Assembly (NCBI RefSeq): GCF_963678975.1
Contig: NC_089274.1
Span: 19,299,633-19,363,632, forward strand
DNA from: Dysidea avara
Lineage: Eukaryota; Porifera; Demospongiae; Dictyoceratida; Dysideidae
DNA length: 64,000 bases
Reading direction: 5' to 3'
Shown here one piece after another: positions 1-64,000 of this stretch. The first letter of the stretch is position 1. Each line of letters begins with the position of its first letter. Under the pieces are notes generated by a model. That model saw only the letters and a program-made list of their open reading frames with translations, searched no databases and was not told the DNA's origin. The position numbers were made by a program, and so were the translations under genes.

Positions 1-529
1 ATGTTAGCAAAACATCTATACTGAACTTTTAGAGCTAGAAGCTACTCAAGCTAGCTGTCATTTGCTACAAGTGATAGTCAGTCTTCAAAGCGCAACAACG
101 AAATCTGAGAAGCAATCAAGTTTACTTCCTAGAGATAAAATTATCGTATTTAAATACAACTGTGTTTTTTTTTAAATTATGTGGTGACTTCAAACTCAAC
201 CACTACTTAATGCTCAAAAACAATGTTTAAGCTCTTATTTTCATTTCAGAGTCAATCGTGGCACCGCTCAAGTGTGGCTACTGTTGATGGTGCAACATTT
301 AACAGTAGTTTATAGATCTTATTTGCAATAACTGATAGTGACGCTGACAAAAGGAACTCTTTAGGAATCACTGATGTGTTTAACAGTGCCAAGCCCCATC
401 CTTGTAGGTCACCATACACTAGAGCATGTGTACAACAATAATAGTAAATGAAAGTCACGAGTCATACGTTGATCAAACAAACCGTCTGCTTACTTTTCAA
501 ATTTTGAACCACTTACTTCTTTAGAACTT
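1..529. other. left flank, no supported gene
   Basis: I see no gene here that I can support. Later exons of the minus-strand secreted gene that starts at 1282 should lie here or beyond the window edge, but no open stretch with a phase-compatible splice acceptor could be matched to it. Confidence 0.4.
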
Positions 530-1282
530 TTAATCGTGCATGACTTTCATTTTATCACTAAAGAATCTTTGTAACGGAGGATTTGATCCACCCCTGGGGC
601 TATTGACAACTGCCATTGCTGAGGTAAAGACAGTCACTTTATAGGTTGATAAGTCGTCTATAAGTGGGGACAGATTTGAAAATCTGTACATTGATCCTAC
701 ACAAGCAGGGGATTTGACAAGGAATGTGTCGAATCCCCATTTATCTTGAGAGGGGTGTGGCATGACATTGATCAATGACATGCCCACAACTAACCTGAAC
801 ATACACTCGGTGACAGACACATTGAAGACTTCGATAATGATCAAGATCCTGGGGCAGCCAATAAACTCTATTCCCTGTAAAGTCACTGCATAATTGTGTT
901 CAAATCTCATAGAGTAATCATCACTGATATTAGCTATATCACACACTATAGTAGATTTATCACAATCATCAACACCAGGGCGGCACACTCCTCTGATCGT
1001 AATAGATGCATTAGCTGTGATGTGTACCGTATCAGTTAGGTAATGGTGGTCACTGACCCGCTCCAGATTAATAACTACTTCATCACCAGTTTGAACACTG
1101 GAGTTGACCACTGCCAACAACTCTGTCAGTCCACTACAGCTAGCTCCCTGAGCATTAATGTTCGCCTGGCTCCAGATCGTCCCATCACATGGCGGGAAGC
1201 GCGGGGCTACATTAAACAGTCGCTGACACTGGGCAACTGCGAGAGACAAGAGAACAAGTGAGAGCACAATTTCCTGTTGCAT
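530..1282 (-). CDS. secreted beta-helix-like protein, 5' part (partial gene)
   Basis: The reading frame starts at 1282 with a classic signal peptide (about residues 1-19, MQQEIVLSLVLLSLAVAQC). It continues as an extracellular-type sequence with several N-x-S/T sites and scattered cysteines. The part around VTLQGIEFIGC has the short alternating strands of pectin-lyase-like beta-helix proteins, a fold common in large sponge surface proteins; this is inference from the pattern. A good donor (CAG|gttagt) at 795/794 suggests that exon 1 is 795-1282 and that the open frame from 794 to 530 may be intron read-through. Later exons are not identified. The gene is divergent from the GIY-YIG gene at 1396 with only 113 bp between starts. 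A frameshifted copy lies at 18568-19195. The substrate or ligand is unknown. Confidence 0.55.
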   Translation of the reverse strand: MQQEIVLSLVLLSLAVAQCQRLFNVAPRFPPCDGTIWSQANINAQGASCSGLTELLAVVNSSVQTGDEVVINLERVSDHHYLTDTVHITANASITIRGVCRPGVDDCDKSTIVCDIANISDDYSMRFEHNYAVTLQGIEFIGCPRILIIIEVFNVSVTECMFRLVVGMSLINVMPHPSQDKWGFDTFLVKSPACVGSMYRFSNLSPLIDDLSTYKVTVFTSAMAVVNSPRGGSNPPLQRFFSDKMKVMHD

Positions 1283-1395
1283 GACGATAACACCTTTTGA
1301 TTTTTCCCACGTGACTCATTAAAAAATACCTTGACTTTAAGGATCACGTTAATAGCCACACCCACTAATTTACGACAATAAACGTACCTTCGATA
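1283..1395. promoter_or_regulatory. divergent promoter with conserved CACGTGACTCAT block
   Basis: This 113-bp gap separates two divergent start codons. It carries CACGTGACTCATTAA at 1308-1322, an E-box (CACGTG) overlapping a bZIP/AP-1 type core (TGACTCA), and a CCACACCCACTAATTTACG block starting at 1356. Both blocks recur unchanged upstream of the duplicated GIY-YIG gene (19221-19235 and from 19280) although the DNA between them has diverged. This points to promoter elements kept by selection. The factors that bind are not known. Confidence 0.6.
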
Positions 1396-1951
1396 ATGGC
1401 TGGGAGTGACGAGTTGGTACAAGATGTCATAGACGGCGTTACCGTCTATCGAGTAAGCTTACATGTAGCCCAGCTGAGTGCTATTGATATCTTAACAGAT
1501 AACAGCAAGTAGTTACGATAAGGTGGATTACCAAGGGGACCCGGACCAGGAAGCAGTGCAGAGGATGAAGAAGTCCGGTTGGTGGGGAGACAGACCCGAC
1601 AGCCTCAAAGTAGAATGCCTGAGCGAGACGCTCCAGAAAAAGAGTGGACGTTCCCACGACGAGTTGAGCAAACGCGGAGTGTACATGTACTTAAAGAGGG
1701 GCGATAACAAGATGTTTATCGGCAGCGCTGCACACGAGACGCTGTTTGAAAGACAACTACGCCATCTTAATGCGGCAGCCTTCACTGATCCGCAACCACT
1801 TGATAAATTCGACCAACAATTAAGTCGCCAATACAACCAGGCCAACTGGCACTACTACGCCATACCCATGAGCGACCCGGATAAAATAGAAGAAAAAGAA
1901 AAGGAATTAATAGCTCAATACAAATCAACAGAACACGGCTACAACACGTGA
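1396..1951 (+). CDS. GIY-YIG domain protein, copy 1
   Basis: Two exons, 1396-1452 and 1523-1951, are joined in phase 0 across a 70-bp GT-AG intron and give 161 residues. Exon 1 encodes a short leader ending VIDGVTVYR. Exon 2 begins VDYQGDPDQEAV, then a GWWGDRPDSL block, then a GIY-YIG nuclease-like core: GVYMY (GIY position), FIGSA (YIG position, with F for Y), an arginine in FERQLRH, a glutamate in EEKEKELI and a terminal GYN. These are the known landmark positions of the GIY-YIG fold (metal-dependent DNA cleavage), so catalysis is possible but unproved. It is a stand-alone small protein, unlike SLX1 or ANKLE1. The stop lies 85 bp from the stop of MNAT1 on the other strand. Copies 2 (19321) and 3 (35092) share the exon structure. 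Its cellular role is unknown. Confidence 0.8.
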
Positions 1952-2016
1952 ATGCTGAGTATGGTATAGAATTGAGCCACATGAAAACATGATTGTACAC
2001 ATTAAGTAGAATATTT

Positions 2017-2022
2017 TTTATT
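2017..2022 (-). terminator. AATAAA polyadenylation signal of MNAT1
   Basis: The minus strand reads AATAAA 15 bp past the MNAT1 stop, inside the 85-bp gap between the convergent stop codons. The 3' UTRs of MNAT1 and the GIY-YIG gene must therefore abut or overlap. The signal is kept in the duplicated block near 19971. Confidence 0.6.
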
Positions 2023-2036
2023 GACTGCTGTAAATA

Positions 2037-5000
2037 TCATGTGTACTGATTTGTCCTTTGTTGTTCGCTGTTCATCAGTAAACAAGAGAAAGCTTCTTGT
2101 AGAGCACGTTGACATGCCAGTGAAGAATTGAACCCACCGCCACTTGCAACATCTCTCACGTGCTGCAGATAACTGTGATGAGATGAACTAGCACACCATC
2201 ACACACATTGTTACAACTAACCCTTGACTAGCTAGGTCTTCTAGTAAAGGTGGGGTCGGCCCTGTGGTCTCCATGACAAGTGGTTCATAGTGATATACTT
2301 CACCTTGTTCAAATGGTATGGGCTCAAATGAAGCAGCTCCCTGCAGTGAGAAGGTTTGGTGACTACAATAGAATTTGTGTAATACAAGTATAAGGGGGAA
2401 AAAAATTTAAGTTTGATTGTTAGCATAGAAATAAAACAAGGGAGGCCTATATCTACATCCGAAGATATACTAGTGGACATTTAATCAGTCAGGTCAACTG
2501 AAGTAGGGATTAAATGTCCACTAGTAAACCTTCAGGTGTAGGTGACCTCCCTTGTTTGACTATGATCCCTAATTGAACTTAAAATTCTTTACACTATGAC
2601 TATTATTGGTGAACCCATGCATACCAGGCTTATTTGTTTACTGAATGCACGCCCCAACTATCAGTTACTGAAATAGCAAAGTGGCCATTACGCTTCATTT
2701 TAACTATGTTCAGCCCGTTACACAGTGTTACAAATGAAGAACCTCTGCAATCAATCCAGTCACAAGGGAAAACTCCCGTCAAACATCTTTTTAATCCTTA
2801 GTCCACGGTAACCAACTGAGACTCCGCCTGAATCAAGTCCACAACTAGGGAAGTCTTTGACATAGTGACTGATGGCAGAGCGGGTTCTGCAGATGCGTGA
2901 CTGATGGCAGAGCGGGCTCTGCGGATGCATGACTGCAGGAGCAAGAAAGACAAACAGCATCTTAACCAGTCCATGACAACAGAGTCAGCACCCAGTAGTC
3001 CAGAAATAGTTGCCTAGCAGACTTGACCTGGAGGAGAGGGGGTTGGTGAAAGAGGCACACTCTATATGCAATTATTAGCATGTAGAAGTCAACGAGGAAT
3101 AATAATAATATTAAATACAGGATTATATGAAAGGCAAAAGCCTATAATTTGAGTCTTGATCCTAAGATTAACAATACATCTAACTACATTATACAGTTCA
3201 GCAGCATAAAAATAAGTTATCTTTGTCAAGGGTTGCAACTCATTGTTCCCCCACTACACTGAAAGGAAGTGCATTCCAGTCATTTATGATTTGTTGAGAA
3301 TAAAAATGTTGTCTAACTGTATTGGTGGAAAAAGGTTTAATTTGTAAGGATATCCTCTTGTACTTCTTGTAAAGAACAAGGATTGATCAAGATGTAAGTT
3401 GCCATGTATGATATTGTATGTTGTAATCATATCACCATTCGTATGAGAGACGACTAATGGATGCTTTTCTTTGAACTTATTCAACTAGATTCTCATCACA
3501 TTTATAAAATGGTCCCCAAATAATATTTCCGTATTCAAGGGTTGGTCTTGCAATAGCCTTATGCAGATAGAGGAGTGTTTGAAAATTCAAATTAATAAAT
3601 GACTTTCAAATAATGAAAGTATGCATTAGAAGTGGACACTTGTACTTCCCACAAAACACTGTTCAGTTTTTTCAACCCAGAAACCATTCATTACAATGTC
3701 AAGTTGAACACTATCCTGGATGTTGGCAGATGAAGGATAGTCCTGCTGAGCTGGGCAGCTCTGGTTCAACAGCAACTTCTCTTCCAGGTGATGGGTGGGC
3801 TGGAGATTTGCTGTGGAAAGGTCTCAAGCACGCTGAAAGGATGGTCCCAAGTAGATACGCAAACTGAAAGACTGTAGAATTGCAAATTGCAGACTTGCAA
3901 GATAACCGTTCAGCATTTACAGCAGATGGATCAGTATCCTGGCCCAGAATAAAATTGGAAAGAGGCTAGGTAATATAGTGTGATGAGAAGCTGAAAACTC
4001 ATCAGTAAAAATGAATGTTGAATTCAAGAGTCCCAATCCACCATAGTGAGGTGGAAGGGCAAACAGTCCACGAACCATATCACTTGTACCCAGTCAGAGC
4101 AAGAATAAACACTATCCGAATATTGTGTTGTAATGGCTCACAAATGTTAGGCATGGTGCAACAAAGGTACATCCAGTGGCTTGAAAACCCATGGGTAAAG
4201 GCCATCATGCGGTGCTACCACGAATCAACACCTTGCACTGTCAGCAAAGACATAGACAAGTAGTCTATTGACTCCAATACAAACTTGTTCACCAGATCCC
4301 TTTGAAAAAGGCAGGACAGTAAAATATGCCACTCACAATACGTTTCTATCAATATCTGAGAGTGTTTATTTTAGTTTTTGGTAAGCTGTCCTGGCAAAAG
4401 GGGCAGTCTATTAGTGGCTGTGCCTGGTTTGCGGGTGTGATGTGATTATAATTAGCCGAAGCGTAGGCACTATTATTGGAGAAACCAAACTTATAGTGCA
4501 CAGCAACCCAATCATTAATGTTTTAGGAAGTAGTCTTCTGTGTGATAAATTCAAAGACACTACTTCAGGTAACAATGATCTAGCACAAAAGATGATTCTA
4601 ATCCCGAGTACTTGTCTGCATGTCTATGGCAAAGATCAAAGGAGGGCACAGGTATAATCATGAAACATGCATTGCATGTAATGCGGTACTGAAGTGACGT
4701 CGAACATCAAGCCCGTAGCTTTATCCAATATTGAGTTACACTTGTCTGAAGGTAAGCAGAAAATTCCGCTAAATAATAAAAAAAAAATTTTAGCAACTTT
4801 TTGGAAGCGTTTCAGGTTGTACTGAAAACTTAGTTGAAACTAACCAGCACTGCTAAGGCACCATGAAGGTATTGTTACTCTGATTTGTGAGGCTGGATTT
4901 AGGGTGATATTTTTGGCCAGAAAAGCCCAAACCTTCATATACAATGATACTGTATGACAGGAAACTTTGATGAAATTTCATGTATCCACACTTCATCAGT

Positions 5001-8000
5001 ATTGACAAATTAAATATTCAAGAAATTAAAATACTTTTTGGGGTGCTTCATGAATTAAAGTAAGACGATTCGTCAACTTTTTCTTTTGTCAAAATTTCCT
5101 GTCACATGGTAGATGACTTAGGACTAACCAACATGGCTCAAGTATCCTGATTTTACATGTCAGCTTACTAAGGGATGTGGTTTACTAAGTGTCTGGATTA
5201 CAGAGGTGTCCTTACATTACACGATACATTAAACAATCACAAAATCATTACCATTGAGGTTACTAACAAAGATGGTTGCTGTAGATTGGATTGCTTGGAC
5301 ACCACTGGTTCACTGCTAGTATGGCTAGCTAGCACTTCAGAGCCTGATAAGTTAGAGTGTATCTGTGCACAGTGAGTAGTAAAGTAACGTTGTGTGTGGA
5401 GATGTACCCTACTAAGTCATCCAGTAACGATTCCTTGTTCTTCTTCCTTGCCTTCTCAGCTGCCTCTAGCTCCATTCTCTCTTCTTTCCTTTTCAACTCT
5501 CTCTCTGCTTGCTCCGTATCCATTTGTGCCTGGAATGCTTGATTGTCCCGTTCCTATAGCAAGAATAATAATGATACAACCAAGTGCTATTGACCGCCCC
5601 CCCCCCCCCCACTTCACACACACACCAACATTGAAACCAGGTCACTACTGTTGACCCGGATGACCTGCTGACCTGGATAGCAATCCGGATCTGACCCAGA
5701 TTAATTTAAAGTGAGGCTTGCATCAACTGCTACATTTTGAGTACCAACTAGCGCATTAAGCACAAGGGTGTCTATACTTAATGATGGTAGTCAGTGGGCA
5801 TGATTCCATGTAAGTTTACATAAAGCAAGATACGTTTCCTGCAAGTAGGTATGGCTTTGCGCATACCTAACACACCATAATTTTATAAAAATTATGACAC
5901 ATTCCCAATATAAAGTGGGCGTGGCTCACAAAAGAAACTGGCCTTTACCTATCTAGTACAATAGCAATGGATTAGTGGACGTGGCTCCACATAAACCAGC
6001 AGGCAGCTATGAGCATGGTTTCGTACATACCTGTAGACTTTAATATCACTAATAAATGGGCATGGCTGCACGTATGGTTGCAGGCAGTTGTCTAGTAAGT
6101 GGGCATGGCTCATGAAAGAAGCTGAATTGCAGCAGGACTTGACTATGATGCGTTTATACAATTCCGTATCGTCCAACCAAACAATTTGCTTCGCACGTGA
6201 TCCAATCCGGGTCAGACCCGGATAATTTTTAAGGTGGGTCTGACCCGGTTGATCCGGATGACTCAACTCGGTTTCAATGCAGACACACACACACACGCAC
6301 ACACACACAACACACACACAATAAGAATAATAACAGCAATTAACATCAGTGGCATAGCTAAGGTGGGTACTGGTACGGCACAGGCCCAACCAATCAGTTC
6401 CAGTGTCCTACCAACTCAGGTACTCACCGTACGTAGCTAGCTATAGCGCCAAAGGAGGTGCAACTTCCTACAGCTACATATATAACCTATTAATCAATAA
6501 TTATTATGCAAACAAAACGTACATACAGCTAGTGTCCTACTTGAGATGACAATTTTTAGCTGTAAAATGCCACCAAATTGACTCTCAGCATGTAATTTTC
6601 AAAAATTTTCTGGGGGGCATGTCCCTGGACCCCCTAGCTGTAGCATGTATTTTTGTTACAATGGCTTCTTTGGCACATACCGTATAGCCAAAGTATTTTG
6701 AGGGACAATATTTTGGAGATCAAGCAAAGTAGCTAAACATAAATTTGTTGCAGGTTTACAAGTAAGTATGCATACAATGGTGCCCAACCAATCCTTCTGG
6801 GCTAGCTATGCCACTGTACTGGTTAACACAAAGAGCTACAAGGAATTTATTTAGCTTTGCATGTACAGCTGTATGTTTTAAAATTTCAAAGAGGAAAGAG
6901 TTTTAACAGTTTAACTTAGAGTACTCTTACTATATACGATTGAGGGGCCAACTATTTAAGAATCTGTATCATCTGTGAATTCAGTCCAACTGAAGTCAAT
7001 CAAAAAATTACCCATGATTGTGGAGAAGAAGCAGATTGTACACAACATTGATTTCATATTTAATCGCTTGTATGCACACATTTATTAACGTAATCAACTA
7101 GTTGTTGTCACCTATCCCTCCTTCTGTTGTTACAACTACAAGGAAAAATTAGGAATTATAAGTTTAATTAGGGGTAAAAGTAGTGAAACAAGGTACACCT
7201 GCAGATATACTGGTGGGCATTTAAGTACTTGTTTGTTTACTTTCTTTGGGCGTCCACTAATTCACTGAACAGAAAGGGATGGAACATAGAACAGAATGAA
7301 CCACTAAAACAAAGAAAAGAATAATTTTTGATACCACTTAATTATTGATATTGTACAAGGGGTTCACATTACAGCTTGTTTCATCTTCAATTCTTTGCAA
7401 ATTCTATACAGGAGGCAAATCCCAGTCAGCGGTTCTGGATGGATTGTAAGCTTTCAACTAAGAAACATGTAGGTACAAGGTTTAGTGCATAGATACACTG
7501 CTAGTGCATGTGCTCCTCTCTAACTCCACAGGAAGAAGCAGTATGGATGCTTCTTGCGTTCTCAAGGGCTCATGCAACATGATGAGCAGCACTGGAAAGC
7601 TTTTGGAAATCCAGCTGGGGCAGTGTCAATCTAGCCAGAGAATGCCTCAGTCTAGCCAGAGAATGCCTCAGTCTAACTGGTATATCAAAAAATCATTGTG
7701 AGAAAGTGCAAACTTTCATGGTCATTAGATTAGTTTTGCACTTTCTTTGTAACTTGCATGGTTGATCTATAGTTGACCTAAGCGCCACAACTACAGTGGT
7801 GTGCGTTCAAAAATTCAATCTGCGCTTTTTGAGGAAACTGTAGCTAGAACCACACCGACATACTACAGCCATGCTTAGCATATACCATAAGTATATATGG
7901 CCTTCACACAACAGCAGCAGCTATTAAGCTATAAATTACACATAAACATCTATCACGTTCCTAGCTACTAATTTAATAATACAGAGGTGAACACAAACGA

Positions 8001-9335
8001 ATTCACAATGTTGTAAATATGGACAACAATGAAAGTACTTTCTGAATAGCTTGAAATTGTTAATTATTTCCGAATTGTATTACAAAGTAATACTTGCAGT
8101 GCAGTGGAAGAATTATACTTGAACTTTAACTTGATGGGTGAAACACATAAAATTTTTATGTTTATGGTATGGTATTAATGTTACCGAAAAGCCACTTAAG
8201 TGGCTACGAATGTGTGCCCATTGAAATCCTTCCATAGCACCTTCGATCCGGGGGCTACAGAGCTGAAACCACTGTCATTTTATTCAGGGGGCCCAGGTGT
8301 TTTGAACAGTGTATCGTGTGAAGCCAAGAAAAGCAGCCAGGGAAACCAACACCGCTGGGAATACACACAAGAAGTATAAAACACGCATACTGTTTACATA
8401 CCTGTGAAAAATCAGCCATAACTTTTGTCTCGGTGGTGGTACGCCATTCGAATAAAGATTAAAAGACTCCTCATGTGTTGGCGAGTCGATTGGTATATGG
8501 CATGGTGTCATCACACATAGCAACAAGATGGTGGCTCGGTTTTTATTTTCGTGTTACGAAGAAGAAACAGTCCAATGCATGCTGAGTTCTTTCACTTCGC
8601 AGTGTGTGAGTTCTGTGTGTTACTGTGAAACTTTTTAGATGCCTGAGTAGGATAAAGAGAGGTATTTTGAATGGTAATTACTTAATTAAAAGATGGTTTT
8701 CACACGTTTCACGCATAGATCACACAAGCTGCTATTGTTGTCTCTTGTGTTTTATAAAAAAATTCAGGAAACAACTATTCTATTCAGTAGAATACTACAA
8801 GGTTATACAATGGACCTTATCTGCAATGACGTCAAAGCACAAAATGGCGGCTACTAGTGTGGACACTTTTGTATAGAGAGTATTGGGAGAGATGGCGGTT
8901 CGCTAATGTAAACGTTTACATACTGCAGCAAGGGGCAAGGGGAGGCATACATACTTAATTACAAGACAAATGCGTGTGGTTTTGCGTCGATAGCAAATCT
9001 TAAGTCTGGTTTCGCCTGGTGAGACTATTTCACATCACCACATCATGCTAACTAGCCTCTTATCTTTATTATCCAATAGTTCCATGTCGTGAAAACCACA
9101 AACAAAGCTTATTGTAGTGAAATGCCCACACTAAGCACGGCCATTTAGTGAATTTTTGACGTCACTGTGGATAAGGTCCATTGATACAAGCCGTATACCT
9201 GGTTTTAACACACTTTTGGAAAGCATCCCGATTATTAAAGTGTTCTATACTTTGGCTGAGTGTTGGGATTATGTAGGTGAACTTTTAAGTGTTCAAATTA
9301 ACAGGTTTCGGTTATATACAGATTCTCTTTCAATC

Positions 9336-9423
<88 letters not shown>

Positions 9424-11807
9424 CACCCACACACACCTGTTTAGCTCTGTTCTTGAGTATCAACTTCTGGTTAGACTTCCTGTACTCGTCCATTGATTTT
9501 TTAATTGCTTCCTCATTCATATTATTAGCAAGACTGTATACTAAGTATAAATAAGCACATTATAAATACTGCAATTAGCACATGGCTATAAATTTGAGGG
9601 ACAATTTTTTTTACCATTTTCTGTGCTTTTCAATAAAATCCTTTGATCAAGGCTTTATCTGTTGATAATAATAATGTGTTTGCTAAACTGTTAAGGAAGC
9701 TAATGCCACGTCAACTTATTTAGTTGTTTCATGGGCCCCAACGACAAACTTTTGTCATGAATTTTAATATCAAAGAACTTTTTCATAAGTGGAAAATTAC
9801 TACTAAAAACTCCTCGTATTCTTCAAATGCATTTAACTACATCTTTAAACAGGCTGTAGAAACAGGTGTCCTGCAGACCTTCAGCACTTGTGCTACTAAA
9901 TAAATAAATGCTGTTTACCTGCAAACATCTTCTCACTCAGAAACACACTATGGCTGAAAACAGGTTGCTATTTCATTGAGACCACACACCATCACAGTAC
10001 TTGTGCTTTTTTTGTTTTTGTACTCCTTTGTCCTGATTTCTGTTAATATTTCAGACTTACCCCAACCCAATTTTCTTTTTATATTTTCACCCGTGAAACA
10101 ACAAATCAAGCTGAAGTGGCCAAAACTACAAAAACTTGTACCTCAAAAATTCAAGTCATAATGATGTATATTGGCCTTACTGATATGTTCTACTTCTTCT
10201 AAATAATCGTTATATTCTTCAAGAGTATTAAAATCTTCTTCCCGTTTATTGTAGCTGTAGTAAAACAAAGATTTTAACTGGTAATGATGCAGTGAGTTGA
10301 GCACATACTCCTTTAAGACTTTCTTTCTGATGTTGACGTCTTTCTCTACATAGTCATCTTCAAATTGTTGTACACGGAACTGACTGCGTCTCAGTGGGAC
10401 CCCACATTGTGGACAAGCTGCTGATGGTCGAGTGAATATCGCATCAACACACAATCCACACCTATAGATCAAAAAATAATAGAACTCTCTCTAATCCAAC
10501 ACCTCTATAATCTAACACTGTTTGCTGCACCAATAACACTACGTATTACTATGCATTGCCACCTCAGCAATCCAATATTCTCGAATGAAAATTGAGCACC
10601 AACAAGTGTTGGACAAGAGAAATACTTGTACACAGAAGCATTACAATAGGATATTCTTGTTAATGAGTTAATGAGGTCATGACCTATTTGAATGTGGTGG
10701 TTTCTGAAGATATAAACAACAGAGAGCTTCAGTGCAAACTGTGCTTTGATACTATTTCCTGTTGATGGCTATATAGACGTGCTAAGAAGCTAATGAATAT
10801 GCACAACTGGTTATTGTCAGTACTTGCTTACATGTGTGCAGTACATTGGACAAGGTAGGAAATTGCATGCTAAAAGCTGTCACTAAATTCTAGCATACAG
10901 ATATTGAGTATACATATACTTGAACTTGGTCTGTACTAATAATAATGTTGGCAATTTTGGCTGGCTGATCAGAATCAAGGAGTTGTATAATCATTTTGAA
11001 ACCAGTTCGAAAAATTATAAATGTACCGCTACAGACAGACCAATTTTTGGTTTATTTGCTAAAAATGATGGTTGCTAAATGATCAAGGCCGTTTTTGATG
11101 ATAAAAATCACTCTAACTAAACTGTTTTAGACTTGGACCAAATTAAATTGCAACACTTGTGTACATGACACAATACCTGTAGCTACAACAAGTTCAGTAG
11201 CAAACTAGTAATTAATTTTAAACGTATCTTCACTTTTCTGTGAATAGATATATCATAATCACTCCCAGTGATCACAAAAAACTGTTTTATTCAGATGTCA
11301 AAAGGTTTATAACAATACCAGATATAATTGTAACCATAGTACTAAACAATGTGAGCCCTGTGAGCAAATGTTCATAGCTACACAGACACACACATGTGCA
11401 ATCACATATACAGAATGTCACAATTAACCAGTCAATTAATATGCAAATGTTTAATAGTACACGTAGTCTCTACAGTACAGCACAGCACACAGTGTACCAA
11501 CAAACCAGAGCATGGCTGCAGCACATGGAGGGAGGAACCCAACAACCCATTATATCAAAGAATCAGGATAGGAGAGAATAGAGGATCTAATCAGTTAGAC
11601 AATGGAGGGCGTGCACAGAAGGTCAGTTACCCCACCCATAGAATACAGAAGAGCCATATAATCTGTGCCCTACCCGGTGTGGACATGTTCAATACAGATT
11701 TAATAATGCTGGTACACTCACAGTCGGTGTCCACACACGTTCACTAGTAGTTTCATTGATGGTTTCTGGTAAGAGCTGGTCTGACATCGAGGACATATTT
11801 GTTCCAT
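2037..11807 (-). CDS. MNAT1: CDK-activating kinase assembly factor MAT1 (TFIIH subunit)
   Basis: Nine exons in transcript order: 11807-11722, 10461-10309, 10254-10181, 9540-9437, 5553-5413, 5362-5252, 5192-5169, 2340-2222, 2172-2037. All junctions are GT-AG, the phases fit, and they give 315 residues (human MAT1 has 309). MAT1 ties CDK7 and cyclin H together and anchors the kinase to TFIIH in the nucleus. The RING finger is complete (C5, C8, C25, H27, C30, C33, C45, C48). It is followed by the conserved FRVQQFEDD and YNKREEDF blocks, a charged coiled coil (exons 4-5), and the C-terminal CDK7/cyclin H-binding part with [13 protein letters not shown] and [13 protein letters not shown]. Exon 7 is a 24-bp microexon. 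Intron 2 is 54 bp, a multiple of three and free of stops. Intron 7 carries a 2.7-kb insertion. Broken copies of exon 1, exon 2 and exons 5-9 lie elsewhere in the window. Confidence 0.94.
2434..2557. mobile_element. hairpin MITE
   Basis: The left arm (2434-2486) runs AAACAAGGGAGG to GTGGACATTTAATC. The right arm (2518-2557) is its inverted, slightly diverged counterpart and ends CTCCCTTGTTT. About 30 bp separate them. A related single arm occurs at 7186-7226 (GCAGATATACTGGTGGGCAT), so this is a small repeat family. No transposase is seen. Confidence 0.55.
2865..2928. repeat. 32-bp tandem duplication
   Basis: Two adjacent 32-bp units begin GTGACTGATGGCAGAGCGGG and differ at two positions. No coding role is apparent. 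Confidence 0.7.
3070..3605 (-). mobile_element. LINE fragment, end of reverse transcriptase ORF
   Basis: Minus-strand conceptual translation, in several frames, gives typical C-terminal motifs of CR1/RTE-like LINE ORF2: [11 protein letters not shown], then [12 protein letters not shown], then STRGYPYKL, then [10 protein letters not shown] and a stop. Frameshifts and internal stops show it is dead. It ends in a short TTA-rich tail near 3070-3110, as expected of a 5'-truncated LINE. It sits in MNAT1 intron 7, in the same orientation as the gene. Confidence 0.75.
5629..6279. mobile_element. inverted-repeat element with GACCCGGAT ends and internal GTGGGCATGGC repeats
   Basis: CATTGAAACC at 5629 pairs with GGTTTCAATG at 6270-6279. 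Inside both ends are CCGGATC/TGACCC-rich stretches in inverted order. The interior has at least five spaced copies of GTGGGC(A/G)TGGCTC-like sequence (about 5795, 5915, 5975, 6056, 6098). The open frame at 5949-6389 is made by these repeats and is not a gene. It lies in MNAT1 intron 4. Confidence 0.4.
6281..6320. repeat. CA microsatellite
   Basis: Imperfect (CA)n directly next to the inverted-repeat element. Confidence 0.85.
6440..8800. other. MNAT1 intron 4, mostly featureless
   Basis: No gene is supported. A 21-bp tandem duplication (7630-7671, unit TCTAGCCAGAGAATGCCTCA plus G) and a single MITE-like arm (7186-7226) are visible. The open frames at 7504-7701 and 8284-8526 have no recognisable motif. 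Confidence 0.5.
8808..9183. mobile_element. 376-bp TIR element with CREB-like TGACGTCA sites
   Basis: Ends are CAATGGACCTTATC and GATAAGGTCCATTG. Inverted similarity continues inward for about 60 bp through TGACGTCAAA and an ATGGC(G/C) block. It is flanked by ATA on both sides, a possible 3-bp target duplication. No transposase is seen, so it is non-autonomous. Confidence 0.65.
9337..9432. repeat. CA microsatellite
   Basis: (CA)n of about 95 bp begins right at the donor of MNAT1 exon 4, whose intron starts gtgtgtgt on the minus strand. Repeat-length change here could affect use of the splice donor. Confidence 0.9.
10279..11390. repeat. left arm of a large inverted duplication
   Basis: This stretch contains MNAT1 exon 2 and intron 1. 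It is repeated in inverted orientation at 12303-14946. Matching pieces seen by eye: 10300-10510 with 14720-14946; 10760-10830 with 13505-13560; 10910-11150 with 12530-12800; 11340-11390 with 12303-12350. The unpaired centre holds MNAT1 exon 1. Confidence 0.75.
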
Positions 11808-11960
11808 TGCATGCACACCTGGTTTCGGGATTTCCCCTGTTCACGTGTACTGTTGAAAGTCCCTCTTGAACACTGGGTGATATGGCTGTTAGTAGTACTA
11901 CTATGATAGACGAGGTCTCGAGCTAGTTACGACGAGTTCTACCAAATGAGTGATTCTCAA

Positions 11961-11994
11961 GTCTCGCTTGCCGGATTATTCTGGCAAACGAGAC
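11961..11994. other. imperfect hairpin upstream of MNAT1
   Basis: GTCTCGCTTGCCGG pairs with CTGGCAAACGAGAC across six bases. It lies about 155 bp upstream of the MNAT1 start codon. Function unknown. Confidence 0.45.
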
Positions 11995-12249
11995 TCAGCT
12001 GGCAGTGTAGTATTAAACGTCTGTATTTAAATGCTGGGATTGGAGGGATTTTCTACTTTGACTCCTTTTCTGTTACACCTTATTAGCTACAAGTAATTGA
12101 AGTCTAAGTCCTTGTGATTAGGTAATCCTAAGGCTGCAGCACAATTGCTGTTAGACTTTCAGTGCTGGTCACTGTAAAGTGTTAATAATAATGATGACTT
12201 ATTTTGCTTGTAACATTTTGTGTGTGCCACGAGTGCGCGTGCGTGTGAG

Positions 12250-12289
12250 CATAGATTTATAAACCCCAGGTGGGGTTTATAAATCTATG
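12250..12289. repeat. 40-bp perfect palindrome, 19-2-19
   Basis: The arm CATAGATTTATAAACCCCA is followed by GG and its exact inverse. A second palindrome of identical geometry and the same end sequence lies at 42929-42968. Confidence 0.85.
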
Positions 12290-12302
12290 GTCTGATCCTA
12301 TG

Positions 12303-14946
12303 AGTGTGTAGTTATGAATTCACAGGGCTCACATCATTTAGTACTGAGTAGATTACAGTTACAATTAAAGCTAGTTATAAAACTGGTAACTTTTGACGTC
12401 TGAATAATTATTTCTTTGATCACTGGATTCAAGCAATTTTTGCCCATTAATAATATTAAAGTGACTAATTGCTAGTTTGCTACTGAACTTATTGTACAGG
12501 TATTGCATCATGTAGCTACACAAGTGCTGTAATAAAATTTGGTCTGAGTCTAAAATCAGTTTAGTTTGACTTATTTTTGTCAACAAAAATAGATCTGGCC
12601 TTGATCATTTTTAGCAACCATTATCTTTAGCAAACAAACCAAAAATTGGTCTAGGAATTACTGTTTATAGTGTAGTACACTGCCGTATTATAATTTTTCG
12701 AATTAGTTTCAAAACGATTACTTGGTTTTGATCAACCGGCCAAAATTGCTGACATTATTATAATTAGTGCAGGAAACTGAAGACCAAGTTATATGTATAC
12801 CTGCTGGAATTTAGTCTTTTTCTGTCATGGTACCTAGTGTTAGAAATATACTATATGTGCCTACAGGAAAGGATCTGGCTGAACCGGTCTACTTAGCGTA
12901 CCATATATGGGGCCACTCATTCTTCACACCTCCATCAACTGGTGATATTAATCAAGGGAATGGTTTCGCCTTCATATGCACATGACGCACGTGGCGAGGC
13001 ACAAAGTCTGTTTGTAGAGTTACTGGTTAACATGCAGTGATCACTTTACTATTTCTTTGGAATACTTGCTTGCATAAAGTCTCTCAACTTTAGTAATTAG
13101 ACTATAGCGTGCTCATTGTGCAACACAAGATACATGTAATTCAGCAAACCCTTATTCAGAGTATTTATAATTAATATATACATAAATTATATAGAAAAGG
13201 CGGATCAGCTGGACTTGTAGAGGTATTATTATAATGTATAAACATCATAAAGTACATAAATTCCATGAAAAGTTATAGGTCCCAGGTCCTTGGTCCCCAG
13301 GTCCACTGTTTATATCAACCCTGTATCTACTGTGACTTGCAATGGTATAGTACAAGTATAGAATGAATAATATGTAACAGTCCACAAAAAGTTAAAAGTT
13401 AGATCCCAAGTCCTTAGTCCCTGGGTCCACTGTTTATACCTTCTCCAACTATCAGCATACACCTTGTTAAACCTATTGCACATATGTGTGTGTTTAACAA
13501 ACAAGTACTGACTATAACCAATTGTGCATGTGTATTCATTAGCTTCTTAGCATGTCAGCCACCAACAGGAAATAGTGTTAAAGCATAGCTCTCTGTGTCT
13601 TTATATCTTCAGAAAGAGTACTCATGTGTCCATCCTATATAGTATCATATGGTACAGTATGGTCTGAAAATTACAACTTTAAGGCAGTTATGTAATAATT
13701 AAGATGCTGCCTTTTCGTACTTTGTATCTATACAGTATACGTGCATGATCAACATAGCATCTATAGTGGTCTTGATGAAAGAGTATGGTTTGTTTTTCAA
13801 CCATAATTGTATTTGAAAAGATATCTGTAGATGTACAGTAGTTAAATGGATTTAGAAATATGGAAGACTGTGCTCAGAGTTCATGTAGTGATATCATAGT
13901 TCAATATTTTAGTCATGGAATTTTCTGCAAAAAGGGTGAGTCAGCCCTGGTCTCATCCTTGCAGACCCTTAATTTTCTCCAGGGGGAAAAGTTGTTTCAT
14001 GGGCCCAGCTGATCTGGTCTCTGCATCCTCACAGACCCTTTTCTCTGGGGTAGTATTTATTGATTAGAGATTATAAGCACCAGGAGCCCAAAAGCACCAT
14101 AAGGTGCAAATGGGCTCCTGTAAGCACCTTACTGTGGCCTAAACACCTCATCCAGACTCTGTTTCTAGTCTTATGTACATTATCTCATACTGATAAAGTC
14201 AGATTGTATTACACACTTATTTGACAGCACACGTGTTTAGTCTATTGCAGTTTATACCTATAAACTATATGCCAAACACAGTTAGTGAGGGTGAAACAGA
14301 ATAACCCCCAAGATTTTAATATAAATTTCAAAGATTTGTAGTTTAGCAAATGTTTCCAAAGCTGCAAATTTTGTTTATCCATTCTGTCTGTACGTGTGTT
14401 TCTTTGCTGATTTTTTTGCATTTTGAGGTTTCAACAGTGACCTCAACCTTAAATTGACCATAAATCAGTTGAAGTTTACGATTTATAAAAGTTTATTAAA
14501 TGGGATAGATCAATTTATTAGACAACCTCATTATAGGGACCATGTCAAGTACCTCATTAACAAGACTATTCCATTGTATCAGTTCTCTGTACAAGTATCT
14601 CTCTTGTCCAATACCTGTTGATACTCAAGTTTCATTCAGGTTAGTGAGGATGTTAGAGGTATAGTCTTATTGGTACAGCAAATGGTATCAGATTATAGAG
14701 ATATTCTGCATTATAGAGGTGTTGGATTAGAGAGGGTTCTATTATTTTTGATCTACAGGTGTGAATTGTACATGTGTTAATGCAATATTCACTCGACCAT
14801 CAGCAGCTTGTCCACAATGTGGGGTCCCACTGAGACGTAGTCAGTTCCATATACAACAATTTGAAGATGACTATGTAGAGAAAGATGTCAACATCAGAAA
14901 GAAAGTCCTAAAAGAGTGTGTACTCAACTCACTGCATCATTACCAG
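12303..14946. repeat. right arm of the large inverted duplication
   Basis: This is the inverted, diverged partner of 10279-11390, stretched to 2.6 kb by extra DNA at about 12850-13500 and 13640-14540. The extra DNA includes a tandem duplication of about 120 bp (13267-13440, units containing GGTCCACTGTTTATA) and a hairpin (14081-14120, CAGGAGCCCA with TGGGCTCCTG). The outer edge falls inside MNAT1 intron 2. Confidence 0.7.
14761..14946 (+). pseudogene. broken copy of MNAT1 exon 2
   Basis: The copy keeps the upstream acceptor (gatctacag) and the blocks [12 protein letters not shown] and RKKVLKE. A 4-bp insertion just after the acceptor throws the entry frame out and creates an early TAA. No exon 1 is found in phase upstream on this strand. 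It lies at the outer end of the right inverted arm and cannot encode a RING finger on its own. Confidence 0.8.
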
Positions 14947-15209
14947 TATAACTATTTACAAAAACAACACAAGTAGCTATACCAGCAACAAAAAGCACTG
15001 AAACAAGGAGTAGCTACCAAGAAGAAATTAAAACTGTGAGTGTATTATTTCACTTTAAAAATTGAAGCATCATAAGTATGGCTATATAGGTAAAAACTCT
15101 AGCTAATAGAAGTTTTGCATAATAAAAACACTGAATGAGCTGGTAATAAAAACTGCATGCAAGCATACATAGCCAATACCATAAAACATAAGTTTTTATG
15201 TATGTCCAG

Positions 15210-16351
15210 CAGGCTTATTGTAATCGTAATTGTAATTAATTACTAATCATTAGCAATTTTCAAGTAATTGTAATTATAATTGTAATTGCTCACTGAGCAT
15301 TAAAGTAATGGTAATTGTAATTAGCTGTTCAGTCAATAATCATTATGTAATTAAATTAAAGTAATCAAAGTTATGCTATATAAAAGTACTACTCCATAAC
15401 TTGACTATACTATGTACACAATCCCATGTGTATAACATGTGGCCCATGTAGCTACAATAAATTATTGAAATTATATGTCATGTATTTGTTGACCATATAG
15501 TTAAACATTTTATGTACAGTATGGGATACCCATGGGGTACATAATGTTCAATAGAAACATTTAAATGTATCTGGATGACGCAGAGTTTACAAAGGATGAA
15601 AGCCCTTTAAAATTTTGGAAGATAAAAGCAAATAAATACCCCATTTTAAGTACAATAGCAAAGAATAGCAGCAACATTTGCACCATTTGAGTGTGTATTC
15701 AACCATAGTGGCAATGTTCTCAGACCAAAATATATGTAGACTATTGCCAAAAAAGTTTGAAGAGTTAATAGACGTACCTTAAGATTAATGCTGGAGAACT
15801 GTAAGTAAGTTATTGTTGTACCCCAATTAGTGCTAACGAACGGTATACCTTCCATAAAAAGTATCACAGTATTAATGTAAAAGCTATTGGTATTAAAGTA
15901 ACTGCTATTTACCACAACAAAAGCACCAAATACCCATGGTGGCTCAGCAAGCCTCAGGTACAAACTACCACTAACAAACTTGTTTACATATAGTTTGGTT
16001 AGCTGACTGCATCAGCACCTGCCTACAAACATTAATTATCACATGTCTGGTTACCTTCTAAATATGGGATGAAACAAACCCACAGGGAGGCCTTAGTGCC
16101 CAGATGGTATGGCGGTATTAAAAAAAGCAGGCAGTATCAAAACCAGTATAACTTAAATATCACAGATTATTAACAATACCAGTATATCACCCAGCTCTAA
16201 CCCCACACGTACAGTAATAATTGAAAAGTAATTGTAATTATTAATCATTATTTTACATACTGAAGTAATTGTAATTGTAATCATTAGATTGGCTTCAAAA
16301 AGTAATTGTAATTGTACTGATTACTTTCATTGGGTAATTACAACAAGCCTG
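15210..16351. mobile_element. non-autonomous hAT-like transposon (1142 bp)
   Basis: Terminal inverted repeats are CAGGCTTATTGTAAT and ATTACAACAAGCCTG. It is flanked by a perfect 8-bp direct repeat ATGTCCAG (15202-15209 and 16352-16359), the target-duplication length of hAT elements. Many copies of AATTGTAATT crowd both subterminal regions, as expected of transposase-binding repeats. The 105-codon frame at 15646-15963 inside it shows no transposase motif. Confidence 0.85.
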
Positions 16352-16856
16352 ATGTCCAGCTGACAGTCTGAAGTTAGGGACAAATCACACTGTAGATTTT
16401 GTGTAATCTTTTCTTCCAGCTAGCAAGCTTTCTTGTGCTTAACATACATGCATTACCTCAACTTCAATCTATATTCATCATTGCAGCATCCTTTACAAAC
16501 TTTTTAAATTTGAGCTAATTACTGGATGGGAGTATTTTGTCCAGGGAATCAGCATGCACGAACAAATTGTGATAGTCAAAGTCACATATATCAGTTCAAG
16601 TTTGTTGTAAATGATTCCATTTGATTCAATTAATGATTCTGATAAAGAGATTAATTGTTGCAATCATGGATTGACTCAGAACAAGGAAAATAACTGAATT
16701 TATGCAAATTTATGAATGATGTTTTGACACATGCATGCACTGTATAGTTGTGTATCACTATAAAGAGCAAACCTGTTTTTGAAGCAATTTTTTCACTGGT
16801 ATACTGTGACTTACTTCATCATAATTATTCTTTAAAGAGACCATTATATTATATCC

Positions 16857-17192
16857 AGGCAGAGGCAGCAGAGACACTTTATTTAGGGGGGCTGGGGTCT
16901 AGCATGGCCTAGTTGCATTGTAATTCAAACACCAAAAAAAAACTACCTGTTGACAGTAGCTGCCCTCCACCAACTACTCCTTGCATATAGGTAACTTGCT
17001 ACACTGCTCCTCTGAAGTATACTATGACTGCTCTATTAGAGTATCTTGATCTTGACTGCTCTATTAGAGTATCTTGAATTATTGATGCTATTGAGCTATT
17101 GGCTCTCAATAACAGCTATAGATAATTTTAGGGGGATAAGCCCCTCCATAATCTTTTTGACAGGGCTACAGCCCCCTTCTCCGCCACCCCTG
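16857..17192. mobile_element. element of the CAGNGGCGG family
   Basis: It begins with a CAGG end near GGGGGGCTGGGG and ends with CTCCGCCACCCCTG. It carries two copies of GACTGCTCTATTAGAGTATC near 17025 and 17055, the motif that recurs inside the other members at 18698, 42280 and 42829. Target duplication is not clear. Confidence 0.5.
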
Positions 17193-17199
17193 TATCTAG

Positions 17200-17930
17200 A
17201 AACAGGTGGATCTCATGCAGGTAAATTATCTTTAAAAAACACCCAGACCTTTTCTGGTTGAAACTGCAACAAATTTAGCTAAGTGACAGTATTTAGCTTA
17301 ACAGGTACAACATGCATGTAGTATACTTCATTCCTGTAATGCATGTACATGCACTCCAGCCTATAGACTAGTACGACCTCGCCGTGCATGGCAAAGGCTA
17401 CTATAATCCCACTGATGAACTCAAATGTATCCATATATACACACAAATTATGCATGTATAGCTACTATAGTCGTCTAAAAGTATCAGTATCTATAGCTAT
17501 ATTGCAGGTCAAGTCAGAGAGAGAGAAACGGCCATCATGATGATTAATGGAATGATGAAAAATGTTGTACAAATATAAATAACAAGTGGGTCACATGTGA
17601 CCACACGTATGACCTAAACAAAAACTTAACCAGGGCGTGGTTACACAGGGGGGGGCGGCATGACCAGGGCGTGGTTACACAAAAAATAAATATGTAGTTA
17701 CAGATTAATTACAGTAATGCATGCATCCACTCTGCCACAAATATCCTCTATCAACTAGGCACTGATTGATTGATATTTAGTTTTACCTCACGGTAGTTGA
17801 CAAAAGCCATTCTTCCCTACCATGCAGAGCACACACACAACAATAAACACAGTACAAATCAAAACCACTAGATAACCATGTTACACATAGAGAAATACAC
17901 ATACAATAATATAAAATAACTGTAGTAAAA
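17200..17930. other. no supported gene
   Basis: AT-rich non-coding DNA. A GACCAGGGCGTGGTTACACA unit is present twice (about 17630 and 17660) around a G-run. Nothing else is recognisable. Confidence 0.4.
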
Positions 17931-17934
17931 GTCC

Positions 17935-18385
17935 TTAACAGAGGACATAAATTTCATCATAATTACAAGTAACACAAGTGGCATCAGTGAGAGAATTCCG
18001 CCAAGAAATGGCAGATGAATGGGAAAAGGTTTTTAGTGGAGGAGAGATGACAAGTTTGCAGGTTAGCAAAGCTGTCCTTGCAACGTGTATGTTGTGGTCC
18101 AAATAAGATTGAGAACCAAGCATGGCTTACTGTTATTGTGATAGCAACAAAATTAACATTACACAAGTAGTATTTAAGATCATAGACAGGCAACTAGTTT
18201 AATTGTTGATGATGCCCTGTAACATGATCGTATTTTAGTAACATGATGCACCTTTTCTGCAATCGTTGTAGACATGCTAACTGTGACTGTTTTAGTGGAG
18301 GATCCCAGACAGGTAAGGCATAGTCAATCCTAGCACTCTCTGACAGATGACTTGTCAAGTGTAGCAGCAGAAAATTCCCAGTTGA
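17935..18385 (-). mobile_element. LINE fragment, C-terminal end of reverse transcriptase ORF
   Basis: The minus strand reads SARIDYALPVWDPPLKQSQL, then LQRLQKRCI, then DHVTGHHQQLN and a stop. Another frame continues as RTALLTCKLVISPP and SSAISWRNSLTDAT. These are usual C-terminal blocks of CR1/Jockey-like LINEs. It is broken by stops and frame changes and is only about 450 bp long. Confidence 0.75.
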
Positions 18386-18690
18386 TAATGACCAAATAAT
18401 TCACAATGTTGCATGCATGCTACTTGTAATCTCTCCTGAGCAGCAAAACACTCACAGAGTCATTATTAAACAGAATATTCAGGCATAACAAACAATGGCA
18501 TAAATCAGAGAAAGCCGAAAACTGATTCAGGAGGGGATCAGAAACAGGATTAGATCTACCACTTGACTGACCCACCCCAAATTAATCATTACTGGCTTCA
18601 TCAGTTTGAAATTGAATACCACTGCCAACAACCATAGATATGGCTACAGCTAGCTCCCTTAGCATTAATGTTTGCTCGTCCATCACAGGG

Positions 18691-19095
18691 TAGTCACAGG
18701 CGGCTCCAAGATTTTTGGTTACTGGTTTCTGATCAAAAGCACAGCTAGATTTTAGGTGAGAAGACCAAAAAAAAAAGGTCGACACTACCTAAGAATGGCT
18801 ATTCTCCACTAAATAATATTTCACTTATAAAACACATAAAAATCTTTTTTCACAACTTCATAGTTTGCTACACTACTTCTCTGAATACTGTGACTGCTAT
18901 GTTAGAGTGACTGACTGCTCTATTTATATTAGAGCATCTCAATCTATTAAACGTGACCGGTTTCGGGAAACCTCAGAAACCCCCCCATGGAGCCGCCCCT
19001 GGTAGTCTCGTGCCCACACCGCTTTTCTAAGTTTCTTTCACGTGGGTTTTCCCGCCCCCACACAAAAGGGAAAAGGCGGTCTGGGCACGAGATTA
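18691..19095. mobile_element. small MITE with TAGTCTCGTGCCCA ends, 9-bp target duplication
   Basis: It is flanked by ATCACAGGG on both sides (18682-18690 and 19096-19104); the parent gene has one such site (ATCACATGG). Its ends are inverted copies of TA(G/A)TCTCGTGCCCA. Without the element nested inside it, it would be about 95-100 bp. The 9-bp duplication fits Mutator-like elements. It is inserted in the broken beta-helix copy. Confidence 0.75.
18698..19001. mobile_element. hAT-like element nested in the small MITE
   Basis: Ends (C)AGGCGGCTCC and GGAGCCGCCCCTG are inverted. It is flanked by GTAGTCAC (18690-18697) and GTAGTCTC (19002-19009), a 7-of-8 direct repeat. It carries the GACTGCT-TATTAGAG motif of the CAGNGGCGG family. 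It must have inserted after the MITE it splits. Confidence 0.7.
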
Positions 19096-19220
19096 ATCAC
19101 AGGGCGGGAAGGCGGAGCTACATTAAATGGACAACTGTTAGAGACAAGAAATCGAGAACGACTGAGAACACGACCGTCTGCTGCATGTCCTGATGTTGAT
19201 CACACATTTCATTTTTAGTC

Positions 19221-19320
19221 CACGTGACTCATTAAGAAAATGCCTTAAGGCTCACGTTACTCCAAGTTTTGGAAAGCAGCCACACCCACTAATTTACGAC
19301 CCTGGATACTTTCCTCGATA
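19221..19320 (+). promoter_or_regulatory. promoter of GIY-YIG copy 2 with conserved blocks
   Basis: CACGTGACTCATTAA at 19221-19235 and CCACACCCACTAATTTACG from 19280 are unchanged from the copy-1 promoter, while the spacing and intervening bases differ. Confidence 0.55.
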
Positions 19321-19891
19321 ATGGCTGGGAGTGACGAGTTGGCACAAGATGTCATAGACGGCGTTACCGTCTATCGAGTAAGCTCAATACGTGTACCCAC
19401 AGTGACAACGATATATTTGAGCGCTGTCTCAACAGATAACAGCAGGAAGTCACGATGAGGTAGATTGGCAAGGGGATCCGGACAAGGAGGCGGTGCAGAG
19501 GATGAAAGAATCCGGTTGGTGGGGAGACAGACCCGACAGCCTCAAAGTTGAATACCTGAACGAGAAGTTCCAGAGGATGAGTGGGCGTTCATACCACGAG
19601 TTGAGCAAACCCGGAGTGTATATGTACGTAAAAAAGAGTAGCAATAAGCAGATGTTCATTGGCAGCGCTACACACGAGTCGTTGTTTGAAAGACAACTTC
19701 GCCATCTTAACGCGGCAGCCTTCACTGACCCGCAACCACTTGATAAATTCGACCAAGAATTGAGCCGCAAATACAACCAGGCCAACTGGAACTTCTGCGC
19801 CATTCCCATGACCAACCCGGATAAGATACAAGAAACAGAAAAGGAATTAATAGCTGCATACAAGGCAAAAGAACACGGGTACAATGAGTGA
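19321..19891 (+). CDS. GIY-YIG domain protein, copy 2
   Basis: Exons 19321-19377 and 19460-19891 join in phase 0 across an 82-bp GT-AG intron; 162 residues. The leader MAGSDELAQDVIDGVTVYR differs from copy 1 at one position. The core keeps GVYMY, FIGSA, the arginine of FERQLRH, the glutamate of ETEKELIA and the final GYN. Compared with copy 1 it gains one residue in the KKSSNKQMF loop. The frame is fully open although the beta-helix and MNAT1 sequences on either side in the same duplicated block are broken, so this gene has probably been kept by selection. The function is unknown; a metal-dependent nuclease is possible from the fold. Confidence 0.8.
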
Positions 19892-19959
19892 AAACTGGAT
19901 CAGTATGGTATAGACTTTAGCCACACTGATGAAACATGAATAAACTTAAAGTATAATAT

Positions 19960-20865
19960 TTTTATTGATTGCTGTAAAAATCATGTTTACCGAGTTGTCC
20001 TTTGTTGTTCACTGTTCATCAGTAAACAAGAGAAAGCTTCTTGTAGAGCATGCTTATGTAACAATTCAGGAATAAGCAACTTTAACAGCACACCAACAAA
20101 ACCAATTACAACTACAATATCACATGACACAATAGTTACATCATCAATAACAGTTCATTAATTACGGTCAGTCATTAATTACACTTACATGCCAGTGAAG
20201 TACATCTTGCAGGTAACTGCGATGAGATGAGATGAGCTAGTATACTTGCACCATCACACACATTGTTACAACTAACCTTTGACTGGCTATGTCTTCTAGT
20301 AAGGTGGGGTCGGCCCTATGGTCTCCATGACAAGTGGTTCGTAGTGATATACTTCACCTTGTTCAAATGGTACAGGCTCAAATGAACTGCAGTGAGATGG
20401 TTTAGTGACCACACTAGAATCTAGATGACTTGTGACCAACCCAGGTGTCCTTATTTTCCCAGTCAGCTTATATAATAAGGGATGTGGTTTATACAGGTGT
20501 CCTTACATTACATAGTTCCAATGTATACATTAAACAATCACAAGATCATTACCATTGAGGTTACTAACAAAGACGGTTGCTGTACATTGGATTGCTTGGA
20601 CACCACTGGTTCACTAGTACTGCTAGCCATAGCACTTCAGAGCCTGATAAGTTAGAATGTATCTGTGTACAATGAGTAGTACAGTATATGTTGTGATGTT
20701 GTGTGTGGAGATGAACCCTACTAAATCATCCAGTAATGATTCCTTGTTCTTCTTCTTCGCCTTTTCTAGTTTCCATTCTCTCTTCTTTCCTTTACAACTC
20801 CTTCTCTGCTTGCTCCATATCCTTTGTGCCTGGAAGGCGTGATTGTCCCATTCCTACAGAAACAA
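19960..20865 (-). pseudogene. broken copy of MNAT1 exons 5-9
   Basis: Copy of 2037-5565. The exon 9 copy is split by about 130 bp of extra sequence (near 20055-20185) and has lost internal codons. The exon 8 copy (about 20275-20390) keeps [11 protein letters not shown]-like codons. The microexon copy near 20480 is corrupted. The exon 5 copy (about 20710-20855) is frameshifted within its coiled coil and contains a stop. Intron 7 is only about 100 bp here. There is no promoter half, so no MAT1 can be made. Confidence 0.85.
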
Positions 20866-21615
20866 GTATACACAAAAAAATTGGAATTTTCAACTAGAGT
20901 AGGGACTTTAGCACATTGATAAAAAGTATTGAAACAAGCTGGAGTATAGTGCATGATATTAAATCATGGCTTCCCTTCATAATGGAAATTGTCTGTATTT
21001 TTCATAGTGGCTAGTTTGATTGCAGAGGTGCTTTTCGAACAGTTCTTAATTCGTATTGCTGTGTAATGGGTTGAACATATCTGACAACGAAACGTAATGG
21101 ATAATTCACATCCCTACTGTGCTCAAGATACTAATGCACAGTAGGGATATAACGCTTCTTATTGTTTTACTGTCACACGCTACCACCAAATTGACACTGA
21201 CCTTTCGCTGTCGGCAAAGATGAATGGGACACAAAGGAGGACACTAAGTCCTATGTATCACAACACTAACAAGTGAATACATATACAAAATTCTAGCAAA
21301 ATAGGCAGTGTTTTTTCAATCATACTTCTAGTTTAGGTGTATATGTGCATAAAGATCGGATAAGAGAACAGTCCCCTTGATTTTAGAATTGTTAAAGGTA
21401 ACCTTAGCTGTTTGTTCTACAAACCAACAATAGTAGTAGATCTTACACACTCGCTAGTGGTGAAAACTGAAAAGGTTAAGTACTAGAGAAGAATGCTACA
21501 TGTGTGTAGACAACTATGTGTCTCTTAAGGCATTGTTTACTATGAAAAAACAGAGTGCTCATGGTGGAGTCTTTGGACTATAACATGGAATTTGGTATTG
21601 CCTCGTGCTGTATTA
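20866..21615. other. no supported gene
   Basis: Non-coding AT-rich DNA between the duplicated block and the next small transposon. No open frame of note and no repeat recognised. Confidence 0.4.
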
Positions 21616-21807
21616 CAGTGGAACCTGACAGTTGAATCCGAACCCCTTGGGACCAGGGGTGATGCATAAGTATGAAAAGTCCATATCTCTGAAACTGTGT
21701 ATAAAATAGCATAAAGAAAGGTTCAGTATTATCGACTACATATAACAGTCACTACTCTAATAGTTTGGTTAACTGAGAAGCCGGATAATTGGGGTCCGGG
21801 TCCACTG
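21616..21807. mobile_element. Tigger/pogo-like MITE (192 bp)
   Basis: Ends CAGTGGAACC and GGGTCCACTG, flanked by TA on both sides. Size and ends match the element at 24606-24799. Pogo/Tigger elements of Tc1/mariner type have CAGTG-like ends and TA target duplication. No transposase. Confidence 0.65.
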
Positions 21808-22839
21808 TAGTAGTAACTCAAGAATGGAAGAACATATATGATTTGTTCTGATCGATGCCATGTACAAGTTGAATAATCTTCGTATGCAGAGCAGATTATA
21901 ACTAGTCTTCACTGATCTGACAGTATGTCAAATCAAAGTCAAAGTTGATCTGACATCGTATAACAATGCAAGTGCAAAGTAGCAGCATGCATAATCATGC
22001 CAAGCTAGGGGGATCTGGGGCATGCCCCCTTAGAAAATTTTGGATTTTCAATGCTAACCTTGATGGAGATTGCAAATGATGAGTATTTTGACACCCAAAA
22101 CTCCATGCACTGCGTCATTGTTAAGCCACATAATTATATGATATTACCCAATGCAATGCTTTGTGACGTGTATATTATACTTGGTTAGTTATGATAATAT
22201 ACTACAGTACATTTAAAAGCCCTTTAGAAGGCACTAGAATAGTGTGTGAACATGTGGTAGCATGGTGTAGATTACACTTCATCGAAAGGTGCAGGTTTGA
22301 TTCCCACAGTCAGATGATTTTTGTTTTTCGTTTTTCGATTCTTTAGCCTTGGAAATTGATCATCGGACTACTATGGTATTTGAAAAGTGTGTTGTGAACA
22401 TGTTTCCTATTAATAACTGCATGCCTTTCCCAATACCAGAGGCTCTTGACACCATATGCCTATTTGTTTGTAGCTAAGCAATTTGAGTTGTCTGACAAGG
22501 TATTTATTCTAATGGGAATTACTCACATCAGACCCTAAATGTGGTTGTGGATTTTTTGCAGCAATGGAATTGTCTTGCAAACACATTTTTGCTTTATGGA
22601 CCCACAACAACCTAGACATTTTTGAAGCAAGGCTATGCACTGTAAGATGGACCCGTGATTATTATAGAAGCAATCATCGACTCTTCAGCAAATGTAGATG
22701 TATGTGCCATATAGAATTGCAGTGACCAAAGTGTTGTTGCATAGGGTTCTAGAAGTATTGTAAAGTGTTTGCCGTAGCACAGACAATTAGCCTCCATTGC
22801 CTTTGACATACCAACAAGAGTGTTTTTTAGTTGAATGCC
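21808..22839. other. no supported gene
   Basis: Non-coding. A B-box-like GGTTTGATTCC occurs near 22290 after GTGGTAGCATGGTGTAGA, faintly like a tRNA-derived SINE, but no cloverleaf can be drawn. CATGCCCCCTTAGAAAATTT-type sequence near 22020 also occurs near 6610 and is probably a dispersed repeat. Confidence 0.35.
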
Positions 22840-23720
22840 TGGAGAAGATAATCAAAACATGGGAGCAAGGCAAGCATGTAAAGTTGAAGTTGTTGATGAA
22901 TCATCCCTTGATAAAAAGGATGATCACATGTCTGATGACTTGAAGACTGGCTATCTACCAGATCAAGAGTTCTCTACTATATTATGAACTCTTGACCAGA
23001 TGATGATGGCAGTCTGTCTGATCAAGGATGACTTATCAGATTTCTCTGACCTTCTGTCTGATATAGCTTCTATGGACCACCCATCATATGACCGTATTAT
23101 ATTACGGAGACTATGTACCTGTTAACAATGACCACTTAGCTGACAATGGCCATTCTGCTGAGAGTGACCACCCAGCTGACGACTTTATTGACTTGACATC
23201 AATAACGCTTCCATCTAAGATTAGAAAAAGGTAGACCAATGGGGGCTAATTTAACTTTCATTGGATTGCCCAAGAAGAAGAAATGTGTTGAAGGCCTGGT
23301 AAAGTTTTTGCTAAGAGCTGCTGAAGAGAGGCAAAGACAAATACTCGGTTGGATGCTACTAAGTCATTTGGTTGAAAAGGCTCTGTATGGTGAAAGGCTT
23401 GAATGTAACAATCTAGATAAAGATTTGCGTTTAAAATCCAACCTATTAGATGAAATGTCAACTGGGTCTAAGTTCAAGGGATTTTTAGTGATAGTGCATG
23501 GACTATAGTTTCAGCTGCAATGGTGAATTTGGAAAATACCCAAAATGAATTGCTACACGTGCAACTGAGATCTACTACTTTCTGCATCTGTTGTTTGTGA
23601 GTTTTGTCTACCATCTGAGTTGCACAGGACTGACTGTCTCTGCTGCCCCCAAGAAAGCAATGTGGTATTACTGCTTTGTTATGGAAATCGAGCAGAAGCA
23701 AAGAAGGTCACTGATATAAA
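22840..23720 (+). pseudogene. decayed gene with PHD-finger remnant
   Basis: Conceptual translation needs several frames. An acidic Asp/Ser-rich part near 22870-23200 is followed by LTFIGLPKKKK and an E-rich part ending LLDEMSTGSKFKG (open at 23239-23508). After a frame change come VYHLSCTGL and KKAMWYYC, which resemble the YH-x2-C-x-GL and W-x-C core of a PHD finger. This order is typical of transposon-linked host genes in sponges as I recall them, but I cannot name the family. Stops and frameshifts make it non-functional. Confidence 0.4.
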
Positions 23721-24605
23721 GGTAATGATAAGGTTAATATCACAGTTGTAAAGCAGTCCGTGCAAAAATTTTGCAGATGCCATTTTCCATAGTTAATATT
23801 GCATTTGATCCTGAGCTTTCATGCGTGTGTTTTGACATACTGCAATACATACAATGCACACATCATGGACATACCTCACCAAACCTGAAGATATACTATA
23901 GTACAAAACCCCACGCAGGTACTTAAACTTCATCATCAATTTTAAATGTCCTATAACAATTATGACCCTTTAAGGTAATGTATGATCTTTTAAGGCAGAT
24001 CTAGATCTAGAGTGAAAGAATGTAAGCAGGAATTAGTGAAATAGTTGTTCCAGGTCAAGCAATTGTGCACACAGTTCCTCAGTGTAAACTATGATATCCG
24101 CATGGTGCCAGTAATATCATAATTTTTCAGATGCACAGTAGTACTTGCCCAATTATTCAAGTTGCTTACAGCAGTAATGAGGTAAATCTGACATATAGAT
24201 TAAGTGTGAAAGAAGTTTTTACCTACACACTGGACAAATACACAGATGGACAAATATGTTGGCAATTCTCCTGCCCTGCCACAAAAGTGCTATAAGAGTC
24301 CTTAGGCAGTCATGTGCCAGTACTAAAAAATTGTGAGCATAAAAGTTTGCGGATTAAAACATTGCATGGAACAGATATTACAAAATGGTGCATCAAAAAG
24401 GTCTAAAAAACAAAAAATCTATGACCTAGGCTGAAATTGAATCCAGGTTGATTATAATCACTTGGGGTTAAGGGAGGTGGACAAATTACCACAGTTGTTT
24501 GTCCCTGTAGTTTTTGACAGGAATGTAGTTCAACTTTTCAGTGATCCTTCCCTACACAGTGACCTGAGTCTTCATCGCCCTATAATGAACAAACAAAAGC
24601 ACGCA
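23721..24605. other. no supported gene
   Basis: Non-coding. A stretch at 23880-23945 (CCTGAAGATATACTATAG) faintly resembles the MITE arm at 2460. Nothing else is recognisable. Confidence 0.35.
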
Positions 24606-24799
24606 CAGCGGAACCTCTCTTAACAAATTCCCCAAATTAAGGACACAATAGAAAAAACTTCATTATTACATAATAAGGACAAAAATTTTGGTCCCAAAAG
24701 GTCTGGTTAATACATTTTTACCTCTGAAAGAGGAAAACCTCTATATTACAGCAAAAAGTGGCCTGGTCCCAAAATGTTCGTAATAGAGAGGTTCCACTG
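24606..24799. mobile_element. Tigger/pogo-like MITE (194 bp)
   Basis: Ends CAGCGGAACCTCTCT and AGAGAGGTTCCACTG are inverted, and a TA follows the right end. Interior repeats of CCTCT and GGTCCCAAAA are partly symmetrical. Same size class as 21616-21807. Confidence 0.7.
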
Positions 24800-24937
24800 T
24801 ATTGATTTGCTACAACAATGCTCGAGTTGCCAGATGATGAGCGTTTAAGTTTGCTAACATCCCACATCAATACATGTTAAAAGTTGAACTTTAATAAGGT
24901 GTGCACAAAAGTTACTGTTTAGAAAGGAAAGAATAAA

Positions 24938-25015
24938 TGCCAACGCATGATTTGAACCCACGGCCTCCAACACACTAGTCAGGCATTCCACTATCTGAGC
25001 AGTTTGTGCTGTGGC
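24938..25015 (-). mobile_element. tRNA-derived SINE head or tRNA pseudogene
   Basis: The minus strand begins GCCACAGC and has a D-arm-like GCTCAGATAGTGGAATG, then GTGGGTTCAAATC, which fits the pol III B box (24949-24959 on the plus strand), and ends near TTGGCA. Acceptor pairing is partial and the anticodon stem is broken, so it is not a working tRNA. Confidence 0.5.
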
Positions 25016-25029
25016 TTAAGTTTTTTACA

Positions 25030-25869
25030 CTTTGACCTTCTACACACTGTAGAGAACAAATGGAAGCACATGTGAATTCGTGATAATGATCTTAGAGTAG
25101 CCGGATGATGAGTACTTGATTATCAGCACTGATTGTGTCAATTCATACTGAGTTTGGTGAGTAAGCAGCATGACAGGTGGACAGACAGACAGGTGGTCAG
25201 ACAGCTTTCAGCTTTGTAGACAGACAGATTTACAAGAAAATATAAAGTTTTAAAGTCTATTGCTTTATCATTGTAAAGTATATCTATAGTATGTTGAATC
25301 TACTCCCACAGCATCAAATATTTGATTTAGAACGAATAACAAACTATTTGCCTATTTATAATGTTTATCAATAATTTACCTTTTATTCAGGGCTGGAATA
25401 TCCATGCCAGAATTTGAATGAGGAGAGTGTACATATATGTGATTACTTGGTTTAACCTTTTAGTTACTGTTTCATTCCGTCTGTGCATGCTGATTGATTT
25501 TTTAGCCATTAAGAGCTTACATAGCTAGTAGCATAGATTATAATTCTTATACCATAGATGGTAGATGCCGTTCACAATGTATATGCTATTGCTAGCATAG
25601 ATATACTACTTGGGTGGAATATCTATGGCGCTTATATAGGCAAGACACTATGCATGCTCAGATTACTGTGTAGCAGCTTACACCTTAAGTATCAATATGA
25701 TTATAACTGGGCCCTGTTCCAGTTCATGAAAAAAATTACTTAATGTTGCTAGCCAACATATCAATGAAACTTGGATTGATGTGCTCCCACAGCCCCACCA
25801 CACAAATCAGTCTACTAGAGTAGACTAATCTATTTGTACATACGTGACTGCTGTACAAACAGACAAAGT
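25030..25869. other. no supported gene
   Basis: Non-coding. Short ACAGACAG repeats near 25180-25230. The open frame at 25558-25743 has no recognisable motif. Confidence 0.35.
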
Positions 25870-26045
25870 GGTTACTATTAGTATGTGACCATACAAATAC
25901 CTTTTGCTATGTTGCTGTATGGATAGATTTTTATCTATTCACACATGACCATACGAATAGCAACAGCCGATCTTTTTTGCTATTTGTACGTTGCCGTACA
26001 AATAAATTTTTATCTGTTTGCATGTGACCATATGAATAGCAACGG
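25870..26045. repeat. diverged tandem repeat of about 80 bp
   Basis: Units contain GTGACCATA(C/T)(A/G)AATA followed by TTTTTATCT(A/G)TT. About two and a half units are visible, with internal inverted similarity. Confidence 0.5.
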
Positions 26046-26344
26046 CCTAAAAGTAAAAGTGACTTAGATGCAAGGGACCAACAAGAACTTGTCAACAAGA
26101 TCCAGAACCAACCTCCAGTCTTGCTTCCTTCAATTTGTAGGACCACGTGACCTGAGAGGCAGTGGACTGACAAAACAAGACAAGCATAGGGGGAATAGCA
26201 TTTTTTTTTTCTATGAGTGAACCTTTTCAACATAAAGGTGTGCACATAATTGACGCATATAGGGTGTTTACCCATAGATAATATAGTACAAGTAGGGATT
26301 CACAACAGTGATGTCATTTCTGTAGGAACTAATAGTTTTATGTA

Positions 26345-27800
26345 TGGACAATCCTATGCATGGTAGACCATTTGTTTCAAAAATAATATTTAATATTTGA
26401 TAATAAATTTTAAATTTAATGATTTTGTACTACATTTAATATTTGATGTTGAACATTTGTTATTTGAAATTAACTATTTGATATTTGCTATTCAATTTTT
26501 ATTATTTATTTGACATTCAGTATTAATTTGTTATTTGATTTTTACTATTGATTTTGATATTCAATTTTGTTATTTAATGTTTATTTATTACATTTCAGTA
26601 TTTGTTATTTGATATCGTTATCAGTTATTGATATGGATATATTATCACAGTAATTATTAATCACGAGATTACTTGCAGGTACATGTGTGAGTGAGTACAT
26701 CAAGGTATGGAAGCATGAACAGCAAATTGGAAGGAAGCAGCAATAATAGAGTTTATTGTCAATAATTAGGGTGATTACCACACTAGCCTTGACAAGCTGG
26801 CCACATGCCTGGCTATATGGCTGGTGTGGATGGGAAATAGCAGCGAACTAAGTATATGTGGGCACTGAGTTGCCTTATGCACATCATGCATCTTGTAAGT
26901 TAATATCATTGACACCCTTAGTTTTGTCTGCCACTGCATGGGAGTTGGTTTGTGAGGCTACCACCTTTTATAAGGTCAGACAAACTTGATTAATTGTTTC
27001 TCATCCCCACCTGCATCCCTTTATTACCCCACCACCTCTAATTTCATTATTGCTGTTATCAATCATATGCACACGTATTTTGATGCTAAGAAGGCTGGCT
27101 ATCATTTTTTACAGCATAGCATTTGACCTCAGAAACGGCAGTAAAATGTAAGCACTATAGTTCTTAAAAGGCTTTAGCTAACTTTTATGGAAACAGGAAG
27201 TTGATTTGGAGTATTTTCTATAATAATGAATAATGAAAAATGAACTCCCGCCTGCATAAAAATCTGTGAATGAGAAACAAGTAATCAAGTTTGCCTGGCC
27301 TAAGTGTCTGGCTTCCCTTGTGGGGGATGATTTTAGGTTGTCTGTGTTGTTGTCTGGGTTTCTGAATTGCTTCGATCTGCCACACAGTGTATTCATGGAA
27401 CATGTTCTTCCATTGGTGTTTACTTCAGGGATGAGAGTGGAGTCCCACCTGGTACAGTAATGGTTTTTGAGCCTTGCTGGTAGCAAGGGCAGTCTATCTA
27501 GCCCGGGGAAAAATCAACACTTGCAGGTATGGCATAATACATAAATAATTTAAATTACGGTGTTACATTTTAGCATAATAAATTACATATACCTTATTAT
27601 GGTTTTAGGTGATGGAGGTATATAGTGGGGGAAGTTGGGCTGCCTCACCTGGTAAGCAGCTGAGAGAAGGTAAGGTACAGTTCTATGTATCTATACCAGT
27701 CACAACTCTCCCAACAGGTGACACCAAGGCATTTACCTGGTCTCATTGATCAGCAGTTGATGGAACTAGGTGTTGCCACAATTGGTGACAGAGCTTGCAT
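26345..27800. repeat. left arm of a second large inverted repeat
   Basis: 26345-26760 is an inverted counterpart of about 30820-31165: both hold the ATTTGATATTTG-rich tract, the CACGAGATTACTTG block and AAGCATGAACAGC. The match resumes at about 27715-27795 with 30575-30665. The left arm is split by a 317-bp MITE and other DNA. In the resumed part the plus strand reads LIDQQLMELGVATIGDRA, faintly like a SAM-domain helix; the right arm has a frameshifted version. I take it to be a decayed transposon or gene copy. Confidence 0.55.
26984..27300. mobile_element. Harbinger/Tourist-like MITE, copy B
   Basis: Ends GGTCAGACAAACTTGATTA and the inverse of GGCCAGGCAAACTTGATTA. TAA flanks both sides (26981-26983 and 27301-27303). 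Inner ends carry GTTTCTCATCC. The TAA target and GG-C ends fit PIF/Harbinger MITEs. It is the inverted relative of the element at 36098. Confidence 0.75.
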
Positions 27801-29150
27801 TAAGAGCTGCCTGTCACGCTAAGAAAAGTATGATTTGTACTGTATTGGTACTTATTTATAGTTGATTACTATCTTTTGGTAGTACCACCAGAAGATATCA
27901 GTCAGAAGCCCAACAGATGATGGGTCATAAACCCAAGTTTGAAGTCGGCAGTATCCCTACTACCAAGTCTACTCAAAGAGGCAGTAAATGCAAACCAACA
28001 TTAACATTTACTGCAAGTACTGCTAAGCATCGTCAAAGCATCTTTTAAAAATTTAATACATACATGGGCATTGTATTTTTGATCACTGAGTAAGCATTGT
28101 CATTTTATATTTGAATTAGTCACAAAGCAAAGCTTAATTGCAACAAATGCAGTAGCTGTCTAGAAATTTAAGACCCACTGCTAGCTTGCAGTACCTTATT
28201 ATACGTTCATGTGAATATAACGCTGGAGTGGTTAGGCTAGCTGTCCATGCATGTATATCAAATAAAATAGCATGTGTTTCAATGTGTCCTTGCACTATTA
28301 TTATCATTATTATTACTAGGACCGCGTCACGTACAACCAAGTACATACACCAATGTTGCAACCTACCCATTGGGCAAGTATAAACAGTGCCATAGGCAGC
28401 ACTCAGAGCAGTGTACGTGTACTGGTGGAAATGACACATAGGCATACGTACACAGGCAAGGGAGTTTAACTGGCATCAGAAAACCACAATACTAAAACAC
28501 AACCTACACAAAAACCAAGCTATATTGATAGTAGCTATATATTGTAGGTGTGACATGTCTCTCAAGATGACTCAGCAGTGAAGTGAGGCTATGCAGAACA
28601 AGGGACATGGTGAAGGCACAATTAACAATTGATCCCAATCAAGCCAATATGGCACAACAGACTCTGTTGTAACTAGAGGCCACAGGTGATGCGCCAGTAT
28701 ATCACCGGTGTGGCATTGGCACAGTGATCACAGTCTATAATATTATGCATACAGCCATGCACAACATACAGGAGATAGTTACACATTGTTGTATATGCAG
28801 CACTGCATCGGCTTCTTGTTTAGCTATTATACAGATTCACAGTATAGTAGATAAGTCCAGTGGAAAATAATTCCAGCCGCTAGCAAGCCAGATGAAGGAT
28901 GTATAATACAACTACCACCAGTACAAGTATTACATTACTCATTACCTTGTTGTTCCAGCTGGTTGTTTATGAGCGCATCAGCTGGTATCCCAACTGGTCA
29001 TCAGCTGGTTACTGATTCACTGCATGATGCCTGGAGCGCATATCCTGCACACAAAATACACAGTTACAAACATTTAAACATACTTGTAATGTTGTTGTTT
29101 ACCAGTAAAGTGGCCTCTGGCCTCTCCGCAGACATTTACTAATCTTCTTC
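27801..29150. other. no supported gene
   Basis: Non-coding. The frames at 28134-28445 and 28186-28383 overlap on opposite strands and lack motifs. The sequence GGCAAGGGCAGT-TATCTAG just upstream at 27485-27503 also occurs at 61749-61768. Confidence 0.35.
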
Positions 29151-29849
29151 TAGTATAGCAGCGTAGCCCCCAAAATTGGCAATATTGTGCACTTTTTCAT
29201 AAAACCATGAAACTTTTTGCATAAATAGTACTCCTCATGACATGTAATTTTAGATATAGTGCCATCACTGAGTTGACCTTTGGTGACCTTTACGGCCATT
29301 TTTGTTCAGAAAATTGATCATTTTTGTCTTTAACTCCCTGAGGCAGTAATTAACTTGTTAAAACATGGTGCCAAACAAATGATCTTGCTGATAGAAACAA
29401 CTTGGTTTTTATTTGAAACCAATAGGTAATGTCATTACAAAGTTATGATCATTTTTACAAACTGCAAAATTTGATAAATTTACCTGCCCTTGAGGTGTGA
29501 ATTACCTGTGGGCAGATGATTATGCATAAATTTATTAAATTTTGCAGCTAATAAAAATACTCATAACTTAAGAATGAAATCATCTATTGACTTCAAATAA
29601 AAACCAAGTTGTTTCTATCAGCAAGATCTTTTGCTTAGTACCATGTTTTAACAAGTTAATTACTGCCTCAGGGAGTTAAAGACAAAAATGATCAATTTTC
29701 TGTACAAAAATGGCAGTAAAGGTCACCAAAGGTCAAATCAACGATGGCACTATATCTGAAAATACATGTATTGAGGACTACTACTTATGTGGAAAGTTTC
29801 ATGGCTTTATGAAAAAGTACACAATTTTTGGGTTGTGCCGCTATACTAT
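29151..29849. mobile_element. foldback element, two arms of about 330 bp
   Basis: The left arm starts TAGTATAGCAGCG; the right arm ends CCGCTATACTA. The arms (about 29151-29490 and 29525-29849) are inverted and highly similar through landmarks such as TTTGTCTTTAACTCCCTGAG and AAACAACTTGGTTTTTATTT. TTC flanks both ends, a possible 3-bp target duplication. Only about 40 bp is unpaired, so it would form a very long hairpin. It lies between the arms of the 26.3/31.1-kb inverted repeat. Confidence 0.8.
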
Positions 29850-30574
29850 TCGAGCAATCTGTAATTAAACAAGGGCGTGGTGCCGGGCGTTATATAGAAT
29901 TACATGTACAGTAAAGTCATCAGCACGAACAGGCGTACTTATTATACGGTTGTGCCTTCATTCACAGGCGAATCTATCCCCACTTAGTTCATGTCTCTAG
30001 GCCTCGTAGTTTTCTCGAACCTTATTTATTATTTATTGATTCATTCATTATTAATGACGTAATTTTAACCGTATTTCGTATTATTCTTAGTACTTGGTTG
30101 TATAATTAGCACTTTACAGTGACCAGCACTATACTGGTAACTGCTTGTATGTTCACAGATTTACATACATAGTGGCTCTATCTGAAAATGACATCATATT
30201 GGGGAAGGGGGGGGGTGCTCTTATATTTTTGAGTGCAGCTTCCTATGGAGATCAGAATAAAATTATCTGATCAATCACCAAACAAAAAACTACAACCAAC
30301 ATGCGCATATGGTTATAAGATATTAAAACAAATGATTTAAGAAGCACATTGATTGTAGAGTTTGACTAAAGCCTGTATTCTTTAATTAATAGCTAACCCG
30401 TGTTAGTTATAATTCCTGATCCTCTCTAGTTTGGCTAATTTTTCCATATAGGGAATAATGAAGTCCCCTTTCTCTAAGTAGCTATGTGATGCAATTTCAA
30501 ATATAGAGGTCATAATGGAATAATTTACCATAAATTCAGTATAATGAGGATGCATGACAATACTGAGCAAGCAC

Positions 30575-31165
30575 CTCTTCTGTCACCAATTGTGGCAACA
30601 TGCACCTATATAGTTCTGTCAATTGCCGATCAGTGACGCCAGGTACAAGCCTTGGTGTTACCTGTCAGATGTCACAGACTTGTAACTAGCATATTTATTT
30701 ATATTAAGGTGCAAAGTGTGTAGGAGGTAACAGATGCATGCAATATTGCCCGAGCTGGTAAGGCGCTACCCTCAATTGACAACACTATTATCATTTTCAC
30801 CTCGGATTGAGCTTCGCTGCTTCCTTCAAATTCGCTGTTCATGCTTTCACACCTTGATGTAGCTCACACTTGTACCAAGCAATCTCGTGATTACTGTAGA
30901 ACCCAATAATTACTGCGATACTGTATCCGTATCAATAACTGATAAATGATAAATGCTGAAATGTAATAACTAAAACAAAATTGAATATCAAATAGTAAAA
31001 ATCAAATAATAAATATTGAATATCAAAATAATATCAAATAGTAAATACCAAATAACAAATGTTCAACGACAAATATTAAATGTAGTACAAAATCATTAAA
31101 TTTACTTTTATTATCAAATATTAAATATTATTTTTGAAACAAATGGCCTACTATACAATCCTGTC
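30575..31165. repeat. right arm of the second large inverted repeat
   Basis: Inverted counterpart of 26345-26760 and 27715-27795. In this arm the two matched parts are close together (about 150 bp apart), so this arm is nearer the original form. Confidence 0.55.
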
Positions 31166-31167
31166 AT

Positions 31168-31320
31168 GGAAAAATCAGTCCGGGTAAAATCGGTCCGGCT
31201 GGACCGATTTTGGATACCAAAACTGGTCTGGCCGGACTGATTTTGGCGTATATAGTCCAGCTAGACCATTTTTGGCATCCAAATTTGGTTCAGCCTGACC
31301 AAAAGTGGTCCAGGCAGGTG
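31168..31320. repeat. tandem GGTCCGGCTGGACC-type palindromic repeat
   Basis: At least four diverged units of about 25-30 bp, each a small palindrome around CCGGCTGGACC or CTGGCCGGAC followed by GATTTTGG. The whole block could fold into a row of hairpins. Confidence 0.6.
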
Positions 31321-32815
31321 TGAATTTTTTTATTATCATTTAAAGATTTTACAGTGTAAAAAAGCAGTGACAAACAAATCTACGAGATGACTACACGGTC
31401 AATAGTATGTATAGCTAGTTATGTATAGCTACCAATGCAGCAGTTAAGTATTATTCCATGGCACTGGGTAGTGGGTATAGGGTAGAATTGTAAATATTTG
31501 GTGTCAGGAACCACTGCATGGCCTGCAAACTACAATATTACGAGTAGCATAGTTTCGTTTCCCGGGCTGATTTATGGAAAAATAATACTTATTAGGTAGA
31601 AACTAAATTCCATGTCATAGCTATAAATATGCAACGATTAACACAGTCACAAAATTAATATTGTTTTAATTTAAAGCAGTGTGGGATGATAACAGTCCTG
31701 CATCCTTCTTCATATGAGATTGAACCTGAGAGCATTTTCAGTGGTGTATCTATACTTGATTAATATTGCCATACATAATGACTGTACATAGACCAAAGCA
31801 CTTCATTCCAGTGATGATGCCTGACATGCTCATTATTTGAGATTCATAAATGAAAATAGCTATAGCTAAGTTTCCTGCAGTGATCCGTCACAAACAAATT
31901 ACAAGTCAAACCTTAGTTTCTGGCCACCCGCACGCATGTAAAACCTGGAACCCCAGTTTATGAGGACTATTAATATCGCAGGCGCTTAAGTGCACATGAC
32001 CCAGTAGAAACCTAGGACACTGATTTTTTAAACACGGCAAAAGATTGAGATACTCTAATAGAACAGTCAGGGAGTCTAGCTAATACAGCACTCACACTAT
32101 ACCCTTAACTCTACTGCACTACTAAAACGTTTCTGACTAGTTTTGTACTTGATTATATAGATACTTCTGTTACCAGTAATCAAAGAAGCTTCAGTATGTA
32201 GCATTGACTACTAGCCTAATAGGTCATAGCCTGTTTTAACTTTCCTAACTGAATTCAAATGTGGTCCTCTGTAATGATTAGTCTAGTAACTCTTCTAGTG
32301 GAACTTCCTTATCACTGAACACTGGCACACTGACTGGATAGCCAGTAATATTAGGTGAACTCAAACTTCAAAATTTCTATGACTAATCAATAACTGTATG
32401 GTCCTACATTGACAAGTCCTTAGTTAAAACATCAACTCCCACGTGATCACTAAAAAACACTAGCCTGGAGTAATCAATGATTGACAGTTATATAGGTTTA
32501 CCGAATAGCTAGAAACACATAGTGGGCTAAGACTTCAGATTTGAATGAAGAGTTTCTGATGTGCATATATTCCATTGTGGATCATTTTCCAACTTACCTT
32601 GCTGACATAGCTAACGAGACATCTCACTTGGAAAGTAAAAGTAGCTATACACAAGGAGACTGCTTGGCTATACATTGTTGTGCTCAGTTGTTTTTAAGCA
32701 ACGTAGCTAGCCATCAACAATTTTCTTAGTGCATTTTTGCAGAAGCATAATTACTTATGCTGTAAGAATATTCAATTTGGTTAATAAACTAAAATCAGCA
32801 TGAATGAACAAATAA
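31321..32815. other. no supported gene
   Basis: Non-coding. An inverted GACTGTTCTATTAGAGTATC copy lies at about 32047-32068. The open frame at 32541-32729 has no recognisable motif. Confidence 0.35.
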
Positions 32816-32819
32816 TAAT

Positions 32820-32955
32820 ACTAGTGGCGCCTGGTGGAAGATTGGATGTTTAAGGTGAAGAAAGTGGATGGCTCAATGTCATAGTATCGATTGAGTATTT
32901 TGTATGTTTCAATCATACCACCTCTTTGGCATCTCTCAGCTTAGGGTTTGACTTG
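32820..32955 (-). mobile_element. LINE fragment
   Basis: The minus strand reads RGGMIETYKILNRYYDIEPS then SSTRRH, the RGDMI-ETYKIL and TRGH blocks of LINE ORF2 C termini. It is about 130 bp and cannot function. Confidence 0.65.
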
Positions 32956-33045
32956 GTCTTGGTTACAGGTTCAGAATCAGCCTCACTCACATTCAATGCC
33001 ACGAAAATCATTGGTGCCACACCTGAGCAACCATAGTCTCGTCAA

Positions 33046-33128
33046 CACAGACTATACTTTTTCTCTTGTCATTTGGTCATATGTCTTTATTCCCAACCAA
33101 ATGACAAAAGAAAATAATACAGTCTGTG
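33046..33128. repeat. 83-bp hairpin
   Basis: Left arm 33046-33077 (CACAGACTATACTTTTTCTC...) and right arm 33096-33128 are near-perfect inverses with an 18-base loop. Ends CACAGACT and AGTCTGTG. No flanking duplication is obvious. Confidence 0.6.
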
Positions 33129-33761
33129 TATAGCAAAGAAGTTTTGAGACAAACTGGCTGCAAACCAACGTTATTTGATAACACTCACTTAATCTAATAG
33201 TGAACAGGAAACTGTCAAGGTAAATTCAAGAAGAAGCAAAGTGAGATATGGCCACTCAAAAGTCCCTACCTGCAATGAGGCAATGGGTAGTCACTTCCTT
33301 ACCATCAGTTGATACACTTGCTACCAAGATTAAGAATTTTGATTGTCGAAATTTTGTCTTGATTGCTTAACCTATAAAAGGGCCTTGATTCTTGATCATC
33401 TACTGTAAAATCCAGTAAATTCTTGTGTTGCTACAAGTTAGCTTTCAAAGACCGTCACTTTTGCAGACATCTTGATCACTTGATTCACTGTACAAAGCCC
33501 CTTGATTGAATCTTTATCCCAGTCGTGACTCATTTCATTGCCCATAGTGACATCACCGTTGCAATCCTTCCTTAGGCCACTTCAACTTGATTTCCTGTTT
33601 CCCGTCCACCACCTGCATGATTTTTTTTTTTAGCCAAGCCATTATTCTGTAAACTGACGTATTCTAAGTATCATGTGATTGTTTAGTCCAGATTCTTAAT
33701 TAGACACAATGGAACACATGGCACCAGCAAGTGTACTGACTTTATGATAATGCTGCAGGAA

Positions 33762-34086
33762 CAGTGGCAGATTTAGGAGGGGGTGGTTTCAAGGTTTCCA
33801 CGGAAACCCCTTTTACAATTGATTATGCAACATTTGAGTATTTAATTAAATATTGCAGCGTGCACCTGTAATAAGCATCCCTAAGATTCGTATGGGTGAT
33901 AAAATCACAAAGAGTTATACATACAGTATTATGTTAGGACTTTTTGCACTGGCGAAACTTCATACTTTTGCCTTTGAAATGCATTCAACAGCATGTAGTG
34001 ACCTTTTTTTGGGTCTTCGGCTTACAGCTAGGCTGAAATTGCAATTCCAGAGTGGAACCTGAACCCCCCTCTGAGATCCGCCACTG
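33762..34086. mobile_element. CAGNGGCGG-family element
   Basis: Begins CAGTGGCAGATTTAGGAGGG and ends GAGATCCGCCACTG, inverted relatives of each other. 325 bp, no coding capacity. The 8-bp flanks do not match, so its target duplication is lost or the ends are slightly off. Confidence 0.6.
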
Positions 34087-34750
34087 AAGAAATTGTTCTT
34101 AGTTTAACTATGTTACAAGTTAATGACGAGGATAGTCAAGCATTATTCCTCACCAGTGTTGAGTGATCTTCGTATTTCAGGTCACAAGTACACATTAGAT
34201 GCTGCAAGTGCAGCTGTATAGTAGTAGCTAAACACGCCTTGTGGCTGTGTAATGGTATGTACAAAACATGTGTACTGTGTTCACGAGTAGTAGTTAGCAT
34301 AATGGAATAATGGAATTTGCCACCCACCCACATGGCAAAGTTTGTTTGGCTAGGACGCCGGGGAACAGGAAATCAAGTTGGAGTGGCCTTACCTCGCTCC
34401 TTACTATATTATCTATGGTTTATCCCATCAATACAGAAAGAAACCATCATGATTGATGAATGTGTACAAAAAAAAAAAAGAGACAAGTATGTAAATCCTC
34501 GGACTAACATGTGACCACAGATCTGATCTACACAGTAGTCAGTTGTGGGCATGGCCGCAAGGAAAAAAAAGTGTAACTACATGCATACATACATACAAGA
34601 AAAAAAACCCTGTAAGGTAACTACATAACCTAGTTCAGTCAGTCTGGGTCGATAGTCCATTCTTTACAGTTCATCCCAAAAAAGATCCTCTGAGATGCAG
34701 AAATTGATGCCCCAGCCATTTTATTCAAAACAGCTCTAACAGACTTAATT
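34087..34750. other. no supported gene
   Basis: Non-coding. The open frames at 34136-34333 and 34317-34514 have no recognisable motif. Confidence 0.35.
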
Positions 34751-34754
34751 AAAT

Positions 34755-34882
34755 GCTGGTACACTCACAGGTGACTCGGTGTCCACACACGTTCACTAGT
34801 GGTTTCATTGATTGTTTCTGGTCCTCGTTTCTGGTACTGACTTGTGCACATTTGTTCCATTTCACGTGCACATTTGTTCCAT
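34755..34882 (-). pseudogene. broken copy of MNAT1 exon 1
   Basis: The minus strand starts ATGGAACAAATGTG as MNAT1 does, and the splice-donor region (gtgagtgtaccag) and surrounding bases match 11722-11807. Indels destroy the RING cysteine spacing and lead to a stop. A 22-bp tandem duplication (units starting GTGCACATTTG) repeats the start codon region. It is divergent from GIY-YIG copy 3, whose start is about 210 bp away. Confidence 0.8.
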
Positions 34883-34964
34883 TTCACGTGCAAGCACACG
34901 TGCACCTGGTCTCAGAATTTCCCCATTTTATATTACGTAATGCATCCGTCCAGTGCATGGGGGG

Positions 34965-34974
34965 TATTTAAATA
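34965..34974 (+). promoter_or_regulatory. TATA-like box before GIY-YIG copy 3
   Basis: TATTTAAATA lies 118 bp upstream of the start codon. Distance to the transcript start is unknown. Confidence 0.3.
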
Positions 34975-35091
34975 ATGAGATGATATGCACCGTCAGCCTT
35001 GTAATCAGTTGAGTTGAACATTTCTGTAACGAAACTCATGCAGAACGAAACAAGCTGATAGCAAGAGTGACACGTAGACGAGTGAGTAGTG

Positions 35092-38000
35092 ATGGCCACT
35101 ATCAACTCTACGATTGAGGATCACGAAGCCCTCGACGAAACCCTAAACACAGTTACCATTGAAGGTGTCACGTTCTATCAAGTGAGTGTGTGGTACTCAT
35201 GTATACTGTGGTCTTATAGCTCAGGTCTTAGTCTGAATGTAGGTAGTTAGGCCCCTATTCGGTGATTATTAGTTTCTCATCCAGCCTTTCTAATTATTAT
35301 GATGCGGGCGGGAGGGTATTACCATTATGCCATTATTTTATAATATTAACACACTGATGTACAGACCTTGTCCAAATTGTCTTTCTTTCTTACTACAAAC
35401 ATTTCCTTTACCAGCTGATTCTACTTTTCGTGATTGCCAACTGTTTTTCGACAGTCAACTGAAAGCCTGCTTTGATGAAGTCGATAGAGCACGATTGCAA
35501 CTGACACTGCAGCAATTTGCTAAGGAAAACAACAGTTCTCCTGGTGATATATAGCCCATTGTAGCGTTCATCAACAAAAATTATAACAGTTTGGTATCAC
35601 GTGTTCTTCTGAGCATGCGCAGAGTAAATAATGGCTTACCATGCGGTAGCTTAAGATGGATGCGGGCGGTGGATGAGAAACATAGGGGCCTTAAGCCAGT
35701 TCTTTCGTCAGATCTTTTTCTATCTTTTATAGCCTCAGTAAATATTTCGAGGGGGGAATTTTCGCTGATTTTGCGGTTTTGGGGTATCAGAGAAAATTTT
35801 AAGCCTGAAAATATTTTGAAAGTGTTTGCAAATCGTCTAAAATTTTATTTTTAGCAACATTGCCAGAGATGCCAAGGTTCACAACCACTTACGGCCCTGA
35901 CCAGATGCACCACAGAGCCCCCATACGGTTTTTTAAAAAAACTTTTTTTATTTTAAAGGATAGAAGAACTGGCCCTAAATTAATGGTTATCTTATAGGAA
36001 GGCTCTGCACATAACTTACCATGCACATTCAAAGTAGCATATACAAGTTAATAGAGTAATTGTCATTTACAGGATGTAATGGTGGAATGCATATTAAGGC
36101 CAGGCAAACTTGACTACTTGTTTCTCATCCATAAAAATTTGGATTTCCATGTGGGCGGGAGGTCCTTTTTTCATTATTCATTATTAAAATACTCCAAATC
36201 AGTCTGTTACTATAAAGGCTAGCTATAAGAAGTAGCATCTACGTTTTACCACTGTTTCTGAGGTGCAAGTGACATTTGCTGTGCTGTAAAATGATAGCCA
36301 ACCTTCTTAGCATCAAAATACATGTGTACGTGATTGATAATAGCAATAATGAAATTAGATGTGGGCGGGTAAAAAGAGATGCGGGCAGGGATGAGAAACA
36401 ATTAATCAAGTTTGCCTGGCCTAACTGGTAGTTCCTCATACCACATAAACCTGATGCATCTATTATATTAGTGCAGTGGATAGCTAAACTTAGCTTCATT
36501 TATTTTTCCTCGATTCAACTGTGGTCACTTCATGTCTCATCAGTAGCTCTCAGCTTCAGATAGAACTAATCACACAATGAATGGTAACACTGCCACACAC
36601 TCTCCCATCCTTGTAAGCCCACCAAACTTGATCTAATGCCTACTTTAGTGCATTTATAATTTTAATGTTTAAAGATAGAAGTGCCAATAAGCACAATTAC
36701 TGTATTTGGTTGTAGTTACATGGACTTGGAGCTTGTAATTGTTGAAGATAGCTGAGAAGAGTATAGCCGCTCTGCAATGCGTGAGATTAGCAGTTCTGTG
36801 CATGTGAGCATGAGATTGCATGCAGATGAGTGACCCAATGAGACGCGGTATGTCTGCATTGCTCAACTTCAAAATATTTGCCCCTCGAAATATTTACACT
36901 ATATGGTATGCATTTATATCCCACCGCTTAAATTAAAACTAAAATTAGATCTGGCATTTTTTGATGACTGTTGAGTAAAAAATCTTATTCTGTTGCTCAA
37001 GTTTAGTGGTTTTCAACCAACTCAGTAGTGCAAGAAGAGTAGCAAGTGCACTCATGCCTACAATATTCTACATTTTAATGATGGTGACAGGCAAATAACA
37101 GATGACAATTAAGTGAATACTCTAGGTTTGCATATCAAAAAAATTATAGCTGGTAGAAAAAGTTAATGTGAGTGCTCTGGTGAAAAACATAACTTATAGG
37201 TTAGGTCTCAACATGACTCATTCATTGCCTAGATTCATGTGGCAAGCCTGTTTTTCTTTTGTGTTTGGATGGGAAAAGGGTCTAGTGTAGCTCCAGTAGT
37301 CATTGGCTCAGGGTAGTTGGAAAAGGCGGATAAGGTCGGACGCGGACACAGACATTTTCAAAAAGCACTTTTACATTTATATTTTTCATATCTAATGCTG
37401 CTTTTACAGCAGTCTTCGCTTCCAGACCCAGGCGTTGATAGTCATAGCGCTTATCCATTTATAAGCGCATGTGCGAAGGACTAGACCAGCACTCCACAGC
37501 ATGCCAAATACCATGTAGTGTTGTACACATGCTCTAAAGTCTAATATAGTTGTAGAGGTTAGCTTGTATGCCCCATGCAACTTAACTTAGCAGGCCAAAT
37601 CCACAATCTTACGTCTTTTAGTATAAGGCGCAGGCGCTTATACCAAGTGTTGAGGGTTTCAAGGCTACGAGATTAGGTTGGGACATGCTAGATTAATCTC
37701 TATGACTATAAATTATATTTCTAGAGCACGTATACAGCACTACATGGTCTTTAGGGTGCTAGTGTATCCTTCGCACATGCACTTATATAAGTGCTATGAC
37801 AAGATCGACGCCTGGGTCTGAAAGCAAAGACTGCTGTAAAAACAACATTAGGTATGAAAAATAACTGTTATATAAATATAAAAATGCTTTTTGAAAATGT
37901 CTGTGTCCACGTCCGTGTCCAAGTCCGACCGTATCTGCCTTTTCCAACTACCCATTGGCTCAAAACCACCACCCAGACACTCAGGAAACTGATTGGTCAA

Positions 38001-39038
38001 GATTTATAGGTAGCGGGTGCAAACAATGCTTGCATAGTAAGCTCTGACCTGTATAACTGGCCACAAGTGAGGTGTGTTCATGAAATTAAGATCTTGATCA
38101 ATCACAACTCTGACAGACTGTGCTGGCTGGATGGCAATTCCATGCATCATTTGCACCTTGTTATTTGTTATTTACTAGCCTTTAATTTGTGGCCAATATC
38201 AACCAGTTAACATTTTATCTGGAACATAAATCATGATTAGCTATTGGAGTTGCAACACAAAAGAAAACCAAGTGGTTTGGCCATGAGAGACATTCATCAG
38301 CTTTTGCAGCATACCGTATACATACAAATTTTCAAGGTACGTAATTTGCATGGATCAATTAATTCAGTGGTTTTATTTTCGAGGATTGCTCAAGAGAATA
38401 TCTATTAGAAAGCGTAGGGTTACCCTGATAATCGATACTTTTCAAGGATGAAAATTTCACAGAAAGCCAAGCAATCGCGAAATCTGTGAAAAATTACATC
38501 CCTTGAACATTTGTACTTATACAGTACATTTATAGTATCTTTACTGTAGATTGATTATGATCAAGATAATTATGATGAGACAGATTCGATTGATCCAGAT
38601 GTAGCTGAAAGGAGAAAAGAATGTGGTTGGTGGGGATATCACAGTAAGAACTCTCCTGATCGGCTGCCTTCACGTGATCTAAAAGCTGTGCTTGATGACA
38701 AGGCAAAAATCTTAGAAAATGACCCAAACTTGGATTCAACTGGTGTTTACATTTATATAAACAGAAGGAATGATAAGAAGTATATTGGAAAGGCAGCTAA
38801 ACAATCTTTGCTCCAAAGACAACAGCAGCATTTGAGATCTGCTACACATTCAAAGGGCCAAGTTGGAAAGTTTGACCGAACCCTTTCCAAACAACTTGAA
38901 GCAGATGGTTGGGATTTCATTGCAATACCATTTTCAGATCCAGAGAAAATAGATGAAGTAGAGAGAAATCTGGTCCTTCTATATAAAACCTATCAGGATA
39001 AGTGTGGATACAATACCCAAATCCCTGGAGGACGATAA
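35092..39038 (+). CDS. GIY-YIG domain protein, copy 3
   Basis: Exon 1 35092-35181 and exon 2 38550-39038 join in phase 0 (donor CAA|gtgagt, acceptor ctgtag); 192 residues. Exon 1 ends TIEGVTFYQ, matching VIDGVTVYR of copies 1 and 2, and the junction falls at the same place. Exon 2 has the GWWG block and the best GIY-YIG core of the three: GVYIY, KYIGKA with a true YIG, an arginine in LLQRQQQH, a glutamate in DEVERNLV and GYN near the end. The intron is 3.4 kb and holds two Harbinger-like MITEs and a foldback element. It is more divergent from copies 1 and 2 than they are from each other. A working nuclease is possible; the target is unknown. Confidence 0.75.
35250..35690. mobile_element. Harbinger/Tourist-like MITE, copy C
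   Basis: Ends GGCCCCTAT and ATAGGGGCC, flanked by TTA on both sides (35247-35249 and 35691-35693). Shares GTTTCTCATCC and GATGCGGGCGG subterminal blocks with copies A and B. It encloses an open stretch (35400-35554) after an acceptor-like ctttaccag; that stretch does not fit the phase of the host gene. Confidence 0.75.
36098..36421. mobile_element. Harbinger/Tourist-like MITE, copy A
   Basis: Ends GGCCAGGCAAACTTGA and the inverse, flanked by TAA on both sides (36095-36097 and 36422-36424). 324 bp. Internal sequence is an inverted relative of copy B, including the ATAGCAATAATGAAATTAGA block. Confidence 0.8.
37311..37953. mobile_element. foldback element with 9-bp target duplication (MULE-like)
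   Basis: Ends GGGTAGTTGGAAAAGGCGGA and the inverse, with arms of about 220 bp. It is flanked by a perfect ATTGGCTCA repeat (37302-37310 and 37954-37962). Long terminal repeats plus 9-bp duplication fit Mutator-like non-autonomous elements. It lies in the intron of GIY-YIG copy 3. Confidence 0.85.
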
Positions 39039-40544
39039 AATAACAGGACAACATTACAAATAGTTGTTTTGTTTTCGGGTCATACATATAGTGCATATTT
39101 AGTTTTGTAAGGGTGTATGATAACATTGAAACCTGAAAATGCAAAATATGATAATTGTGTATCTGCTGCTCACTTCACACATATATACTATCAAGGTGCA
39201 CAGACAGCAAGTGCACCCCCCCTCGCTCTTTACCCATTACAACCATTTGCAATACTTGAATCAAAGCAACTGCATGGACTCCAAAAGGAAGGAAGGGGGA
39301 GATGTGTTTACTTCCCACCCTCAAACCATAGAAATAGGATGAAGACGCTCTAATGGAGCATTCAAATACTCTAACAGAGCAGTCACTGTATGCAATTATA
39401 GAAATTCTTTAGATGTTTCCCATTAACAAACATTATCTAGGAGGCTATACAAGTGCCCATGGAATTAAATGCTAGTTGTTATACATGTGGCTGTCCATAA
39501 CCATATGACACAAATTATGAATATCCAAATCTTTAATAAGTATCATGCTTGCATGACTAATATGTTTGTGGAGATATTCACAATCAGTGTAGCTTTTAAA
39601 TGGACAGTGTATAGGCTTAGTCAAAATAATCAGTACATTTTGGTCCTATATGAAGGTAAAGGCACTGCCTGTATACCAAATCAGCACAAAATGAGTCGCA
39701 TAGAATCAAATAAGCTAGTATTGATAGAATTGGCATTTGCAACAAAAACATATTTCAATTTGCTGTTTAAGATCTATACACTTGAATAATGCCATGCATG
39801 CTTTATTGCATGGAATGGGTAAAGTCTGAATTGAAGTACAGTGGTTCCCTCCAGCTATAACGGACACTTTGGAACTAAAATATCATGCATAATCCATATG
39901 CAGCAAAATTGCCAGCTGTAACAGAAGTTTAGGCCTACATTTATATACTCTTTCATAGGTAAACATGTACTTGTTACCACTAAAATCTTATAGAGAATTT
40001 TTCTGTTGCATTTGCATCTGTACTTAATTCAGGGAATTGTTTTAAATATTTTGTACAGTACCATGCACCTTTGAGACATCTATATAGTTATGAACTGGCA
40101 ATGCATGGATTGCATGATGTTATAGCACTATATAGAGTATCAGTAGAAATCTGCATTTATCTTTCTCAACTTCTGTTGATCAAGAATAGAGGTCCCCATC
40201 CAACATCACTATATACATTCAAACATATCATAGTATAGGATGTATGGCAAATACCTAACTTAACCAATGCAATATGTCGGAATCAAGGAACTTGAAGAGG
40301 TCCTTTCATTTGTTTCTTTTTATTTTCTGTGGCTCTGGAGACATGGTAGAACCATTAAACCATTGACAGTGTCTTAACCCCATAAATAATCTTCACACAA
40401 CCATATAGCTATTACTGAGTAAAAAGCACAAAAGCTATTAACTGATAATGTTTAACCAATAGCTCAAGATTGGATAGACCCGACCCGTATTACAGCAAAA
40501 AGTGTTTGTGAGATCATTTTAATCTCTACCTTAAGGATGCTCTG
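39039..40544. other. no supported gene
   Basis: Non-coding. An inverted CTCTAATAGAGCA motif pair lies at 39347-39385 and a lone CAGTGGTTCCC end at 39839. The open frame at 39469-39789 (106 codons) has no recognisable motif. Confidence 0.35.
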
Positions 40545-40884
40545 CAGGGGCGGATCCAGGAGATGGAAAGGGGAGGGGTACAAGTTGTAGGTGGTTGGAG
40601 AGAGCCAGATTCTCTTGTTAGTTGCTGCATTTTTGAAGCAGCAAATAATCACCCTTTAGTAGTGTCTTACTTTAGCCATTTTGGGCCTTTGCAGATGGTT
40701 GTGAAATATTAAAAGCTCTGAATGTCTTAATCAACAGGAAAATGTCCATATTTTCATAAGTCTTATAACTGATCTTGGCCTGAAATAAAGTTTAGTAATT
40801 TAATTTTTAATCAGAAGTATAGCTGACTCCTCTACAAGGTGGGGGGGAATTTTCCCCAAATGCCCCATCCTGGATCTGCCATTG
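40545..40884. mobile_element. CAGNGGCGG-family element
   Basis: Begins CAGGGGCGGATCCAGGA and ends TCCTGGATCTGCCATTG. GCTCTG occurs just outside the left end and at the right end, a likely trace of the target duplication. No coding capacity. Confidence 0.6.
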
Positions 40885-41610
40885 CTCTGTACAGTTCATG
40901 TATGGCTCCCATGAAATTACCATAACTTACAAATGGTTTGGGCAAATATACTGTACTTTCTTACTGGATATAAGCTAACACTAGAACACACTTTAGTCCA
41001 AACCCAATTGCTAATTTGCTGCAGAATGCGAGTTATAATTTTTCCCTTTAAATTAGAACTAGTCTTACAGTATACATACTAGAGCCTTGATACTTTCATG
41101 ATACACTATACAAAACAGTACAAACTTCCAGTTTGATACTGCCACCAATCTTGCTTTTCACTTCCATGCTATTTGTCACCCAAAGTTGCTATCAAAAAAC
41201 CGCAAACACTCTTTTTTAGCAAAATTACTACAGTAACTAATCCAAAATTTTCATGCCTTTTGGGTGAAAAATTATAGACTAGTTCTATTTTAAACATAAG
41301 GGTGTAGAATGGCAAGGGTATACCTGTTGCCTAATACACAGGTGCTAAAAATTCAGTAATAAGCCACAGGCTAATTAACGTCCATAATATTTGCATCAGC
41401 ATAAAAGAGATAACCTGTTTCGCCATGTGACTTGGGAAGCCTTACGCAAACTGTACATAGCATCCTTAAATATATAGTTTTGTATCAAGTTGACTTGATC
41501 AGAAAAGAAAGGATTTAATTTGTTCTTTGCATGAGTCCACTTATTATATCACTAATGATTCCTATTATCTTCTAATTTCTCCTACTTTATATTTTATTGT
41601 TTAAATTTGT

Positions 41611-42279
41611 CAGGGGCGGATCCTTGCAGGATATTGCTGGGAGGGGGGGCACACAGGTAGAAGTCACTCCACAGTGTGCAAAGCACTGAAATTCACTGAA
41701 AGTTGTTGATAATTCAACATTGGAAGTATGAATGTTAATAGTATAGTTGAGTTAAAAACCAGAATTAATATAATGCAAAGGTCTAGGCTGCTCCCTAAGG
41801 AAATTAACATTCTGATGTTGGCAATTTTGACTAAAATATGTAATTAATGTTTATGAAAATGCTGAATGCTACTAAGCTGGTATATGGTAGCTATAAACTC
41901 TATAAGGAAACTGAAAAATTGACCTTTTGAGAATAATTTTGTACTAATTTTGGCTAAAATTAAGCTGAAACATATAATGCATTTTATTGAATGTTCAAAT
42001 CAAATCAACAAAACAGAATTAGCATAAGGTCCCCTGCACAAGCATCATAAACATGTGTGTAGTTGCATGATTTTTCATCTCCAGAGTAAACACTATAGGG
42101 TGTGATAGAGTCAGTAACTCAACTTAGAACAGGTGCTTTAGTTGCTTAAAATGACAAACAGTGCTTTATAATTATGTTACTGTTGACCGTTTTATTAGAA
42201 TAAATGACTGTTCTATTAGACTATCTTGATTTCTAAATGTAGAGGGTGCTCAATCCACCTATTTCCCCTTGTGCTATGC
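41611..42279. mobile_element. solo CAGGGGCGGATCC end and following non-coding DNA
   Basis: A left terminus of the CAGNGGCGG family (41611-41655) has no matching right end before the next element. The remainder is AT-rich and non-coding, with the TTAGACTATCTTGAT motif at about 42213. Confidence 0.4.
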
Positions 42280-42797
42280 CAGGGGCGGTGGAGCAGGCCA
42301 AAGAGTGAGGGGGCCAGGCCAGCTGTGAGTTGAAGACCAAAAAAAAAAAAAAAAAAGGTCACAGCCTGCTAACAATAGCTGCTCTCCACCAATTATATCT
42401 CCTTATTTATAACTACACATGCGTAGCTAAGTAATTTACTACACTGCTTCTCTGAATACTGTGACTGCTCTATTATGTATATAGTTAAGTAACTTATCGT
42501 AATTGTATATATTTTTATAGTTTATTATTGTAATTGTACATACGTATATATAATTAAGTAACTTGTCGTAATTGTACATACTTATATAGTTAAGTAACTA
42601 ATTGAAATTGTACACATGTAATTGCACATCAACATTATACCCCTGGAGGGTCCTGCTGATTAACAATAAATAATAAATAATTAGAGTATTCAGATCCTGA
42701 CTGTTCTATTAGAGTATCTCGATCTTTTCTTACAAACAGTGTTCCAAAAAAGTTGGGGGGCCATGGCCCCCCTGGCCCCCCGTCTCCACCGCCTATG
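42280..42797. mobile_element. hAT-like CAGNGGCGG-family element (518 bp)
   Basis: Begins CAGGGGCGGTGGAG and ends CTCCACCGCCTATG. It is flanked by TGCTATGC (42272-42279) and TGCTATGT (42798-42805), a 7-of-8 direct repeat of hAT length. The interior has GACTGCTCTATTA and TCTATTAGAGTATCTCGATC copies near both ends. Confidence 0.75.
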
Positions 42798-42828
42798 TGC
42801 TATGTCTATATGGGTAACCAGTGGCGGA

Positions 42829-43347
42829 TCCAGATGGGTTTCTGGGGTTTCGATTTAGCTCAGTGATAGTCTAAATACATAAACATTGTTGTACTGACAT
42901 TTTGTCATAGTAAACAACTATATACCACCATAGATAATATACACCCCTGGGGGTGTATATTATCTATGATACCACTGTATTTCAGTAGCATGCATGCAGC
43001 TGCACTTAACTAACACCATTCATAGCTATTAAACCCTCAGCAACACTTCACTTTTCATCCCCCACTGCATTAAAAACGATCGATATACTCTAATAGAGCA
43101 GTCAAGTAATTACTCTAATAGAACAATCAAAGCTATGCAGCTTATATAGTTATCATCTTTGCCTAGATAGCTATAGTATTCACAGTTTAAAGCAATGGGT
43201 TTATTGTAATTGCTAACTACAAGTAGCCTAAAATCCAATTCCAGAGCTTCTAAAATCTCAAAATTTTCTGGAGAAATGTTATCAGATTCCTTATTCAGCT
43301 ATACCAACTTTCAGAAACCCCCTTTTAAAAACCTAGATCCGCCACAG
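42829..43347. mobile_element. CAGNGGCGG-family element
   Basis: Begins CAGTGGCGGATCCAGATGGG and ends TAGATCCGCCACAG, with GTTTCTGGGG paired to inverted AGAAACCCCC inside. It carries CTCTAATAGAGCAGTC copies at 43088-43130 and encloses the 40-bp palindrome at 42929. Confidence 0.65.
42929..42968. repeat. 40-bp perfect palindrome, 19-2-19
   Basis: The arm CATAGATAATATACACCCC, centre TG, and exact inverse. Same geometry and same seven end bases as 12250-12289, yet eight inner arm positions differ, all compensated. Confidence 0.85.
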
Positions 43348-44619
43348 GTAATAGTTTGCTAGAGCAGATTTATTATATTATATCATAAACTGCATAAAAA
43401 ATGTTTGAATTATGTCTGAGGTGCCTAGCTATGTTCAATGAGCAACACTATATAAAAAATCTGAAAGGGGGGTTACTCCCCCTCCCCCACCGATCTACCC
43501 CTGTTTGTAACATATATAGTTTACTAATTATCATTATTACTAACACTGAACCAAAGGAAAAAAATGGCACCAGACTGATATGTATGAGAAAAAATATGGC
43601 TATAAAATGATGCACCCCCATACTAGCTACTAAATAAGGAGTTGCCATATAGTTTTTGGGTATTTATATGCTCTGCCATTACCAGCTATACACATGGAAT
43701 CATGCATGATATGAAACTTGCCTAGCTTATTTCACCTGTTGCTTGCACTACAACTGAAAAGAAATGGGATGGAGGAAGGGTATAGTAGCTAAGTCCCTTG
43801 ATACGTGCACTGTGTACAAGCTGTATATAGTACACATATATAGTACACCAAAAGGCACAATGTAGGGCTAAAGTTGGCATTGAGCTGAATCCTGAAAACA
43901 TGCATTTAATAATGGAATTACACAAGTTCCTGAAATTTGGTTCAATTGTAGTGCTGCTTGACCCCACTAAATATATTTTAAAATCTTTTAGCAAAGGTTT
44001 ACTTCAACACCTAAAAACAATTCTTCATTAAATTATGCTTTATTAGGCCTCTGGAGACTACAGCATGGTAAAACTCTTGGTGAAATAGTGTCTGCCAGTT
44101 GTTGGATGTAGTGGAATGACTGAATTAGTGAATACTGCCTATTGATGGTCACATTAGATGAGTCAGTCTCATGTAATGGTATAGCTAGTTATGGTGTTAC
44201 AAGATGGTCGTCACGCAGTACAATTCTTTCCTGTTAGTGATACCACATGAAAAATAGCCAATAGGATGATTTGTTCAAATATGAAATGTGTCTGCCCGCC
44301 TATCATTGGTTGATTTTCACATAGTATAATTGAGTGCAGCTGACAACAGATGCACAATCCACTGTATAATTGTATAAGTGGGTACCCCCCACACATCCTC
44401 CCTCCAAAACTAAACGATACTATAATTATTTTCCTCAGTATAGATAGTATCATTCTGTCCATATGGAGCTTGAAGATATAGACTTGATGCTGTTTGTATT
44501 TGTATTTTGAGGATAAAGGCTTGTGCCTGTACATCAATAAACAGATTTTGTACTTATAACTATACTAATTATTATGTAAAATCAAATAAGCAATTACTGT
44601 GGTGTATGTCCAGCTGTGA
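43348..44619. other. no supported gene
   Basis: Non-coding. CCCCACCGATCTACCCCTGT at 43484-43503 looks like a further transposon end. The open frames at 43722-43994 and 44211-44537 lack motifs. Confidence 0.35.
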
Positions 44620-45010
44620 TTTAAAAATCATTAACAGAGGGAGAATTAACAATAAATTGGGGTAATAAATTCCAGTCATTGATTATAGTATGTTACTATA
44701 AAATTTAGATCTTGTTTGTGATGTTTGAATAATTTCTTTGTGTGACCTCTTGTTGCAGTAGAAGTGGGTGAAAGGCGGCCAAACTCAAGCTATTTATTGT
44801 TATAAATGATTAACTATGTCATAGTTGCCTTTGAGAATTTGGTACAAGTATCTGCACCCCTCGTCTATGGTGTTGTAAAGATGGTAGGTTTAGATGTCTT
44901 AATCTGTCGTAATGTATGATAAATGCCTGATAGATGGAATCATTTTGTTTGCTTTACGCTGTCTTTCAAGTTTTTGATTGTCAGTTTTATTTATTTATTT
45001 TTTAATCTTA
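44620..45010 (-). mobile_element. LINE fragment, 3' end
   Basis: The minus strand reads RLRHLNLPSL, then KRSHKEIIQT, then INDWNLLPQFIVNSPS and a stop, in shifting frames. These are C-terminal LINE ORF2 blocks. Confidence 0.65.
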
Positions 45011-45539
45011 AGAACTTAATTTTGTTGCTTCAGTGCTGGCCAGCCGAAGAACCAATTTTTAAATTAAGCTTTGCCAAAAATTGGCTCCACTCATGATATG
45101 CATTAAGCAAACATGTGCTCCATTATGATATTTGGTCCATTAATTAAATTGTTTAAATTTCTCTATAATTATGTTAATGAACTGCCATCACTTGTCTACT
45201 GATGTTTGCAGATGATATGCAAGCTCTATTGTACTATCTGTTCTTCTGAAGACTGCATGTCTTATAAAATATCTTGCTTGGCTGGTCAAAACATTGGTCA
45301 TTATCTTTTAATATTTTAAAATGCAAGATTTTACATATTGGCAATACTCAATACACCAGCAATTATACTATAACAGGAATCTAACTGGAGCTATTAGATA
45401 GCATTCGAAATGTCTTGGCATACACACATTCACACAGACACAGTATAGTTTAAAAGGCTATTAAAAACTCTTAATTGTTGAATATAACACTACCACTCAC
45501 TATTTTTCTCTTCTGGTGTGGGGCACTTCACTATATATA

Positions 45540-46030
45540 TTCAATCATTATGAAGATTCAAGAGGATGCAGTGCGTCTTTGCCGTAAGAATTTGCACAAG
45601 TAGTTAGCACTACCAGCATCTTCAGTGGCTTCCACTGGACTCTTTCATGATCGTTCGTTATGCTCAATGCATTGCCAGTTTTGTGGAATGTAGTGTATAG
45701 GTACCATGCACTGCAACTACCTATTCTGTTTGGTAGGCATCACCATCATGAGCATGTTCTATCTTTGCTAATCTGCCTAGGTAGTTAACATTTTCATAAA
45801 GACATTCAGTTTTTGTTACAGGACCTCACAATGGTACAACGATTTACCTAATGATGAGAATAATTTTACTGTTGTTATTAATGCTGGACAGTCGTTCTTT
45901 TCTGTATTCATGTGATTTGTTCAATCCGCATCTTTGTAATTTAGCTATACCATAACTTTGTTGTTACATTTTTTTGTCACAGTGCTATTTGTGTTCATGT
46001 ATTTGTTTTGTATCCATGTGTAGTTTTGTA
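45540..46030 (+). mobile_element. possible LINE 3' end (weak)
   Basis: RTSQWYNDLPNDENNF near 45820-45870, ending in a stop soon after, resembles the W-N-LP C terminus of LINE ORFs. Upstream frames are broken. It lies just before the TRAPPC9 promoter. Confidence 0.25.
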
Positions 46031-46135
46031 CTTGTTATAATAGGCTAGCTGGAATCAACGGACGCCGCTATGGCTTGGATTAACTGAAACGATGAAAGGT
46101 TTATTTGATTGTGGGGTTCGGTTTAGAGGTGCAAT

Positions 46136-56249
<10,114 letters not shown>

Positions 56250-56327
56250 CAAGCCTCACATGATTTACCCTTGTCCTCCTATGATTTAAATATATCTAGA
56301 AATAACAGAATTGGGATTTTAATTATT

Positions 56328-56333
56328 TTTATT
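56328..56333 (-). terminator. AATAAA polyadenylation signal of POLR3K
   Basis: The minus strand reads AATAAA 97 bp past the POLR3K stop, within the 180-bp gap to the TRAPPC9 stop. The 3' ends of the two convergent genes must overlap or abut. Confidence 0.55.
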
Positions 56334-56429
56334 GATTGAAACAATTTTTAATGTGACATGTACAGTATATTATTAACAGTAATTCTCCCCACGATCCAGC
56401 ACCTCATTAATATGTTGATGTCAGTTAGT

Positions 56430-56854
56430 CTACTCTTTCCATCGGTGTCCACACTCTGGTTTACAACACTTGTAGAAGATGGTCATGGGCTCATCAGCAG
56501 ATCTGGTCTGTATTTGTAAGAAATACGCTCTGTGGTGTTCACATTTGGGACAAGTTTCTAAAAAGTAGTGAGTAAATTATAGCGTTAATCTTAAACACTA
56601 CCTTCAGTAGAGTCGACATTTTTCCAAGCATCCTGACCTCCCAATATGTCGTCCACTTTCTTTAACGCGGGGAACTTGTAGGATACCACCTGTAAATGTG
56701 GAAATACCTCAGTTGCTCCACAAATAATCACTCTTGCGTTTACCGTTCTTTCAATGTTCTGTACGTAAGGACACGTGTTACACGCGAACCTATAACAACG
56801 GGGCCCTTCCTCCACCACAAGTAGATTACCACATGTTGGGCAAAACAGAAACAT
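56430..56854 (-). CDS. POLR3K: RNA polymerase III subunit RPC10 (C11)
   Basis: Exons 56854-56744, 56689-56602, 56557-56430, with introns of 54 and 44 bp; 108 residues, the same length as human POLR3K. The subunit drives RNA cleavage and termination by pol III in the nucleus. The N-terminal zinc ribbon has C5-x2-C8 and C25-x2-C28 ([18 protein letters not shown]). The C-terminal TFIIS-like ribbon has TCPKCEH, the acidic hairpin [10 protein letters not shown] with the D-E pair used for cleavage, and YKCC-x4-CGHRW. Intron 1 is a multiple of three and stop-free, so retained transcripts would insert 18 residues before VVSYKFPAL. The start codon is only 31 bp from the ACOT7 start on the other strand. 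Confidence 0.97.
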
Positions 56855-56885
56855 CACCGAGTAGCTCGCTCGATCTGCTCCGACT
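56855..56885. promoter_or_regulatory. 31-bp divergent gap between POLR3K and ACOT7 starts
   Basis: Both start codons face outward from this 31-bp gap. If the upstream ACOT7 start is used, each gene's transcript must begin inside or beyond the other's coding exon. If ACOT7 starts at 57171, the shared promoter is about 316 bp. Confidence 0.5.
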
Positions 56886-58381
56886 ATGGCGTGTCTAAAA
56901 AGTTTTGTGTGCGCGTTTGATTCTAATCGAAAAGTTTCAGTTGTAAAAAATTTGTTTAATTGGAAAGTTGGCTTGAGCTCAGGGTTTGAGGCCATGTGTA
57001 GTAAGCGTTTGGCAGAGTGTTGCAAACCTTTCCGTACCTTTTTACATACAAGAAAGTCTAAGACATTGTGCGGAATTAAAACTTGCCATGGTTTGACTGG
57101 CCTATGGAGCTACAACGGCTCGTGTACTCCTCTACCCGCCAGTGGGCAACTAACAACGACGAAGGATACCATGCAAATAAACCTCAACTCTTTTATTCGT
57201 CATTATTCGAAACTGGGTAAGACATAATGAAGGTTGAAGCTTTTGACTACACCAGGTGATCTAATTAGCTAGCCACAAATTTACAAACAGTGTTAGTCGA
57301 GGTGTTAGTAGTCAATTTATATTTTCTAGGTACCAAGGCAACAAAGACTGGTGCTATTGGTCCATCAGAAAATGTGGAAGTTGGTCGTATCATGTTACCA
57401 GATGATGCTAACGTTGTCGGTAATGTACATGGAGGTACCACCCTGTCTATGATAGAACAGGCTGGATTTGTTGCAGCCACTAGACACTGTAATAGTGCTC
57501 CTACCAGTGATAAAGACAAACCACTACTTGGGGCACTTGCTCGAGTTGAACGCACTGACTTTCTACAGCCAATGTACATTGGAGAACTAGCCAAACTTCA
57601 AGCAAAGGTCACATATACTTCAGCACATTCTATTGAAGTGACTGCAGATGTGTGGGCAGAGAATTTGACAACTGGTGAAGTTAGGAAAACCAACCATGCT
57701 ATTTTGTGGTATGTAGCCATCGAGGCTCCTGATGAGTCATTACATTACAGTAAAACACTGACCCCAGTAGCAGTCCCTCCTTGTACTAGCTTAACTGATG
57801 AAGAACAAAGGAAAGGACAAGCACGTTATGAGTATCAGAAACAAGACCAGTTAAATGGCAAACAGATCGATCCTCTTGTGTTAAAGGCTTGTGATAGCAG
57901 CAGTGCAGAGGTAGGCACCCCAGATCATTCACAGAGTGCCTTAGTTCATTTAGTGTTGCCATCAGATTGTCTTACTAGTGGTCACATGCAGGGTGGTGTG
58001 CTAATGAAGCTGATGGATGAGTGTGCTGTCATTGTTGCTGCAAGGCATTGTCGTACAAATGTCGTTACAATCAGTTTAGATGCAATAAATTTTATCTCTC
58101 CTGTTGTTAATGGAGAATTAGTTACTCTACGAGGTCGTGTGACATTTGCCAGTGAGCGCAGCATGGAGATAGCTGTGACAGTTCAGGCTGAAGGGATGGC
58201 TATTGGTAATCGCAGGAGTACCAACACAGCATATTTCACCTATGTGTCTGTACCTAAGGGATCTCACCAAGCTCAGAAAATACCTCCATTAATACTAGTC
58301 ACTGAGAAACATAAGAAAATGTTTGAGGATGGCAAGAAACGACACCTAGCTAGGAAAGAGATGAGGAAACTACAACAATAA
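56886..58381 (+). CDS. ACOT7: acyl-CoA thioesterase 7 (BACH)
   Basis: Exons 56886-57216 and 57330-58381 join in phase 1 across a 113-bp GT-AG intron, giving 460 residues. The enzyme hydrolyses long-chain acyl-CoA to free fatty acid and CoA. Two hotdog domains are clear: the first (about residues 130-255) with LPDDANVVGNVHGG and LARVERTDFL, the second (about 310-430) with LPSDCLTSGHMQGG, MKLMDECA and SLDAINF. The known catalytic Asn of domain 1 and Asp of domain 2 should fall in GNVHGG/DDAN and MKLMDE. Exon 1 is open from an in-frame stop at 56862 and adds a basic, cysteine-rich N terminus. A second candidate start at 57171 (MQINLNSFIRHYSKL) would give 365 residues, nearer the human 380, with a mitochondrial-presequence look. 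The 110 open codons favour the upstream start only moderately. Confidence 0.93.
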
Positions 58382-59218
58382 TTATATATTTTATTATGTT
58401 AATGTGTTGTGCTATTTCAAGCTGTCGCTTGTGGTATCGAGATATTTGACTAGAAACTGGTGTCCCATGAATTAATGTTTCATTATACTGAACATTTCTG
58501 ATAATTACTGCTAACCATGACTGGAGGTGTGGTAAAAAACTGCTGTCTTTTGCACATGGATGAAACCTCACTCCAAGTTGATTTGCATGTGTTTTAGGAA
58601 AAATAGCTGCACCTGACTGCTTTATTTGAATATATGCATGAAAGTAGGTTGTAGCTATATACAAAGTGATCCATTCAGCTATCTCCTACACTGATGTTTA
58701 CTGTACAATCTACACCCATATTAGCATATCATTCATGTGACTTTCTTGTTTTGTAAGAAAAAATACTGACCCACTGGATTTGTGAAACAAAATAGCATGG
58801 CCAGATTATACAACAGACTATTCTGGTTAGTTCCTCATCAATAAAACTGTCTCATTGATGAAGTCAATCATTCTCCCATGTTAATGAGCTAAGATTTAAG
58901 TAATTCTTTAGACTACACACACACAGAGTGAAATTGAACATTTAACTTTGGATATACATCTTATAAAATATAATTAAGTTGTGAGACGCTTTAAAGTTGT
59001 ATAGGAGACAATGAACCATTCTTAGGACAGCAAATGCCTAAGGTTCTTGCAATTAGAGAGTGAAATTTCTATGTAAGATTTTCTTGACAACCCTTACTGC
59101 AAGCTCTATACAATGAGTTGTAAAATCAAGACACACGGTAGTGTGTCGTGCAGCCCAAGAAGCCGGCACGCCACACCGTGAGTATATTAACAGGAAGAAA
59201 GAAAACGCAATTTTGACG
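58382..59218. other. no supported gene
   Basis: ACOT7 3' flank and AT-rich non-coding DNA. The minus-strand frame at 58350-58664 has no motif. Confidence 0.4.
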
Positions 59219-61660
59219 GTAACTATTTACTTTCCCAAGAGGGCACGACCCAGGGAGATCCTTTTTACTTTCCCAAGAGGGAACGACCCAGGGAGATCCT
59301 TTGACAATGCCAATGTATGCTCTGGGTGTTGTGCCTCTAATCCAGAAACTAGCTAACATTGATGTCTCGCAGATGTGGTATACTTACGATGCCTCAGCAG
59401 GTGACTCCCTGCAGAGTCTCCGCTGTTGGTGGGATCACTTCATTTGTGTGGGACCTGATTTTGAATATTTTCCAAATGCCGTTAAGACTTGCCTTATTGT
59501 GAAGCCGCAACATCTACGTAAGGCTAGGGCTCTGTTTTGGGGCACTGGTGTGGTCATCACTGATGCTGGTAAGCGTCACCTTGGCTCTGCATTGGGCACT
59601 GATGAATTTCTGAAGAGTTATGTTCAAAACAAGGTTTCTACATGGGTGGGTGAGATGGAGAAACTTTCTGAAATTGCTATCACCCAACCACAAGCAGCAT
59701 ATACAGCCTTTACACATGTGTTTCTGCACCGTTGGTCGTATATATTGCTCGGACAGTGCCTTTCATTCCTGAGCTTTTCCATTCACTTGATGATGTCCTG
59801 AGCCTTCATTTTCTTCCTGCAATGACTGGCTGACCAGCATTTGGTTCCATTGAACGAGAGCTCCTTTCACTGCCTGCCCGCCTTGGAGGGCTTGGTGTCA
59901 TTATTCCAACCGTTCACTTTTCCTTATCGTTTTTGTCTTCTAGCCGTGTTGCGGCTCCTCTAGTTGACCCGGCATCTTTTAAGAAAATGTATTTCTTGTT
60001 CCTTAGATGTTTATCAACAAATGTACCAGTACAAGCTTGATTTACAGGTCTCACGCCGAAATGATCTATCTGCTCAAGCAGACTTGCTTTGTGATCAACT
60101 GTCTCCACAATTGCGACGTGCCTTTGAAGCTGCATCAGAGCGAGGCGCGTCGTGTTGGTTAACGATGCTACCTATTGCTGAACATGGGTTTGCCTTAAGT
60201 AAGGAGGAGTTTCACGATGCCCTGTGTTTAAGATTTGGATGGCAACCTGTTAACTTGCCTCAGACATGTGTTTGTGGTAAACCCTTTTGTGTGGAGCATG
60301 CCTTTACTTGTCCCTGTGGCGGGTTTCCATCTGTCCGCCACAATGAAGCCAGGGATTTAACTGCAACCGGTCTGTTGAGTGAAGTGTGCAGTGATGTAAG
60401 GTGATGTAATTGTTGGTGTTGAGCCTGCTCTCCAGCCTCTTAATGGTGAGCCATTGCAATTTGCTACTACCAATAGTGAAGATGGTGCCTGTCTTGATGT
60501 TTTTGTTAGTATTGGTATTAGTATTTGTGTTACAGGTAAAGAAGGCTCAAGGAGCCTGTAAAGCCTGATCTGTACAAAAAGAATTTAACAAATTAGCAAC
60601 TATTTAGCAAAAACTTATATACAATAATAATTAACTAATTAATAATCATACAATGAAGTAGAACAGCCACTGTCGAGAAAATTTTTAAAATCATTAAGTG
60701 TGGTGCAAATTAACTATGTGATTGGGTAAACTGTTCCAGTCATTGATGGCTCGTACAGTGAAAAAAGTAGATCTCACTCTTGATGTTGCTTGAGGTTTAA
60801 ATAACTTGTAATGGTGACCCCTAGTTGTTGATGAAATTGCAGTAGTAAACAAATTTGATGTATCTAGACTGAAATGGCTGTGTAATAGCTGGTAGAACAT
60901 TATCATATCTCTGCGCAGTCTACGGTATTTAAGTGATGGCAAGTTTAGAGCAGTGAGGCAATCATTATATGTGCAGTTTTGAAGATCCTGGACCAATTTT
61001 GTGGCTCTTCTCTGTTTGTTCTTGATCTAGAATGTATTGCGGTCCCCAGATGATGTTACCATACTCTACACTGGGCGGATACATGATTTATACAAGTTGA
61101 TGAATGTAGTATGGTCGAAATTCTGAAAAGTCTTGTGAATAACTGCTAGTAGTATGTTAGCTTTCTTGGAAACTGTGGTGGTATGATCGTGAAACTTTAA
61201 CTGATTGTCAATCATTGTTGCCAGGGATTTTTTGGGGTCGAAACTGAGGCAGCGTGCGTTTTTCTATGTCAGGGTTTTCAACCCTTTTACGCGGTCTTAT
61301 TTCGCTCCCAATTGTCCAGATGTTACCAGCTTCATGAATGTGAGAAAATATGGGCATATGATGAACGTGTTAGAGAGGTTGAGAGGGCTTGCTTTTCACC
61401 ATTGGTGTTTGCAGCTACTGGTGGCATGGGGCCCACTGCTACAACAGTTTTCAGGAAGCTTGCTTCAATGTTGGCTGAGAAGCATAGCATTAATTACAGC
61501 AAATGCTTATTCTGGCTGCGATGTAGGCTTTGCTTTTCATTGTTAAGATCTGCAGTGATGTGTTTTAGGGGTCATTGCTCTTCAGTTGGCCGTCCATCAA
61601 CCACTAATATTGATCTGGCCTACTCCGAGGGTCGCTTGAAGTCTGGCGGCCTTGTTTGAT
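59219..61660 (+). mobile_element. decayed retroelement: reverse transcriptase plus probable restriction-like endonuclease
   Basis: Reading across frames: RT motif B (EGTTQGDPLTMPMYAL), motif C as YTYD where Y-x-D-D is expected, then LIVKPQHL, LPARLGGLGVII, RGASCWLTMLP, EHGFALSKEEFHDALCLRFG, a zinc-type C-x-C-x7-H-x3-C (TCVCGKPFCVEHAFTCPC), RHNEARDLT, EDGACLDVF, then after an inserted LINE FFYVRVFNPF, ATGGMGPTATTVFRKL. The CCHC, RHN and D-D pattern fits the restriction-like endonuclease of R2/NeSL-type elements; this is inference. A 38-bp tandem duplication (59229-59304) doubles the motif B region and breaks the frame. The altered YxDD box, stops at 59830 and the insertion show it is dead. Confidence 0.7.
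60536..61225 (-). mobile_element. LINE fragment inserted in the retroelement
   Basis: The minus strand reads [50 protein letters not shown], then after a frameshift TYNDCLTALNLPSLKYRRLR, RDMIMFYQLLHSHFS, TTRGHHYKLFKPQA, INDWNSLPNHIV. This is the end of a CR1/RTE-like ORF2, 5'-truncated. It splits the endonuclease part of the host element, so it is the younger insertion. Confidence 0.8.
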
Positions 61661-61718
61661 TGCTTTTTTTAAAAAAAAGAAAGAAGATATTTGATTGCTG
61701 GTATTTCCAGCTGTCCAG

Positions 61719-61743
61719 CACTTTAACACCTAGTGCTGGTGGT
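61719..61743. other. small hairpin after the retroelement
   Basis: CCAGCACT and AGTGCTGG flank nine bases. It precedes GGCAAGGGCAGTCCATCTAG, also seen at 27485; it may be the 3' structure of a dispersed repeat. Confidence 0.4.
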
Positions 61744-62460
61744 GGTGGCAAGGGCAGTCCATCTAGCCCGGGAAATTTTTTTTTTCACACCTATGTAGCT
61801 CTGTGATCCTTAATCCGATTGGAACCAAATTTGCTAGAGAAGTGCCGGCCAGTTAGGGGAGTCTACATACCAAATTTGAAGAAAATCGCTCCAGCAATTT
61901 CCGAGATACGAGCGAACAAAATTTCGTTTTAATTTCTTCGTTTTTTTCTTCATCTTCATTTCGCACACTTCGCCATAAAACACGAATGCGTGCTCGGATC
62001 GGGCTGAAATTTGGCACACGTAAAGGGCGGATCTCTTGATCAGTACCAACTTTGGTAGGAATCCGATGAACATTCACGGAGTTATGACCGATTATTTGCG
62101 TAAAATAAGGTCGAAGGTCTGTCACGCCTACAGGGTAAACCCCTTGGAGGAATCAGTTGAAAATTGATATGTAGATGGAGTAACCATTCTTAGGAGTGAC
62201 TTTTTGTGGTTTGAAAAGAATCGGGATAAAGACCATGGAAATATGACACAAAACCCAACCTGTGTCAAAATTACGCGATCTGAATAAAAAAAAACTATTA
62301 GTTTTCGTGTCTACCAGGCAAACCGCTTAGAGCAACGAGCTGAAAATCAGTATGTAGCTGGAATAATCATCATAGAAAGTCCTTGTAATAGTACAGAAGA
62401 ATCGGATTACAAACCACTGAGTTATGATTCGAAAGGCAACTACGTGTAGCAAATGCGAGA
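61744..62460. repeat. four diverged modules of about 150-185 bp
   Basis: Modules start near 61820, 62001, 62154 and 62338. Most share, in order, a GAAA-TT-G stretch (CTGAAATTTGG, TTGAAAATTGA, CTGAAAATCAG), a GAATC-GAT stretch, and GAGTTATGA or a near match. No open frame spans them. GGCAAGGGCAGTCCATCTAG at the start is shared with 27485. Confidence 0.5.
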
Positions 62461-62546
62461 TCGAGATACTCTAATAGAACAGTCATCCTAATAGAGCTTT
62501 CAGCTGCGTTTATAATTTACTCAATTATATTACATTGCAAGTTATT

Positions 62547-63290
62547 CTGTAGGGAATTCAGCTACAAGCAAGTCACCCTGTAGTCAGATCAGCTAGAAGA
62601 AGGTACCTAATAGAGAGTTCAGCTACAAAGAAACCATCGTGTAGAGAGTTCAGCTGCAAACAAATCATCCTGTAGAGAATTCAGCTACAAACAAATTGCC
62701 CTGTAGAGAGATCAGCTAGAAGAAGTTACCTTGTAGAGAGTTCATTTACAAAGAAACCATCATGTAGAGAGTTCAGCTGCAAACAGATCACCCAGTAGAA
62801 AGTTCCGCTATGAACAGATCACCCTGTAGAGGGTTCAGTTAGAAACAAGTCATCCTGTAGAGAGATCAGCTATAGAAGAAGTCACCTTGTAGAGAGTTCA
62901 GCTACAAAGAAACCACCATGTAAGAGAGTTCAGCTGCAAACAAATCACCTGTAGAGAATTCAGCTAGAAACAAGTCACCCTGTAGAGAGTTCAGCTAGAA
63001 GAAGTTACAATGTAGAGAGTTCAACTACAAAGAAACTACCATGTAGAGAGTTCAGCTGCAAACAAATCGCTCTGTAGAGAATTCAGCTACAAACAAATCA
63101 CCCTGCAGAAAGATCAGCTAGAAGAAGTTACCTTGTAGAGAGTTCAGCTACAAGCAAATCACTCTGTCACGTAGAGAGTTCAGCTACAAACAAGTCATCC
63201 GGTAGAGAGATCAGCTAGAAGGATCACCTTGTAGAGAGTTCAGCTACAAAGAAATCACCCTGCAGATGGTTCAGCTACAAACAGGTCCAC
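62547..63290. repeat. 31-bp minisatellite, about 24 copies, with a 4-unit higher-order pattern
   Basis: Units of 29-36 bp read CTGTAGAGAGTTCAGCTACA then about 11 variable bases. Four variants recur in order, ending roughly in AAGAAACCACC, CAAACAAATCACC after GCTG, CAAACAAATCACC after GCTA, and AGAAGAAGTTACC, giving a higher-order unit near 123 bp. Not a CRISPR: the repeats are degenerate and there are no unique spacers. Confidence 0.85.
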
Positions 63291-63640
63291 ACTGCTTGTG
63301 AGGGCCTAAGCAAAGAACATCTTGTTTACTGCTGCAAATCAGTTGAATGGTTGTGAAACATGGTTTAAACAGTTAGTCAGGTATACAGATACATCTGCTA
63401 AAAGTGTTGATAGTACAATGGTTTGTCTTTAAGAAGGTCAAGAGTTGGTAGGTAGAAAATTGCAAGAAACAGTTTCCAAGATAGAAGAGTTATCTGCTTG
63501 CCTAGTATAGCAACATCATTGAAGGTTGAAAACCTTGCACATGACAAGTCTAAATTGATTAAGTATTTCTACAGCCAAACCCCTTCACATCCTCCTCCAC
63601 CCTCCACCAGTGTTGCAGAAGCCATAAATGCCATTAGAGA
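63291..63640. other. no supported gene
   Basis: Non-coding. The open frame at 63498-63737 runs into the LINE tail and has no recognisable motif. Confidence 0.4.
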
Positions 63641-64000
63641 ATATTTATTTATTTATTTATTTGTACTGAGCAGTCAGCCCTGCTGGTATGCTCAGGAAAA
63701 AACAACAACAACAACAAAAAAAACAGTTCTAACTTAACATACAGTAAACCAATTGTTCAACTAATTACAAGCTAGTACTAGTGTGGTAATATGATTGTAA
63801 AAGTGATGTGAACGAATCTGGATCAGACGTTTCAATGATGTTAACAGGCAAGGTGTTCCATTCTTTAACAGTTCTTGAGAAGTAGCTGCTCTGATATGAT
63901 CTGGTGGATGATGATGGAATTATGAGATGCAATGGATGGTATGATCTAGTTTCTCTCGTTGATGGTAAGTAATATGATGGTATGCAGATGGCAAGCTGGT
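63641..64000 (-). mobile_element. LINE 3' end, continues past the window
   Basis: The minus strand reads RTVKEWNTLPVNIIETSD, then a stop at about 63758, then a 3' UTR ending in an AAAT repeat (63643-63661 on the plus strand as TATTTATTTATT). This is the normal 3' structure of CR1/RTE-like LINEs. The rest of the ORF lies beyond the window. Confidence 0.75.

What the first reader, a model, noticed from the sequence alone, without database searches (positions are those of the whole stretch)
1396..39038. Local family of three stand-alone GIY-YIG genes, each beside MNAT1 sequence
Copies at 1396-1951, 19321-19891 and 35092-39038 share a leader exon ending in a conserved GVT-Y motif, the same phase-0 intron position, a GWWG block and all GIY-YIG landmark residues. 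Copy 1 abuts the true MNAT1 3' end, copy 2 abuts a broken MNAT1 3' half, and copy 3 is divergent from a broken MNAT1 exon 1. Small single-domain GIY-YIG proteins with this leader are not a class I can name in animals. They may be domesticated homing-type nucleases or a new repair or defence nuclease family.
Basis: partly seen in the sequence, partly recalled or inferred. Interest (0 to 1): 0.75.

Follow-up and report, generated by a model that had tools for sequence, protein, structure and literature searches.

The report
Animal GIY-YIG nuclease gene family
Three small DNA-cutting-enzyme genes sit in this stretch of what looks like an animal's nuclear chromosome; they are intact, belong to a family that also occurs elsewhere in the same genome, and fit none of the named families of this enzyme type that could be checked.

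Summary
Three intact two-exon genes (169, 170 and 192 aa) encode a leader ending in G-V-T-x-Y, a phase-0 intron, a GWWG block and a GIY-YIG domain. Copy 3 matches Pfam GIY-YIG above its cut-off (E 8e-6); copies 1 and 2 match only a PHROG homing-endonuclease family. Low-confidence models of copies 3 and 1 have UvrC and I-TevI GIY-YIG domains as best solved-structure matches. The family is not only local: the 550.8-Mb assembly holds three more members, six found in all; one has the same leader exon, one looks like the last exon of a giant DnaJ-domain gene. W-x-G, first Tyr, Gly, Arg, His, Glu and Asn are invariant in 6 of 6, but copies 1 and 2 have Phe for the second Tyr. Copies 1 and 2 show dN/dS 0.31. 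The MNAT1 link is local: duplication, partly inverted, left one MNAT1 and broken pieces. NUMOD, reverse-transcriptase, RING, ankyrin and LEM matches were absent from the scans. Best reading: host nuclear endonuclease genes, probably for genome maintenance; defence is the main rival. Other animal genomes, transcripts and substrate could not be tested.

The parts
1396..1452 (+). copy 1 leader exon, MAGSDELVQDVIDGVTVYR, phase-0 donor GTAAGC
1499..1951 (+). copy 1 exon 2: GWWG block and GIY-YIG domain with FIG (second Tyr to Phe)
   Evidence: PHROG 5123 homing endonuclease E 2.3e-6; of the 12 best PDB matches of its model 11 are I-TevI or UvrC GIY-YIG domains and 1 is a 5hmC restriction endonuclease; no Pfam GIY-YIG match on its own
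19321..19377 (+). copy 2 leader exon
19436..19891 (+). copy 2 exon 2: GWWG and GIY-YIG domain with FIG
   Evidence: PHROG 5123 E 1.4e-6; dN/dS against copy 1 0.31; no Pfam match
35092..35181 (+). copy 3 leader exon, ends IEGVTFYQ, phase-0 donor GTGAGT
38550..39038 (+). copy 3 exon 2: GWWG and GIY-YIG domain with all core residues
   Evidence: Pfam PF01541 E 8.3e-6, 26.5 bits against cut-off 22.6; model's best PDB matches are UvrC and I-TevI
2037..11807 (-). MNAT1 gene (CDK-activating kinase factor MAT1), tail to tail with copy 1; outer limits from likely start and stop codons
   Evidence: frame at 10143-10490 matches human MAT1 E 3.9e-22; other exons read by eye against the recalled MNAT1 order; ATG and stop positions
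19984..20865 (-). broken duplicate of the MNAT1 3' part, next to copy 2; internal stop
12466..14947 (+). inverted duplicate blocks of the MNAT1 5' part, including the RING exon at 14773-14946
34739..34872 (-). broken MNAT1 exon-1 relic, head to head with copy 3
   Evidence: 79.6% to 11694-11817; frame broken

Best explanation
These are host nuclear genes of an animal, not active mobile elements. Each is transcribed, its leader exon spliced to exon 2, and makes a 169-192 aa endonuclease (225 aa for the C8 member): a short N-terminal tail, a GWWG segment, and a C-terminal GIY-YIG domain that cuts DNA strands using Tyr, His and Arg with a metal held by Glu and Asn. Copy 3 (like the C8, C4 and C3 members) has the full active site and should be active. 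Copies 1 and 2, with Phe at the second Tyr, are probably weak or repurposed, yet look kept by selection. The most likely role is genome maintenance on branched or damaged DNA, by analogy with ANKLE1 and SLX1. Shown: gene structure, family, fold-level match, residue conservation, a sign of selection. Inferred: transcription and splicing in vivo, activity, DNA substrate, role.
For: Intact spliceable frames and a shared leader and phase-0 donor in 4 of 6 members. GIY-YIG profile and fold matches. Twelve invariant columns over 6 members: W27 G29 G65 Y67 G80 R90 H94 A98 L112 W121 E138 N155 of copy 3 exon 2; catalytic roles by alignment to I-TevI and UvrC and by recall. dN/dS of copies 1 and 2 is 0.31, bootstrap 0.16-0.54. 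Dispersed members on C8, C4 and C3:16.96 Mb. The assembly's other GIY-YIG hits that I translated (8 of 10 listed) have a Cys pair between the two Tyr and look Penelope-like, unlike this family. In ANKLE1, Y486F lowers cleavage 3500-fold and Y453F, E551A and N565D give no detectable activity (PMC10287932, passages).
Against: No transcript data. Both models are of low confidence (mean pLDDT 52.1 and 58.5); no PDB Foldseek hit is at E 0.001 or below and 1 of 630 viral ones is. Copies 1 and 2 miss the Pfam GIY-YIG model even at E 10. The own-genome PF01541 search at E 0.001 listed none of the six members. Copies 1 and 2 lack the second Tyr. Their exon 2 identity (85%) is hardly above that of the downstream flank (84%, which holds MNAT1 sequence) or upstream flank (80%), so the case for selection rests on the codon pattern. 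Copy 3 against C8 gives only about 0.5 for dN/dS (pS 0.55, pN 0.37). The C3:16.96 Mb member has no leader in 15 kb. The maintenance role is analogy only.
Confidence: 0.6

Rival explanations
1. They are selfish free-standing homing endonuclease genes that invaded the nuclear genome and copy themselves.
For: Profile matches outside Pfam are to homing endonucleases (the NCBIfam ones are below its cut-offs), and by my count 24 of the 50 listed viral fold matches (of 630) are named intron or GIY-YIG endonucleases.
Against: No NUMOD match for copies 1-3 at E up to 10; GIY-YIG at the C end; GT-AG introns at one position; copies 1 and 2 lie in duplicated blocks that include MNAT1; members outside the window are at most 54% identical to copy 3, so no recent spread is seen.
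Confidence: 0.08
2. They are fragments or domesticated endonucleases of Penelope-like retroelements.
For: Penelope elements carry GIY-YIG domains (PMC1564403, passages and parts of sections 6 and 8) and Penelope-like GIY-YIG sequences occur in this genome (named by eye).
Against: The window copies lack the Cys pair seen in the 8 translated loci, have no reverse-transcriptase match, and are small complete genes with a leader exon.
Confidence: 0.07
3. They are innate-defence nucleases: GIY-YIG used as an effector that cuts foreign DNA, alone or at the end of a large sensor-like protein.
For: The C4 member is the last exon after a roughly 1700-codon open frame with a DnaJ exon upstream; PADLOC matches of the C4 exon (PDC-S14 E 5.9e-8) and of copy 3 (UzuA E 6.4e-5); local duplication and divergence.
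Against: 2 of the 4 proteins (copy 1, C8) matched no PADLOC family; the matched stretches lie around the GIY-YIG core and those models carry no description, so a link to defence is inference; Pfam recognises no sensor domain in the large frame (best E 0.0065, below cut-off); no expression data.
Confidence: 0.2
4. The duplicates are haplotype or assembly artefacts.
For: Copies 1 and 2 sit in duplicated blocks of about 80% identity.
Against: Synonymous divergence of copies 1 and 2 is 0.34 and copy 3 is saturated against both; part of the duplication is inverted; identity is far below that expected of two alleles (inference).
Confidence: 0.03

Closest known systems
I-TevI-type GIY-YIG homing endonucleases
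   Same: Core domain, short step from first to second Tyr (11 residues in copy 3), Arg and His on helix 1, Glu and C-terminal Asn (I-TevI residue roles recalled).
   Different: No NUMOD match, GIY-YIG at the C end with a GWWG segment before it, GT-AG introns.
UvrC/Cho
   Same: Among the best fold matches.
   Different: No C4, UvrBb, EndoV or HhH parts: the proteins end 1 to 8 residues after the Asn.
ANKLE1/LEM-3 (COG3680)
   Same: Animal nuclear GIY-YIG nuclease with Tyr, His, Glu and Asn in the active site (PMC10287932, passages).
   Different: No ankyrin or LEM match; Tyr-to-Tyr distance 11 here against 33 in human ANKLE1 (Y453, Y486).
SLX1
   Same: Eukaryotic GIY-YIG nuclease.
   Different: SLX1 has a C-terminal RING and no C-terminal Asn (PMC1564403, table); here no RING match and an invariant Asn.
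Penelope-like element endonuclease
   Same: GIY-YIG domain in animal genomes.
   Different: No reverse transcriptase, no Cys pair.
Nuclear copy of a mitochondrial GIY-YIG homing gene in Ustilago maydis (PMC7593156, passages)
   Same: GIY-YIG sequence resident in a nuclear genome.
   Different: There the nuclease active site is broken and the insertion recent; here frames are intact and the family is old.

Membership tests
GIY-YIG superfamily | Profile match to the domain | tested here: met
   Copy 3 PF01541 above cut-off, C4 member above cut-off, C8 and C3 members below it; copies 1 and 2 only by PHROG 5123 and by homology to copy 3
GIY-YIG superfamily | Fold: three-stranded sheet with flanking helices | tested here: met
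   topology; PDB ranks 1-8 of 155 are UvrC or I-TevI; of ranks 1-12 of 205 11 are, and rank 8 is a 5hmC restriction endonuclease whose fold the listing does not name; models are of low confidence
GIY-YIG superfamily | Both Tyr, Arg, His, Glu, Asn of the active site | tested here: inconclusive
   First Tyr, Arg, His, Glu, Asn 6 of 6; second Tyr 4 of 6, Phe in copies 1 and 2
Orthodox GIY-YIG homing endonucleases | C-terminal NUMOD DNA-binding modules | tested here: not met
   No NUMOD in Pfam scans; domain ends near the C terminus
Penelope elements | N-terminal reverse transcriptase | tested here: not met
   None in Pfam scans of the proteins; genes are small and complete
SLX1 | C-terminal RING; no C-terminal Asn | tested here: not met
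   No RING match; Asn 6 of 6
ANKLE1/COG3680 | Ankyrin repeats and LEM domain before GIY-YIG | tested here: not met
   No such match in the window copies, the C8 and C3 exons or the C4 large frame
UvrC | C4, UvrBb, EndoV and HhH after GIY-YIG | tested here: not met
   Proteins end 1 to 8 residues after the Asn
GIY-YIG superfamily | Metal-dependent DNA cleavage | not testable with these tools
   Needs purified protein

The most novel reading that the evidence does not exclude
A separate animal GIY-YIG family, marked by a GWxG block before the nuclease domain, serves as a transferable effector: as small stand-alone proteins (some with the second Tyr turned to Phe, as regulators or decoys of the active ones) and as the C-terminal cutter of a giant DnaJ-domain protein that senses and destroys aberrant or foreign DNA.
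Probability: 0.12. Interest if true: 0.75.

Novelty: new variant of a known kind. Interest (0 to 1): 0.5.

Why it matters
The animal GIY-YIG groups named in the 2006 classification that I read in part are SLX1, the ankyrin/LEM group (ANKLE1) and Penelope. A multi-member family of small nuclear GIY-YIG proteins with its own GWxG signature, and one apparent fusion to a DnaJ-domain protein, adds a nuclease whose substrate can be tested directly. The pair of copies with Phe at the second Tyr is a natural test of whether catalysis is needed for the kept function.

Tried and rejected
Relatives elsewhere: patterns from the window copies and from the C8 and C4 members found none in viral contigs or genome contigs, and tblastn with copy 3 found none in phages. 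These scans look for close relatives and say nothing about animal genomes, which are not held; the C3:16.96 Mb member was searched only as part of alignment A2. Single-sequence PDB search with copy 3: no match. The second query's seventh own-genome match (C7, E 0.218) lies in a LINE-like frame and was dropped. A leader for the C3:16.96 Mb member was not found in 15 kb upstream. The first candidate leader of C8 (MEDHAAF) was set aside for MASLMTDRLNQKYINGIKVYE, which fits the scan. dN/dS for MNAT1 pieces rests on 24-58 codons each (0.18, 0.63, 0.65) and was not used. Paper searches: (22 of 22 listed; 25 of 72; 15 of 16; 15 of 44; 10 of 10) showed no description of this family in their listings; two returned no paper; 110 (8 of 20) was for ANKLE1; one listed 20 of 9,726 with no GIY-YIG in any of them, so it is uninformative.
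Full report
Genes. The three copies are real and intact. Copy 1 is 1396-1452 plus 1499-1951, copy 2 is 19321-19377 plus 19436-19891, copy 3 is 35092-35181 plus 38550-39038. The introns are phase 0, GT...AG, of 46, 58 and 3368 nt. Leaders read MAGSDELVQDVIDGVTVYR, MAGSDELAQDVIDGVTVYR and MATINSTIEDHEALDETLNTVTIEGVTFYQ. A scan for such a leader plus a GT donor found only these three in the first 38.5 kb of the + strand, none on the 64-kb minus strand and none on six 10-kb control strands. The pattern was modelled on these leaders, so the control strands and the C8 hit are the informative part.

Identity of the domain. Copy 3 exon 2 matches Pfam GIY-YIG at E 8.3e-6, above the curated cut-off. Copies 1 and 2 do not match that model even at E 10 but match PHROG 5123, a GIY-YIG homing endonuclease family, at 2.3e-6 and 1.4e-6, and are 40 and 36% identical to copy 3. 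AlphaFold models of copy 3 and copy 1, built on three sequences, are of low mean confidence (52.1 and 58.5) but have helices and strands in GIY-YIG order (the order is recalled). Their best PDB matches are GIY-YIG nucleases: ranks 1-8 of 155 for copy 3 are all UvrC or I-TevI; of ranks 1-12 of 205 for copy 1, 11 are I-TevI or UvrC and rank 8 is a 5hmC-specific restriction endonuclease. None is at E 0.001 or below. A profile of six members picks only I-TevI and UvrC from PDB sequences, 6 of 6 matches, E 0.027-0.37.

The family in the genome. The assembly has 550.8 Mb in 108 contigs. Searches with copy 3 (6 matches) and copy 2 (7 matches, one dropped as a LINE-like frame) find the same six members: the three here, C8:23231535 (54% to copy 3), C4:16024520 (32%) and C3:16964468 (35%). 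The C8 gene has a leader MASLMTDRLNQKYINGIKVYE with a phase-0 donor 3.7 kb upstream. The C4 member is an exon joinable by a phase-1 splice to a roughly 1700-codon open frame, with an exon matching Pfam DnaJ (E 3.3e-18) further upstream; the splices were read by eye and one transcript is not shown. The C3 member has no leader of this type in 15 kb. Invariant in 6 of 6 are W27, G29, G65, Y67, G80, R90, H94, A98, L112, W121, E138 and N155. The second Tyr is Tyr in 4 and Phe in 2 (copies 1 and 2). In human ANKLE1 the Y486F change lowers cleavage 3500-fold (PMC10287932, passages), so copies 1 and 2 may be weak. A Pfam GIY-YIG search of the same assembly listed 10 other places and none of these six; the 8 that I translated look Penelope-like.

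Selection. Copies 1 and 2 differ by dS 0.34 and dN 0.105, ratio 0.31, bootstrap 0.16-0.54. Their intron is 61% alike against 98 and 85% for the exons, but the flanks are 80% (upstream) and 84% (downstream, holding MNAT1 sequence), so identity alone does not single out exon 2. Copies 1 and 3 are saturated at synonymous sites while 39% identical in protein. Copy 3 and C8 give pS 0.55 and pN 0.37, a ratio near 0.5.

MNAT1. The frame at 10143-10490 (minus) matches human MAT1 at E 3.9e-22. The gene ends 85 nt from the copy 1 stop. Blocks of 1184-5565 recur at 19096-20865 in the same direction, blocks of 10277-11214 recur inverted at 12466-14947, and exon 1 recurs as a broken piece at 34739-34872. 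The simplest reading is that a unit of GIY-YIG gene plus MNAT1 was duplicated and the extra MNAT1 decayed. The link looks like a local accident: near the C8 and C3:16.96 Mb members are a GPCR frame and a metallo-beta-lactamase frame, and I saw no MNAT1 there, though I did not search those stretches for it.

Membership. The 2006 classification (PMC1564403, passages and first parts of sections 6 and 8) defines families largely by added domains. NUMOD, reverse transcriptase, RING, ankyrin, LEM and the UvrC tail gave no match here. The C-terminal Asn is kept, unlike SLX1. The step between the two Tyr is 11 in copy 3, against 33 in ANKLE1. It comes nearest to that paper's small bin of 'unorthodox' homing-endonuclease relatives without NUMODs, which includes 3 eukaryotic sequences.

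Literature. GIY-YIG genes of unstated family have been noted in the sponge Ircinia, there listed among mobile elements under balancing selection (PMC7990798, passages), in mussel (PMC6215123, passages) and in lungfish (PMC4764851, passages). Whether they are relatives was not tested. I found no description of a leader-GWWG-GIY-YIG family in the listings; two of these listings were capped well below their totals.

Mechanism. Most likely an ordinary GIY-YIG endonuclease kept by the host: copy 3 active, copies 1 and 2 weakened or regulatory, substrate probably branched or damaged DNA. Defence against foreign DNA is the main rival. Other animal genomes and expression data were out of reach, so how widespread the family is, and whether it is already annotated elsewhere, remains open.

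Noticed in passing
L018 3350-3724 and L016 4449-10000 (minus strand; C4:16024449-16033724): Apparent giant gene: DnaJ exon, then a roughly 1700-codon open frame with a Cys-rich zinc-finger-like stretch and Gly/Asn-rich repeats (by eye), then a GIY-YIG exon of this family. Pfam gives no match above cut-off for the large frame.
   Followed up: partly
L001-L008 (C15, C7, C1): Penelope-like GIY-YIG sequences with a Cys pair between the two Tyr, some in long open frames; naming is by eye.
   Followed up: partly
window 10277-14947: Large imperfect inverted duplication around the MNAT1 5' end.
   Followed up: partly
window 37311-37953: Long imperfect inverted repeat inside the copy 3 intron, arms 82-95% complementary, looks like a small DNA transposon; another repeat at 36097-36422 is shared with 26973-27301.
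   Followed up: partly
window 46127-58381: Ordinary eukaryotic nuclear genes by Pfam: TRAPPC9/Trs120, an RPB9-type zinc-ribbon RNA polymerase subunit on the minus strand, and a protein with two thioesterase (4HBT) stretches.
   Followed up: partly
window 62547-63283: Tandem array, 5.9 copies of a 123-base unit, itself made of units of about 31 bases.
   Followed up: no
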